Of a stretch of 58,363 nucleotides of DNA, positions 1-58,363 are shown piece by piece. This DNA is from Bacteroidales bacterium (lineage in GTDB: Bacteria > Bacteroidota > Bacteroidia > Bacteroidales > Bacteroidaceae): NCBI GenBank assembly GCA_030528885.1, contig JAUMXY010000013.1, positions 1-58,363 of the forward strand, written 5' to 3'. A program made the position numbers and the translations under genes. Numbering within the stretch: the first letter of the stretch is position 1; each line of letters begins with the position of its first letter. The notes beneath the pieces were generated by a model, which was not told the DNA's origin, did no database searches, and worked only from the letters and a program-made list of their open reading frames with translations.

Positions 1-243
1 ACCCCTTTTTCACCCCAATTCGGCCTCAAATCACCCAAAAATCACCCTCTTTTCACCCCATTTTAGCCTCAGGTTGTCTTTCCCTAAACCATTATCCCCC
101 AAACCTCGATAGGAAAAATTGACATTTTGACAAAATTGACAATTGACAGAGACACTCCTTAATCTACACGAAATAATTAAGGGCTGATTCCCTTGCAGGA
201 GTCAGCCCTCAATATTTGTATATTGGTTAAACCTTGAATCACA
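1..243. other. Non-coding left edge with short CACCC repeats
   Basis: No credible gene is seen here. The first 70 bases carry CACCC motifs at 11, 32, 43 and 54, that is with 11 or 21 base spacing, and GCCTCA occurs twice 43 bases apart. This looks like a degraded short repeat. The right part contains the likely terminator of the beta-galactosidase gene. Confidence 0.5.
180..209 (-). terminator. Hairpin downstream of beta-galactosidase
   Basis: AGGGCTGA at 180-187 pairs with TCAGCCCT at 202-209, 35 bases past the stop codon of the minus-strand beta-galactosidase gene. On the minus strand the hairpin is followed by an A/T-rich stretch, not a clean T run, so termination is likely but not certain. 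Confidence 0.55.
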
Positions 244-3411
<3,168 letters not shown>

Positions 3412-3448
3412 CTAAAATTTGTTTTTATAAAGTTTTGGTATAGTTATT

Positions 3449-3892
3449 TCAAATTAGAATATTCCTCTTTATTTCCTCACACACTTCCCTCGCCCATATC
3501 ACATCATTCCCCACCTGTATGCGCATCATCCGTTCTCCTTCCCCCTTTGCATTTATAACCACTTGATAGGCATTTGCAACATACGGAACAGCAGCATTAT
3601 TGAAAGTTACATCGATGACATTTTTCTTGTCCACACACATGCCGTCATACACAAGAAAGCCCTCGTTGTCCAATCCTCCTGCATCATAAATCAGCACAAC
3701 GCCAGCAGGTTCATTCCCTCTCGAAGCATCCACTACCACAACGACGTCCGGATTGCCGTATCTATCCAGCACCTCTTTCCAAATCCCCTCTTGTTCGTTG
3801 ATTTCTGCTGACGAATCGCGTTCAGCAACATCTCCCACAGGCGAAGCGGACAAGACAGACGCTGCTGAGAGAATGGCTTTTTTCATATCCAT
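3449..3892 (-). CDS. Small protein of unknown function, possibly exported
   Basis: A 147-residue protein starting MDMKKAILSAASVLSASP; a start two codons later (3886) is equally possible. The longer upstream frame is rejected because a well-formed promoter lies inside it. The N-terminus (Lys-Lys followed by a small-residue stretch) resembles a short signal peptide without a clear cleavage site. The body is acidic and beta-rich, with hydrophobic VVVVVDASRGN and GVVLIYDAGG segments and a C-terminal helix containing a single Cys. I recognise no family. It lies between beta-galactosidase and mutA, transcribed from its own promoter toward beta-galactosidase with a 40-base gap, so the two could be co-transcribed. 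The gene call rests on coding-like composition and the promoter. Confidence 0.65.
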   Translation of the reverse strand: MDMKKAILSAASVLSASPVGDVAERDSSAEINEQEGIWKEVLDRYGNPDVVVVVDASRGNEPAGVVLIYDAGGLDNEGFLVYDGMCVDKKNVIDVTFNNAAVPYVANAYQVVINAKGEGERMMRIQVGNDVIWAREVCEEIKRNILI

Positions 3893-3935
3893 ATTCAAGG
3901 TCAAATAGATATTATTAGTTAGATTTCTTCGTGTA

Positions 3936-3967
3936 CAAAGATAGCACAAAATTAAAGACGACACAAA
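3936..3967 (-). promoter_or_regulatory. Bacteroidota-type promoter for the 3449-3892 gene
   Basis: On the minus strand TTTG (3964-3967) is followed after 20 bases by TATCTTTG (3936-3943), matching the TTTG/TAnnTTTG consensus of the primary Bacteroidota sigma factor. It lies about 45 bases upstream of the start codon. Confidence 0.75.
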
Positions 3968-4111
3968 AAAAATCCTTCTTTTTGTTTTTTTTGTTCTTTT
4001 AAGGCTACTTTTTCTTTTCAAATCAGCCAGCAATCGCTACGCAATGCCACGTCGAGCCAACAAACAAAGCCTCCTCGATAGCGTATGCCGCCCACCACAT
4101 AAGTGATGAGC

Positions 4112-4203
4112 CCTTCATCACAATTACGTCAGCGAGCGCATCGTAATTACGTCACACCCTTCATCGCAATCACGTCAGCGAGCGCATCAGAGACGAACCA
4201 AAC
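4112..4203. repeat. 23-bp tandem array, CGTAATTACG family, locus 1
   Basis: Units start at 4112, 4135, 4158 and 4181, exactly 23 bp apart. Units 1 and 3 are nearly identical: 4111-4142 and 4157-4188 differ at 2 of 32 positions. Unit 2 carries the palindrome CGTAATTACG (4142-4151). The last unit has decayed. The stretch 4136-4158 matches 34766-34788 at 21 of 23 positions. The array lies in the divergent gap upstream of mutA, about 150 bases before its promoter. Confidence 0.8.
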
Positions 4204-4329
4204 CCTGAGGCAACCGAAGGATTTTCGACCGAGAATTGCTTAGGCTATGATGCAGAGTGAGCAGAACCTCCGCCACAAGCACGGCAGATAAGAAGTTTTT
4301 TACTTTTTTACTTTTTTCCTTTATACTTT

Positions 4330-4360
4330 TTTCTTATATAAATAAAAATGCGTATCTTTG
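4330..4360 (+). promoter_or_regulatory. Promoter of mutAB
   Basis: TTTC (4330-4333), 19 bases, then TATCTTTG (4353-4360). The predicted leader of about 70 bases shows no cobalamin riboswitch, although the enzyme needs adenosylcobalamin. Confidence 0.7.
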
Positions 4361-4438
4361 TGTGTTTTTACACGCAGGTGCGTGCATCTGCACACATTTT
4401 CAACGTGCAACACTATCAACAACTTTAATTAATATTTT

Positions 4439-6286
4439 ATGGCTAACATGAAAGAAAAGCTCTTTTCGGAGTTTCAAGCGCCCACCACTCAAGAGTGGCT
4501 GGACAAAATCCAAGTGGATTTGAAAGGCGCCGACTTCCAGAAGAGAATGGTCTGGAAGACCAATGAAGGCTTTGACGTACAGCCTTTCTATCGCCGCGAG
4601 GACCTCGCTGACCTCAAGGCTGTGAATTCTCTCCCTGGAGAATTTCCTTTTGTACGCGGCAACAAGAAAGACAACAACCTTTGGTTCGTCCGTCAGGAAA
4701 TCAACGTTGAATGTCCAAAGGCAGCCAACGAGAAGGCGCTCGACATTCTGAACAAGGGCGTTGACTCAATCGGCTTCAAGGTTCCAGGAAAGAACATCAG
4801 CAAGGAATTCATCGCAGAGCTGCTGAACGGCATCATGCCACAGTATGTCGAGCTGAACTTCAAGACTTGCCAGCGCCACAGCGTTGAATTGGCAAAGATT
4901 CTCGTTGAGTACTTCAAGGAAAAGAACTATCCATTGGCAGACCTCAAAGGCTCCATCAACTTCGACCCAATTTCAAAGATTCTCTGCAAGGGAAGCGACA
5001 CGTCTGCACTCGTGGCAGAAGGAAAGACGCTCATCGAAGCGCTTGCAGAACTTCCTGGATACAAGTGCATCTGCGTCAACTCTGTATCACTCAACAACGC
5101 AGGCGCATACATATACCAAGAACTCGGCTATGCGCTGGCTTGGGGTGCTGAGTACCTGAACATGCTGACAGAAGCAGGTGTTGAGGCAACAGAAGCAGCA
5201 AAACGCATCAAGTTCAACATGGGCGTTTCCGACAACTACTTCATGGAGATTGCAAAATTCCGTGCCGCACGCATGCTCTGGGCACAGATTGTAAAGCAGT
5301 ACGAGCCTAAGTGCGACTGCGCTTGCAAGATGCATGTATGCGCCATTACATCTGAATACAACCAGACAATCTTCGACTCATACGTAAATCTGCTCCGTTC
5401 ACAGACAGAAGCAATGTCTGCAGCTATCGCAAACGTTGACTCTATCATTGTCACTCCATTCGACAAGCCATACGAGACTCCAACAGACTTTGCAGAGCGC
5501 ATCGCACGCAACCAGCAGCTGCTCCTCAAGGAAGAGGCACACTTCGACAAGCTCGTCGACGTAGCAGGCGGCTCATACACAATCGAGCATCTGACAGACG
5601 CCATCGCAAAGGAAGGCTGGAAGCTGTTCCTCGCTGTTGAAAACGCAGGCGGTTTCCTCGCAGAAGTACTCAACGGAAACATACAGAACGCTGTCAACGC
5701 TTCTAACGACAAGCGCCATGCTGACGCAGCTAAGCGCAAGGAGTTCATCCTCGGCACAAACCAGTTCCCTAACTTCACAGAGGTTTCAGAGGGCAAGGAA
5801 CCTGTTCAGTGTACTTGCTCTTGTGGCACAACAGGCGACATCGCAACACTCAACAAGGCACGCCTTGCTTCAGAGTTCGAGTCACTCCGCCTCTCTACTG
5901 AGAAAGCAGCAAAGCAACCTGTAGCATTCATGCTCACCATCGGCAACCTCGCCATGCGTCAAGCACGTGCTCAGTTCTCATGCAACTTCCTCGCTGCAGC
6001 AGGTTACAAAGTCATCGACAACCTTGGATTCAAAACAGTAGAAGAAGGTGTGGACGCAGCTCTCGCAGCAAATGCAGACATCGTTGTCATCTGCTCTTCA
6101 GACGACGAGTACGCAGAATACGCAATCCCAGCATTCAAGTACCTGAACGGCCGCGCTATGTACGTAGTAGCAGGCGCTCCAGCATGCGCAGAAGACCTCA
6201 AGGCTGCAGGCATCGAGAACTTCATCAACGTTAAGTCAAACCAGCTCAGCACTCTCAAAGAGTACAATGCTAAACTCGGTATCTGA
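4439..6286 (+). CDS. mutA: Methylmalonyl-CoA mutase small subunit
   Basis: The 615-residue beta (small) subunit of the heterodimeric adenosylcobalamin-dependent methylmalonyl-CoA mutase, which interconverts succinyl-CoA and (R)-methylmalonyl-CoA in the succinate-to-propionate route. It has the same TIM-barrel plus flavodoxin-like layout as MutB (visible similarity such as [17 protein letters not shown] against [17 protein letters not shown]), but its C-terminal domain lacks the DxHxxG cobalt-ligand motif, as expected for the non-catalytic partner. The first Met (MANMKEK) is taken as start; Met4 is an alternative. It is followed after 2 bases by mutB, so the pair is probably translationally coupled. 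Cys-rich stretches ([17 protein letters not shown]) are visible and I cannot assign them a role. Confidence 0.95.
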
Positions 6287-6288
6287 TT

Positions 6289-8454
6289 ATGGCAAGAAAA
6301 GATTTTAACAACATAGACATTTACGCTGGCATTCAAGAGAAGAACGGCCAGCAGTGGCAGAAAGAGAATGGCATTTCCGCAAACTGGAGAACTCCTGAGC
6401 AGATAGACATTCAGCCTGTTTATACAAAAGAAGACCTTGAAGGAATGGAGCACCTCGACTTTGCAGCAGGTATCCCTCCATATCTCCGTGGTCCTTATTC
6501 AATGATGTACCCATTCCGTCCTTGGACAATTCGTCAGTACGCAGGTTTCTCTACAGCAGAGGAGTCTAACGCGTTCTATCGCCGCAACCTGGCATCTGGA
6601 CAGAAGGGACTCTCCGTCGCATTCGACCTTCCGACTCATCGCGGATACGACCCAGACAACGAACGCGTAGTAGGCGATGTCGGCAAGGCAGGTGTATCTA
6701 TCTGTTCTCTCGAGAACATGAAGACTCTCTTCGCAGGCATTCCATTGAACAAAATGTCTGTATCCATGACAATGAACGGAGGCGTTCTCCCAATCCTTGC
6801 ATTCTACATCAATGCAGGTCTTGAGCAGGGAGCACAGCTCGAAGAGATGGCCGGTACAATCCAGAACGACATTCTCAAAGAATTCATGGTGCGTAACACA
6901 TACATCTACCCACCAGCATTCTCTATGAAGATTATCGCTGACATCTTCGAGTTCACTTCACAGAAGATGCCTAAGTTCAACTCCATCTCCATCTCAGGTT
7001 ACCACATGCAGGAAGCAGGTGCAACAGCAGACATCGAGCTGGCTTACACACTTGCCGATGGTATGGACTATCTGCGCACAGGTGTAGATGCAGGTATTGA
7101 CGTTGACGCATTCGCTCCACGCCTCTCATTCTTCTGGGCAATCGGCATGAACCACTTCATGGAAATCGCCAAGATGCGCGCCGGCCGTCTGCTGTGGGCA
7201 AAGATAGTAAAGAGCTTTGGCGCAAAGAATCCAAAGTCACTTGCACTCCGTACTCACTCACAGACATCAGGATGGTCTCTCACAGAGCAAGACCCATTCA
7301 ATAACGTTGGTCGTACATGTATCGAAGCAATGGCAGCCGTACTGGGTCACACTCAGTCACTCCATACCAACGCTCTCGACGAGGCTATCGCTCTGCCAAC
7401 AGACTTCTCTGCCCGCATCGCCCGCAACACTCAGATTTACATCCAGAATGAGACAAAGGTTTGCAAGCAGATTGACCCATGGGCAGGTTCTTACTACGTT
7501 GAGACACTCACCAACGAACTCGTGCAGAAAGCATGGGAGCACATTCAGGAAATCGAGAAGCTCGGCGGTATGGCAAAAGCCATCGAGACAGGTCTGCCAA
7601 AGATGAGAATCGAAGAAGCCGCTGCCCGCACTCAAGCTCGCATCGACTCCGGCACTCAGACAATCGTCGGCACAAACAAATATCGTCTCGACCACGAAGA
7701 TCCACTTGACATCCTTGAAATCGACAACACAGCAGTTCGCCTCCAGCAGGAAGCTGCGCTCAAGGAACTCAAGGCAAACCGTGACGAGGCTGCCTGCAAG
7801 GCTGCGCTTGCTGAAATCACCAAGTGCGTTCAAGAATTCCAAGACGGAAAGAAGAGCGAAAACAACCTGCTCGACCTCGCAGTCAAGGCTGCAGGCTTGC
7901 GTTGTACACTTGGAGAAATCTCTGACGCATGCGAAGCAGTTGTAGGTCGTTACAAAGCAATCATCAGAACAATTAGCAACGTGTACAGTTCAGAATCCAA
8001 GAGCGACAAGGCCTTCGAAGAGGCTTGCGCTGCAACTGAGAAATTTGCTCAGGCAAACGGCCGCCGCCCACGCATCATGATAGCAAAGATGGGACAGGAC
8101 GGACACGACCGTGGTGCTAAAGTATGTGCAACTGGTTATGCTGACTGCGGCATGGACGTGGACATGGGCCCACTCTTCCAAACTCCAGCAGAAGCTGCTC
8201 GCCAGGCTGTTGAGAACGACGTTGACGTGCTCGGCGTTTCTTCTCTCGCAGCAGGACACAAGACGCTCATTCCACAAGTAATCGAAGAGCTGAAGAAACT
8301 CGGCCGCGAGGACATCCTCATCACAGCCGGCGGTGTCATCCCAGCACAAGACTACGACTTCCTCTACAAAGCAGGTGTTGCAGCAATCTTCGGCCCTGGT
8401 ACTTCCGTAGCTTACTCATGCCGCGAGGTCATGAAGATTCTCAACGAAGAATAA
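6289..8454 (+). CDS. mutB: Methylmalonyl-CoA mutase large subunit
   Basis: The catalytic alpha subunit (721 residues; family about 710-730). The N-terminal TIM barrel binds the CoA ester, and the C-terminal Rossmann-like domain (about 590-721) binds B12. The cobalt-coordinating His606 sits in DGHDRGAKV (DxHxxG), followed by the conserved [12 protein letters not shown] and TAGGVIP segments that wrap the corrinoid tail. With MutA it forms the cytosolic heterodimer. Genes for methylmalonyl-CoA epimerase, decarboxylase subunits or the MeaB chaperone are not in the window, so they must be elsewhere. A strong terminator follows 20 bases after the stop, closing a two-gene operon. Confidence 0.97.
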
Positions 8455-8474
8455 AGCTTACACATTATTTATAG

Positions 8475-8511
8475 ATAAGGGGCTGCACATAACGCAGCCC
8501 CTTATTCTTTA
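8475..8511 (+). terminator. Intrinsic terminator of mutAB
   Basis: A 12-bp stem (8475-8486 with 8494-8505), a 7-base loop, and then a T-rich tail. It closes the mutAB operon. Confidence 0.85.
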
Positions 8512-8566
8512 TTTACCCTCTTGTTTTGGCCACAATCATAGCATTTGAAATGCTATATCCCAAAAG

Positions 8567-8628
8567 CGTACCCCTCGGGTCCGCCATGGCGGACCCGAGG
8601 GGTACGGTATATCGGACCCGAGGGGTAC
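8567..8628. repeat. 23-bp array of the GTACCCCTCGGGTCC element, locus 1
   Basis: Three perfect copies of the 15-mer GTACCCCTCGGGTCC: one forward (8568-8582) and two inverted (8591-8605, 8614-8628), with starts exactly 23 bp apart and 8-bp spacers. The first two form a perfect 40-bp palindrome (8567-8606) centred on CCATGG. The flank GGTATAT after the second copy recurs at locus 2 (17707-17729 matches 8591-8613 at 22 of 23 positions). It lies in the convergent gap between mutB and the DUF3078 gene. Confidence 0.9.
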
Positions 8629-8693
8629 ACTTTAGAAAACCGAAAAGACGCACCATCCAAACGACTCTATATTATCACAGTCCACATCAGCAT

Positions 8694-8737
8694 AGCATAG
8701 TGCCCCGCATCGACGAAACGATGCGGGGCACTATGCT
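8694..8737. terminator. Perfect 19-bp hairpin between convergent genes
   Basis: 8694-8712 pairs perfectly with 8719-8737 around the loop ACGAAA. It lies 50 bases past the stop of the minus-strand DUF3078 gene and has no T run on either side. It could be a bidirectional terminator or a further member of the palindromic elements in this gap. Confidence 0.65.
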
Positions 8738-8786
8738 GTAATAAGGTATGCCAACATCCACTAACAGGGTGCTGGCAGGTTTCTCA

Positions 8787-10148
8787 TCAGAAACCATAAG
8801 AAAGTCCAAGCTTGAAGTATTCCTTAAACTGAAAATATCCGAGCGTACTATCATAATACCGCTTGTTGCGGTTATCATCAAAACGCCAGATGGTATATAC
8901 ATCGCATGAAATATACTTGTTAAATTGAAAAGAAAAGGTATTCTCAAATTCCGATTCAACATACTCGTGAGTCGTAAAGAAATAGAAGCGAGACTTCCAC
9001 GTGAGATTTTTCACAATAGTCATTTTGGTATTAACTTCCACTCTAGAACCAAAGTCTTGCTGGAAATCTTTACCTCTCATATTATAGGAGTTATGAATCG
9101 TTTCTTCCTTGTCTCCTATGTAACGAACCTTATAAGTGAGTGGCAGAATGGCTGCAGAGAACGTGTTGCCATTCTTCAAAGATGGCTTAAAGTCCACACC
9201 AAGAGAAACAAACACGTCAAGAGGCGCTAAGAAATTAGAAAATGTACGACGGTCATTGCTTCTATAACTCGGCAAAAACTGAGTGGTTGCCTCAGTTGAC
9301 AAAGCGTAGTTCCAATTCTTAATTGCCCGAATACCTAACTTTGAGAAAAGACGGATTTTATCATTGTTGGTCAAGTAGCGGTGGATTGAATCCGATGAAG
9401 CCGTAACGAAGCCAAGTCGCATGTCCAATGTGTTTTCCCATTGTATGCCTTTTTGATTGTCATATCTTGCCTCAAGCACCAACTGGGTGAAAAGGTCAAC
9501 ATTGTTATTGCCTCCCCTCCACCATTTCTCGGATACATAGTTTTGCAGAAACTGGAACTTGAATTGTCCTTTGGTCGTCCAGAAATTTGGCTTTTCAATT
9601 TGCAGCTCCACTTCTACATCATCTACAATTTCCGCCACATCTTTTATTTCTTCCGCCTTCTTATAAATCGCTTCTAAATCTTCAGGCTTTGCATTTGCTA
9701 CAGGCTCCGACGAAACCAGCACTTCTGACTCTATCTGCGAATCAGAGTATCGAAACGCTGTTGGAGCTCCCACATAGGCATTCACCAAAGCCTTATCGAT
9801 TAAAGTGTTGATGGAATTACGCTCGTCCATAGCCCTAGAAGCCACCTCCTTCGCTCCCTCTGTCGGCAACTCGTAATCCAGCTCGAAGTTTTTCTTCAGC
9901 GCTGAACTATAATAGACACCAGGGCCAAGCAATTTGAACATGTACGGCGATACCACCACATCAACAGAATCCTGCATCATTTTTTTCTCTATGCCCCTCC
10001 CCTGCAAAAGTTCTTTCTTGTAACGCTCTACAATAGCCGCAGCCTTTTGATTATACGACGACAAGTCGCTTGAATGCTGCGCTTTGGAAGGCGAACCGCA
10101 AACACAAAGAGCTGTCAATAAAACACCATATAATATATGTCTGTCCAT
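8787..10148 (-). CDS. DUF3078 outer-membrane-type protein
   Basis: A 453-residue exported protein with an N-terminal signal peptide (about 1-23, ending SPSKAQ). The middle and C-terminus carry the DUF3078 pattern: WTTKGQFKFQFLQNYVSEKWW, then GGNNNVDLFTQL, followed by alternating amphipathic strands and a C-terminal aromatic (LGLSYGF). This suggests an outer-membrane beta-barrel of about the last 270 residues preceded by a periplasmic segment with an acidic stretch (about 160-190). The family is Bacteroidota-specific and has no established function that I know of. Monocistronic; on the minus strand a TAAATTTG -7 box lies 23 bases upstream (10171-10178). Confidence 0.8.
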   Translation of the reverse strand: MDRHILYGVLLTALCVCGSPSKAQHSSDLSSYNQKAAAIVERYKKELLQGRGIEKKMMQDSVDVVVSPYMFKLLGPGVYYSSALKKNFELDYELPTEGAKEVASRAMDERNSINTLIDKALVNAYVGAPTAFRYSDSQIESEVLVSSEPVANAKPEDLEAIYKKAEEIKDVAEIVDDVEVELQIEKPNFWTTKGQFKFQFLQNYVSEKWWRGGNNNVDLFTQLVLEARYDNQKGIQWENTLDMRLGFVTASSDSIHRYLTNNDKIRLFSKLGIRAIKNWNYALSTEATTQFLPSYRSNDRRTFSNFLAPLDVFVSLGVDFKPSLKNGNTFSAAILPLTYKVRYIGDKEETIHNSYNMRGKDFQQDFGSRVEVNTKMTIVKNLTWKSRFYFFTTHEYVESEFENTFSFQFNKYISCDVYTIWRFDDNRNKRYYDSTLGYFQFKEYFKLGLSYGF

Positions 10149-10229
10149 ATCCTCTTTAACTATTTTTTTGCAAATTTAGGGGTTTTTACCGATTATTCAT
10201 AACAATAAAGAAATTTTCACGGATAAAAA

Positions 10230-10261
10230 TTTCCAGTTTTCAAGAAAAAGAACTAAATTTG
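10230..10261 (+). promoter_or_regulatory. Promoter of the small basic protein gene
   Basis: TTTC (10230-10233), 20 bases, TAAATTTG (10254-10261). The leader is about 78 bases. It probably also drives rng, which has no recognisable promoter of its own. Confidence 0.65.
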
Positions 10262-10345
10262 CACTCCGAATGAGTGTATGGCATACATTCATCCTAACCA
10301 AAGAAACAATAAACTAAATTATAAACAACTAAATTTTCAACGATT

Positions 10346-10435
10346 ATGCCAAACGGTAAAAAGAAGAAAAGACACAAGATCTCTACTCACAAGCGTAAGA
10401 AGAGACTGAGAAAGAATCGTCATAAGAGCAAGTAA
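10346..10435 (+). CDS. 29-residue basic protein, bS22/mS38 (AURKAIP1/COX24)-like
   Basis: A tiny, extremely basic protein starting MPNGKKKKRHKI and ending KNRHKSK; about 60 percent of residues are Lys, Arg or His. The pattern KKKRHK...THKRKKRLRKNR matches the AURKAIP1/COX24 domain of mitochondrial mS38 and the small mycobacterial ribosomal protein bS22, so it is probably a constituent of the small ribosomal subunit. This family match is from memory of the motif. It sits upstream of RNase G with a hairpin between them. The start is the only Met in frame near the promoter, and the length is typical of the family. Confidence 0.75.
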   Translation: MPNGKKKKRHKISTHKRKKRLRKNRHKSK

Positions 10436-10475
10436 AGTTGAGAAACTTTTTTATGCCTTATGAGCGGCAGAACAA

Positions 10476-10537
10476 AGAGCATACCCTACAGATGAGAGTC
10501 CCTGCTAAAGGGTGCACAGGACGGTATGCTCTTTTTC
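10476..10537 (+). terminator. Hairpin with T tail between the small protein gene and rng
   Basis: AGAGCATACC (10476-10485) pairs with GGTATGCTCT (10523-10532), followed by TTTTCT. The 37-base interior can fold further (CCCT and AGGG). As rng shows no promoter between here and its start at 10575, this is best read as a partial terminator or attenuator. Confidence 0.7.
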
Positions 10538-10574
10538 TGTACAAACATAACAACATAATAAAAGGTAAGCAAGA

Positions 10575-12149
10575 ATGACCAGCGAACTTATCATCGATGC
10601 TCAGCCTAAAGAAGTAACCATCGCCTTGCTTGAAGACCAAAAACTCGTTGAGTTTCAAAAAGAAGGACATGAAAGTAAATACTCTGTAGGCAACATCTAC
10701 GCCGGGAAAGTAAAAAAGATTATGCCGGCACTCAATGCATGTTTCGTCGATGTGGGTCATGAACGCGAAGCATTTCTGCACTACCAAGATTTAGGCAAAC
10801 AATTTCTCTCGTTAGAGAAGTATGTGAAGCAGGTCGCGAGCGACAGGAGAAAGCTCGCACCAATGGAAAAGGCGACGAACAAGACAGCACTGGAGAAAAT
10901 CGGAAGCATTCAGGACGTACTTGAATTAGGACAAGAAGTGATGGTACAAGTAACCAAAGAGCCCATCAACACCAAAGGTCCTAGGCTTACAGGAGAAATT
11001 TCCTTCGCTGGAAGATTTCTGGTATTGATACCCTTCGCGGAGAAAGTCAACGTAAGCACCAAAATCAAGTCAAAAGAAGAACGCACGCGACTGAAACAGC
11101 TCATCCAGAGCATAAAACCAAGAAACTTCGGAGTCATTGTCAGAACTGTTGCAGAAGGAAAAAAGGCTGCAGAACTGAACAAAGAGCTTAGCTTGCTGGT
11201 TGATTCATGGAACGCCTGCATAACGAAGGTTCAAAAAGCTACAAGTCTGCCAGTACTTGCACACGAAGAAACTGGCCGCACAGTCTCTATGCTGCGCGAC
11301 TTGTTCAATCCTTCATACGAAAGCATTCACGTCAACAGTGAAGAAGTTTTCAACGAAGTGAAAAAATACGTCAGCCTTATTGCCCCCGAAAGAGAGTCTA
11401 TCGTTAAACTCTACAAAGGGAACGTTCCAATTTTCGACAACTTCGGAGTGACGAAGCAAATCAAATCGGGACTTGGACGAACAGTAAGCTTCAAGCATGG
11501 TGCATACCTCATCATCGAACACACTGAAGCGCTTCATGTAGTCGACGTCAATTCGGGAAACCGCAATCGTGGAGTCGACAATCAGGAGGAGAACGCCTTT
11601 GCTGTCAATATGGGTGCAGCAGAAGAATTAGCACGACAACTCCGTCTGCGCGATATGGGAGGTATCATTGTAATCGACTTCATCGACATGAACAGCGCCG
11701 AACACAACCAAAAGCTCTACGAGCATATGACGTTGTTGATGAAGAGCGACAGAGCAAAACACAACATCCTGCCACTCAGTAAGTTTGGACTCATGCAAAT
11801 AACCCGACAGCGAGTGCGACCAGCAATGGATGTACATGTTGAAGAAGTTTGTCCAACATGCTTTGGCAAAGGCACAATTAAATCGTCCATCTTATTCACA
11901 GACTCTCTCGAAAATAAAATTGATTATATTGTCAACAATCTTGGACACAAGAAAGTAAAGCTCTATGTCAATCCATACGTAGAAGCCTTTATCACCAAAG
12001 GTTTGATAAGCCTTTATCTAAAATGGCAAATGAAGTATGGACTAGGCATTAAGGTTTATGCAAGTCAAGAACTTGGTTTCTTACAATACAAGTTTATCGA
12101 CCGAAAAGGCAACGAGATAAACATGACGGAAGAAATTGAAACCAAATAA
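10575..12149 (+). CDS. rng: Ribonuclease G/E family endoribonuclease
   Basis: A 524-residue RNase G, a 5'-end-sensing single-strand endonuclease for rRNA maturation and mRNA decay. It has an S1-like domain (about 35-130, SVGNIYAGKVKKIMPALNACFVDVG split by an insertion), an RNase H-like/5'-sensor region, and catalytic Mg2+ ligands Asp324 (VDVNSG) and Asp368 (IDFIDM), followed by the zinc-link CPTC and a small domain. It lacks the long RNase E C-terminal scaffold, so it is RNase G-sized. It lies 140 bases after the bS22-like gene, so rng may be co-expressed with a ribosomal component through the hairpin. The terminator after the gene is strong. Confidence 0.95.
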   Translation: MTSELIIDAQPKEVTIALLEDQKLVEFQKEGHESKYSVGNIYAGKVKKIMPALNACFVDVGHEREAFLHYQDLGKQFLSLEKYVKQVASDRRKLAPMEKATNKTALEKIGSIQDVLELGQEVMVQVTKEPINTKGPRLTGEISFAGRFLVLIPFAEKVNVSTKIKSKEERTRLKQLIQSIKPRNFGVIVRTVAEGKKAAELNKELSLLVDSWNACITKVQKATSLPVLAHEETGRTVSMLRDLFNPSYESIHVNSEEVFNEVKKYVSLIAPERESIVKLYKGNVPIFDNFGVTKQIKSGLGRTVSFKHGAYLIIEHTEALHVVDVNSGNRNRGVDNQEENAFAVNMGAAEELARQLRLRDMGGIIVIDFIDMNSAEHNQKLYEHMTLLMKSDRAKHNILPLSKFGLMQITRQRVRPAMDVHVEEVCPTCFGKGTIKSSILFTDSLENKIDYIVNNLGHKKVKLYVNPYVEAFITKGLISLYLKWQMKYGLGIKVYASQELGFLQYKFIDRKGNEINMTEEIETK

Positions 12150-12195
12150 AAGCATAAGACAGTATTAGAGCATTTCGTTTTCGTGAACACAAATC

Positions 12196-12238
12196 AAAAA
12201 GAGGAGGGTGTGTCAAAACAGTCACATCCTCTTTTTTG
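12196..12238 (+). terminator. Intrinsic terminator of rng
   Basis: AAGAGGA at about 12199-12205 pairs with TCCTCTT (12228-12234), with an inner TGTG/CACA pair, then TTTTTT. A typical rho-independent terminator. Confidence 0.85.
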
Positions 12239-12294
12239 TTTATATATCCAGTTGGGGAGTTCATTGTGTTACGCAGTTAATTTTCCTTTTTCGT

Positions 12295-12325
12295 TTTGCA
12301 TACTGCGCACTTATTCGTAACTTTG
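12295..12325 (+). promoter_or_regulatory. Consensus promoter of the solute-binding protein/TPR/helicase operon
   Basis: TTTG (12295-12298), exactly 19 bases, TAACTTTG (12318-12325), a full match to the Bacteroidota consensus. Its position fixes the start of the next gene at 12350 and excludes the upstream in-frame Met at 12296. Confidence 0.85.
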
Positions 12326-12349
12326 CAATTCATTATACTTACTATTGGA

Positions 12350-13246
12350 ATGCGTAAACTTTTGTATATTTCTTTGTGGGCGATAGCTTGCGGGCTTGTC
12401 GGCTCTTGCAATGGCACGGAGGGGGATGCTGCGGCTGATGACTCTACGGCACTGAGGGTGGGCGTGCTGCCTACCATGGAGTGCCTGCCTTTCTATTATG
12501 CTGACTCGATGGGTGTGTTTGACTCTGTGGGGCTTGATGTGACGCTTATCACGTTTGAGGCGGCAATGGATGCAGACACGGCTTTTGCAAATGGGCTTGT
12601 GGACGGAGTGGCGACGGACTTGGTAAAGGCGTGTGTGTGGAACGGACAAGGTGACTCTGTGCGCGTGGCAGTGGGGGCTGACTTGCAGCTATGGCTTATG
12701 GCTTCACCTGGCGTGGAGCTGAGGGGGACTGATGCGCTGAAGGAGAAGATTGTGGGCATTACGCGCCACTCGGCTGTAGATTTCTTTGCAGACAAGGTGC
12801 TAGAGATGGAGAAGCTGGAGAGCCTGGATTTGAACAAGCCACAAATCAACAATCTGTGGACTCGCATGCAGATGGTGCTACAGAAGCAGTATGACGGTGC
12901 GGTGCTGCCTGAGCCGTATGCCATGTGGGCGACGGCTAAGGGGGCTGAGCGCCTGTGGAGCATAGAGGAGCTGGGGGTGAAGGGCATGATGTGTGTGGTA
13001 TTTGGCGACTCTGTGTATAGGGCGCGAGAGGTGGAGATGGAGAAGCTGAGGATGGCGTATGGCATGGCGGCAGAGGCGCTGAATGCTGACACCACGGAGG
13101 ATAAGCTTGCGTTTCTGCCCTTGCAGCAGATGAGCGTGCCTGACAGCTTATATCGAGATGTTGTTTTCAAGCCAAGCGTCATGACGAGTGATTCGATGAT
13201 GCAGATGGTAAGAGAATGGGCGCAAGGGCGTGGCTTAATTGAATGA
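12350..13246 (+). CDS. ABC-type solute-binding lipoprotein, NMT1/THI5-like
   Basis: A 298-residue protein with a lipoprotein signal (MRKLLYISLWAIACGLVGSC, lipidated Cys at about 20). The mature part begins VGVLPTMECLPFYYADSMGVF, the first strand and helix of periplasmic binding proteins of the NMT1/SsuA type (thiamine-precursor, alkylsulfonate or nitrate uptake). A second-lobe segment (VGITRHSAVDFFADKVL) also fits. No permease or ATPase gene is adjacent, so it is an orphan binding protein and its ligand is unknown. The coding strand is unusually G-rich (many GTG, CTG and GGG codons) compared with mutAB or nqr. It is followed after 4 bases by the TPR gene; operon transcription is likely. Confidence 0.8.
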   Translation: MRKLLYISLWAIACGLVGSCNGTEGDAAADDSTALRVGVLPTMECLPFYYADSMGVFDSVGLDVTLITFEAAMDADTAFANGLVDGVATDLVKACVWNGQGDSVRVAVGADLQLWLMASPGVELRGTDALKEKIVGITRHSAVDFFADKVLEMEKLESLDLNKPQINNLWTRMQMVLQKQYDGAVLPEPYAMWATAKGAERLWSIEELGVKGMMCVVFGDSVYRAREVEMEKLRMAYGMAAEALNADTTEDKLAFLPLQQMSVPDSLYRDVVFKPSVMTSDSMMQMVREWAQGRGLIE

Positions 13247-13250
13247 GGAC

Positions 13251-15458
13251 ATGGATTACCATCAGATAATAACGCAATTGAGGAGCTTCAATCTGGCTGA
13301 GACTTTTCCTGAAATCAGGAGAAAGGCTGAGCAGATTGGGAACTGGAGTTTGACAGAGGATGTTGAGCGGCAATGGACAACATATCAGCAGATGCTCCAG
13401 TTTATGCTGCAGGGGATGAACGACACGCAGAGTGAACAAATCAGGCGAAGCATCTGCCAGCAGTTGGAGATTGCAGTGGGGCGCATGGAGAGGATGGAGC
13501 GCATGGCGAAGAGCCCTACGGACAAATACACGTGTGCCAGAAAGAGCCTGAACAACATTCCTTCATTTGAGAGTGTCGTGAGCGGAATGGAGAAGGTATC
13601 AGCTGAAATGGCGCAGACGAGAGGTGATGGGCTGTTAAGAGATTCGGTGAGGCAATATCAGATGGAACGTCTGGAGGAGGCGCATGAGAGTGCAATGGTA
13701 AACTTGTTTAACTGGACATGGACCAGCGAGTTGTGGCAGAACACGGATGTAGCTCTGGCAAATCAACTGATTCTTTCAGATTGTGTCAGCAGTGCCGACA
13801 AGGCTGTGTTTATCAGTGCTGTGACACTATCGCTTTTGGAGTTTTCCGACCCAGCAAAGCTGCTCTTCCTGCTTGACTGCTACCTCATGGGCGACGTTCT
13901 AGTGGCGCAACGCTCGTTGACGGGATTTATCGCGGTGTTTCATCTTAACTTCAACGACTACAAGACGTGCGAGGAATTGAGAAACAGACTTCAGATCTAT
14001 CGTGATGATCCCAATTTCGTGCACGATATCTATTCGACCATGATGCAGCTGCAGATGAGCTGTACGACAGAGAGTGTGAGTTCAAAGATTCGCAACGACA
14101 TTATGCCGGCATTCATGCAGGGATTGGCGATGAAGAAGAAAGGGAAAGGGAGCCTGGATGCGAACGAGCTGATGAAGAATGGAGAAAACCCTGAATGGAT
14201 GGCTGACGAGAAGGTGAACAAGAAGATACATGAGATGACAGAAATGCAGCTGGAGGGGGCAGACGTGTACTATGCTTCGTTCGTGACGCTCAAGGGCTTC
14301 TCGTTTTTCAGCCAGATGCCGCATTGGTTCTACCCTTTCTCGCAAGAGAACTCACTTGTGCCTGAACTGAAAAAGATGCTGAGCGGAAAGATTGGGAATT
14401 TAATCAAGGTGATGCTAAGCGGAAGCCCCTTCTGCGACAGCGACAGATATTCGTTCTGCTTTACCCTCGCCAACGTCGGGCAAATAGGCGAATCTGTGCT
14501 TGAACAGCAAGTGAGCAGCCAAATACCAGAAGGAATGGATATCGAGGATTTTGCGAAGAAAGAACAAGTCAGCAAGAAGGACCGCCGCAGGCATTACATA
14601 TTCGACTTGTACAGGTTTTTCAATGCATACCCCTACAAGATGCAATTCGCAAACCCGTTTGACAGGATAAAGGAGAATCCCATCACACCTTTCAGCAACG
14701 AGTGGCTGAAGGAATTGCTGCTGGAGCATCAGGAGGAGATGGAGCAATATGCTGATTTTCTGATGAGGAAAGAATTCTACCAGCCAGCTCTCCAGTTGTT
14801 TGACGCCATCGTCACCAACGAATTTGACCCTGCCATGGCCGATATGTGGCAGAAAAAAGGATTCTGCCACCAGAAGCTGAACAACAGCCGTGCTGCCATC
14901 CATGCCTATACGGTGGCAGACAGCATCAAGCCTAACTCGAAGTGGACGCTTAGCCATCTGGCCTCGCTATGCATGATGATGGGCAAGATGGAGGAAGCAG
15001 CCTCCTACTACAAAAATCTACTCGAAATAAGCCCTGACAACGGCAAGTACCTGCTTCATGCGGCTCAGGCGCTGATGAATTGCGATCGGCATGACGAGGC
15101 CACGCCGCTACTCTACAAAGCTGCCTATCTCGACGAAAGTTCGATACCCTTACAGCTGCAGCTGGCATGGTGTCTCATGGTGGAGGGCAAGACGGACGAG
15201 GCGATGAAGTACGTCATGAAAGTGCTTTCGGGCGAGAGCGACAATGAAAGCGCAAATATCCTGTTCTCGATTGCGCTCATGATGGAGGGCAAAATGCAGG
15301 AGGGTTACCACACGTTGCTGCCGATGGCCAGCAAGCACGTCATCAGCGAATTGCGCCAAAAGCTGGAGATTCTCTGCAAACATAAGCGCACCGATAATAT
15401 GACGGCTACTTTATTTACGGATGCCTTGAGCTTACAGATGAACGGATATGCAGAATAG
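13251..15458 (+). CDS. Large TPR-repeat protein of unknown function
   Basis: A 735-residue cytosolic protein with no signal peptide. ATG at 13251 (MDYHQIITQL) is chosen; a TTG four codons earlier would overlap the preceding gene. The N-terminal two thirds are helical without a recognised domain. From about residue 510 onward there are at least four tetratricopeptide repeats (for example MWQKKGFCHQKLNNSRAAIH, then LASLCMMMGKMEEAASYYKN), typical of protein-protein scaffolds. It overlaps the downstream helicase gene by 11 bases, implying coupled translation and perhaps physical partnership. It is the middle gene of an operon with a binding lipoprotein and a UPF1-like helicase. Function cannot be deduced further. 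Confidence 0.8.
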   Translation: MDYHQIITQLRSFNLAETFPEIRRKAEQIGNWSLTEDVERQWTTYQQMLQFMLQGMNDTQSEQIRRSICQQLEIAVGRMERMERMAKSPTDKYTCARKSLNNIPSFESVVSGMEKVSAEMAQTRGDGLLRDSVRQYQMERLEEAHESAMVNLFNWTWTSELWQNTDVALANQLILSDCVSSADKAVFISAVTLSLLEFSDPAKLLFLLDCYLMGDVLVAQRSLTGFIAVFHLNFNDYKTCEELRNRLQIYRDDPNFVHDIYSTMMQLQMSCTTESVSSKIRNDIMPAFMQGLAMKKKGKGSLDANELMKNGENPEWMADEKVNKKIHEMTEMQLEGADVYYASFVTLKGFSFFSQMPHWFYPFSQENSLVPELKKMLSGKIGNLIKVMLSGSPFCDSDRYSFCFTLANVGQIGESVLEQQVSSQIPEGMDIEDFAKKEQVSKKDRRRHYIFDLYRFFNAYPYKMQFANPFDRIKENPITPFSNEWLKELLLEHQEEMEQYADFLMRKEFYQPALQLFDAIVTNEFDPAMADMWQKKGFCHQKLNNSRAAIHAYTVADSIKPNSKWTLSHLASLCMMMGKMEEAASYYKNLLEISPDNGKYLLHAAQALMNCDRHDEATPLLYKAAYLDESSIPLQLQLAWCLMVEGKTDEAMKYVMKVLSGESDNESANILFSIALMMEGKMQEGYHTLLPMASKHVISELRQKLEILCKHKRTDNMTATLFTDALSLQMNGYAE

Positions 15459-17400
15459 CACATTATATCTACAGCGACTGAGTGAGCTGCTCAAGATGGA
15501 GTATGAAGCAGAAAAGGAAGAATTTCGCGTTCAGACGGAGTCGATGGGCATCAAGCGGAAAATCCATCGAGGCGTATGCTGGCATCCTGTGAAGATTGAA
15601 CGCAGCTACTACAACTCCTTGAACCAGTTTGTAGTGGAAATAACAAGGCATACCGACGAGGAGGACATAGAGCATCATTTTGAGCATGGAAAACCTGTCC
15701 AGTTCTTCTCTCTCAAGTCGTCACAAGCGACCAGAGAAACAATGGGGAAGAACGACATCAGCTACTATACTTTCTCTTCGTCTGTTTCTTATGTAGATGG
15801 CGAGCGAATGGTGGTTACACTACCCTCTTCACAGGCACTGGTAGATTTGCAAAGTGCTGACAGTTTGGGCGTTCAGCTATACTTTGACGAAACTTCTTAC
15901 AAGACGATGTTTCATGCGCTAAATGATGCCATTAACGCTAAGAATAACCGCCTTGCCGAACTGAAAGATGTGTTTGCGGGACAGCAGAAGCTTCAGAAGC
16001 GAACTTTCAGTCCCATACAGTATCCGTGGCTGAACAAGACACAGGAGAACGCTGTGAACGAGGTGCTATGGGCTAAAGATGTAGCTGTGGTGCATGGGCC
16101 TCCTGGGACGGGAAAAACGACCACGCTGGTCGAAGCCATCTATGAGACGCTACATCGAGAGACTCAGGTGCTCGTGTGCGCACAGAGCAATATGGCGGTG
16201 GACTGGATTAGCGAGAAGCTGGTCGATCACGGCATTCCCGTCTTGCGCATAGGAAATCCGTCGAGGGTGAATGACAAGATGCTCTCTTTCACTTACGAAC
16301 GCAAATTCGAAAGCCATCCCGACTATCCTGAACTTTGGAGCATCAGAAAGACAATCAGACAAATAAAAGAGAACAAGAAGCGAGGCGACAACATACATCA
16401 GAAAATCGCAAGGCTGCGGGACAGGGCCAGCGAAATTGAAATCTCCATTACAGCTCAGCTGTTTGACGAAGCGCGTGTAATTGCCTGCACGCTAGTGGGA
16501 TCGGCCAACAAGATTCTTGTGCGTCAGAAGTTCTCCACCCTCTTCATAGACGAAGCTGCACAAGCGCTTGAACCAGCATGCTGGATTGCTATCAGGCGAG
16601 CGTCGCGTGTCGTCTTGGCTGGCGACCACCAGCAGCTGCCCCCTACAATCAAATGCTACCCTGCCATGAAGCAAGGGCTTGGGAAAACGCTGATGGAGCG
16701 CATCGTAGAGAATCAGCCTGAGGCTGTCTCGCTGCTCAAGGTACAATACAGAATGAATGATGCTATCATGAGATTCTCTTCCGACTGGTTCTACCACGGC
16801 AGTGTCGAATCTGACGCAAGCGTCAAACATCGCTCAGTGCTCGACTGGGAGCACCCTATCACATGGATTGACGGAAACGAGTTGAAGAATCAAGCAAATA
16901 ACGAAATGGATGGAAGAGAGGAAGGTGCGGAAAAGATTGAGATTGACTTCAAGGAAGAGTTTATTGGCGACAATCACGGACGCATCAACAAGGCGGAGGC
17001 TGAACTGGTGCTTTTAACACTAAAGGAATACATCGCCAAAATTGGGAAAGAACGCTTTCTTGCTGAACGTTTGGATGTGGGCATCATTTCACCTTACAAG
17101 GTTCAGACACAATACCTGCGGCAGCAGATTCGCAAACGAGAGGAATTCCGTGCTTACCGCCATGCTATCAGCATCAATACGGTAGACGGATTTCAGGGAC
17201 AAGAACGTGACATCATCATGATCAGCCTTGTCAGAAGCAACAGCAAAGGAGAAATCGGCTTTTTGTCTGACTTGAGGCGCATGAATGTTGCGATGACCCG
17301 AGCACGCATGAAACTTATTATCTTTGGCGACAAGGAAACGTTGCAGCATCATTCCTTTTATAAAGAACTCATCAGCTATGTGGAAAAAATACAGTCGTAA
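15448..17400 (+). CDS. SF1B DNA/RNA helicase, UPF1/IGHMBP2-like
   Basis: A 650-residue superfamily 1 helicase with all core motifs visible: Walker A GPPGTGKT (217-224), motif II DEAAQ (Asp368-Glu369), motif III GDHQQLPPT, motif IV QYRM, motif V VDGFQGQERD and motif VI TRAR. An N-terminal beta-rich domain (about 1-150) resembles the 1B/stalk region of IGHMBP2-type enzymes that unwind nucleic acid 5' to 3'. An Asp/Glu/Lys-rich insertion lies at about 480-510. It starts inside the TPR gene. Such helicases are common in Bacteroidota; the specific role (RNA surveillance or replication repair) is undetermined. Confidence 0.9.
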   Translation: MQNSTLYLQRLSELLKMEYEAEKEEFRVQTESMGIKRKIHRGVCWHPVKIERSYYNSLNQFVVEITRHTDEEDIEHHFEHGKPVQFFSLKSSQATRETMGKNDISYYTFSSSVSYVDGERMVVTLPSSQALVDLQSADSLGVQLYFDETSYKTMFHALNDAINAKNNRLAELKDVFAGQQKLQKRTFSPIQYPWLNKTQENAVNEVLWAKDVAVVHGPPGTGKTTTLVEAIYETLHRETQVLVCAQSNMAVDWISEKLVDHGIPVLRIGNPSRVNDKMLSFTYERKFESHPDYPELWSIRKTIRQIKENKKRGDNIHQKIARLRDRASEIEISITAQLFDEARVIACTLVGSANKILVRQKFSTLFIDEAAQALEPACWIAIRRASRVVLAGDHQQLPPTIKCYPAMKQGLGKTLMERIVENQPEAVSLLKVQYRMNDAIMRFSSDWFYHGSVESDASVKHRSVLDWEHPITWIDGNELKNQANNEMDGREEGAEKIEIDFKEEFIGDNHGRINKAEAELVLLTLKEYIAKIGKERFLAERLDVGIISPYKVQTQYLRQQIRKREEFRAYRHAISINTVDGFQGQERDIIMISLVRSNSKGEIGFLSDLRRMNVAMTRARMKLIIFGDKETLQHHSFYKELISYVEKIQS

Positions 17401-17861
17401 ACGCAACGAGTTCATGACGGGCTGTCTATAGACCGCGTTGAGGTTAGACTTGACTACGCATAGGCATGAAAACGATGAGAGAATAAGACTGCAATAAGGG
17501 TTGACGAATACTTTCAATTGTGTTTTTCTTCTGTTTTCCACTGCAAAGATACAACATTTTTTCACCAAACCCATCACCTTTTTCTAATCGATTCAGTTTG
17601 AGCGCGATGCAAATCATCTCTTCTTCCTGATGACTCAAAATGCTTATTGCCGCCCAAATCGTACCCCTCGGGTCCGATGCACCGTACCCCTCGGGTCCAC
17701 TATGGCGGACCCGAGGGGTACGGTATATTAAGGCATGTCTTTTGGGGTATCTCGTTTGTAAAGTTTTTTTGAAGCACCTCTCCGCTTCAGTCAAAATATT
17801 CTGTATGGAAATTGATGTCAGAACATCACTGGAAGTCACGTTTTCTTAATGAAACAACTTC
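17401..17861. other. Convergent intergenic gap with repeat array
   Basis: No convincing gene is seen in 461 bases. Contents are the GTACCCCTCGGGTCC array (17661-17721) and a lone minus-strand TATCTTTG (17544-17551) without a -33 element at the right distance. Open frames crossing the array contain its translation and are treated as chance. Confidence 0.6.
17661..17721. repeat. 23-bp array of the GTACCCCTCGGGTCC element, locus 2
   Basis: Three perfect 15-mers: forward at 17661-17675 and 17684-17698, inverted at 17707-17721, again with starts exactly 23 bp apart. The last two form an imperfect palindrome. The orientation order (forward, forward, inverted) differs from locus 1 (forward, inverted, inverted), so the two loci are not simple copies of one another. 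It lies between convergent helicase and LysM genes. Confidence 0.9.
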
Positions 17862-18773
17862 TCATCTCACTTTCAGCAAATCGCCAGCTATTGGGAGATA
17901 ACTGTCATCCTTGAAATTCATCTTATAGAGATTCTCCAGACGTATGCCATAATATTGAGCGATGCCATACATGGATTCTCCTTGCTTGACTTTGTGCCAA
18001 TAGTCTTTATACTTGGCATCAGCCTTTTTGGCTTTCTTCTCAAGGAAGACATTCATACCTGCTGGCAATCCAAAATCCTCACTCATCTCATTATATTTGA
18101 GAAGTTTCCGTTTGGAGATTTTGAGTTCCTTGGCAATAGACTCCCAAGTGTCGCCTTGACGAGCAATGACGCAAGGTTTTCCGTTGACAATAATTACCTG
18201 ATGCTTCTGAGGCTGAGGGGCAACAACCACTTCTTTCTTTTTCTTCTTTCGTTTCAATCCATGACGGTCTTCGTCAAGCTCGTACAGCTCATACGTCTCA
18301 ATAATGGTAATTAGCCTATTCGCATAGGTGGGCAAAGTGGCATATCCACATGCTTTCAATCCTCGCGCCCATCCTTTGTAATCAAGCGGGTCTAAGTCGA
18401 AGAGTCTTTTATATCGGTCTTTCAGCAAGAATTTAGAATGATCCTCATAGCTTTCTTCTACATTCTTGTACTTACGAAACTTCTCATTCTTGCGGTCGTC
18501 ATCGCGCCTCACGTATCCGCCATTCCATCCTGCACTCACCTTGATGCCGAAGTGGTTGTTGGCTTTTGTTGCCAGATAGCTTCTTCCTGCACCGCTTTCC
18601 AAAATGGCCTGCGCCATGGTGATGCTTGCAGGAATTTTGTAACGACGCATCTGCTCAATAGCCATATCACTATATTCATCAATGTACTGCTGATAAACGG
18701 CATTCCTCTGACCATAGCATAAACATGCCATCGCGAAGCCCCATGCCAATAAAATGTATTTTATGTGTATCAT
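17862..18773 (-). CDS. LysM-containing peptidoglycan N-acetylglucosaminidase (GH73, FlgJ/LytG type)
   Basis: A 303-residue exported cell-wall hydrolase. A signal peptide (about 1-21, ending LCYG) is followed by a GH73 glucosaminidase domain (about 30-170) with catalytic Glu59 in AQAILESGAG and the NNHFGIK motif, a basic linker (KRKKKKKE), and two LysM domains (about 190-250 and 255-303; YWHKVKQGESMYGIAQYYG) that bind peptidoglycan. It should cleave GlcNAc-MurNAc bonds in the periplasm during growth or division. Monocistronic: the V-ATPase operon terminator lies just upstream. A TATCTTTG -7 box at 18803-18810 (minus strand) with CTTG 17 bases before it is the likely promoter. Confidence 0.9.
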   Translation of the reverse strand: MIHIKYILLAWGFAMACLCYGQRNAVYQQYIDEYSDMAIEQMRRYKIPASITMAQAILESGAGRSYLATKANNHFGIKVSAGWNGGYVRRDDDRKNEKFRKYKNVEESYEDHSKFLLKDRYKRLFDLDPLDYKGWARGLKACGYATLPTYANRLITIIETYELYELDEDRHGLKRKKKKKEVVVAPQPQKHQVIIVNGKPCVIARQGDTWESIAKELKISKRKLLKYNEMSEDFGLPAGMNVFLEKKAKKADAKYKDYWHKVKQGESMYGIAQYYGIRLENLYKMNFKDDSYLPIAGDLLKVR

Positions 18774-18871
18774 AGAATTTTCCTCATCATGTTAATAGAG
18801 TACAAAGATACTGAAAATTTAGAAAAACAAGAAATAACGGCCTGTTTTTTAGCAAAAGCGAAGAGAACACA

Positions 18872-18908
18872 CAAAAAAAAGAGCGGCCTCCAACTTGGGA
18901 AGCCGCCT
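18872..18908 (-). terminator. Terminator of the V-ATPase operon
   Basis: On the minus strand GCGGCTTCC pairs with GGAGGCCGC (one G-U pair) around CAAGTT, followed by eight T residues. It lies 28 bases after the ATPase K gene. Confidence 0.9.
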
Positions 18909-18935
18909 TTACCTTGACTAATCAGCCATTCGCGT

Positions 18936-19430
<495 letters not shown>

Positions 19431-19486
19431 TCACCCATGAGAAGGGCTTTACCTGACATTGAAGGGAACGGGTTAATAAATAATAT

Positions 19487-21379
19487 TTAATTGTTTTTTT
19501 CTTTTACCATGAAAGGCTGATACTCTTTTCCATTTCCTTCAAAATCCGCATTCTTGAAATACTCAACAAAAGTGAGTCGCATAGGATGAACAAATGAGGA
19601 AATCATGCACAGGCCGAAGTTAATGCCATGACCAAGAAGCAGGATGATAGCCATCACAAGCTCGTGGACAACAGGAACGGCTGGACTCATCTCAACAGCC
19701 AAGGTGTTGAATACAGAGCCAAGTACACCGCCCGTCAGTCCCAGCGCAAAGAGACGGATGTAGGAAAGGAGGTCGCCCAGCAAGCCTGTTGACATTCCGT
19801 AGGTAGCCCAAAGTCCTGAGCCGATGTTGCTGCCAACGCCCAGAGCCTTGCCAAACAGCGAATCTTTCTTGTAGGCATTAGGGCTGTTCAGGAAGAATAT
19901 TCCTAAAGCAGAAAGGGCGATAAGCGCATACAGTACATACTGAACGGGCTGAGGCAGTACAGCTCCAAAGAGCGGCAAGCCAAACAAGACGGTTGCGCTG
20001 AGAAGCGCTACTACCCACGAGAATTTGCCAACTCCATAAATGAATCCGTAATTCTTGACGGCTTTGCAGCCTGCAAGAGTCATGCCTAGTAGCACCTGAA
20101 TAAGTCCAATAATGACGGAGATAACCATCATTGGCGAATATCCAAAGAAGCTATCTTTCATGGAGTCATTGATGAAGTATGGCTGCATAGGCTTCATAAA
20201 TTCCCAATCTACAGACGACAGGTCAATTCCAAAGAAAGTTCCTGTGATGAAGCCGCAGATGCTGGTCATTCCGCCTAGCAACGCGCCAAGCTTTCCGTAA
20301 GAAGCAAGGGTGGGTTTGGCGAAAATGAGCACGACGCTCACAGCCGTTATCAACAACCCGTATCCCAAATCGCCCATACACAAGCCAAAGAAAAGCATGA
20401 AGAATGGAGCGAAGAAAGGCAGAGGGTCTATGTCGTGATAGTTAGGAAGCGAATACATGCGCAGAATGGGCTCGAACAGAGAAGAAAACTTATCGTTCTT
20501 TATCTTGATAGGCACATTATCCTCAAATGCTGGTTCAGACATCTCATAGAAAATATGTTCCTTTTCAAGATAGTCTGTCACCAGAGAGGCATTGTCTGCC
20601 AATGTCCAGCCAATCATGAGTTTGACTGCACCATCAGCTATGCTCTCATTGCTGAGATGCACTTTGGAGAGCTGAATGCCATTTTCGTTAGCCAATTGCC
20701 CAGCTTCAAGGGATGCGCGGCTTTCTGCATTTATCTGCAGCAAATTCTCGCGAATGTCTTTCAACTGCTTCTCAAACTGCTTCTTTTGGTCTAAATAATA
20801 AGACAAGGACTTTTCTGGCAAAAAGAGTCGCTCTGCAGTAATGGCAGGTTCGATGTCTTCGTTTGAGAACGCAATGAAATAAACCTTCTTGCTAATTTCA
20901 TTAATAGGTGTAGCAAAATAGGCATCCCTCCATTCCGCCTTGAAAAGCTTATTAGACACTACATAAAAATATGGCTTGTAGCCTGTCTGCTCCAACTGAA
21001 GAATGCTGCCCCAACTGAATTCGCCAAAAGGCTCCAACTGCTGAATAGCATCATCGGCCGCATCAATTTTATGCTTTACACTGATTTCTTCTGACAGAAG
21101 GCTTTCTATAGCATCAACAAGCATAACACCTCGGGAGGCATCTGCAGGCTGAGCAACATAGGTTTTAGCTGCCTCGTACGACTCTGCCGCAAAATCCAGA
21201 GAACGAAGCGCTTGCTTATAACGCTCTGCAAGATCCAATCCTGCTTGCAGTTCTTCGCTGGTCGTTCCTTGCTGAAGCTCTTCAACATGGATGACTCCTA
21301 ACTGACGGATGTCATCAATGAATTTTTCATATTCCCCATTAGTGATGAGGAATGTCAATTTTTTCATGTCTTGTATCAT
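19487..21379 (-). CDS. ntpI: V-type ATPase subunit I (a-type stator)
   Basis: A 630-residue subunit that forms the ion half-channels next to the K ring. The N-terminal cytosolic arm (about 1-320) is coiled-coil and alpha/beta, linking to the peripheral stalks made by E. The C-terminal half (about 330-620) has about seven or eight membrane helices starting at FFAPFFMLFFGLCMGDLGYG, with the conserved R in LLSYIRLFALGL facing the proteolipid carboxylate. The start overlaps the stop of subunit D by ATGA (21376-21379), showing coupled translation; MKKLTFL five codons later is an alternative start. The length is normal for bacterial V-type enzymes. Confidence 0.93.
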   Translation of the reverse strand: MIQDMKKLTFLITNGEYEKFIDDIRQLGVIHVEELQQGTTSEELQAGLDLAERYKQALRSLDFAAESYEAAKTYVAQPADASRGVMLVDAIESLLSEEISVKHKIDAADDAIQQLEPFGEFSWGSILQLEQTGYKPYFYVVSNKLFKAEWRDAYFATPINEISKKVYFIAFSNEDIEPAITAERLFLPEKSLSYYLDQKKQFEKQLKDIRENLLQINAESRASLEAGQLANENGIQLSKVHLSNESIADGAVKLMIGWTLADNASLVTDYLEKEHIFYEMSEPAFEDNVPIKIKNDKFSSLFEPILRMYSLPNYHDIDPLPFFAPFFMLFFGLCMGDLGYGLLITAVSVVLIFAKPTLASYGKLGALLGGMTSICGFITGTFFGIDLSSVDWEFMKPMQPYFINDSMKDSFFGYSPMMVISVIIGLIQVLLGMTLAGCKAVKNYGFIYGVGKFSWVVALLSATVLFGLPLFGAVLPQPVQYVLYALIALSALGIFFLNSPNAYKKDSLFGKALGVGSNIGSGLWATYGMSTGLLGDLLSYIRLFALGLTGGVLGSVFNTLAVEMSPAVPVVHELVMAIILLLGHGINFGLCMISSFVHPMRLTFVEYFKNADFEGNGKEYQPFMVKEKNN

Positions 21380-21993
21380 ACCGCAGCTTCTTCCTCCTTT
21401 CTTGCTCGTGCTTCTTGCAGAGACTTTAGAATTTTCTGTGAAGACTTGGACAGGTTCTCCTCATCCTCCATGAATCGCTTAATCTTACGCACAGCTTCCT
21501 GATAGCCTGGAATCTGCACTTTCTCGAAAAGGTTGACCTTCTGGGTGGTCTTTCTACGTGCATGGTCAAGAAGAGCAAGCTTGGCAAGAACGAACTCTCG
21601 CTCTACAGCTGTTTTAGCTAGCCCTTGCAGCAGATTGATTCCGTCAAAGAACCACTTTGGAGCAGAAAAAAGTCCAAAGGGTTTGACAGCTAGCTCGATG
21701 TTGACAAGCAAAGGTATACGTACACCTGCAATCTTCTTTACATCAAGCTGAACATCTTTCAAACTCACCAACGATGTGTCGAACTCTCCCCAAAGGGCAT
21801 ACATCGACTCATAGCCGGCAATTTGCTGCTGCAGTTTCTCTTCCAAAGCATCTGCCTCTTCCTTGCATTTTTTAACCTCAAGACGCAAAGCGGTTTCCTT
21901 GCTCTTAATGATGGGCAAGGTGCGCTGTCGCATCTTCAAGTTTTTTTCTATCTGCTGAAGCGATGTTTTGTTGTACTGAAACTTTATCGCCAT
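21376..21993 (-). CDS. ntpD: V-type ATPase subunit D (central shaft)
   Basis: A 205-residue, almost entirely helical protein, the antiparallel coiled-coil rotor shaft inside the A3B3 head. The family-typical N-terminus (about 5-30, KFQYNKTSLQQIEKNLKMRQ) and C-terminal coiled coil (about 140-200, RKTTQKVNLFEKVQIPGYQE) are visible. It lies between B (80-base gap) and I (4-base overlap). Confidence 0.92.
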   Translation of the reverse strand: MAIKFQYNKTSLQQIEKNLKMRQRTLPIIKSKETALRLEVKKCKEEADALEEKLQQQIAGYESMYALWGEFDTSLVSLKDVQLDVKKIAGVRIPLLVNIELAVKPFGLFSAPKWFFDGINLLQGLAKTAVEREFVLAKLALLDHARRKTTQKVNLFEKVQIPGYQEAVRKIKRFMEDEENLSKSSQKILKSLQEARARKEEEAAV

Positions 21994-22073
21994 TGTTTGA
22001 TGGTTTAGTGATTTTACGGCTTAAAGAGAAATAAGTTCACAACCTCCTTTCTCTCATGCCGCAGAACCATGAA

Positions 22074-23396
22074 TTATTTCCAATAAATATCAGTAAATTC
22101 TTTCTTAATGTTTACTTCTTCCAACTGGAAGTACTTGACGAACAAGCTCCATGTAACGTCCAGCATCTCAGTCGTATCGAGGTTTACGTCTATTGCAAGA
22201 AGTTTTGTCGCATATTCCTTTGCGAAGTCAAGACAACGATTGTCGTAATCTGTAAGGTCGAAACCGTTTTCAAGCTTCGTCTTTGCATTGGCTGCATCAG
22301 AGTAGAGGCGAATAGCTGCATTCATGACCTGAGAATGGTCTTTGCGTGTCTTCTTACCGCTTACCAACTGCTTCAGACGAGAGAGCGAACGGAATGGGTC
22401 AACAATAACTTTTCCCACATCTGAGTCGCGGCGCAAATAGAGCTGACCTTCTGTAATATAACCAGTATTGTCAGGAACTGCATGGGTAATATCTCCACCT
22501 GAAAGTGTTGTCACAGCGATAATTGTGATGGAACCGCCGCCTACGCTTTCTGGGAACTGTACTGCTTTCTCGTAAATCTTTGCCAAGTCTGAATACAGTG
22601 AACCAGGCATGGAGTCCTTAGAAGGAATCTGATCCATACGGTTGCTCACAATAGAAAGTGAGTCAGCATATGAAGTCATGTCTGTCAGCAATACCAGTAC
22701 TGTCTCATGCTTTTCCACCGCAAAATATTCTGCAGCAGTCAACGCCATGTCTGGAATCAGAAGTCTTTCTACAGCAGGGTCTTCTGTGGTGTTCATGAAA
22801 GCGATGATTCTGTCAAGGGCACCTGCATTGGAGAATGTGTTTCTGAAGAAATAATAGTCATCGTTTGTCATACCCATACCGCCAAGGATAATCTTGTCAA
22901 CCTTTGCGCGAAGAGCCACCATAGCCATTACTTCGTTGAACGGTTGGTCTGGATCAGCAAAAAAAGGAATTTTCTGTCCTGACACCAAGGTGTTGTTCAA
23001 GTCAATACCGGCAATACCTGTTGCGATTAGTTCTGAAGGCTGCTTGCGGCGAACGGGATTAACTGAAGGTCCACCAATTTCCACTTCTGTACCTTCAATT
23101 TCGGGTCCTCCGTCAATAGGGTTGCCATAGGCGTTGAAGAAACGTCCAGCAAGTTGGTCGCCAACTTTCAGGGATGGTGCTTTGCCAAGGAATACAACTT
23201 CTGCATTAGTGGGGATTCCACCTGTACCTTCAAACACCTGCAGCGTGACATCGTCGCCTGCAATCTTCACCACCTGAGCCAACTTGCCGTTGATAGTTGC
23301 AAGTTCATCATATCCAACTCCTTTAGCCTTAAGAGAGACTGTAGCCTTTGTGATTTGGCCTATCTTCGTGTATATTTTTTGAAAAGCTGTAGCCAT
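22074..23396 (-). CDS. ntpB: V-type ATPase subunit B (regulatory, non-catalytic)
   Basis: A 440-residue non-catalytic nucleotide-fold subunit alternating with A in the head. Visible are the N-terminal beta-barrel, the segment SGQKIPFFADPDQPFNEVMA in place of a Walker A loop (no GKT), and the conserved LLTDMTSYADSLSIVSNRMDQ region. It starts 5 bases after the end of A, so expression is tightly coupled. It supplies the arginine finger and stabilises A. Confidence 0.95.
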   Translation of the reverse strand: MATAFQKIYTKIGQITKATVSLKAKGVGYDELATINGKLAQVVKIAGDDVTLQVFEGTGGIPTNAEVVFLGKAPSLKVGDQLAGRFFNAYGNPIDGGPEIEGTEVEIGGPSVNPVRRKQPSELIATGIAGIDLNNTLVSGQKIPFFADPDQPFNEVMAMVALRAKVDKIILGGMGMTNDDYYFFRNTFSNAGALDRIIAFMNTTEDPAVERLLIPDMALTAAEYFAVEKHETVLVLLTDMTSYADSLSIVSNRMDQIPSKDSMPGSLYSDLAKIYEKAVQFPESVGGGSITIIAVTTLSGGDITHAVPDNTGYITEGQLYLRRDSDVGKVIVDPFRSLSRLKQLVSGKKTRKDHSQVMNAAIRLYSDAANAKTKLENGFDLTDYDNRCLDFAKEYATKLLAIDVNLDTTEMLDVTWSLFVKYFQLEEVNIKKEFTDIYWK

Positions 23397-23401
23397 AGTC
23401 G

Positions 23402-25144
23402 TTATTCGGCAAGCATTGCCTTTATTTGTGAGACAAATTCATTATACTGCGTACTCTTATATTCAGAGTAGTTCATCTGTTTGCAGAGGTTTATCAGCTT
23501 GCGGAAATAGCTTACGCATTCTAAGAAATCGTCAAACTTATAATCCTTCTCGCAAATTTCTGTTACAAGGTTAAGAATTTCCTCTTGACGTTCAAGAGAT
23601 GTAACTGCGTCAACTTCGTCAAAAGCATCTTGCTGAAGAATGACGAAGTCTATCACTTCAGACTTCCAGAATACCTCATGATAATCCACAGGCACTCCAT
23701 CGTCACCAAGAATGTTGATTTGTTCTGCAATTTCCTTTCCTCGCAACATACGAGTCTTCAAGTCAAGCACTTTAGGAATCCACTTATCGTTGATTTTCTT
23801 GGAGATGTATTCTGCAAACTCTGGATATTCCAAATATTTTGAATAGGAGTCGATTGGATTGACAGCTGGGTAGCGCTTCTTATCGGCACGATCCTGCTCA
23901 AGTCCATAGAAGCAACGCGCAACTTTCTTTGTGTTTTCTGTTACAGGCTCTTTCAAGTTACCACCTGCTGGAGAAACAGTTCCGATGAATGTAATAGAAC
24001 CGACCTCTCCATTGTTCAGATAAACATATCCTGCACGTCCATAGAAGTTACTGATGAGCGCACCCAAGTCCATTGGGAATGCATCTGGTCCTGGGAGTTC
24101 TTCCATGCGGTTGGACATCTCGCGAAGCGCCTGAGCCCAACGTGAAGTGGAGTCAGCCATCAGCAACACACGAAGTCCCATAGAACGGTAGTATTCAGCC
24201 ATAGTCATGGCTGTGTATACAGATGCTTCACGAGCTGCTACAGGCATGTTTGAAGTGTTGGCGATGATGATGGTGCGTTCCATCAGCTTTCTTCCTGTGT
24301 GAGGGTCAACCAGCTCTGGGAACTCTGTGAAGATTTCCACAACCTCGTTTGCACGTTCACCGCAAGCGGCAATAATCACGATGTCAGCTTCAGCTTGTTT
24401 AGATATAGCATGCTGGAGCACAGTCTTGCCTGTTCCAAAAGGACCAGGGATAAATCCTGTTCCACCTTCTACAATCGGGTTGAACGTGTCAATAGTACGT
24501 ACACCTGTTTCAAGCAGCTTGAATGGGCGTGGTTTTTCTTTATAGTTCGTCATGGCGAACTTAACAGGCCAACGCTGCACCATGTCAACTTTTATTTCTG
24601 TTCCATCGGACAGCACCAGTTCGGCTATCACATCATGTATCTTATACTTTCCTGCAGGTACGATACTCTTGATTGTAGCCTTTCCTTCCATCTGGAATGG
24701 AGCCATAATCTTGAGCTTCTGTGAGTTTTCAATCACTTCGCCTAACCAAGCAGAGTTTTCAACCACGTCACCAGCCTTTGCGATTGGGGTGAAATCCCAT
24801 TCGCGCTCAGCATCGAGCGGCTCTGTATATTGTCCGCGCTTGAGGAAGACGCCGTCCATCTTGTCGAGGTCGTTCTGAAGACCATCATAATTCTTTGAAA
24901 GCATGCCAGGACCAAGCTGCACCTCAAGCATGTGCTCTGTAAATTCTGCGGGTGCGCCTACTTTCAATCCGCGTGTGCTTTCAAACACTTGGACGTAAAC
25001 ATCGCTGCCGACTACCTTTATGACCTCGCTCATCAATTTGTCGCCACCTGTCTCGATATAGCAGATTTCACCTTGCTTTACAGGACCGTCGACGGAGAGC
25101 GTCACCATGTTGGCTATAACGCCACGAACTGTTCCTTTTGTCAT
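23402..25144 (-). CDS. ntpA: V-type ATPase catalytic subunit A
   Basis: The 580-residue catalytic subunit that hydrolyses or makes ATP. It has an N-terminal barrel, the bulge insertion diagnostic of V/A-type A subunits (about 90-200), Walker A GPFGTGKT (234-241, Lys240), a Walker B-like region VLLMADSTSRWAQALREMSN, and a helical C-terminal domain. It follows the DUF2764 gene after 11 bases. It belongs to the bacterial V-type group shared with spirochaetes and chlamydiae, judged by gene order. Confidence 0.96.
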   Translation of the reverse strand: MTKGTVRGVIANMVTLSVDGPVKQGEICYIETGGDKLMSEVIKVVGSDVYVQVFESTRGLKVGAPAEFTEHMLEVQLGPGMLSKNYDGLQNDLDKMDGVFLKRGQYTEPLDAEREWDFTPIAKAGDVVENSAWLGEVIENSQKLKIMAPFQMEGKATIKSIVPAGKYKIHDVIAELVLSDGTEIKVDMVQRWPVKFAMTNYKEKPRPFKLLETGVRTIDTFNPIVEGGTGFIPGPFGTGKTVLQHAISKQAEADIVIIAACGERANEVVEIFTEFPELVDPHTGRKLMERTIIIANTSNMPVAAREASVYTAMTMAEYYRSMGLRVLLMADSTSRWAQALREMSNRMEELPGPDAFPMDLGALISNFYGRAGYVYLNNGEVGSITFIGTVSPAGGNLKEPVTENTKKVARCFYGLEQDRADKKRYPAVNPIDSYSKYLEYPEFAEYISKKINDKWIPKVLDLKTRMLRGKEIAEQINILGDDGVPVDYHEVFWKSEVIDFVILQQDAFDEVDAVTSLERQEEILNLVTEICEKDYKFDDFLECVSYFRKLINLCKQMNYSEYKSTQYNEFVSQIKAMLAE

Positions 25145-25155
25145 ATCTCTATTTT

Positions 25156-26046
25156 TTATTTTTCTGATTTATTGTAACCAGCCTCACTCTTGTTGTAAGG
25201 TGAAACTGCTTGAAACTCTTGAGGGACACGTGCTTCGCCACGAAGATTCTCGATGATTTGCCTGAAAGTCTCCTGCCCCGTCTCCACGTCAAGCTTATCC
25301 CAACGCTCCAGCATGTTCAGCTTGCACAGGTAAGCGAACACAGCATCTATTGAGAAGATGTTGAAGAAGGTGTTTTCTTCGAGCCATTGCCATTTAAGCA
25401 CATCAATCCTCTTTTCTTTTTCAACAGGGTCTTCGCATTCGACAATCCTCATCAAATCCTGCACATAATCATATTCCGCTGTCAAGTTGAAATCCTTGGT
25501 GTTGTTCGTGAGAATCATCTCTGTCACTTCATTGCTTCCTTGGATGTGGTTTGACACATTCCATCCATTCTTGCGTGCAAGGAAAGCTGTCAGGATGTTA
25601 GTGATGTCGAGGTTCAGCTTATACCACTGGCGCACCATTTTGCTGGGGCAAGTCTTTATGGCGTATTGATAGAATTGGTACAGGATTTCGTCCTCTGGAA
25701 AGAATCCTTCCTTACCATTATTATATGTGTAGCTGCGAACGAACTCACTCATGAAGGCAGGATAGCGATGGACATTGAAGTTCATTTCTTTGGCAGAAGT
25801 AATCAGGTCGACATACTGTTCCATGGTGAAGTTTCCGTCATTGGAGATTTCCGCATTCGGATTCTTCAACAGCTTGACCACATTGGCACAGTCGTTTTGT
25901 AGGAAGAAATAAAACACGATGCTTTTGTCTTTATCGGACAAAGACAGCTCCAGCTCTTCCCTCAATTCAGGAATGCCGACCTCCATCTTGGTGTCTTCAA
26001 GATTGATGTCTGGCAAACCGGACATTAAACAATAGTAATTACCCAT
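25156..26046 (-). CDS. DUF2764 protein, V-ATPase operon component
   Basis: A 296-residue mostly helical soluble protein beginning MGNYYCLMSGLPDI, the characteristic DUF2764 N-terminus. The family occurs in V-ATPase operons between E and A in Bacteroidota, chlamydiae and spirochaetes. No gene for subunit C (the d-type funnel linking shaft to rotor) is present in this operon, so DUF2764 is the obvious candidate to fill that place; this is inference from context and helical make-up. It starts 54 bases after the end of E. The C-terminus has a short acidic/polar tail (YNKSEAGYNKSEK) with a small internal repeat. Confidence 0.88.
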   Translation of the reverse strand: MGNYYCLMSGLPDINLEDTKMEVGIPELREELELSLSDKDKSIVFYFFLQNDCANVVKLLKNPNAEISNDGNFTMEQYVDLITSAKEMNFNVHRYPAFMSEFVRSYTYNNGKEGFFPEDEILYQFYQYAIKTCPSKMVRQWYKLNLDITNILTAFLARKNGWNVSNHIQGSNEVTEMILTNNTKDFNLTAEYDYVQDLMRIVECEDPVEKEKRIDVLKWQWLEENTFFNIFSIDAVFAYLCKLNMLERWDKLDVETGQETFRQIIENLRGEARVPQEFQAVSPYNKSEAGYNKSEK

Positions 26047-26100
26047 TATAATTGTTTTTCATAAGATTCACCTCTTGCGATGAACCATTGAACAACCTTG

Positions 26101-26691
26101 TTAGAATATCATCTCCACCAACTGTGGGCGCAGGAACTTCTTGAAGAATTCTTCAAATTCAGCCTCCCCAAAGTTCACCTTGTATGAGCCGTCGGCTGGC
26201 TGGATTGTGAAAAGGGTCTTTTGTCCGTTCACTTCCTCAATCTTCACGCCGTTGTCGAGCAACGCCTTGGCTTTCTTGGCGAAGAGAGCCTTCAGGCCTT
26301 CTGCATCAGCTGTTGAAATGACGATTTCCTCGCCAGCACCCCACTTTTCTGCAAGCTTCAAGACAAACTCATTCATGAAGTCCTTGTCGCCAGCAATTTC
26401 AACAGAGGCCTCCTTAACAATCTTGTCGCCGATGACGTTGGCCACCTCGCTCTTCAGCGCGTTGATTGTCTGAGCTGCATACATCTTAATCTCGCTCTTC
26501 GTGTTATCCTCCAAACCTTTAGCGCTCTTCTGAGCCGACAGTTTGATTTCTTCAGCTTCAGCTTTTGCATCAGCAATAATCTGAGCTGCTTTTTCATTGG
26601 CTGCTGCGATGATTTTCTCTGCCTCAGCATTGCCCTTCTCCACTCCATCTTTCAGGAGTTTCTCTGTCAGTTCTTGAATCTTATTTTCCAT
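26101..26691 (-). CDS. ntpE: V-type ATPase subunit E (peripheral stalk)
   Basis: A 196-residue peripheral-stalk subunit and the first gene of the operon. The N-terminal two fifths is a long charged helix (KIQELTEKLLKDGVEKGNAE onward to about 85, rich in Ala/Glu/Lys) that makes the stalk coiled coil; the C-terminal alpha/beta domain (about 100-190) caps the head. A separate G/H partner gene is not seen; E may pair with a protein encoded elsewhere. The upstream region has only an imperfect -7 box (TTAATTTG at 26723-26730). Confidence 0.88.
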   Translation of the reverse strand: MENKIQELTEKLLKDGVEKGNAEAEKIIAAANEKAAQIIADAKAEAEEIKLSAQKSAKGLEDNTKSEIKMYAAQTINALKSEVANVIGDKIVKEASVEIAGDKDFMNEFVLKLAEKWGAGEEIVISTADAEGLKALFAKKAKALLDNGVKIEEVNGQKTLFTIQPADGSYKVNFGEAEFEEFFKKFLRPQLVEMIF

Positions 26692-27006
26692 ATAATATCT
26701 GATGTTAGTATATATTACATTGCAAATTAACGATTTTTTTTCCGAAAATCCAACTCGCTCTGAATTTATTTCTCGAAAATAATCTTAAAAAGACGAGATT
26801 TTATAAGGTTTTAACTATACAAGAGTACAACAAAGAAGCCTTTTCCTCTCTAAACCATCGAAGGGATGGGAGAAACGCCCCTGTTTGACATCCATTCAGC
26901 CAACATCAGAAACAGGCTTTGTAATTGTCAAAATGAAGCAATTGTAGATGGATTTTCATTAATTTGTTGTATCTTTGCATCGAAGAAACAAACCTCATTT
27001 GAGCAC
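26692..27006. other. Divergent promoter region between V-ATPase and M15 genes
   Basis: 315 bases without a gene. It holds the imperfect minus-strand -7 box for the ATPase operon and a plus-strand TATCTTTG for the M15 gene. No repeat array is seen. Confidence 0.55.
26970..26977 (+). promoter_or_regulatory. -7 box of the M15 peptidase/fur operon
   Basis: TATCTTTG, about 30 bases before the start at 27007; no good -33 TTTG at the usual distance. Its place inside a longer open frame argues for the start at 27007. Confidence 0.6.
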
Positions 27007-27729
27007 ATGAAGAAGAGAATGCTTTTGCTATCCGTCCTCGCCATTGCCTTTTATTCATTCAGCACAGCTTCGAGCGACTTAGAGAAGCTGCACGAGTGGA
27101 CACCTGCGGCAATAGTCAGCGATGCGGCAGTCGATGCTTACGGCATTGACTCTTGTTTCCAAGCATATCCCATCACAGACGACATCTTCGACAGAATGTA
27201 CGCTAAATCGTACAAAGAGAACAGCACGCAACCCCGTTCTTCACTGCGCTATCTGCGGGTGCTTCATCGCAACGCGGAGGGTAAGACTCAGTTGGGAGAA
27301 ATTGTCTGCAATCAAGCCATTGCAGCAGACCTGCTCAGCATTTTCCGCAAACTGTACGATGCAGCATATCCCATAGAACGCATCACACTTATCGACGACT
27401 ATAATGCAGATGACGAAACGTCTATGCGTGCCAACAACACCTCTTGCTTCAATTTCCGTGCCATCTCCGGCTCCACCAAACTCTCTAAGCACTCGCAAGG
27501 ACTTGCCATTGACATCAACCCTCTGTACAACCCCTGCATTCATCTGAAAAGCGGAAAGGTGGAACCTTCAACAGGAAAGCCCTACGCAAACAATCGCGAG
27601 AACCTGCGCAATACAAAACTGCCCATCATTGACACCCGAGACCTTTGCTACAGGCTCTTCGTTCAGCAAGGCTTCAAATGGGGAGGTGCTTGGCGGACGA
27701 TTAAAGATTATCAGCATTTCGAGAAATGA
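27007..27729 (+). CDS. M15-family D-Ala-D-Ala carboxypeptidase-like metallopeptidase
   Basis: A 240-residue exported zinc peptidase acting on peptidoglycan peptides. After a short signal peptide (about 1-22) the fold carries the M15 zinc site: His162 and Asp169 in SKHSQGLAIDINP (SxHxxGxAxD) and the final His237 in KDYQHFE, with WGGAW before it. The SLRYLRV and YNADDETSMRANN segments are usual for the VanY/CwlK-like subgroup. Its stop overlaps the Fur-family gene start by 4 bases (ATGA), an unexpected pairing of wall peptidase and metal regulator that suggests simple co-transcription. Confidence 0.88.
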   Translation: MKKRMLLLSVLAIAFYSFSTASSDLEKLHEWTPAAIVSDAAVDAYGIDSCFQAYPITDDIFDRMYAKSYKENSTQPRSSLRYLRVLHRNAEGKTQLGEIVCNQAIAADLLSIFRKLYDAAYPIERITLIDDYNADDETSMRANNTSCFNFRAISGSTKLSKHSQGLAIDINPLYNPCIHLKSGKVEPSTGKPYANNRENLRNTKLPIIDTRDLCYRLFVQQGFKWGGAWRTIKDYQHFEK

Positions 27730-28145
27730 GTCAAAACATGGGAACAGACACGGAGAAAAAACTTTTCCAACACAACATACGCCCAACGGCCGTCCGGATT
27801 CTCGTCTATCGGGCCATCCAAGGGCGCTCGGGAGCCTTTTCGCTTGCCGACGTGGAAAACTGGCTGCCAGACATGGAACGTTCCAGCATATTCCGCACCC
27901 TGCGTCTATTTGCCGAAAAGAAGGTGCTTCACGAGATAGACGACGGCTCTGGCTGCTGCAAATATTGTGTCTGCCGATGCCATGGACATTCTCACCTCAA
28001 CCATATCCACTTTGCTTGTACCCTGTGCGGCCACACCTATTGCCTCGAAGACAACACCATCCCTGCCATCAATCTTCCAGACGGGTTTGTTGCCCACGAG
28101 ACAGAGTATATCGTCAAAGGCATCTGCCCCAAATGCAATCGATGA
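27726..28145 (+). CDS. Fur-family metalloregulator
   Basis: A 139-residue transcription regulator. The N-terminal winged helix (about 10-80, with RPTAVRILVYRAIQG and SIFRTLRLFAEKKVLHEI) binds DNA; the C-terminal domain has a His-rich metal site (CRCHGHSHLNHIHF) and two CxxC pairs (CTLC and CPKC) for the structural zinc. The His-rich stretch with extra Cys is closer to Zur/PerR-like members than classical Fur, but subtype cannot be settled. It is translationally coupled to the M15 gene. Met5 is an alternative start. Confidence 0.88.
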   Translation: MSQNMGTDTEKKLFQHNIRPTAVRILVYRAIQGRSGAFSLADVENWLPDMERSSIFRTLRLFAEKKVLHEIDDGSGCCKYCVCRCHGHSHLNHIHFACTLCGHTYCLEDNTIPAINLPDGFVAHETEYIVKGICPKCNR

Positions 28146-28166
28146 AAGGCACGCTGCCTCACACAT

Positions 28167-28270
28167 GATACACCCTCTACCTGAATTTACTCACACCGCC
28201 TATCGAAATTTAGATACACCCTGTACCTAAATTTGCGTACGCCCTGTTCCTATTATTATGGACACGGCCT
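28167..28270. repeat. 23-bp tandem array, ACACCCTGTGCC family, locus 1
   Basis: The anchor ACACC (or ACGCC/ACACG) recurs at 28170, 28193, 28216, 28239 and 28262, always 23 bp apart. Alternate units are most alike: 28167-28190 and 28213-28236 agree at 21 of 24 positions, giving a 46-bp higher-order period. 28237-28269 resembles 43427-43459. It lies downstream of the Fur gene in a convergent gap. Confidence 0.8.
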
Positions 28271-28353
28271 TTTTCTTGTACAATCCACGCAAGGTCATTC
28301 TGAGAGGTTCTCACCACCCTCCTCTTTACTTCTTTTGCCAAGAGCAACAAGAA

Positions 28354-28387
28354 GAGCCGCCTGCAATAAACGAATTACAAGCGGCTC
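28354..28387. terminator. GAGCCGC/GCGGCTC hairpin near the dapA 3' side
   Basis: A 7-bp GC-rich stem (28354-28360 with 28381-28387), about 110 bases past the dapA stop, without a T run. It is a weak terminator candidate for the minus strand. Confidence 0.35.
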
Positions 28388-28493
28388 GCAAGAGTCATAT
28401 CTTATTGAATGATGAATGGCGAAGAACTGTCTTGGCAAACAAGTGCCTTCATCTCGCCAAACTACATAAAGCGAGACCATAAAACAGAATATC

Positions 28494-29396
28494 TTAGCAC
28501 TTAATATTCAATTCCTTAATAATAGCAGAAATCTTCTCCATTGTTGAGATTCGAGAAGGAACGAGCGGCAAGCGGAGCTCGTTCTCAATGAGACCCATGG
28601 CATGAAGCATCGCTTTTACACCAGCAGGATTGCCATCTACGAAAAGAAGTTTGAACAGTTCTGTGAATTTGTGATGGATAACCAACGCGTTAGGGTAATC
28701 TCCATTCAGAGCGAGACGAACCATTCGGCTGAACTCCTTAGGCAAAGCGTTTCCAATAACGGAGATGACGCCAACAGCACCTAATGTGATGAGCGGGAAA
28801 GTGATGCCGTCATCGCCAGAAATCACATCAAAGTTCTTCGGCTTGTTCTTGATGATGTCATCTATCTGGGTAAAATTGCCGGAAGCCTCCTTAATGGCAA
28901 CGATGTTCTCACATTCGTTGGCAAGGCGAAGGGTTGTTTCTGCTGTCATGTTGACACCAACACGACCTGGGACGTTGTAAAGGACAACAGACAGATTGCG
29001 GCTTGCTGCAGCAGCGGCTACAGCCTTGAAATGCTGGTAAAGCCCCTCTTGAGAAGGCTTGTTATAATAAGGACAAACAGACAATATGCCGTCAACTCCA
29101 TCAAAATCGCCAGTCTTTATCTGCTCTACAACAGCTGCCGTATTGTTTCCTCCGCATCCCATCAGAACTGGGATTTGGCCGTTGACTTTCTCTACAGCAA
29201 GTTCTTTGACCTTTTGGCGCTCTTCTGCCGAAAGTGTTGGAGTTTCGGCTGTGGTGCCAAGGATGCAGAGAAAATCAACTCCGTTTGAAAGCTGAAAATC
29301 TAACAATCGACGGAGTGACGTAAAATCAACATCTCCCTCTTTGGTGAAAGGAGTGACAAGTGCAACGCCTAATCCTTTGAATTTATTATGTACCAT
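28494..29396 (-). CDS. dapA: 4-hydroxy-tetrahydrodipicolinate synthase
   Basis: A 300-residue class I aldolase condensing pyruvate with aspartate semialdehyde, the first committed step to diaminopimelate and lysine. The Schiff-base lysine is Lys169 in VAIKEASGN, with Tyr140 (YNVPGRVG) and the Thr48-Thr49 pair (LGTTAETPT) of the proton relay. In the usual GTTGE motif the Gly is replaced by Ala (GTTAE). It has its own promoter overlapping the end of the upstream TPR gene, so it can be expressed apart from glnS. Confidence 0.95.
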   Translation of the reverse strand: MVHNKFKGLGVALVTPFTKEGDVDFTSLRRLLDFQLSNGVDFLCILGTTAETPTLSAEERQKVKELAVEKVNGQIPVLMGCGGNNTAAVVEQIKTGDFDGVDGILSVCPYYNKPSQEGLYQHFKAVAAAAASRNLSVVLYNVPGRVGVNMTAETTLRLANECENIVAIKEASGNFTQIDDIIKNKPKNFDVISGDDGITFPLITLGAVGVISVIGNALPKEFSRMVRLALNGDYPNALVIHHKFTELFKLLFVDGNPAGVKAMLHAMGLIENELRLPLVPSRISTMEKISAIIKELNIKC

Positions 29397-29500
29397 ATAA
29401 TATGATGAAAACGTTTTATTTGAGCTCTGCCTGAGATTTCAAGTTGCCCTTTTCTCAAATTCAGCATCAAAAGAGAGCCCGTGTCTTTTTAATTCAAATG

Positions 29501-29530
29501 CAAAGTTACGAAAATCCTTTAATATACAAA
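29501..29530 (-). promoter_or_regulatory. dapA promoter overlapping the TPR gene end
   Basis: On the minus strand TTTG (29527-29530), 18 bases, TAACTTTG (29501-29508). It lies across the last codons of the TPR gene (ending 29506) and about 105 bases before dapA. Confidence 0.7.
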
Positions 29531-31110
29531 TTTTCTTTCTTGAATTTCTTTGACAACACATCAATTTCCCCCTCTGCATAGTCATACCACTGGCTGACTG
29601 GCATGTTTGCAGGGAAATAGCCATGATAAACTTTCTGAACAAGGTCGGGACATTCTTGGCATGCAATCTTGAAGTTCAAGAGAAAAAGTTCCTTTTTCCC
29701 AGTCTTAAGATAAGCCACAGATTTGGCGGCAGAGAGATTGCGGGCAAACGGGCTTTGGCTTTGAGTGGCAATCTTGCTAACTGCATTGAGCACTTCAAGC
29801 GCAAACTCATCAAAATCATTCAGCACAAATGTCAAAGCGATATCCAAACCCATCATGACTTGGTCTTTTGCGTACATCAGCGCATGGGCAAAATTGCGCG
29901 ACGCTTCGTCATAAGTCTCTAAAGCCAAGAGATTGACGCCTATCATGAAATAAGCTTCCGCATATTCTTTGTTTTCCTCTAATATGCTTTTGAATGCCTG
30001 AACGCTTTCTTTGTAATAGGCGTGGTGGTAGAACATGTCACCGATATCCGTATACACCCTTTCGCAGAGCTCCAAGAAATCATCAGGCCGTGTAGACGAA
30101 CCAAGCAAATCCAAGTCAGAATTAGCATACGAGTTCTTTTCCTCCTGTCTTTTCGCGTCAAAAAGAGCCTGCAAGCCTAAAAGAATCTGAACAGCTTCCT
30201 TCTCCTGGCCCTCAAGGAACAAGGCCTCAGCATAAGGAATAGATTGCACAGGGTCTCCACCTCTCTCCAAGTATTCCTTGAACACAGGTTTCGAGGCAAG
30301 CTTTTCGCCCATGGAATTTAAAGCGTGCGCTTTCGTCAAAATCGTATCCATATCCCCCGGCTCTACAGCCAAAGCAAAGTCGCAAGCCTCAATCGCTTGG
30401 TCGTAACGCTCCAGCATATAGTATGCCAATGCAAGATTCGACCATCCCTTCTTCAGGTATGGTTGCTCTTCCAGCACTTGCGTAAGCACTTCACACATAA
30501 GATCAGCCAATTCATGCTCACGGCAAATGTCTGCCAAATGAATGTCGGATTCAAACTTTCCCAGTGGCGAGAACTTGTCAATATATTCTCTAATCCAGCG
30601 ACGCGTCAGGTCGACGTTCCAATCTTTCGTGCCGGTTGTACTATTGACGCCACGCAATTCAGCCATGGAAGTGATGATGTGGATGTAGTTTTCCCTTTGA
30701 TGCTCTTCTGAAGGGGTCAACCGGTTATCCATCTCCATCCATTCCCTCCACAGCTTTTCCGCTTTTATGTCATTCCTATATCTGGCATACTGAATCTGAG
30801 CAATCTGATATTTAACATCGGAGTTTTCGGGGTCTAATAAAGAGAGAACCTCTTCCGCCTCTTTATACATCCGTTGCAGTATATAGGCAGCGCTTTGCAC
30901 CACAAGGATGCTATCGTCATTGGGATGGATAGAAAGCCCCATGTCTAAAGCCTCTATAGCCTTGTCGAATTTGTCAACAGTCAGATAATAATCTGCGATG
31001 TCGGCAAAATCGTCAGCATCAAGATAGACACTTTTCTCTTTATCTTTCCGCTGCTCATACGCTGTCAGTATGTTTCTAAACTCTTTTGACTGAAAATAGT
31101 CTCTAGGCAT
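29506..31110 (-). CDS. Tetratricopeptide repeat protein
   Basis: A 534-residue cytosolic protein, helical throughout, with many TPR units (for example YYLTVDKFDKAIEALDMGLS at about 52, NLALAYYMLERYDQAIEACD at about 227, and MIGVNLLALETYDEASRNFA at about 388). It has no signal peptide or enzymatic domain. It begins 12 bases after glnS and is thus the second gene of a glnS-TPR transcript. Large TPR proteins of this kind are common and mostly uncharacterised in Bacteroidales; a partner cannot be named. Confidence 0.82.
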   Translation of the reverse strand: MPRDYFQSKEFRNILTAYEQRKDKEKSVYLDADDFADIADYYLTVDKFDKAIEALDMGLSIHPNDDSILVVQSAAYILQRMYKEAEEVLSLLDPENSDVKYQIAQIQYARYRNDIKAEKLWREWMEMDNRLTPSEEHQRENYIHIITSMAELRGVNSTTGTKDWNVDLTRRWIREYIDKFSPLGKFESDIHLADICREHELADLMCEVLTQVLEEQPYLKKGWSNLALAYYMLERYDQAIEACDFALAVEPGDMDTILTKAHALNSMGEKLASKPVFKEYLERGGDPVQSIPYAEALFLEGQEKEAVQILLGLQALFDAKRQEEKNSYANSDLDLLGSSTRPDDFLELCERVYTDIGDMFYHHAYYKESVQAFKSILEENKEYAEAYFMIGVNLLALETYDEASRNFAHALMYAKDQVMMGLDIALTFVLNDFDEFALEVLNAVSKIATQSQSPFARNLSAAKSVAYLKTGKKELFLLNFKIACQECPDLVQKVYHGYFPANMPVSQWYDYAEGEIDVLSKKFKKENLYIKGFS

Positions 31111-31122
31111 AGCGGGAACAGG

Positions 31123-32904
31123 TTATTTGTTTATCTTCTTCCAAGCGTCAGTCAAGCCTACCGTGCGATTGAATACGAGGTGCTCAGGAGTAGAATCCGG
31201 ATCGACATTATAATATCCGATTCGCTGGAACTGGAGGTAATCCATTGGCTTGCGAGTTGCCAGCCATTTCTCCACATAAGCCTTCTTAATCTCCAAGCTA
31301 TTAGGATTCAAGAATGGCCTCATGGCTTCGATTCCGCGCACATCTCCATGCTCTTTCGAGTATGCCGCCACTTCATCGCGAGGATTCTCTACCATCCACA
31401 GGCGGTCGTAATTGCGTACTTCTGCCTGAATACAATGGTTGCAGCTCACCCAGTGGATGGTCTTGCCTTTTATTTTCATGTTGCTGTTTGCCTGACCCGT
31501 CTTTGTTTCTGGTATCAGTTCCGCATGTATCTCCACGATGTTTCCTTCAGCATCTCTCACAACGCATTCGTTTATGTCTTCAGGACATTGGATGATGTAA
31601 GAATTCTTCAAACGAACTTGCTTGCCTGGACCAAGACGGAAGAACTTCTTTGGCGCATCTTCCATGAAGTCGTCGCGTTCAATCCAAAGCTCACGGCTGA
31701 ACTCTATCTCGTGAGTTCCATCAGCCTCGTTCTCTGGATTGTTGACTGCTGTATACACTTCTGTTTCACCTTCAGGGAAATTGGTGATGACGAGCTTCAC
31801 AGGGTCAACAACTGCGCTCACTCGAAGAGCTCTCTTGTTCAGATCGTCACGCACAGCAGATTCGAAGAGCGACATCTGATTGAGGGCATCGAATTTGGTG
31901 TAGCCGATTTTATTGATGAAAGAAAGAATACCTTCTGGGCTATAGCCACGACGGCGGAAGCCGCAAATTGTTGGCATGCGTGGGTCGTCCCATCCATTCA
32001 CCACGCCCTCCTTTACAAGCACGAGCAAATTGCGCTTTGACAGAAGAATGTGAGTGAGGTTCAGCTTATTGAACTCTGTCTGTCTTGGACGATTGTCATC
32101 TAAAGGCTTGTCGTCTCCGCCCACCTGCTTAGCCCAATCAACAAAAAGGTCGTAAAGCGGACGATGGCTCACAAACTCAAGGGTGCAGAGGGAATGCGTC
32201 ACCCCTTCCCAATAATCACATTGCCCGTGGGTGTAGTCATACATAGGATAAGCATTCCACTTGTTGCCTGTGCGCCAATGCGGCATATTGAGCACTCTGT
32301 ACATGATAGGGTCGCGGAAATGCATGTTAGGGCTTGCCATGTCTATCTTTGCACGGAGCACCATCTTTCCTGGCTCCATATTGCCAGAATTCATCTCCTC
32401 AAACAGGCGAAGGCTTTCTTCAACTGGACGGTTGCGATAAGGCGATTCAACGCCAGCCTGAGTTGGCGTTCCCTTCTGTTCGGCTATCTGCTCTGCTGTC
32501 TGTTCGTCTATATAAGCCTTGCCTTGCTTGATAAGCTCAACGGCAAGATCCCACAGCTGCTGGAAATAGTCACTTGCATACAGAACCTTGTCCCACTTGA
32601 AGCCCAGCCACTCGATATCGCGCTTGATTGCTTCCACGTACTCTGTGTCCTCTTTCTGCGGATTGGTGTCATCCATACGCAAATTGCAAACGCCTCCATA
32701 CTTCTGCGCTATACCAAAATCCAAAGCAATGGCCTTTGCATGACCGATATGCAGATAGCCGTTGGGCTCCGGCGGAAAGCGCGTCTGCACCTTTCCCCCG
32801 TTGCGGCCTTCAGCCAAATCCTTCACTATTTGTTCTTCTATGAAGTTAAGGGATTCTTTTCTGCCCTCTTCAACCTTCATGTCTTCTGAAATTTCCACAC
32901 TCAT
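31123..32904 (-). CDS. glnS: Glutaminyl-tRNA synthetase
   Basis: A 593-residue class I aminoacyl-tRNA synthetase charging tRNA-Gln directly. The N-terminal catalytic domain has the HIGH signature in PNGYLHIGHAKAI (about 47-59) and the KMSKS counterpart LLSKRNL; the C-terminal beta-barrels recognise the anticodon. E. coli GlnS is 554 residues; the extra length is mainly an N-terminal extension of about 25 residues. A TAATTTTG -7 box lies upstream at 32950-32957 on the minus strand. It heads the transcript with the TPR gene. Confidence 0.96.
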   Translation of the reverse strand: MSVEISEDMKVEEGRKESLNFIEEQIVKDLAEGRNGGKVQTRFPPEPNGYLHIGHAKAIALDFGIAQKYGGVCNLRMDDTNPQKEDTEYVEAIKRDIEWLGFKWDKVLYASDYFQQLWDLAVELIKQGKAYIDEQTAEQIAEQKGTPTQAGVESPYRNRPVEESLRLFEEMNSGNMEPGKMVLRAKIDMASPNMHFRDPIMYRVLNMPHWRTGNKWNAYPMYDYTHGQCDYWEGVTHSLCTLEFVSHRPLYDLFVDWAKQVGGDDKPLDDNRPRQTEFNKLNLTHILLSKRNLLVLVKEGVVNGWDDPRMPTICGFRRRGYSPEGILSFINKIGYTKFDALNQMSLFESAVRDDLNKRALRVSAVVDPVKLVITNFPEGETEVYTAVNNPENEADGTHEIEFSRELWIERDDFMEDAPKKFFRLGPGKQVRLKNSYIIQCPEDINECVVRDAEGNIVEIHAELIPETKTGQANSNMKIKGKTIHWVSCNHCIQAEVRNYDRLWMVENPRDEVAAYSKEHGDVRGIEAMRPFLNPNSLEIKKAYVEKWLATRKPMDYLQFQRIGYYNVDPDSTPEHLVFNRTVGLTDAWKKINK

Positions 32905-33262
32905 CGTCTTTATATAAATATGTATTATTAATCAAGTAGTATTAGAGTGCAAAATTACAAAAGTTTTTCGTTGTTTTAATGATGTTGAAAAAGAAAAATG
33001 ACACAAAAACGCTATTTATGTTAAAAAACACATTTATGAAGCCTCAAACAAATAAAAATAACCTTTATCTTTGTGGCGTTATCCTGAAAATAATCTTTTT
33101 ACCTTAAACTAATACTTATTACTTATATAACGAATAAGACAAAAAGGCATTACATTGTGAAATGTGATGCCTTTATTTTGTACGGCCGCAAACAAAGGAG
33201 CACACAATAAAACGGGCGAGGTGTTCGTTATTGACAATGTTACATTAATACTTTCATATACA
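32905..33262. other. Divergent gap with a promoter-terminator pair
   Basis: It holds the glnS -7 box (minus, 32950-32957), a plus-strand promoter-like TATCTTTG (33066-33073) and a hairpin with U tail (33143-33178) before the beta-helix gene. No coding frame is convincing between them. Confidence 0.6.
33066..33180 (+). ncRNA. Candidate small RNA or terminated leader
   Basis: TATCTTTG (33066-33073) should start transcription near 33080. A stem of 12 bp (33143-33154 with 33163-33174) followed by ATTTTG would end a transcript of about 100 bases. It contains a second small stem (CTTATT/AATAAG). As the beta-helix gene starts only at 33263, this is either a stand-alone RNA or an attenuated leader. 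No -33 element is seen. Confidence 0.4.
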
Positions 33263-34708
33263 ATGAGACAATTTACCTTTTCACATATATCTGCAAGCCT
33301 ATTGTCTGGTTGCTTTCTTTTCGCCTGCTTATTTTCATCATGCAGCGATGACGAACAGTTTACTGCCGACAAAACTGCCACGCTGGAATTCAGCCAAGAC
33401 ACAATTTCTTTCGATACAGTCTTTGCAAACATAACCACCCCCACAGAGCGGCTTTATGTGTACAACAATCATAGCAAAGGCGTACGCATAGCCAACGTGA
33501 AGCTTGAAAGAGGCGGCACGTCTGGGTTTCTTATCAATGTGGACGGACAGAACGGGACGACAATCAACGACATACAAGTACTGAAGGAAGACAGCATCTT
33601 TGTTTTTATAAAGTTGAATGCCCCCTTGCAAGCATCGACCAAGCCACAAAACATCTCAGACGCCATCATCTTCACACTTGAAAGCGGCGTGCAGCAACGA
33701 GTGGAAATAGAGGCATGCAGCATGAATGCTGACAAGCTCAAAGGGAAGGTGCTGGAAGGAAACCACATCTTTACGTCAGACGACACCCCTCGAATCATCT
33801 ATGACAGTCTTGTCGTAGATGAACACGCATCGTTGTGTGTGAAAGAAGGGACCACACTATACTTCCACAACGGAGCTAGTCTGATTGTACGTGGAGAACT
33901 GAAGCTGGAAGGTACGCTGAAAAGGCCTGTAACCATTCGAGGCGACCGTTTGGACAACATGTTTGACTATCTGCCTTACGACCGTCTTGAAAACCAATGG
34001 GGAGGAATTCTTCTGCAACCAACATGCAAGGGATGCACTATAAATCATGCAGACATCCATAGCGGTAACTTTGGAATCATATGCGACAGCATCGAAGGGA
34101 AACTCGACATAACCAATTCTGTCATACACAATGTTGCTGGATATGGTCTCTACTTAAAAGACTCTGATGCCTTAGTGGCCAACACCCAGATATCCAACGC
34201 AAAGCAGGATTGTGTCAGCATCTATGGTGGAGCGTCAACCTTCTATCATTGCACCATTGCGCAATTCTATCCATGGGATGCCAACAGAGGCAACGGGCTC
34301 TACGTCAGCAACTACATCAACGAGGACGAGCATCTGATTACATCTGCAGATTTCTACAATTGTTTCATCACAGGCTATGCAAATGATGAGGTGTACGGAA
34401 ATCCAGGCGAACAGGAACTGAACCTCAATTTCTATAACTGCGTATTGCTGACTGATGTTAGCGACGAGACCTATTTCCACGACTGCACAGCAGAGTCGGA
34501 AGAACTCTCAACCTACAAAACAAGCAATTTCAAGACTTTGGACACACACGCCTACTATTACGACTTCCGTCTCGACTCACTCAGCACAGCGCGTGAAAAA
34601 GGTTCTTCAGCATATTCGACCCTCTATCCAACAGACATGCAGGGAGTAGTTCGTGGTGAAAAACCTGATGCAGGATGCTACCAATGGCAGCAGGAGGCAT
34701 CACGTTAG
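33263..34708 (+). CDS. Right-handed beta-helix lipoprotein
   Basis: A 481-residue surface or periplasmic lipoprotein. Start at 33263 (MRQFTFSHIS) because it begins a lipoprotein signal ending FACLFSSC (Cys about 25). After an N-terminal beta-sandwich-like region (EFSQDTISFDTVFAN, about 40-180) come repeated short strands with Gly/Asn turns (GNFGIICDSIEG, GYGLYLKDSDALVANTQISNA), typical of parallel beta-helices of the pectate-lyase fold. Catalytic residues for polysaccharide lysis are not recognisable, so it may be structural or carbohydrate-binding. The final domain contains GVVRGEKPDAGCYQW, a motif often seen at the end of such Bacteroidota proteins. Confidence 0.82.
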   Translation: MRQFTFSHISASLLSGCFLFACLFSSCSDDEQFTADKTATLEFSQDTISFDTVFANITTPTERLYVYNNHSKGVRIANVKLERGGTSGFLINVDGQNGTTINDIQVLKEDSIFVFIKLNAPLQASTKPQNISDAIIFTLESGVQQRVEIEACSMNADKLKGKVLEGNHIFTSDDTPRIIYDSLVVDEHASLCVKEGTTLYFHNGASLIVRGELKLEGTLKRPVTIRGDRLDNMFDYLPYDRLENQWGGILLQPTCKGCTINHADIHSGNFGIICDSIEGKLDITNSVIHNVAGYGLYLKDSDALVANTQISNAKQDCVSIYGGASTFYHCTIAQFYPWDANRGNGLYVSNYINEDEHLITSADFYNCFITGYANDEVYGNPGEQELNLNFYNCVLLTDVSDETYFHDCTAESEELSTYKTSNFKTLDTHAYYYDFRLDSLSTAREKGSSAYSTLYPTDMQGVVRGEKPDAGCYQWQQEASR

Positions 34709-34742
34709 CAAAACGCCTCATTCATCCTTCGTTTCTCTCCGA

Positions 34743-34811
34743 TTCCAACGGATTTACGATATACAGCGCAACGTAATTACGACACACCTGTCATCGTAAT
34801 TACGTTGCGCT
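34743..34811. repeat. 23-bp tandem array, CGTAATTACG family, locus 2
   Basis: Units start at 34743, 34766 and 34789, 23 bp apart. The first is diverged (core CAACGGATTTACGA against CAACGTAATTACGA). The second and third form a perfect 17-bp inverted repeat (34766-34782 with 34794-34810) with an 11-base loop, followed by TTTTC, so it may also terminate the beta-helix gene. 34766-34788 matches 4136-4158 at 21 of 23 positions. Confidence 0.85.
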
Positions 34812-34893
34812 TTTCATGACAAGATAGTTCATTCCGTCATTACAAACTTACCCATTCTGCCATCTATTTCACATAGCACAAATCTGCATCCAT

Positions 34894-34924
34894 AAAAAGT
34901 GGATACTCCATAGGGAGTATCCAC
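34894..34924 (-). terminator. Likely dnaB terminator
   Basis: An 11-bp perfect stem (34899-34909 with 34914-34924) around ATAG; read on the minus strand it is followed by CTTTTTATG. It lies about 215 bases beyond the dnaB stop. Confidence 0.7.
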
Positions 34925-35137
34925 GCCTTCTAATTGATAAAGTGAGAAAATATCATTCAATCATCCACTTGCGCTGCTCACGCAGCCCTCTGTGGTGAAT
35001 GTATGTCCCTTATTCTCACGAACGAGGAACATAATCAATCTAATAATTGTTCTTATTCATTCAATCTTAACTACAAACGCATAGTTGCATTTGTCATATT
35101 CTCGTGCTATATTCTTATTTCAATTTATGTGCATGCA

Positions 35138-36685
35138 TCAGAAAGGAGCAGCCGACGGCATGGAAGAAATGTCCAATCCATCGAATGAATCGCCATTTTC
35201 ACTATTGAATTTAGACGGAGTTGGCTTGATAGTTCCGTCATCAGCAGGCATTGGCGGCATGTCATCATCAAGATTCATAAACCTTGCGTGTTCTCCACGG
35301 AAACGAAGTCGAACATCTCCAACAGCACCATTACGATGCTTGGCTATGATGATTTCGGCAATTCCCTTCAAATCATTGTTATACTGATCCTTATAGATTT
35401 TATAGTACTCTGGTCTATGAATGAAGCACACCATATCGGCATCCTGCTCAATGGCACCAGATTCACGAAGGTCGCTCAACTGCGGTCGCTTGCTGTCAGG
35501 ATTGTCCGGGCTATTGCTTGTACGCTGCTCTACAGAACGATTCAACTGAGACAAGGCAATAATTGGGATGTTCAATTCTTTAGCCAATCCTTTCAATGAA
35601 CGCGATATGGTCGACACCTCTTCTTGGCGTGAATTATACGACATGCCTGAAGCATTCATCAACTGAAGGTAGTCAATGATTATCATTTTCACTCCATAGT
35701 CACGCACTAGACGTCTTGCCTTTGTTCGAAGCTCAAACACAGAGAGAGACGGCGTGTCATCCACATAGAAAGGAGCGCCATACAAAGTATTCATCTTGAA
35801 AGTCAACTGACTCCACTCATAAGGTGCCAGCTGTCCGCTCTTTATTTTCTCGCCTGGTATTTCACAGACATTGACCAGCAGACGATTTACCAACTGAACG
35901 TTCGACATTTCAAGAGAGAACATGGCAATTGGTATCTGTTGGTCGACTGCCATGTTGCGAGCCATAGAAAGCACAAAAGCAGTCTTTCCCATCGCAGGAC
36001 GAGCCGCAATAATAATCAAATCTGAATTCTGCCAACCAGATGTCATCGCGTCAAGCTTGTCAAATCCAGAAGAAAGGCCAGAAAGACCGTCTGTGCGAGC
36101 AGCTGCCTTTTGCAGAAGTTCGTATGCTTCATTGATAACAGGGTCTATCTGAGTAAAATCTTTTTTCAAGTTTGACTTGGAAAGTTCAAACAGCTTGCCT
36201 TCAGCCATCTGCATCAGCTCTTGAATGTCTTGAGCTTCATCAAAAGCCAACTTCTGAATATTGCTTGTATATGAAATGAGGTCGCGAGCAAGCGCCTTCT
36301 GCGCAACAATACGAGCATGAAATTCCAAGTGGGCAGCAGAAAGCATGGAACGTGAAAGTTCTGCAATATAAGCAGCACCCCCTGCATTCTCTAAATCCCC
36401 TGTTTTCTGTAATTGTTCAACAACTGTCAACACATCCACAGGCGCGTCAATAGCAACAAGCGACTGAATAGCCCTGTAGATGACCTGATGCTTTGTCTCG
36501 TAGAAAGAATGCGGCTTGAGAAAGTCAGAAACGGTACCGAATGCGTCTTGTTCAATAATGCACGCACCAATCACAGCCCTTTCAAGCTCAACGGCTTGAG
36601 GTTGAAGCCGCCCTATTTGAGCGAGTTGCTCTTGCTCGTTGGTGCGAGCAGTCCTTCTACGAATAGTTTTGCTGGATTCTGGCAT
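35138..36685 (-). CDS. dnaB: Replicative DNA helicase
   Basis: A 515-residue hexameric replicative helicase. The N-terminal collar domain (about 20-130, LQPQAVELERAVIGACIIEQ) binds primase, a linker follows, and the RecA-like domain has Walker A ARPAMGKTAFVL (about 230) and the conserved LDYLQLM and ALSQLNRSVEQR segments. No intein interrupts it. A basic N-terminal tail and a Met/Asp-rich C-terminal tail extend the core slightly beyond E. coli DnaB (471). Its promoter region contains two DnaA-box-like direct repeats. Confidence 0.96.
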   Translation of the reverse strand: MPESSKTIRRRTARTNEQEQLAQIGRLQPQAVELERAVIGACIIEQDAFGTVSDFLKPHSFYETKHQVIYRAIQSLVAIDAPVDVLTVVEQLQKTGDLENAGGAAYIAELSRSMLSAAHLEFHARIVAQKALARDLISYTSNIQKLAFDEAQDIQELMQMAEGKLFELSKSNLKKDFTQIDPVINEAYELLQKAAARTDGLSGLSSGFDKLDAMTSGWQNSDLIIIAARPAMGKTAFVLSMARNMAVDQQIPIAMFSLEMSNVQLVNRLLVNVCEIPGEKIKSGQLAPYEWSQLTFKMNTLYGAPFYVDDTPSLSVFELRTKARRLVRDYGVKMIIIDYLQLMNASGMSYNSRQEEVSTISRSLKGLAKELNIPIIALSQLNRSVEQRTSNSPDNPDSKRPQLSDLRESGAIEQDADMVCFIHRPEYYKIYKDQYNNDLKGIAEIIIAKHRNGAVGDVRLRFRGEHARFMNLDDDMPPMPADDGTIKPTPSKFNSENGDSFDGLDISSMPSAAPF

Positions 36686-36744
36686 GTTGTTTGATTATCT
36701 GTTTCGTCAATAACAATTGACCAAGTCTCTCACTTTAACGCTTG

Positions 36745-36776
36745 CAAAATTATAAAATAAATATGTAATTGACAAA
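36745..36776 (-). promoter_or_regulatory. dnaB promoter
   Basis: On the minus strand TTTG (36773-36776), 20 bases, TAATTTTG (36745-36752), about 60 bases before the start codon. Confidence 0.8.
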
Positions 36777-36814
36777 GGTTTACGAAAAAAAATATTGACA
36801 AAAAACAAACAAGC

Positions 36815-36847
36815 CTGTTGATAACTCTCCCAAAACTGTTGATAACT
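36815..36847. promoter_or_regulatory. Two CTGTTGATAACT direct repeats upstream of dnaB
   Basis: The 12-mer CTGTTGATAACT occurs at 36815-36826 and 36836-36847, 21 bp apart, 40-70 bases upstream of the dnaB -33 element. TGTTGATAA differs at one position from the complement of the DnaA box (TGTGNATAA), so DnaA binding is possible but unproven. Confidence 0.4.
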
Positions 36848-36852
36848 TTCAA

Positions 36853-37193
36853 AAACAAGCCGATTTCATCGGAAGATTAACCACGAGAACCAAAAGCACC
36901 CTCCCCAAAAGAAAAAAAACACTCTGATTGAAGTTTTGTACAAAATATGTGATAGTCATATGCTTTTCATGAACACCAACTAGGGAGAATGTTGACAATT
37001 CGATTTGCCAGCAACTTCTTCCCTGAAAAACAAAAATTCACGAAATCCTTAAACGTGTCGATTCTTTGACAGGCACCGCTCTTTTCGGGCTATTTTTAGC
37101 ATCATTTTTCCAAGTTATGCAAACCACAGATAGCATATCGGTGTATGCCACAAAAAGTTTTTAGTTTCATTTTATTAAATAAGTGTATATAAA
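36853..37193. other. A/T-rich gap between dnaB and nqrA
   Basis: Between the dnaB control region and the nqrA promoter there is no credible frame on either strand and no repeat array. It may hold regulatory sites for nqr that I cannot recognise. Confidence 0.5.
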
Positions 37194-37262
37194 TTTCCCC
37201 AATAAATTAAAAAGTCTTAACTTTGTATCGAGTTTAGGCAGTCAGCGGGCGAAAGTCCGTTG
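37194..37262 (+). promoter_or_regulatory. nqr operon promoter and leader hairpin
   Basis: TTTC (37194-37197), 20 bases, TAACTTTG (37218-37225). About 10 bases after the expected start of transcription an 8-bp stem with a GAAA tetraloop forms (37243-37250 with 37255-37262, two or three G-U pairs). The leader is about 85 bases. Confidence 0.7.
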
Positions 37263-37317
37263 GTTGTTTTTAGTTTTCCATATAGAAAAACTTATCATAG
37301 TTAATATAAACAATAAT

Positions 37318-38661
37318 ATGGCGAATGTAATCAAGCTAAAAAAAGGCCTTGACATCAACCTGAAAGGTAAGGCTATAGCCAAAGTTTCAGCAGCCAATGC
37401 ATCTAGGGTTTACGGATTAATTCCTGATGCATTTTGGGGAATGAAGCCAAAAGTTGTAGTTAAAGAAGGTGATGAAGTAAAGGCAGGAGATGCTCTGTTT
37501 GTCAACAAGATGCATCCAGAAATGAAGTTCGTCTCTCCAGTAGCAGGCAAAGTTACGCTTGTCGAAAGAGGTGAACGACGCAAGGTTTTAAGCGTTCAAG
37601 TTGAAGCCGCTGCAGACCAGCAGTATGTTGACTTCGGCAAGAAGCAAGTAGATTCGCTCAATGCAGACCAGGTGAAAGCAGCCCTTCTTGAAAGTGGCTT
37701 GTTTGGTTTCATCATGCAGCGCCCTTATGCAGTCGTTGCAAACCCCAACGATGCGCCTAAAGCCATCTTTATCTCTGCATTCAGCGACATGCCTCTCGCA
37801 GCCGACATCAACATTGTACTGAAGGGGCAGGAGAAAGACTTTCAAACAGGCGTTGACGCATTGGCAAAGATTGCGAAAGTGTACATCGGCATAAAAGCCG
37901 GCTCTATCGTTGCTAATGTCAAGAATGCGACAGTAACCGAGTTCCAAGGAAAATGCCCAGCTGGAAATGTTGGCGTACAAATCAACCACGTCAATCCTAT
38001 CAACAAGGGAGAAGTAGCATGGACGCTTGGCGCAGAAGAAGTTGCGATGATTGGACGCCTGTTCAACGAAGGAAAGTCAATCTTTACTCGCACCATCGCT
38101 ATTGCAGGTTCTGAAATTAAAGAACCACAGTACAAAACCGTACTGATCGGGGCAAAAATTGGCGATATTGTGGCAAACAATGTAAGCACCGATAAGAAGG
38201 TGCGCTTGATTGACGGCAATCCGCTCACTGGCGTAAAGACTGACGAGAATTCCTTCCTTCTCGCCCACTCTACTGAAATCACAGCTATTCCTGAAGGTGA
38301 CGAAGCAAACGAGTTGTTCGGATGGATTGCTCCACGTTTCAACGAATTCTCCACAAGCCGCTCCTACTTCACCTGGCTTCAACCAAAGAACAAGGAGTAT
38401 GTGCTTGACGCACGCGTGAAAGGCGGTCACCGCCACATGATTTTCAGCGGCGAGTACGACTCTGTATTCCCAATGGACATCTATCCAGAGCAGTTGGTGA
38501 AAGCCATTATAGCAGGTGACATCGACCGCATGGAAGCGCTTGGTATTTATGAAGTAGCTCCAGAAGACTTTGCCGTAGCAGAGTTTGTGGACAGCTCTAA
38601 AGTTGAACTTCAGCGCATTGTTCGAGAAGGTCTCGACATGCTGCGTAAAGAAAACGAATAA
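37318..38661 (+). CDS. nqrA: Na+-translocating NADH:quinone reductase subunit A
   Basis: A 447-residue soluble cytoplasmic subunit, the first of the six-gene Na+-NQR operon. Start at 37318 (MANVIKLKKGLDI) because the promoter lies inside the longer frame. The N-terminal segment resembles a barrel-sandwich (biotinyl-like) domain (FVSPVAGKVTLVERGERRKV), followed by Rnf/Nqr-type domains ending in helical NIYPEQLVKAI-like sequence. It docks on NqrB and contributes to ubiquinone/menaquinone chemistry. NqrB follows after 5 bases. Confidence 0.95.
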   Translation: MANVIKLKKGLDINLKGKAIAKVSAANASRVYGLIPDAFWGMKPKVVVKEGDEVKAGDALFVNKMHPEMKFVSPVAGKVTLVERGERRKVLSVQVEAAADQQYVDFGKKQVDSLNADQVKAALLESGLFGFIMQRPYAVVANPNDAPKAIFISAFSDMPLAADINIVLKGQEKDFQTGVDALAKIAKVYIGIKAGSIVANVKNATVTEFQGKCPAGNVGVQINHVNPINKGEVAWTLGAEEVAMIGRLFNEGKSIFTRTIAIAGSEIKEPQYKTVLIGAKIGDIVANNVSTDKKVRLIDGNPLTGVKTDENSFLLAHSTEITAIPEGDEANELFGWIAPRFNEFSTSRSYFTWLQPKNKEYVLDARVKGGHRHMIFSGEYDSVFPMDIYPEQLVKAIIAGDIDRMEALGIYEVAPEDFAVAEFVDSSKVELQRIVREGLDMLRKENE

Positions 38662-38666
38662 GCAAT

Positions 38667-39818
38667 ATGGGACTTAAGAAATTTCTTGACAACTTGAAGC
38701 CAACCTTCTCAGAAGGAGGTAAGCTCAGCGCTTTCGGCTCTCTCTTTGATGCAGCGGAGACATTCTTCTATGTACCCAATGAGACTGCCAAGATGCGTGG
38801 CGCGCAAATTCACGACGCTATTGACTCCAAGCGCTCAATCTTTTTTGTAGTAATTGCTCTGATTCCTGCTATACTCTTCGGAATGTATAACATTGGTCTT
38901 CAGCACTACGCTGCAATAGGAGAAGAATCAACATTGCTGTGCAACTTCCTTTATGGTCTTGCCGTAATGCTTCCAAAGATTGTGGTAAGCTATGCTGTAG
39001 GTCTTGGCATTGAAATTGCTGTAGCTCAATGGAAAAAGGAAGAAGTGCATGAAGGTTTCTTCGTAACAGGTATCCTTATTCCACTCATCGTTCCAGTAAA
39101 CTGCCCTCTTTGGATTATCGCCATTGCAACTGCATTCTCTGTAATCTTTGCAAAAGAAGTGTTTGGCGGTACTGGTATGAACGTTTTCAATCCTGCTCTC
39201 GTAACACGTGCGTTCCTCTTCTTCGCATATCCAACGATGATGTCAGGAGACAAAGTGTGGGTAAACGGCAATTACATGGATTGTATTAATGGAGCAACAG
39301 TAGACGGTGTTTCTGCAGCGACCCCACTCGGCCAGCTTGCTGCAGGCGAGGCAGTAACTGCTTCTCCTATGGATACAATCATCGGTACAATTCCCGGATC
39401 CATTGGTGAAACCTCCGTCATAGCCATCCTCATTGGTGCAGTTATCCTCATCTGGGCGAACATTGCAAGTTGGAAGATTATCCTTTCCACATTTGCTGGC
39501 GGCGCATTGATGGCTTACCTTCTCCGTTACGATGGTGCGCAGAACTTTGAGTGGTGGGAGCAGCTGACAGTCGGCGGTTTCTGTTTTGGCGCCGTGTTCA
39601 TGGCTACAGACCCTGTTACCTCTCCTCGCACAGAAGGTGGAAAGTGGATTTTTGGTTTCCTCATTGGTGCAATGACCATCATCATTCGTGTGCTCAACCC
39701 TGGTTATCCAGAAGGTATGATGCTCGCAATCCTGCTGATGAACATTTTCGCCCCGCTGTTCGACTACTGCTTTGTACAATCTAATATTAACAAGCGCGCT
39801 AAGCGTGCCGCTAAGTGA
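38667..39818 (+). CDS. nqrB: Na+-NQR subunit B
   Basis: A 383-residue membrane subunit with about ten helices, carrying the main Na+ path, a covalently bound FMN and riboflavin. The flavinylated residue is Thr219 in VSAATPLGQL, corresponding to the SGAT motif Thr236 of Vibrio NqrB; the first residues of the motif are altered (SAAT). A flavin transferase gene (apbE) is not in this window. The DP(V/Y)TSPRT segment and GFCFGAVFMATDP are conserved. Confidence 0.95.
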   Translation: MGLKKFLDNLKPTFSEGGKLSAFGSLFDAAETFFYVPNETAKMRGAQIHDAIDSKRSIFFVVIALIPAILFGMYNIGLQHYAAIGEESTLLCNFLYGLAVMLPKIVVSYAVGLGIEIAVAQWKKEEVHEGFFVTGILIPLIVPVNCPLWIIAIATAFSVIFAKEVFGGTGMNVFNPALVTRAFLFFAYPTMMSGDKVWVNGNYMDCINGATVDGVSAATPLGQLAAGEAVTASPMDTIIGTIPGSIGETSVIAILIGAVILIWANIASWKIILSTFAGGALMAYLLRYDGAQNFEWWEQLTVGGFCFGAVFMATDPVTSPRTEGGKWIFGFLIGAMTIIIRVLNPGYPEGMMLAILLMNIFAPLFDYCFVQSNINKRAKRAAK

Positions 39819-39819
39819 T

Positions 39820-39825
39820 AGGAGG
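39820..39825 (+). promoter_or_regulatory. Perfect Shine-Dalgarno of nqrC
   Basis: AGGAGG, 8 bases before the nqrC ATG, overlapping the end of the nqrB/nqrC spacer. Most genes in this window, including nqrA, nqrB and nqrE, have none. Confidence 0.8.
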
Positions 39826-39833
39826 ATTAAGAA

Positions 39834-40532
39834 ATGGCAAAAATGAACACTAATAGCAATGCATACACAATCATTTATGCATCTGTGATGGTTATTATCG
39901 TAGCATTCCTTCTTGCATTCGTTTCATCGGTTTTGAAGCCAACTCAAGACGCTAACGTAGAACTGGATAAAAAGAGCCAGATTCTTGCAGCTCTCAACAT
40001 TCGCGACGTTGAAGATGTAGCCGCCAAGTATGCTGAAGTTATCAAGAGTGATGCCATCTTTGGCGCAGACGCTTCACAGGGTCCAAAAGTGGAAACTGGT
40101 GGCTTTGCTGTAGCCAACAAGGACATCACAATCGATAACCGCCCTCTTTATATCGCAGAAATTGATGGCGAACCCAAGAAGGTCGTTCCTGTAAAGGGTG
40201 CAGGTCTTTGGGGTGGCCTTTGGGGCTACATTGCTGTTGATGCAGATGGCGAAACAGTTTATGGAACATATTTCTCACATGAGTCAGAGACAGCAGGTCT
40301 TGGCGCACGTATTGCAGAACAATGGTTCCAGGACAGTTTTAGAGGAAAGAAACTCTATGCCGCAGGTGGTGAAGATATTGTGCTTTGTGCCGTTAAGCCA
40401 GGAAAAGAAGGAACCCTTTCACCTGATAATTATGTTGATGGCATCACTGGTGCAACTTTGACAACAGAAGGCGTTAATAACATGATTAAGGAGTGCCTAA
40501 CTCTTTATAAAGACATTTTAACCAACAAATAA
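39834..40532 (+). CDS. nqrC: Na+-NQR subunit C
   Basis: A 232-residue subunit with one N-terminal membrane anchor (about 13-33) and a periplasmic FMN-binding domain. The covalent FMN attaches to Thr208 in DGITGATLTT, matching the S/TGATxT rule. It is preceded by a perfect AGGAGG (39820-39825), 8 bases before the ATG, unusual in this phylum. Confidence 0.95.
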   Translation: MAKMNTNSNAYTIIYASVMVIIVAFLLAFVSSVLKPTQDANVELDKKSQILAALNIRDVEDVAAKYAEVIKSDAIFGADASQGPKVETGGFAVANKDITIDNRPLYIAEIDGEPKKVVPVKGAGLWGGLWGYIAVDADGETVYGTYFSHESETAGLGARIAEQWFQDSFRGKKLYAAGGEDIVLCAVKPGKEGTLSPDNYVDGITGATLTTEGVNNMIKECLTLYKDILTNK

Positions 40533-40538
40533 AGGAGG
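40533..40538 (+). promoter_or_regulatory. Perfect Shine-Dalgarno of nqrD
   Basis: AGGAGG, 8 bases before the nqrD ATG at 40547, starting directly after the nqrC stop codon. Confidence 0.8.
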
Positions 40539-40546
40539 ACAAGAAT

Positions 40547-41179
40547 ATGAGTTTATTTTCAAAAGAGAATGGCGAAGTTTTCATGGGGCCGCTCAACTTG
40601 AACAACCCTGTAACAGTTCAAGTCCTCGGTATTTGCTCAGCCCTCGCTGTTACCTCGCAGCTTAAGCCTGCAATCGTAATGGGATTGTCTGTAACCGTAA
40701 TTACTGCTTTTGCAAACGTGATTATTTCATTGATTCGCAAAACAATTCCAAACCGTATACGTATCATTGTGCAACTCGTTGTTGTGGCTGCTCTTGTTAC
40801 CATAGTAAGCAATGTGCTCAAGGCATATGTTTATGACGTGAGCGTTCAGTTGAGCGTGTACGTTGGACTTATCATTACCAATTGTATTTTGATGGGACGC
40901 CTTGAGGCGTTTGCTATGCAGAATGGTCCATGGGAGAGTTTCCTTGATGGAATCGGAAATGGATTGGGCTACGCTGTCATCCTTGTTATAGTAGGTTTTG
41001 TCCGCGAACTGCTCGGATTCGGCACCATTATGGGATTTCAGGTAATTCCAGACTGCGCATATGTTGAGAATGGTGGCTTATACATCAACAACGGTATGAT
41101 GACAATGCCTGCAATGGCGCTCATCATTGTCGCGTGTGTAATATGGGCGCATCGTGCATATAATAAAAATATTGAGTAA
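40547..41179 (+). CDS. nqrD: Na+-NQR subunit D
   Basis: A 210-residue integral membrane protein with six helices. With NqrE it forms a pseudo-symmetric pair. Cys30 (LGICSALAV) and Cys113 (TNCILMG) are the two ligands it gives to the intramembrane [2Fe-2S] cluster shared with NqrE. The length and motifs are canonical. Confidence 0.95.
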   Translation: MSLFSKENGEVFMGPLNLNNPVTVQVLGICSALAVTSQLKPAIVMGLSVTVITAFANVIISLIRKTIPNRIRIIVQLVVVAALVTIVSNVLKAYVYDVSVQLSVYVGLIITNCILMGRLEAFAMQNGPWESFLDGIGNGLGYAVILVIVGFVRELLGFGTIMGFQVIPDCAYVENGGLYINNGMMTMPAMALIIVACVIWAHRAYNKNIE

Positions 41180-41214
41180 TAAAACATACCTTTTAACGAA
41201 AAAAGAAAAGATTT

Positions 41215-41844
41215 ATGGAACATTTTATTAGTTTGTTTGTCCGTTCTATCTTTGTGGACAACATGATTTTTGCTTTCTTCTTAGGTATGTGCTCATATTT
41301 GGCTGTATCTAAGACAGTAAAGACATCTTTTGGACTTGGTGTGGCTGTAACATTCGTGCTCCTCATCACAGTTCCTGTAGATTATCTGCTTCAGACAAAA
41401 GTTCTTGCAGATGGTGCTCTTGCAGAAGGCGTAGATCTTACATTCCTTGCATTCATCTTGTTTATTGCCGTTATTGCTGGTATTGTGCAACTAGTTGAGA
41501 TGATAGTGGAACGCTTTTCTCCTTCTCTCTATGCTGCACTTGGAATATTCCTTCCATTGATTGCTGTAAACTGTGCCATCATGGGTGCTTCGCTTTTTAT
41601 GCAGCAGCGCATTCAGCTTGATCCTGCAACATCAACCCAGGCTATTTCAAGCATTGGCGATTGTGTTGCATACGCTCTCGGTTCAGGTATCGGCTGGACA
41701 TTGGCTATTGTCGGACTTGCTGCCATACGCGAAAAAATGGCCTATTCTGACGTGCCAAAGCCTCTTCAGGGTCTCGGCATCACGTTTATCATCGTGGGTC
41801 TTATGGCCATGGCATTCATGTGTTTCTCTGGTCTTAAAATCTAA
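41215..41844 (+). CDS. nqrE: Na+-NQR subunit E
   Basis: A 209-residue six-helix partner of NqrD. Cys26 ([10 protein letters not shown]) and Cys120 (VNCAIMG) complete the intramembrane [2Fe-2S] site and have the same numbering as in Vibrio cholerae. The 35-base gap from nqrD has no Shine-Dalgarno sequence. Confidence 0.95.
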
Positions 41845-41861
41845 AAGAAAGGACATAGCAA

Positions 41862-43136
41862 ATGGATATTACATTTATTTTATATAGTATTGGAGTGTTT
41901 TTGGCAATTGTACTTGTACTTGTCATCATTCTCCTCGTTGCTAAGAAGTACCTTTCTCCAAGCGGTAATGTTACTATTACCATCAACGGAAAGGACAAGC
42001 TTGAAGTTGAGCAAGGCTCAAGCCTTCTCTCTACCCTTGCTGCAAAGGACATCTACCTTCCATCTGCATGTGGTGGAAAAGGTTCATGTGGCCAATGCAA
42101 ATGCCAAGTGGTTTCTGGTGGCGGTGAAATTCTTGATTCAGAAAAAGGGCATTTCACACGCAAGCAAGTGAAAGAAGGCTTCCGTCTTGGATGCCAATGC
42201 AAAGTGAAAGGAGATATCGACATCAAGGTTGACGATTCAGTCATGGGTGTCAAAGAATGGGAATGCACTGTTATCGGCAATAGAAACGTGGCTACCTTCA
42301 TCAAGGAGTACAAGGTTGCTCTGCCTCCAGGCGAGCATATGGACTTCGAACCAGGTTCTTATGCTCAGATTAAGATTCCTGCATTCACTATCGATTACGA
42401 CAAAGACTTCGACAAGAGTCTTATTGGCGACACATATCTTCCAGCTTGGAAGAACTTTGGTCTCTTCAATCTCAAGTGCGTTAATGACACTCCAACCATT
42501 CGCGCTTACTCAATGGCGAATTATCCAGACGAGGGCGACATCATCACGCTCAACGTGCGTATCGCTACACCTCCATTCAAGCCCAAAGAGCAAGGTGGTG
42601 GATTCATGGATGTAAATCCAGGTATCGCTTCATCTTACATCTTCTCGCTCAAGCCAGGCGACAAGGTAATCATGTCAGGTCCTTACGGAGAGTTCCGTCC
42701 ACAGTATGGTACCGGACGCGAGATGATTTGGGTCGGCGGTGGTGCTGGTATGGCTCCTCTTCGTGCACAAATCATGCACATGCTCAAGACTCTCAACACT
42801 CGCGATCGTGAAATGCACTACTTCTATGGCGCACGTGCACTTGAAGAAATTCCATTCCTCGACGATTTCCTTGCGCTTGAGAAGGAATACGACAACTTCC
42901 ACTTCCATCTGGCTCTTGACCGTCCAGATCCCAAAGCGGATGCTGCTGGCATCAAGTACACACCAGGATTCGTTGCTCCTGTCATGGGTGATACTTACCT
43001 CAAGCAGCACGAGAATCCTGAAGATGTTGAGTACTACCTCTGTGGTCCTCCAATGATGGCGAAGACCGTGCTCGACCTGCTCCACTCTCTTGGTGTTGAG
43101 GACGACATGATTCGCTTTGACAACTTTGGTGGATAA
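41862..43136 (+). CDS. nqrF: Na+-NQR subunit F, NADH dehydrogenase
   Basis: The 424-residue electron entry subunit. It has an N-terminal membrane helix (about 5-27), a plant-ferredoxin-type [2Fe-2S] domain with Cys70, Cys76, Cys79 and Cys111, and then FAD-binding (RAYSMANYP) and NAD-binding (GGGAGMAPLRAQI) domains of the ferredoxin-NADP reductase family. It oxidises NADH and passes electrons to the membrane subunits that export Na+. It is the last gene of the operon; two hairpins follow. Confidence 0.96.
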   Translation: MDITFILYSIGVFLAIVLVLVIILLVAKKYLSPSGNVTITINGKDKLEVEQGSSLLSTLAAKDIYLPSACGGKGSCGQCKCQVVSGGGEILDSEKGHFTRKQVKEGFRLGCQCKVKGDIDIKVDDSVMGVKEWECTVIGNRNVATFIKEYKVALPPGEHMDFEPGSYAQIKIPAFTIDYDKDFDKSLIGDTYLPAWKNFGLFNLKCVNDTPTIRAYSMANYPDEGDIITLNVRIATPPFKPKEQGGGFMDVNPGIASSYIFSLKPGDKVIMSGPYGEFRPQYGTGREMIWVGGGAGMAPLRAQIMHMLKTLNTRDREMHYFYGARALEEIPFLDDFLALEKEYDNFHFHLALDRPDPKADAAGIKYTPGFVAPVMGDTYLKQHENPEDVEYYLCGPPMMAKTVLDLLHSLGVEDDMIRFDNFGG

Positions 43137-43172
43137 TCATCAACAGAAGTAGACAAAGAAACTTCATTACAT

Positions 43173-43208
43173 AGGAGAATGCACTGAGTAACCTCGGTGC
43201 ATTCTCCT
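43173..43208 (+). terminator. Long hairpin after nqrF
   Basis: A 16-bp stem (43173-43188 with 43193-43208, one G-U) closed by TAAC, 37 bases after the nqrF stop. The tail is GTTTCAT, a weak T run. Confidence 0.75.
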
Positions 43209-43312
43209 GTTTCATATCCTTGACCACATGTCAGACTGCTTATACATTTTTCGTTGATAGAAGTGCTAACGAAACGTTCACGACACTTGTCAGACACTGA
43301 CACTTCAGCATG

Positions 43313-43352
43313 GAGGCACAGGGCATTTTCACCTTGTGCCTCTTTTCTTTTT
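43313..43352 (+). terminator. Second terminator downstream of nqr
   Basis: GAGGCACA (43313-43320) pairs with TGTGCCTC (43335-43342), followed by TTTTCTTTTT. It is a better intrinsic terminator than the hairpin at 43173 and may be the true end of the nqr transcript. Confidence 0.75.
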
Positions 43353-43382
43353 GAGGAGGGCTGGGCAAGTGGCTGCAAACGC

Positions 43383-43470
43383 ACACCGTGCAGACAAGGT
43401 TTCAGACACCGTGTGCATAATAACACGAACACCCTGTGCCTATTATTTCCGACACGGGCGGCATGTATGA
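43383..43470. repeat. 23-bp tandem array, ACACCCTGTGCC family, locus 2
   Basis: Anchors ACACC at 43383, 43406, 43429 and ACACG at 43452, exactly 23 bp apart. The stretch 43427-43459 is the counterpart of 28237-28269 (about 26 of 33 positions by eye; both read ...CCTATTATT... then GACACGG). It sits between nqrF and the DUF4105 gene. Confidence 0.8.
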
Positions 43471-43610
43471 GTATCAACGATTTGGAATTTCAGAGGGGGA
43501 ATGAGCACAAAAAGCGTTACAGAAACTTAAAAGTCAACAGGTATTGCAAAGAAAACATGGCAGGCAAGCAATAAAAGACTGGCCGTGCATTATCATTCGT
43601 ATTTTTTTCG

Positions 43611-43618
43611 TATCTTTG
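43611..43618 (+). promoter_or_regulatory. -7 box of the DUF4105-secA operon
   Basis: TATCTTTG, 10 bases before the start at 43628; no clear TTTG at -33. It fixes the start of the DUF4105 gene, as the longer frame from 43544 would begin upstream of the promoter. Confidence 0.65.
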
Positions 43619-43627
43619 CAAATTGTT

Positions 43628-44842
43628 ATGACCCTGTTGAAACAGTACATATTGCTAATCGTTTTTATGTTGCCGCATCTTTCTGCGGCAGCTCGTGACA
43701 ACGCTTCCACATCATTCATTGGCGGAATTCCCGTAATGGACTCTATCAGCGTCTCCATATTGACTTGTACTCCTGGAGCAGAACTCTATTCAAAATTTGG
43801 ACATACTGCGCTGAGAGTAAAGAACCATACACGCAATAAAGACATCGTCTTCAACTATGGATGCTTTGACTATAGCGAGCATAATTTCGTATTCAAATTC
43901 CTGCTTGGCCAGACAGACTATATGCTCAACGCAGAGCCGTACAACTACCTGGTTGAACGCTATGGGTATATGGGAACAGGCGTAAAAGAGCAAGTTCTCA
44001 ATCTCACGCAAGGAGAGGCCAACCATCTGTACATCCTCTTGCTTGACAATATCCGTCCAGAAAATCAGGAGTACCGATACATTTGGTTGTACGACAACTG
44101 CACAGAGCGAGCTCGCAACATGGTGGAGAAAGCTGTTGACGGCGCAATCGTTTATAACAGAGCTACCGTTTCCCTCACCATTCGCCAGATGCTCCACCAG
44201 TGCCTCAAAGAAGACCCTTGGACATGCTTTGGCATCGACATGATTTTAGGTGCAGAAATAGATCAGCCTGTAGACAAACGCATTCAGATGTTCCTACCCG
44301 ACTTCTTCAGCGCTGAAGCCAGCGAGGCATACATAGCCAAAAACGATGGCAGCCGCATTCCTTACATCGCCACAACGAACGACATCATAAAGGAAACTCT
44401 GAAGAAGGAACAAGCTTCCTTTCTCCTCTCCCCCTTATTGGCGTTATCCGTGCTGTTTCTGCTGTCAATAGCGCTCTTCATGCAGGAGTTGGTCAAAAGC
44501 CGATATCAGATGTGGCTCGACATCCCCCTCCTCGTATTTCAGGGTTTAGCAGGCATCATCGTGTCATTCCTCTTCTTCTTCTCCTCTCATCCTGCGGTAG
44601 ACAGCAACTGGCTTATCATTATCCTCAACCCCATACCACTCTTCTATGCAGGGTGGATCATCTGCTGTCAGAAAAAAGGGAAAAGAAACACTCTCTCCTA
44701 CCTAAATATTGGAATATTGGTTATATTTTCAGCCATCATGCTGATAGGGCCACAGAAATACAACCCAGCAATGTACCTGCTTGTGCTTACCTTCCTAGTT
44801 AGAGCCTTGTCACAAGGACATTTCGCATATCATCAGAAATAA
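43628..44842 (+). CDS. DUF4105 membrane protein
   Basis: A 404-residue envelope protein. A signal peptide or anchor (about 1-23, ending LSAAA) is followed by a DUF4105 (Lnb N-terminal-like) periplasmic domain (about 35-240) with the family segments ELYSKFGHTALRV, FNYGCFDYSE and YNCTER-like YDNCTERARNMV, where the conserved His and Cys suggest a thiol/His catalytic pair as in papain-like folds. The C-terminal 140 residues contain about four or five membrane helices. The stop overlaps the next start by one base (TAATG). It is the first gene of an operon leading into secA. Confidence 0.85.
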   Translation: MTLLKQYILLIVFMLPHLSAAARDNASTSFIGGIPVMDSISVSILTCTPGAELYSKFGHTALRVKNHTRNKDIVFNYGCFDYSEHNFVFKFLLGQTDYMLNAEPYNYLVERYGYMGTGVKEQVLNLTQGEANHLYILLLDNIRPENQEYRYIWLYDNCTERARNMVEKAVDGAIVYNRATVSLTIRQMLHQCLKEDPWTCFGIDMILGAEIDQPVDKRIQMFLPDFFSAEASEAYIAKNDGSRIPYIATTNDIIKETLKKEQASFLLSPLLALSVLFLLSIALFMQELVKSRYQMWLDIPLLVFQGLAGIIVSFLFFFSSHPAVDSNWLIIILNPIPLFYAGWIICCQKKGKRNTLSYLNIGILVIFSAIMLIGPQKYNPAMYLLVLTFLVRALSQGHFAYHQK

Positions 44843-46401
44843 TGAAGAAACAAATACTTACAACATTCATCGCATCCATTACCATCGCTGGCACCATGGC
44901 ACAAACAACCGCTGTGCCTCGACTCGTTGTAGGTATTTCTATCGACCAACTCCGTTCAGATTACCTCAATGCCTTTATGCCGCTCTATGGAGAAGGTGGC
45001 TTCAAACTCCTTTTGGAAAAGGGACAGGTATACTCCAACATACAATACCAACACACACCTATCGACAGAGCTTCGGCTATAGCTTCTATCGCCACAGGCA
45101 CAGTTCCTTACAATCATGGAATCATCGCTGAAGAATGGATGAATCGCGCAGAGCTTCACACCAACTACTGCGTAGATGACCGACAATACAAAGGTGTTGA
45201 AACAAGCGATTGCACCTCGCCCAAGAACCTGTTGGTCAGTACCATTGGTGACGAGCTCAAAGCGGCGACAAAGGGGAAAGCGCTCGTCTACAGTGTAGCC
45301 CCTTTTCGCGAAGCCGCTGTGCTTGCAGCTGGTCATGCAGCCGATTGGGCCATGTGGATTGACAACCAAACTGGACGATGGGCTGGAACAACCTATTACG
45401 GCGAAGCACCATCCTGGTTTCGTTATATTGACTCAGGCGCATTAGCCAGCAAGATACCCTCACTCACTTGGGAACCATCCAACGATTTTGTTGGCGAATA
45501 CAACTATTACCTCACCAGTTCCCAAAAGTCATTCTCACATAAGTTCACAGGCGACAGCAAGTTCAGAGTGTTCAAAACCTCTGGACTCATCAACGCAGAA
45601 GTGACCAAAGCCGTCCGATATTGCTTGGAGAATGGGAGCGCAGGAGTAGACGAAATAACAGACTACATCTCCATCTGCTACTATGCCGGGAACTTCGACG
45701 GAACCAGCACAGCCACCACAACAGAACTGCAAGACACTTACAAACGGCTTGACGACGAGTTGGCAGCGTTGCTCAACAAAATTGACAATCTCGTAGGTCT
45801 TGATAAGACGCTCATATACCTTACCTCCACAGGCTACGACAAAGAAGAAACATCAACAGACATTGCTAAGTATCGCATACCAATAGGCGATTTCAACATC
45901 AATCGCTGTGCCACCTTGCTCAACATGTACCTATGCGCCATGTTTGGCAATGGGCAGTACGTAGAAAGCTACTTTAGCAACCAATTTTACATCAACCACA
46001 AGCTGCTCGAGCAGAAGCAACTCAAGCTTGCAGAGATACTCGAGCATTGTGAAGATTTCCTTTTCCAATTCAGCGGCATCAGGGACGTTTTCACGGCCCA
46101 TCGCATCACACAAGGTGCTTGGACACCAGGCATCAGCAGCGTTCGCAACGGATTCAATCCCAAATGCTCTGGCGATATCATCGTGCAAGTATCGCCAGGA
46201 TGGAACATTGTCAACGAAGATAGAGGCACGCAAAAAATGCAACGCGATTCCTTCTTCGAGTTTCCGCTCATCTTTTTTGGATATACCATACAGGCAGAAA
46301 AGGTTGCCACGCCAGTCACTATCGACTGCATCGCGCCTACCGTCGCTCATCACATACGCATCAGAGCGCCCAATGCCTGCTCCACTCCCCCTCTCTTTTA
46401 G
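44842..46401 (+). CDS. Alkaline-phosphatase-superfamily protein, predicted inactive
   Basis: A 519-residue exported protein (signal peptide 1-20) with the PafA-like alkaline phosphatase fold: GISIDQLRSDYL at the start, TGTVPYNHGI, LAAGHAADWAMW, DTYKRLDDELAAL and IYLTSTGY all align by eye. Compared with Elizabethkingia PafA, only the first metal Asp (Asp35) and the phosphate-binding Arg (Arg156) remain. The nucleophile Thr79 is Arg76, Asn100 is Glu97, Lys162 is Pro154, Asp305 is Gly283, His309 is Gly287, Asp352-His353 are Thr330-Gly331, and His486 is Glu in EFPLIFFG. It should not bind the zinc pair or hydrolyse phosphate esters. It sits between a DUF4105 gene and secA. Confidence 0.82.
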   Translation: MKKQILTTFIASITIAGTMAQTTAVPRLVVGISIDQLRSDYLNAFMPLYGEGGFKLLLEKGQVYSNIQYQHTPIDRASAIASIATGTVPYNHGIIAEEWMNRAELHTNYCVDDRQYKGVETSDCTSPKNLLVSTIGDELKAATKGKALVYSVAPFREAAVLAAGHAADWAMWIDNQTGRWAGTTYYGEAPSWFRYIDSGALASKIPSLTWEPSNDFVGEYNYYLTSSQKSFSHKFTGDSKFRVFKTSGLINAEVTKAVRYCLENGSAGVDEITDYISICYYAGNFDGTSTATTTELQDTYKRLDDELAALLNKIDNLVGLDKTLIYLTSTGYDKEETSTDIAKYRIPIGDFNINRCATLLNMYLCAMFGNGQYVESYFSNQFYINHKLLEQKQLKLAEILEHCEDFLFQFSGIRDVFTAHRITQGAWTPGISSVRNGFNPKCSGDIIVQVSPGWNIVNEDRGTQKMQRDSFFEFPLIFFGYTIQAEKVATPVTIDCIAPTVAHHIRIRAPNACSTPPLF

Positions 46402-46439
46402 TCAAAACAAACAATAACGAATAAAACAAACAAACATAT

Positions 46440-49400
46440 ATGGCATTTTCATTAAACAAAATCTTAAGCAGCCTTTTTGGCAACAAGGCATCACGTGACA
46501 TCAAGGAGATACGTCCAATTGTTGACCAAATACTGGCCATCGAACCTGAGATACAAAAGCTATCCAACGACGAGCTGCGTACCAAGGTAGACGAAATCAA
46601 GAACTATCTTCAAGACAAAGTAAAAGAAAAGCGTGCAGAAATAGCAGACCTCAAGAACAAAGTTCAAGAGGCAGACATAGACAAGCGCCAGCCCCTTTTC
46701 GAGGCTATTGACAAAAAAGAGATTGAAGTGCTCGACCTCTTTGAAGAAGGTCTGACTGAGGTGCTTCCAACCGTCTACGCCATTGTGAAAGACACGGCTA
46801 GACGTTTTGCAAACGCAGAGAATGGTGACATCATCGTCACAGCCAACGACTTCGACCGCGACCTCTCTGTCAGTCACGATTTCGTCGACATCGACGGCGA
46901 CAAGGCCATCTGGCACAACCATTGGGTAGCAGGAGGCAACGAGATGACCTGGAACATGATACATTACGATGTGCAACTTTTTGGTGGAACAGTGCTCCAT
47001 CAGGGCAAGATAGCCGAAATGGCCACAGGAGAAGGAAAGACTCTCGTCGCAACCCTCCCCGTATTCCTCAACGCCCTCTCACGCAATGGTGTCCATGTCG
47101 TAACGGTCAACGACTATCTGGCTAAGCGCGACTCGGAGTGGATGGGGCCTCTCTATATGTTCCATGGTCTTAGTGTCGACTGCATCGACAAGCATCAGCC
47201 CAATTCTGAAGCACGTCGCAAGGCCTATCAGGCAGATATCACCTTTGGAACTAACAACGAGTTCGGCTTCGACTACCTACGCGACAACATGGCCATGGCG
47301 CCCAAAGACCTCGTACAACGCATCCACAATTACGCCATTGTCGACGAGGTTGACTCCGTCCTCATTGACGACGCACGTACACCACTCATCATTTCAGGCC
47401 CTGTGCCTAAAGGAGACGTGCAGATGTTCGAAGAATACTGCCCCATCGTAGAACAACTTGTCGAGGCGCAGCGCCGACTTGCACAGAACTATCTGGCTGA
47501 AGCAAAGAAACTCATCGAATCAGAAAACAAAGATGACGTTACTGCAGGTTTCCTCTCCCTCTTTCGTGCCTATAAGAGCCTGCCAAAGAGCAACGCGCTC
47601 ATCAAGTACCTTTCACAGCCAGGTATCAAGACTGGTCTCCTGCAGACAGAGGAAATCTACATGGAGAACAACAACCGTCGCATGCCTGAAGCCATCGAAC
47701 CCCTGTTCTTCGTTGTAGACGAAAAGATGAAATCAGTTGAAATGACAGACAAGGGCAATCAACTCATAGCCAACATCGTCAAGGATGACACATTCTTCGT
47801 CTTGCCCGACATCACCTCGCAGCTCTCAGCACTCGAAAACGAGAAATTCGATTCCGAAGAAGACAAACTCGCCAAGAAAGACGCACTCATGCAGGATTAC
47901 GCACTCAAGTCAGAGCGCGTCCACACCATACAGCAGCTGCTCAAGGCCTATACCATGTTTGTCAAAGACGACGACTACGTCATCATGGATGGCGAAGTTA
48001 AGATTGTCGATGAGCAAACTGGCCGCATCATGGACGGTCGCCGTTGGAGCGACGGTCTCCATCAGGCTGTTGAAGCCAAGGAGCGCGTCAAGGTAGAAGC
48101 TGCCACACAGACATTCGCCACCATCACCCTGCAGAACTATTTTCGTATGTACCACAAGCTTGCCGGCATGACAGGTACAGCCATCACAGAGGCTGGCGAA
48201 TTCTGGGACATCTACAAGCTTGATGTCGTAGAGATACCAACTAACCGCCCCATCGCGCGCAACGACATGAACGACCGTGTCTACAAGACCAATCGCGAAA
48301 AGTACAACGCCGTCATCGAAGAAATCGTCAAGATGCGCAACAGTGGACGCCCCGTCCTTGTAGGTACCACCTCGGTCGAAATCTCAGAACTCCTCTCACG
48401 CATGCTTTCCATGCGCAAGATACCACATCAAGTGCTCAACGCTAAGCTCCACCAGAAAGAGGCAGACATCGTAGCGCTAGCAGGACAAAGTACACTGGGC
48501 GAAGTCATTAATGAAGACGGAACCAAAGAAGAGAAACTGCTAGGTGCAGTCACCATCGCCACAAACATGGCAGGCCGTGGTACCGACATAAAGCTCTCTG
48601 ACGAAGTGAAAGCTGCAGGAGGACTCGCCATCATCGGCACAGAGCGCCACGAAAGCCGTCGCGTTGACCGCCAGCTGCGTGGACGTTCTGGACGTCAAGG
48701 CGACCCAGGCTCATCCATCTTCTATGTCTCACTCGAAGACAAGCTCATGCGCCTTTTCGCCAGCGACCGCATCTCCAAAGTCATGGACCGGCTTGGCTTC
48801 GAAGATGGCGAGATGATAGAGCACAAGATGATCAACCAATCCATCGAGCGAGCACAGAAGAAAGTAGAAGAAAACAACTTTGGAACACGCAAACACCTGC
48901 TCGAATATGACGATGTCATGAATAAGCAGCGCAAAGTCATCTATGAGCGCCGTCGCCACGCACTCATGGGCGAGCGCATCGGCATGGACATCGCCAACAT
49001 GATTTGGGACAGAGTAGTCAAGATACTCAGCAACGGCGACTATGACAGCTGCAAGGAAGACTTCTTGCGCATCTTCGCCATGGACATCCCATTCGACATG
49101 GAAAAGTTCGAGAAGACAGGACGCCACCAGCTCGAAGACGAGGCCTTCGACATTGTCATCGATGCATTCAAGAAGCGCACAGCACGTCTCGCAGCCGTAG
49201 CATACCCAGTCATCAAAGAGGTTTATGAAACCAAAGGCGACATGTACGAAAACATCCTCGTCCCAATCACAGACGGACGCCGCATCTACCAAATAAGCAT
49301 TCCACTTAAGGAAGCATACGAGACTGAAGGAAACTCCATCCTCGTCGCATTCGAGAAAGCCATACTTCTCCACACCATCGACGACGCATGGAAAGAAAAC

Positions 49401-49823
49401 CTGCGCGAGCTCGACGAGCTCAAGCATTCCGTACGCAACGCATCTTACGAGCAGAAAGACCCGCTCCTTATCTTCAAACTCGAGTCAGTCAACCTCTTCG
49501 ATAAGATGGTCAACGATATCAATAACGGGACCATCTCCGTACTCATGCGCTGCTCCATCCCCATAGCCGAAGAGCAGGATGTCAAGCAAGCACCACAGGC
49601 GCCCGTAGAAGAGCCACAGTACCAGAACCTCAAAGAGACGCACCAGAACCTCGATGAGCCTTCTGAAACACAGCGCCAGCAAGCACAAGCAGCACAGACA
49701 GACACACGTGCACGCCAGCCCATGACACCCGTTGTCAACAACGGGCCCAAAATTGGCCGTAACGACCCATGCCCATGCGGTAGCGGCAAGAAATATAAAA
49801 ACTGTCATGGCAAAATGATGTAA
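46440..49823 (+). CDS. secA: Preprotein translocase ATPase SecA
   Basis: A 1127-residue motor that drives unfolded preproteins through SecYEG. Visible are Walker A ATGEGKTL (about 198), the DEAD-like [16 protein letters not shown], helicase motifs [14 protein letters not shown] and [11 protein letters not shown], the [17 protein letters not shown]-like ATPase region, and a C-terminal zinc finger [14 protein letters not shown] (CxCx8CH) for SecB or ribosome contact. It is about 220 residues longer than E. coli SecA because of insertions in the first nucleotide domain (for example about 340-480), usual in Bacteroidota. It starts 38 bases after the phosphatase-like gene, so the three are probably co-transcribed. 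Confidence 0.97.
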
Positions 49824-49866
49824 CCAACATCACATAACCTAATCCATAGAGGATATATCAAGAAAG

Positions 49867-49914
49867 AGTGCCCCCCGAAAGTTAGACAAAAACTTTCGGG
49901 GGGCACTTCATTTT
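49867..49914 (+). terminator. Terminator of secA operon
   Basis: A perfect 17-bp stem (49867-49883 with 49891-49907) with six consecutive C-G pairs and a 7-base loop, then TCATTTTG. It lies 44 bases after secA. Confidence 0.85.
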
Positions 49915-50036
49915 GATACACCCACACTATATTTTATTCTTTTTGCATGTAGCATCTTTCATATTATCAGGTTTCTTATTTTTGTTTTGATAATATAGTT
50001 CAATACGGAGAAAAATTCAAAAAAGGGAAGTTTTAT

Positions 50037-50067
50037 TTTGCCATTCCGAAAAATAGCTGTAAGTTTG
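50037..50067 (+). promoter_or_regulatory. Consensus promoter of the malic enzyme gene
   Basis: TTTG (50037-50040), exactly 19 bases, TAAGTTTG (50060-50067), about 55 bases before the start codon; a full consensus match. Confidence 0.85.
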
Positions 50068-50124
50068 CGGCAATTTTTTCAAAACAGAGGAAACTTAACA
50101 ATATATATAATATAATAGAAACTA

Positions 50125-52422
50125 ATGGTTAAGATTACAAAAGAAGCCGCTCTTGCTTATCATGCGCAGGGCAAGCCAGGTAAGATTGAAGTTGTTCCTA
50201 CTAAGCCTTACAGTACACAAACAGACTTGTCGTTGGCGTATTCGCCAGGCGTGGCTGAGCCGTGTCTGAAAATCGAGGAAAATCCACAAGACGCTTATAA
50301 ATATACAGCGAAAGGAAACTTGGTGGCTGTCATCTCTAATGGTACAGCCGTTTTAGGATTAGGCGACATTGGTGCCATGGCTGGCAAACCTGTAATGGAA
50401 GGCAAGGGATTGCTTTTCAAGATTTATGGCGGCATCGATGTCTTCGATATAGAGGTGAATGAAAAGGATGTGGATAAGTTCGTCGAGGCGGTCAAAGCCA
50501 TTGCCCCAACTTTCGGAGGTATCAATTTGGAGGACATCAAGGCACCAGAGTGTTTTGAAATCGAACGCCGTCTGAAGGAAGAGCTGGATATCCCTGTCAT
50601 GCACGATGACCAGCATGGGACTGCCATCATCTCCAGCGCAGGTTTGCTGAATGCTCTCGAAGTGGCAGGAAAGAAGATTGAAAATGTACGCATTGTTGTG
50701 AATGGCGCAGGAGCTGCAGCTATCTCATGCACAAAATTGTATGAAGCATTGGGCGCATCACACGAGAATATCGTAATGCTCGACTCCAAGGGGGTTATCC
50801 GTAGCGACCGCGAAGGACTCGACCGACCAGGCAACGAAATGAAGCGTTACTTTGCCACAGACCGCCGCGACATCAACACCTTGGAAGAAGCCGTACGCGG
50901 CGCTGACGTTTTCTTAGGTCTGTCAAAGGGTAATGTGCTTAGCCAGGAAATGGTGCGCTCCATGAACGACCATCCTATCGTTTTTGCCTTGGCTAATCCT
51001 TCACCAGAAATTTCATATGAAGATGCCATGGCTGCTCGTCCCGATGTCTTAATGTCTACAGGACGAAGCGACTACCCCAACCAAATTAACAATGTCATCG
51101 GATTCCCTTATATTTTCCGTGGAGCATTGGACGTAGCATCTACAGCCATCAATGAAGATATGAAACTGGCTGCCGTACGCGCTATTGCCGCATTGGCAAA
51201 GCAGCCCGTACCCGATGTTGTAAACGAAGTGTACCACGTTAACAATTTCACTTTCGGTCCCGATTACTTCATTCCTAAGCCCGTTGACCCACGCCTCATC
51301 ACCGAGGTGTCCATGGCCGTAGCCAAGGCTGCCATGGAAAGCGGCGTGGCCCGCAAGCCTATCGAAGATTGGGAAACTTACCGCCAACACTTAAAGGAAT
51401 TGATGGGACAAGAGAGTCAGTTGACTCGCCAGTTGCGTGAGACCGCCCGCCGCAATCCACAGCGTGTGGTATTTGCCGAGGGTATTCACCCCAATATGTT
51501 AAAGGCCGCTGTAGAGGCGAAGGCTGAAGGTATCTGCCACCCTATTGTGTTGGGCAATGACGAGGCTATTACCAAGATGGCAAAGGAACTTGACCTGAAT
51601 TTGGACGGAATAGAAATTGTAAACCTGCGTCACCCTAACGAGGCAATGCGTCGTGAACGCTATGCTCGCATCTTGGCAGAGAAACGTGCCCGCGAAGGAG
51701 CAAACTTGCAGGAAGCCAACGATAAGATGTTTGAACGTAACTATTTTGGCATGATGATGGTAGAAACAGGTGATGCTGATGCTTTCATCACAGGACTTTA
51801 CACCAAGTACAGCAACACCATCAAGGTTGCCAAGGAAGTTATCGGTATACAGCCTGGTTTCAAGCACTTTGGCACTATGCACATTCTCAACAGCAAACGA
51901 GGAACTTACTTCTTAGCTGACACCCTCATCAACCGCCATCCTGGAACTGACATTCTCATCGATGTGGCTCGTCTGGCAGACAAGACAGTGCGTTTCTTCA
52001 ATCACACACCAGTCATGGCAATGCTGAGCTACAGCAACTTTGGATCAGATCCAGAAGGAAGTCCTGCCAAGGTACACGAAGCCGTTGATTACATGCAACG
52101 TGAATACCCCGACTTGGCAATTGACGGAGAGATGCAGGTAAACTTCGCTCTGAACACCAAACTGCGCGATGAGAAATACCCCTTCACTCGTCTGAAAGGC
52201 AAAGAGGTTAACACATTGATATTCCCTAATCTTAGTTCAGCCAACTCAGCGTACCAGCTCATGCAAGCCATGAGTGGCGACACTGAAATCATCGGCCCTA
52301 TACAGATGGGATTGAACAAGCCTATACACTTCACAGATATCGAAAGTTCTGTACGCGACATCGTGAACACTACAGCTGTAGCGGTCATCGATGCTATCGT
52401 AGCAAAGAAAATTAAAGGATAA
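50125..52422 (+). CDS. maeB: Malic enzyme/phosphotransacetylase-domain fusion
   Basis: A 765-residue NADP-dependent malic enzyme of the hybrid MaeB type, decarboxylating malate to pyruvate. The N-terminal malic domain (about 1-160) contains [11 protein letters not shown] and the active-site motif HDDQHGTAI; the NAD(P) domain (about 165-400) has [12 protein letters not shown]. The C-terminal third (about 430-760) is a phosphotransacetylase-like domain that in E. coli MaeB is regulatory (acetyl-CoA-responsive) and not a working Pta. It is monocistronic with its own promoter and terminator. It supplies pyruvate and reducing power in the fermentation network that MutAB belongs to. Confidence 0.95.
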
Positions 52423-52442
52423 ACATTTACCCTTGTATTTAC

Positions 52443-52498
52443 AACAAACGTGAGGTCAATGAACAGAAAAAGATTCGTTGACCTCACGTTTGTTTTGT
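52443..52498 (+). terminator. Terminator of maeB, possibly bidirectional
   Basis: A 17-bp perfect stem (52443-52459 with 52478-52494) followed by TTGTTGG. It lies 20 bases past maeB and 54 bases from the end of the convergent winged-helix gene. Confidence 0.8.
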
Positions 52499-52551
52499 TG
52501 GCTCGATTGAATGGGGAAACGTTAAAAACACCTATTACTTTAATTCTTTTT

Positions 52552-52731
52552 TCACTTAGCAGGAGCCCACTTGCAGCGAACAGGCGATACGATAGTACCT
52601 TCTTCCTTCAACAGCTTCATTGCCTTATCAACCTCTTTACGGTCAAGACCGCTAAGTTCTGCAATTTTGCCAGCATTCAACGGAGTTCCTGCTTCTTTCA
52701 TTGTCGCTAATACTTTCTCTTTTGTTTCCAT
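52552..52731 (-). CDS. Small winged helix-turn-helix protein
   Basis: A 59-residue protein starting [20 protein letters not shown]. It folds as a single winged helix: helix 1 ([10 protein letters not shown]), helix 2 ([10 protein letters not shown]), recognition helix ([15 protein letters not shown]) and a wing ([14 protein letters not shown]). Similar stand-alone domains are found across Bacteroidales; DNA targets are unknown. The longer frame start (52791) is rejected, as MNIQSKHG... looks non-coding. It may sit on one transcript with the DUF456 gene upstream of it (98-base gap). Confidence 0.8.
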
Positions 52732-52829
52732 AATTGATTTTTTATAAGTTATTAAACTAAAAACACATCCATGTTTTGACTGGATATTCATGATTATTAT
52801 TAAGAACTTTTCGCAAATAAACTACCAGA

Positions 52830-53303
52830 TTACAGCAATGCTACAATAATGACAATCAAGCAAGCTATACAGTAGAACATTTTGACAGTCGTTGTCAGAA
52901 GGAAAGACAAGAATGACATGGAGGCAACCTTGAGAGCATGGCGTAAGGTTGCCCGATTGATGAGTTCACCTATAAAGGCACCTACAAAAGGCCCCAGAAT
53001 GATGCCCCAAGGAGCAAAAAACAGACCCACAACAAGTCCTGCAGTTGCTCCGAATGTGCTGAATTTTGAGCACCCCACTTTCTTCGTTAGCCAAATCGGG
53101 GCGACATAATCAACAACTGCAAGCAACAGCATCAAGATGCCTGCCACCCACAGCGTCACAGGCGAAACGCAAGAGTGGTCACGAAGCCACATCATCCATA
53201 ATGCCATGTAACTAATAGGCGGTCCAGGCAGCAAGGGTACTATTACGCCTACAATTCCAACAAGCGCACTGACCAGCGCTAATATGAGCCAAACGTCTTC
53301 CAT
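52830..53303 (-). CDS. DUF456 membrane protein
   Basis: A 157-residue membrane protein with about four or five hydrophobic helices. The N-terminus (VSALVGIVGVIVPLLPGPPISY) and the glycine-rich APWGIILGPFVGAFIGEL segment are diagnostic for DUF456, a family of unknown function that often appears as a duplicated Gly-zipper repeat. There is a single clear start. Its biochemical role is unknown. Confidence 0.85.
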   Translation of the reverse strand: MEDVWLILALVSALVGIVGVIVPLLPGPPISYMALWMMWLRDHSCVSPVTLWVAGILMLLLAVVDYVAPIWLTKKVGCSKFSTFGATAGLVVGLFFAPWGIILGPFVGAFIGELINRATLRHALKVASMSFLSFLLTTTVKMFYCIACLIVIIVALL

Positions 53304-53508
53304 CCCATTGTACTATTTAGAGTAAACAATCGCACAAAACAACTCCTCTGAACTTCTACTACCACAAAAAAGATGCCACAAATCCTTACACCCACCTTCT
53401 TTAACTTCTTTTCTGACATGTTCTGCCATTTTTCCACCTCTATATACAATTTTTCTTTCGAATCGTAATAAGCATGCTTAGCAAAACCTCGTTTATTCTC
53501 CTCTTTGT

Positions 53509-53539
53509 TTTCAAGATTCTTTGATTATGCCTACCTTTG
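53509..53539 (+). promoter_or_regulatory. Promoter of the GNAT pair
   Basis: TTTC (53509-53512), 19 bases, TACCTTTG (53532-53539). It indicates the true start at 53562 and not the in-frame Met at 53505. Confidence 0.75.
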
Positions 53540-53561
53540 CAATCGTTATTTATTAAAAACA

Positions 53562-54035
53562 ATGGAGCATTTAAATTCTATCAAATACAACATACTCCAA
53601 GGAACCGCTGACGACACGACCGCCATTGCGCAATTCCAAGTAGACATGGCGTTAGAGTCGGAAGGTACCAAACTCAACCTTGACACAGTAACACAAGGCG
53701 TCGCAGCAGCTATGAAAGACAGCGCTAAGGGTATATATGTCGTTGCTAAAGCAAACGATAATCCTGTAGCCAGCCTGATGATCACCCAAGAATGGAGTGA
53801 CTGGAACAACCAATGGTATTGGTGGGTACAAAGCGTGTATGTCATGCCTGCACATAGGGGAAAAGGTGTGTATAAAGCCATGTACGAAAAAGTAAAGAAA
53901 ATGGCAGCGGAGCATCATGTGACTCAAATACGCCTTTATGTGGACAAGACGAATCATTCCGTTCAGCAAGTGTACCAAAAGACCGGTATGCTGGAATGCC
54001 ACTATCTGATGTACGAAGAACAACTATCCAAATAA
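53562..54035 (+). CDS. GNAT N-acetyltransferase
   Basis: A 157-residue GCN5-related acetyltransferase. The acetyl-CoA pyrophosphate loop is RGKGVY at the start of motif A (SVYVMPAHRGKGVYKAMYEK), and the end of the fold is VDKTNHSVQQVYQKTGM. The WSDWNNQWYWWVQ strand carries many Trp residues, likely part of the substrate pocket. The substrate is unknown. It is followed after 14 bases by a second, unrelated GNAT, making a two-gene operon. Confidence 0.88.
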   Translation: MEHLNSIKYNILQGTADDTTAIAQFQVDMALESEGTKLNLDTVTQGVAAAMKDSAKGIYVVAKANDNPVASLMITQEWSDWNNQWYWWVQSVYVMPAHRGKGVYKAMYEKVKKMAAEHHVTQIRLYVDKTNHSVQQVYQKTGMLECHYLMYEEQLSK

Positions 54036-54049
54036 CAAATAGGAAAAGC

Positions 54050-54583
54050 ATGATAGGAAAACAGCTATCGCCATCCGAGGCTTGCGAACAAAACATACGG
54101 GATTTATATGAGACTGCATTCCCGCCAGAAGAGCAGATTCCATACCACGATCTGCTGTATCTGATGGACATGATGCATCTCGATTTTACGGCCTATTATG
54201 AGGGAGAAAAGTTGGTAGGCTTCACAATTGTATACCCTAGGAAATCTTTTAATTGGTTCTGGTATTTTGCCGTAAGTGATAAACTTCGCGGGAAAGGCTA
54301 TGGTCAGCAGATCCTGTCCATGCTGATGAATCGCTACAAAGACAGTACAAATATTCTAGACATGGAGTCTCCAGAACAAGTATGTGAAAACTTTGAACAG
54401 CGCCAACGCCGCCATTCCTTTTATCTGCGCAACGGTTTCCGCGACACAGGAATAGGGAAATCATTTGATGGAGTTGACATGACTATTCTCATCAATGGCA
54501 CAGGAACATTCACCATGCAAGACTACGATGATGTGTTGAATGAGCTACGTTCATTTTGGAGTTCGATGCCAAATACTGATTAA
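54050..54583 (+). CDS. GNAT-fold N-acetyltransferase
   Basis: A 177-residue acetyltransferase-fold protein starting MIGKQLSPSEACEQNIRDLY. Motif A is VSDKLRGKGYGQQILSMLM (RGKGYG). The N-terminal AFPPEEQIPYHDLL segment and the FYLRNGFRDTG strand are common to GNATs that acetylate small metabolites or peptides. The translational start has a partial AGGA just before it and directly follows the first GNAT gene. The substrate is unknown. Confidence 0.85.
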   Translation: MIGKQLSPSEACEQNIRDLYETAFPPEEQIPYHDLLYLMDMMHLDFTAYYEGEKLVGFTIVYPRKSFNWFWYFAVSDKLRGKGYGQQILSMLMNRYKDSTNILDMESPEQVCENFEQRQRRHSFYLRNGFRDTGIGKSFDGVDMTILINGTGTFTMQDYDDVLNELRSFWSSMPNTD

Positions 54584-54590
54584 AAACATA

Positions 54591-54629
54591 ACAGGCCGAA
54601 CAAAGATTCTCTTCGATCGGCCTGTTTGT
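54591..54629. terminator. Bidirectional terminator, GNAT pair/glutamine synthetase
   Basis: A 9-bp stem ACAGGCCGA/TCGGCCTGT (54591-54599 with 54617-54625) followed by TTTG on the plus strand and preceded by TAAAAACAT, giving U-rich tails both ways. It fills the 64-base gap between convergent genes. Confidence 0.75.
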
Positions 54630-54647
54630 ATTATTGCTGCTGCAACC

Positions 54648-56150
54648 TTATCCGCAATGGAAATAAGTATTGACAAGTTTCAGCATCTCAGTCTGGTCGC
54701 CCTGTATGTCAGCACGCAACGTTCTGTCACCATAAGCACGAAGCCTTCTGATGATGCCGTCAATCATGGCTGGACTAAACACATTGTACTTTTCAAACAC
54801 ATCACGCTGCTTCTCCAGACAGTCGGCTGAAGCCTCACAGCTGTCAGGCAGCTGCGCCAAGTCCTTCAACTTGTCTTCGTTCTCCTTCTGATGAATGTTC
54901 ACATTCACATAAGTCTTCTCAGCAATCTCCAAAGCATTGTCCAGTTCGAATCCATAGCGGCAAGCTACGGCAAGCCCTGCAATGAGCTGGTAGATGTCTG
55001 CCGAACCATCTGGCGAACGCATCTCAACGGTCTGCTTCTGCGTTGTATCATAATTGCTTTCCTCTTCAAGCGGATTAGCAATCTTGCACATGTCGCTCTT
55101 TGCTGCCCATCCAAGTGGAACGCGCACAAGCACAGAGCGGTTGCGGTCACCCCAACACACATTAGTTGGCGCTTCCTGATGAGGTACAAGACGGAAATAT
55201 GAAGTAGGATTAGTGTTACCAAACGATGTGATAGACGGAGCCAACTGCATCATGCCGGCAATGGCACGGCGTGCTGTTGAAGAGAGCACCCCATTCTCCA
55301 GCATCTGGTTCTTTCCATCTTTTACAATACGCATATGGACATGAAGTCCTGAACCAGCCTTTCCTGCTGTAATCTTTGGAGCGAAAGTAATGTTGTATCC
55401 CAACTTGTAGGCAAGGTTGCGAATAATCCATTTAGCCACCATCAGCTGGTCAGCCGCATCCTCTGCATTAACAGGCAAGAACTCTATTTCATTCTGTTCG
55501 TAAATCATGCCGTCAATGGTGAAGTTGCCCACTTCTGAATGCCCATACTTAATCTGTCCCCCAGCCTGCGCTATATAAGCCATGCATCGAGTGCGGAACT
55601 CGTTGAACTTGGCATAAGGAGCTGACTCATGGTATCCCTTTTGGTCTGTTGCCGCAAACATTTCCGTATCAGGCGCGATAACATAATACTCCAATTCGCC
55701 CATCGCCTGGAACTCCATACCAGTCACTTCGTTGAACGCCCGGCATGCCTTACGCAGTGTGTTCTCAGGCGAGCTTTCCAGAGGCTTACCATCCTTGTCG
55801 AAATAAGAACAGAGCATGGAAAGAGTTGGAATTTCAGCAAACGGGTCAAGGAATGCTGTACTGAATCTTGGCAGCACATACAGGTCGCTGCTACCTGCCT
55901 CAATGAACGGGAACAGGCTTGAACCATCTACACGCTCGCCGCAAGTGAGGATGGCATCAAGATATGCTGCATTATTGATAACGAAGTTCAAAGTCTTCAG
56001 TCTTCCGTCTCCAGCAGGATACATGAAATTGACCATCTGGATGTCGTTCTCTCGAATGTAGCGAACGATGTCCGCCTTTGTGAATTCCTTGCATGGTTTG
56101 CCAAGGAATGCCACCACCCTGTTCGGGTTCAGTTCAAGTTCTTTGTTCAT
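54648..56150 (-). CDS. Glutamine synthetase, type I-like
   Basis: A 500-residue glutamine synthetase-family ligase for ammonium assimilation. It has a beta-grasp domain (about 30-120), then the catalytic domain with metal/ATP ligands in MGELEYYV, KYGHSEVGNFTIDG, GSGLHVHMR, the ammonium/glutamate loop GNTNPTSYFRL, and NRSVLVRVP and EMRSPDGSAD. The adenylylation Tyr region of enteric enzymes is not evident. The residues after EMRSPDGSAD (IYQLIAGLAVA in place of NPYLAFAAMLMA) diverge, so activity on a related substrate cannot be excluded. A TATATTTG box at 56229-56236 (minus strand) is the probable promoter. Confidence 0.9.
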   Translation of the reverse strand: MNKELELNPNRVVAFLGKPCKEFTKADIVRYIRENDIQMVNFMYPAGDGRLKTLNFVINNAAYLDAILTCGERVDGSSLFPFIEAGSSDLYVLPRFSTAFLDPFAEIPTLSMLCSYFDKDGKPLESSPENTLRKACRAFNEVTGMEFQAMGELEYYVIAPDTEMFAATDQKGYHESAPYAKFNEFRTRCMAYIAQAGGQIKYGHSEVGNFTIDGMIYEQNEIEFLPVNAEDAADQLMVAKWIIRNLAYKLGYNITFAPKITAGKAGSGLHVHMRIVKDGKNQMLENGVLSSTARRAIAGMMQLAPSITSFGNTNPTSYFRLVPHQEAPTNVCWGDRNRSVLVRVPLGWAAKSDMCKIANPLEEESNYDTTQKQTVEMRSPDGSADIYQLIAGLAVACRYGFELDNALEIAEKTYVNVNIHQKENEDKLKDLAQLPDSCEASADCLEKQRDVFEKYNVFSPAMIDGIIRRLRAYGDRTLRADIQGDQTEMLKLVNTYFHCG

Positions 56151-56228
56151 ATAACTTTTATGATAAAATAGAATTAATTACAAACGCACCAAATTAGACC
56201 CAAGTTGCCTTTCAGGTCTTTCTGAAGG

Positions 56229-56236
56229 CAAATATA
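56229..56236 (-). promoter_or_regulatory. -7 box of the glutamine synthetase gene
   Basis: TATATTTG on the minus strand, about 80 bases before the start; no good -33 TTTG is visible 19-20 bases upstream. Confidence 0.5.
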
Positions 56237-56381
56237 CAAAAAAAAGAATATCTATCAGCTTTTTTCTTTTTTTTCTTCTTCCTTTCCTCATAGAAAAGCC
56301 ATTTCTAGGAGCAGAATGTCGTTTCTGTGCTTTTTTTGAGTTCCTCCCCAAAGGCAAACGCTAACTCTTATCGTAGCACAA

Positions 56382-56414
56382 CAAAAAACAGCCCCAGAAG
56401 TTTCCTTCTAGGGC
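56382..56414 (-). terminator. Terminator of the QueD-like gene
   Basis: On the minus strand GCCCTAGAAG pairs with CTTCTGGGGC around GAAA (one T-G pair; 56391-56400 with 56405-56414), followed by TGTTTTTTG. It lies 45 bases after the stop. Confidence 0.85.
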
Positions 56415-56458
56415 CTTGCCTCTTGTGCTCCGCATCTTACACGTTGGGCAGAGTGCGC

Positions 56459-57022
56459 TTATTTCTTATATCCGCATTTCGGACAAACTCCTTTTTCATT
56501 CAGAGAAATTCCGCACCAAGGACACCTGTCAATATCCTTATGGCAATCAAATTCTTCAGACGCTTTATTTACACCACTGCTAAAGGTTATCTTTACAATA
56601 TTCAGCTTATCCTTCAGCAAATCATAAACAATCTTTATCATCCCCTCCACTGTCATCGTTTCTTTCGTCACAACCAGACGACAATCAGGATATGCCTTTG
56701 CCCATTCCGTACAGAAGGCCTCGCCCTTCATCTTGTTCTGCGGATGTCCGTTTCTGATTCCCTGCTTCGCATAAACATCCAGCACGGCAGGCAGCAGCGG
56801 GTCATCCTCTCTCAGCACCAACGCATGGTCAAAGTTCTTCAGCACATCCCATGCCAGTTTCTGAATCTCATTGCATGGGTAAACCATGTTGACACCTTGA
56901 TTGATAGAATCCTCAACCTCAATAGTCAAGACTCCAGTGTGTCCATGCAGATACTGCGCTTCGCCACGAAAACCATAAAAGCGGTGTGCATACTGCAAAT
57001 CAAACGATGTGATACTTCTCAT
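56459..57022 (-). CDS. 6-pyruvoyl-tetrahydropterin synthase/QueD-family protein with zinc ribbon
   Basis: A 187-residue T-fold protein. The zinc site is complete: His13 (YAHRF), His26 and His28 (LHGH), with the Asp65-His66 pair (NFDHALVL) and Glu127 (TVEGM) of the catalytic base. The position of the QueD nucleophile Cys27, four residues before LHGH, is Ala22. Family members are about 120-140 residues; here a C-terminal extension adds a zinc ribbon with Cys167, Cys170, Cys180 and Cys183 (RCPWC...CPKC). It has a perfect Shine-Dalgarno (57030-57035). No other queuosine genes are adjacent. It may use another thiol, or perform a different pterin reaction. Confidence 0.82.
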   Translation of the reverse strand: MRSITSFDLQYAHRFYGFRGEAQYLHGHTGVLTIEVEDSINQGVNMVYPCNEIQKLAWDVLKNFDHALVLREDDPLLPAVLDVYAKQGIRNGHPQNKMKGEAFCTEWAKAYPDCRLVVTKETMTVEGMIKIVYDLLKDKLNIVKITFSSGVNKASEEFDCHKDIDRCPWCGISLNEKGVCPKCGYKK

Positions 57023-57029
57023 AATCTTT

Positions 57030-57099
57030 CCTCCTAAATTTTAAAATTAATAATTATTTGAGGTCATCAAGAGAAGACTTCCGTCCTCCCCCTTTGATG
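57030..57099 (-). promoter_or_regulatory. Shine-Dalgarno and leader hairpin of the QueD-like gene
   Basis: AGGAGG at 57030-57035 lies 7 bases before the start. Just upstream a large hairpin can form (57065-57099) with CATCAA/TTGATG ends and a GGAA loop. It does not match a preQ1 class I pattern that I can recognise. Confidence 0.5.
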
Positions 57100-57150
57100 C
57101 GGAATATCTTATAGCGAGAAGCAACCCTGCAACAATCATCTTTTTCGCTG

Positions 57151-57158
57151 CAAATATA
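57151..57158 (-). promoter_or_regulatory. -7 box of the QueD-like gene
   Basis: TATATTTG on the minus strand, giving a leader of about 120 bases that would contain the hairpin at 57065-57099. No clear -33 element. Confidence 0.5.
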
Positions 57159-57273
57159 ATTGAAAGCACGCATACCTTCATCATGTGTTTGTTTTTTTTA
57201 ATACGATTTCTGCTTTTTTCACATCGTTGAAAAAGTAGCGCCAAGTTTACGCATCCATTAGAAATATTATTAT

Positions 57274-57281
57274 TACTTTTG
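57274..57281 (+). promoter_or_regulatory. -7 box of the EamA gene
   Basis: TACTTTTG, 20 bases before the start codon at 57302; a TTTA at 57246 is 24 bases upstream, outside the usual spacing. Confidence 0.55.
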
Positions 57282-57301
57282 CATCGACTTATTAGAAAGA
57301 A

Positions 57302-58237
57302 ATGAAAGAAAACACACCTCACAGCATCTCCAAAAGCATATTCCAGCGTTCCCCATGGGTTGCTCTCTTTGCGCTGACAGCGGCCATCGCATGGGGATGG
57401 GCATACCCGCTCATCAAATTGGGATTTTCAGAATTCGGCATTACCACAGATATGACAGGAAACAAGATGCTGTTTGCTGGCATCAGATTCACCATCTCTG
57501 GACTCATCGTGCTCTTCATGGCGCAAGCCACTCGGAAAAGCCTTCATGTGAAGGGATTCGCAGGATGGGGGTATGTAATTGCTTTTGCCCTTGTAAACAC
57601 TACGTTCCATTATGCCTGCTTCTACATCGGGCTTTCTCACAGTCAAGGAGCCAGAGCCGCCATCCTCAATTCATCAGGCGTCTTCATTCTGGTATTGCTT
57701 GCCTGTCTCTGCTTTAAGAGCGACAAGCTGACTCTGCGCAAATCAGCAGGATGCGCAATAGGTTTTGCTGGTGTGATGGCTCTTAACATTGGAGGCGGCG
57801 ATAGCGGAAGCCTCACCTTGCTCGGCGACGGCATGATTCTCCTGAATGCACTTTGTTCCGCTTTTGCCGGGCTGATGACACGAGGACTAAGCCGTTATGT
57901 GGACATTTTTGCAGGCACAGGATACAGCCTCGCCATTGGGGGCATCTTGCTAATTCTCCCCAGCCAGCTCATCGGCGGCACACTCCCGGCGGTAACTTGG
58001 GCAGGCATCCTCATCCTGCTGCTGCTCATCGGCATATCCACCATCGGTTTTACGCTCTACAACAAACTGCTCAGCTGCAATCCTGTAGGCAAAGTAGCCA
58101 TCTTCAATTCGCTCATCCCTATCGTTGGAGCTCTCTCTTCATGCCTATGCCTCAACGAGCCTTTCTATTGGAAATACCTGCTGGCTGCTATCCTCGCCAC
58201 CTCAGGTATTTACATGATTAACAAAGGGAAAAAGTAA
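57302..58237 (+). CDS. EamA-family (DMT superfamily) transporter
   Basis: A 311-residue inner-membrane protein with ten predicted helices in two EamA repeats (about 18-150 and 165-308). The first repeat has the conserved ITAAIAWGWAYPLIKLGF-like start with FALTAAIAWGWAYP, and AGIRFTISGLIVLF. The second ends with LNEPFYWKYLLAAILATSGI, the typical final helix pair. Such proteins export or exchange amino acids, nucleotides or other metabolites; the substrate cannot be inferred. The short cytosolic N-terminus is basic. Monocistronic as far as the window shows. Confidence 0.9.
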   Translation: MKENTPHSISKSIFQRSPWVALFALTAAIAWGWAYPLIKLGFSEFGITTDMTGNKMLFAGIRFTISGLIVLFMAQATRKSLHVKGFAGWGYVIAFALVNTTFHYACFYIGLSHSQGARAAILNSSGVFILVLLACLCFKSDKLTLRKSAGCAIGFAGVMALNIGGGDSGSLTLLGDGMILLNALCSAFAGLMTRGLSRYVDIFAGTGYSLAIGGILLILPSQLIGGTLPAVTWAGILILLLLIGISTIGFTLYNKLLSCNPVGKVAIFNSLIPIVGALSSCLCLNEPFYWKYLLAAILATSGIYMINKGKK

Positions 58238-58363
58238 TCCTAAAATCCGCAACTATCATCCAATACACGATTAAGGGTAGATTTATGAGTCGTTAGTAGC
58301 AGCTTTCAGTAATAGGGTGTCCAATTTGATGTGCCCAAATGCCTAAGCAAGCGTCGCTGTAAC
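58238..58363. other. Right-edge sequence without recognised feature
   Basis: No gene, repeat array or terminator is recognised in the last 126 bases. Confidence 0.5.

Follow-up and report, generated by a model that had tools for sequence, protein, structure and literature searches.

Short intergenic REP-like modules with a 23-bp pitch in a Bacteroidales genome

What could give unrelated repeat sequences one and the same period? The question is raised by six short tandem arrays in a 58,363-nt stretch of DNA from a Bacteroidales bacterium (GCA_030528885.1, contig JAUMXY010000013.1, forward strand, positions 1-58,363), the whole of which is called the window here, and whose genome (G000) is represented by a 2.62-Mb assembly that is 89% complete. 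The first-pass annotation had sorted these arrays into three families, each seen at two loci, and had proposed that their spacing is what is selected, or what the generating process fixes. All six belong to a population of REP-like elements, short and non-coding, that extends over the whole genome of this gut bacterium and includes some 100 intergenic copies of a module with three short palindromes. We have weighed several explanations of what holds their pitch.

The six arrays of the window

Scoring a 40-base window as positive when it had 25 or more matches, over lags from 5 to 120, we obtained six peaks at lag 23 (positions 4115, 8566, 17657, 28184, 34742, and 43383), three at lag 46 and between zero and two at each remaining lag, which bears out six arrays with unit starts 23 bp apart in the places first annotated. 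Tandem Repeats Finder alone recovered units of 23 or 46 bp in half of the arrays (4111/4116, 8577, and 28168), and an Rfam search of the window gave no family reaching its gathering score.

Family A comprises an array at 4112..4203, in the gap upstream of mutA, in which CGTAATTACG-type cores begin at 4119, 4142, and 4165 (pitch 23 and 23), and another at 34743..34811, detected as a lag peak at pitch 23, whose final two units make a hairpin of 18 bp with TTTC after it, 36 bp past the stop of the gene at 33164-34708; neither has an assigned strand. The family B modules do have one, F and R being the two orientations of their cores. The module at 8567..8628, in the convergent gap downstream of mutB, reads F-R-R on the + strand (cores 8568-8582, 8591-8605, and 8614-8628) and is FFR on the - strand; the one at 17661..17721 is FFR on the + strand (cores 17661-17675, 17684-17698, and 17707-17721), also in a convergent gap, and sits within a repeated stretch (17493-17741). 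The remaining two arrays, both without strand, had been assigned to a single family. At 28167..28270, in a convergent gap, 4-5 decayed units of pitch 23 are built around ACACCCTGTRCC (family C-like), and at 43383..43470 four family C units with the same pitch were recognized by the lag peak and by blastn. They have no more than a weak core in common. The second array is contained in a MITE-like repeat of 246 bp (43272..43517, no strand), of which eight further copies, whole or fragmentary, were found in 772 kb of the same genome at 91-96% identity, some of them joined to a family B-type array, whereas the first matched only itself by blastn in those 772 kb.

The 23-bp pitch within and between genomes

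The genome-wide excess at lag 23 that the first-pass annotation anticipated is present. Direct autocorrelation of the window's own genome picked out 44 places at lag 23 and between zero and seven at other lags from 15 to 44, with 21 places at lag 69 that we have taken as putative 23-aa coding repeats. A scan for runs of three 15-mers resembling one another in the same or the inverted sense (threshold 12/15 matches) returned 30 triplets at pitch 23, two at 22, one at 50 and none at other pitches between 16 and 50 in 772,552 bases, namely the window plus 40 stretches not selected for arrays. When 20 stretches picked for family B cores were added, bringing the sample to 1.145 Mb of the 2.62 Mb, there were 60 at 23, four at 22, one at 27, and one at 50. 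The spacing of inverted arms showed no clear peak at 23 (63 at 23, 66 at 21, and 60 at 25), because ordinary hairpins swamp the signal. Chance or an assembly artefact can be practically dismissed: three local shuffles of the enlarged sample contained no triplets, a search of the 2.62 Mb for the family B core GTACCCCTCGGGTCC (up to two mismatches) gave 264 hits, compared to two for the reversed pattern, and independent assemblies have the same layout. With 264 cores in family B alone, the earlier statement that each family is found at only two loci falls.

The family B module measures 61 bp in 43 of 43 cases and consists of three 15-bp quasi-palindromic cores with centers 23 bp apart, two direct and the third inverted, in the orientations FFR (22) and FRR (21); FRF and RFR orders were found in none of 64 clusters. 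All 104 spacings between neighboring cores in 1.145 Mb are exactly 23. Three units are present in 49 of 55 multi-unit clusters, two in six and four in none, the core search being ungapped and clusters L136 and L138 having an extra unit with a one-base indel inside the core. Identity across modules is 0.974 in the cores and 0.582 in the spacers, and among the 43 modules 219 of 688 spacer letters differ from the consensus compared to 26 of 1,935 core letters. The proposal that spacing is selected or fixed is supported by this exact pitch across changed spacers and by the trade-off between core and spacer lengths, 15+8 in family B and 20+2 in family F, with centers staying 22-23 bp apart.

Further families with unrelated cores have the same layout at 23 or 22 bp, and across the wider group the pitch is 21, 22, or 23; an exact period of 23 holds for family B but not everywhere. 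Most arrays have palindromic cores, with inverted units keeping register; some hold direct repeats alone, and some cores are scarcely palindromic. The three families were first described as having no shared core; many families do have this design in common. Since unrelated modules have a common layout, the spacing, and not the sequence, is suggested as the kept feature. In the family B spacers, seven of the 12 variable columns, picked after inspection, keep their purine or pyrimidine class in 295 of 301 letters (the commonest base accounting for 184), while in the remaining five the class is kept in only 26 to 40 of 43. Columns that keep their class would suit linker DNA selected for flexible steps, and some of the pattern could come from mutation bias. 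Covariation gave no support for pairing between the two spacers, flank positions -2/+2 were not significant as a pair (565 of 5,000 permutations), and a check by eye for target-site duplications found no direct repeat flanking the modules.

Comparison with congeners shows that modules turn over between species. In the congener G018, the place of the 4112 array has family A cores at pitches 23 and 23 with diverged spacers, and the gap matching 34743..34811 has a family B module in place of the family A array. The gap orthologous to that of the 17661 module is only ~31 bp long, and in the one matching 8567 the module is absent, AAAAAGC leading directly into ACTTTA; this is the one likely empty site, in surroundings of low identity. 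The 246-bp repeat is absent from the orthologous G018 gap and present at three other places in that genome. The favored core varies as well, being GTACCCCTCGGGTCC in G000 and GTACCCCTCGGGTAC in G020, with GTACCCCTCGGCTAC common in G014. Among the cores listed for each genome, spacings of 23 made up 36 of 37 in G020 (one of 46), 22 of 25 in G014 (two of 46 and one of 83) and two of three in G007 (one of 24). In 20 genomes of other taxonomic families (263,469 bases) triplets appeared at pitches 18 (1), 21 (1), 22 (1), 23 (2), and 56 (1); read to 120 kb, the other-family genome G054 contained two arrays at pitch 23, and G044, G057, and G060 none at 22-23.

Two nearly identical loci of G000 and G018 differ by exactly one 23-bp unit, in agreement with the duplication process offered earlier as one possible cause. 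A wholly mutational origin, in which units of ~22-23 bp are duplicated by slippage, and homogenized and flipped by template switching at quasi-palindromes, with nothing being selected, would accommodate this difference and also the alike cores between diverged spacers. However, slippage should spread unit numbers broadly, rather than giving mostly three and never four, a 15-bp core shared by many unlinked loci requires dispersal, and 200 kb of E. coli K-12 had nothing similar (no triplets at any pitch from 14 to 60). Pure tandem duplication is disfavored because inverted units keep the same register, and we consider the mutational origin improbable.

Position between genes, hairpins and protein geometry

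Of 69 arrays, one falls within an ORF when the lower size limit is 160 aa, and four do when it is 120 aa. Gaps with arrays were 17 of 55 among convergent, 10 of 80 among divergent and 23 of 166 among tandem ones (convergent versus the rest, P = 0.004, in 61 stretches of which 20 were chosen for family B). Modules are intergenic and ~2-3 times commoner in convergent gaps, but not confined there. In tandem gaps, module polarity agrees with transcription in 13 of 16 cases (P = 0.02), and closeness to the 3' end is not significant (18 of 27, P = 0.12). The genes beside the listed non-B arrays look like housekeeping genes (including dnaB, a topoisomerase-like protein, and xylose isomerase, named by eye).

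This polarity and the convergent enrichment would both suit a hairpin selected in RNA or single-stranded DNA, with a 15-bp stem and an 8-base loop, the pitch being simply stem plus loop. Its role could be that of a 3'-end element (terminator or RNA stability) or of a substrate for a single-strand transposase. Adjacent inverted partners are exact complements in L181, L198, L007, and L196 despite an asymmetric core, and columns 25 and 60 are complementary in all 42 distinct modules, with changes on both sides in two. Predicted RNA folding is strong for the two family B arrays (z about -7 on both strands) and for 34735-34820 (z -7.3, + strand), the bases after the hairpin are rich in T (42, 33, and 32 of 43 at +3 to +5), and the same gaps in G018 hold hairpins of other families. 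Against this, the direct F-F interval has the identical exact pitch, a loop need not be exactly 8 bases, and a terminator need not retain one 15-bp sequence over dozens of loci. Separate terminator-like sites already adjoin arrays at 8474-8506 and 34924-34899, which weakens a plain terminator reading, and neither the fold of the 4112 array (z -1.4 on the + strand, not unusual) nor the distances to 3' ends point to such a role. Overall, selection for the hairpin is possible but somewhat unlikely.

The reading we favor, with a probability of roughly 0.45, is that of mobile REP-like modules in which a putative protein, binding at sites about two helical turns apart, maintains the pitch. Modules would be copied as units to new gaps by an enzyme acting in trans, and each core would be bound by a dimer of a DNA-binding protein with sequence specificity. 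The pitch may be fixed because the active complex would form only with neighboring dimers at a distance of about two helical turns (22-23 bp), the linker DNA between them being bent, and the different families could be sites for one structural type of protein with differing specificity. As a by-product, gene ends would have a strong hairpin nearby, with a possible further role in protecting or terminating transcripts. Conserved cores with diverged spacers, and a favored core specific to each species, are as expected of sequence-specific recognition. Nevertheless, exact complements in asymmetric cores fit a hairpin more directly than separate dimer sites, and the polarity, the range of pitches from 21 to 23, the arrays with direct units only and the failure to find a cognate protein also count against the favored reading.

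A mobilizer and known systems

No candidate for the proposed enzyme was found. An all-against-all comparison of 839 predicted ORFs (1.145 of 2.62 Mb) revealed no transposase family or cognate protein near the arrays, and the linked protein gene sought since the first-pass annotation did not appear; the ORF families with at least three members were two, one of a repeat-rich surface-protein type and one of ORFs overlapping the 246-bp repeat. Repeated transposons are often lost from draft assemblies. A phage origin was rejected, as the exact core matched eight stretches of viral contigs once each and never in pairs, and so was a plasmid origin, a 77-bp query with the 8567 module matching nothing in a plasmid collection (E 1e-5). 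Lambda OL/OR, plasmid iterons and the ends of Mu, Tn7, and Tn552 also have protein sites ~22-24 bp apart, some quasi-palindromic; in those cases the site is a single locus on one replicon and its cognate protein is known, whereas the copies described here are dispersed.

The likeness to REP, REPIN, and BIME elements is closer: short extragenic palindromes, hundreds of cores with species-specific variants, and inverted pairs with predicted hairpins, conserved cores and variable loops. REPs are imperfect palindromes of ~20-60 bp, extragenic and in hundreds per genome, a description that suits these elements with a slightly short core of 15-17 bp. If the modules were ordinary REPINs and their RAYT (Y1) transposase were lacking from the assembly, this would account for the inverted pairs, the intergenic position, the hundreds of cores, the favored core of each species and stems that are conserved around variable loops. 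Moreover, atypical flanking structures have been reported for Y1 proteins of Bacteroidetes (PMC6006769), and PF01797 (RAYT, Y1) has some match in 18 of 41 genomes of the genus, 12 of them over the cut-off. Among six strong carriers, however, the match was clear only in G020 and weak in G003, and there was none in G000 (89% complete), G002 (99%), G014 (83%), or G018 (77%), an absence that is firm only for G002, with 83 cores, because the four genomes are 77-99% complete. RAYT mobilization is thus unsupported, with PF01797 missing from four of the six, and REPIN triplets are rarer than expected in PMC3116915, whereas here fixed-spacer triplets are the rule over doublets, with an invariant 23-bp pitch that unrelated families keep. 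Taken together, ordinary REPINs are a very unlikely explanation.

Other details differ too. FFR and FRR modules contain, as REPINs do, an adjacent inverted pair able to form a hairpin, but the 43 modules end mostly in GTAC and lack the GTAG or CGTC tag given for one end of REPs in PMC3733652. BIMEs are regularly spaced REPs in alternation; spacing is regular here as well, but the order is FFR. As in MITEs, there are terminal inverted repeats, formed by the mutually inverted outer cores of FFR modules. That these are RAYT-independent tripartite palindromic mobile modules of one Bacteroidales lineage, conserving a two-turn geometry while swapping the recognition sequence, is a tentative proposal. 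If true, a specificity-switching DNA-binding or transposition protein family would decorate up to 100 or more intergenic sites per chromosome. A RAYT transposase is the usual explanation of REP-like elements, and here a large, fast-changing population exists without one having been found; the modules would offer a clean system for questions of copying and spacing, because no RAYT gene was found and their geometry can be measured.

The first-pass annotation knew of no described element of this kind, and in the licensed PMC subset we found nothing closer than REP/REPIN and BrickBuilt, which are close but not identical. BrickBuilt of Porphyromonas gingivalis, as described in PMC4596501, consists of 23-nt imperfect intergenic units within MITE-like elements containing no transposase, with 1 to 22.8 units of one repeat, a leader, a tail and IS5-type inverted ends. 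Compared by description, the two have in common 23-nt intergenic repeats, a Bacteroidales host and a MITE-like setting (as at 43272-43517 of the window); unlike BrickBuilt as described, the modules here have mostly three units and many families. REPINs and this 23-nt MITE appear to be the closest published kin, and the modules may widen the setting of the orphan BrickBuilt repeats in P. gingivalis.

A 23-bp pitch in the window and across the genome

The window, contig C52, belongs to a genome (G000) of 2,622,338 bases, 89% complete, whose closest titled relatives by one 615-aa protein are gut Bacteroidaceae/Prevotellaceae assemblies (rumen, horse, reindeer and other). The six arrays at a 23-bp period reported in the first-pass annotation, starting at 4112 and 34743 (family A), 8567 and 17661 (family B), 28167 (family C-like) and 43383 (family C, inside a 246-bp repeat), are confirmed here, with lag analysis recovering 6/6. 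A window scan of lags 5 to 120 gave six peaks at 23, three at 46 and 0–2 at any other lag; Tandem Repeats Finder by itself reports three of the six.

The window and 40 stretches of the same genome picked without regard to arrays (772,552 bases) were searched for triplets, defined as three successive 15-mers matching at 12/15 in the same or inverted orientation. At pitches (start-to-start unit distances) of 16 to 50 there were 30 triplets at 23, two at 22, one at 50 and none elsewhere, and among direct lags 15 to 44, lag 23 was found at 44 places and each other lag at 0–7, so the genome-wide excess at lag 23 expected from the window is present. Adding 20 stretches selected for holding family B cores enlarged the sample to 1,145,004 bases (44% of the genome), with 60 triplets at pitch 23, four at 22, one at 27 and one at 50. 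Three local shuffles of this enlarged sample yielded zero triplets, and E. coli K-12, sampled as four stretches of 50 kb, likewise had none at pitches 14 to 60. Direct lag 69 appeared at 21 places in the 772 kb of own-genome stretches, probably corresponding to putative 23-aa leucine-rich-type coding repeats, as in stretches L089 and L097. Repeat units spaced by ~115 bp, unrelated to the 23-bp modules, lie in opposite orientations at both ends of contig C15 (L097:1-330 and L097:9930-10240).

Module anatomy

Family B modules consist of three 15-bp quasi-palindromic cores, direct (F) or inverted (R). With at most two mismatches the core GTACCCCTCGGGTCC has 137 + 127 occurrences genome-wide, and the earlier suggestion of two loci per family fails for this one; the pattern read backwards, as a control, has 1 + 1. 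In 1.145 Mb, at up to three mismatches, the ungapped search detected 168 units in 64 clusters, of which L136 and L138 hold an extra unit with a one-base indel within the core. These clusters comprise 22 FFR, 21 FRR, three RFF, four FR, one each of RRF, FFF, RRR, FF and RF, and nine single units (six carrying three mismatches), and every neighbour spacing (104/104) is 23. FFR and FRR are opposite orientations of a single module, 61 bp long in 43/43 cases with 42 distinct sequences, and mean pairwise identity among them is 0.974 in cores vs 0.582 in spacers, where 219/688 letters are off consensus with length unchanged. In seven of the 12 variable spacer columns, picked post-inspection, the purine/pyrimidine class is kept in 295/301 letters (commonest base 184); in the remaining five it is kept in only 26 to 40 of 43. 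The flanks tend to AAGC ahead and G[CG]TTT behind.

Further families of this genome at pitch 23 have GGTGAGACTCTCACC, CGACATCGTCGACGTCG, GGTGTGGGGCACACC, CGTAATTACG and ACACC-type cores, and one with a AGTACCTCCGAAGAGGTACT core has pitch 22. Longer cores are offset by shorter spacers and vice versa, centre spacing being constant at 22–23 across families. Self-pairs of at least 5/7 occur in 184/282 units from 94 intergenic triplets (own, congeneric and wider loci) and in 0/282 when the three units of each array are permuted alike, a lenient control, as the register was partly chosen for palindromy, the 15-base register being also blind to even-length palindromes. Several families show exact adjacent inverted pairs despite an asymmetric core (e.g., L181, L198, L007, L196), and some arrays, including 4112, are purely direct repeats. 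Direct-repeat 23-bp arrays with more than three units were observed in congeners (L162:13999-14180, L158:17013-17150). At L094:9932-9996, a CGACATCGTCGACGTCG triplet is flanked, by eye, by a methylase-like and a RelE/HigB-like gene; compared with the congener G036, its right flank is 98–99% identical and its left flank 93% over 172 bp. It is possibly transferred, and possibly an operator.

Position, turnover and taxonomic range

Merged arrays lie within ORFs in 1/69 cases for ORFs of at least 160 aa and 4/69 at 120 aa. Among gaps of at least 120 bp, arrays are held by 17/55 convergent, 10/80 divergent and 23/166 tandem gaps (convergent vs rest, P = 0.004; P = 0.004 and 0.0002 at ORF cut-offs of 120 and 200 aa), so that the proposed tie to convergent gaps stands as an enrichment and not as a restriction. 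In tandem gaps, module polarity follows transcription in 13/16 cases (P = 0.02), and closeness to the upstream gene's end was not significant (18/27 arrays, P = 0.12).

Different arrays are frequent in corresponding gaps of G000 and its congener G018. In G018 a B module replaces the A array of 34743, a GGTGTG-type triplet replaces the repeat of 43383, and a GATGTG-type triplet occupies the gap matching a B module of contig C45, while the 4112 gap holds family A at pitch 23 in both genomes, with diverged spacers. At 8567, G000 has the 61 bp between AAAAGC and ACTTTA; the matching G018 gap, which has another triplet ~130 bp into it, is without the module, AAAAAGC being directly joined to ACTTTA. 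It is likely one empty site, not certain because the surrounding identity is low. Where a syntenic gap reaches 100 bp or more in each genome, a count omitting one pair fetched for its array, five gaps have arrays in both, six in neither and one in G018 alone; the G018 gaps corresponding to 17661 and 28167 are <100 bp and array-free. At one pair of near-identical loci, one module has exactly one 23-bp unit more than the other.

The family B module of 17661 is enclosed in a repeat of about 250 bp (17493-17741), also found in G018, G007 and G020, with a leftward-reading promoter-like stretch. The gap upstream of mutA (window 3918-4438; L181, L189, L191, L192) has a 21–23-bp array in 5/7 genus genomes compared (family A in G000 and G018, other families in G020, G013 and G036) and in 4/80 wider loci, and looks like a preferred array site. 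From 4304 to 8486, across mutA-mutB with their promoter, identity to G018 is 98%, against about 79–81% in both flanks, a sequence pattern as if from recent exchange.

Core matches were present in 17 of 61 genomes, numbering at least 45 in six, and the favoured core varies by species; among listed cores <150 bp apart, spacings of 23 make up 36/37 in G020, 22/25 in G014 and 2/3 in G007. The 80 wider loci have intergenic triplets at 22 (13), 21 (5), 33 (3) and 23 (2), other pitches being single cases, and, including coding sequence, 20 at 22, ten at 21 and seven at 18. Twenty other-family genomes of the order (263,469 bases) gave one triplet at 22 and two at 23; of the four read to 120 kb, G054 holds both pitch-23 arrays and the remaining three have no triplets at 22–23. 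The modules look lineage-bound and most pronounced in the window's genus.

Origin of the spacing and known systems

The initial proposal that spacing is selected or fixed is supported by the centre spacing, which is the invariant, core and loop lengths being variable. We favour protein-dimer geometry as the reason for the pitch, in which bound dimers ~two helical turns apart would set the module geometry, because of this invariance, because a direct pair keeps the same spacing, and because a single core is retained at many loci as spacers change. The hairpin as the selected thing has real support in the exact inverted pairs, a T-rich run, the polarity with transcription, other hairpin families in corresponding gaps, and an RNA z of about -7 in three of four folded window arrays (both B arrays on both strands, 34735 on the + strand only); however, array 4112 has a z of only -1.4, and separate terminator-like sites adjoin two arrays. 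Dimer geometry and hairpin may both be true together, by analogy with REPs, since several roles are reported for these (PMC2817692).

Of the six strong carriers, G020 has a clear match to PF01797 (Y1, including RAYT), G003 has a weak one, and G000, G002, G014 and G018 have none; 18/41 genomes of the genus show some match. The linked protein gene envisaged at first did not emerge, and the 44% of the genome that was sampled has no multi-copy transposase family close to arrays, though draft assemblies are prone to losing multi-copy transposase genes. From these two absences we infer a putative trans-acting mobiliser or binder.

Possible analogies to the 23-bp modules are offered by lambda operators, iterons and Mu/Tn7 ends. 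BrickBuilt is a MITE containing 23-nt intergenic units, and the same paper notes tandem repeats of 41, 23 and 22 nt in strain W83 (PMC4596501). REP tags are GTAG or CGTC (PMC3733652), a REPIN is a pair of REPs in inverted orientation, triplets being below expectation (PMC3116915), inter-REP segment length is variable in Stenotrophomonas BIMEs (PMC2817692), and Bacteroidetes possess Y1 proteins (PMC6006769). The modules described here differ from REPs and REPINs in the tag, doublet and RAYT tests and, despite this, behave like REP/REPIN elements.
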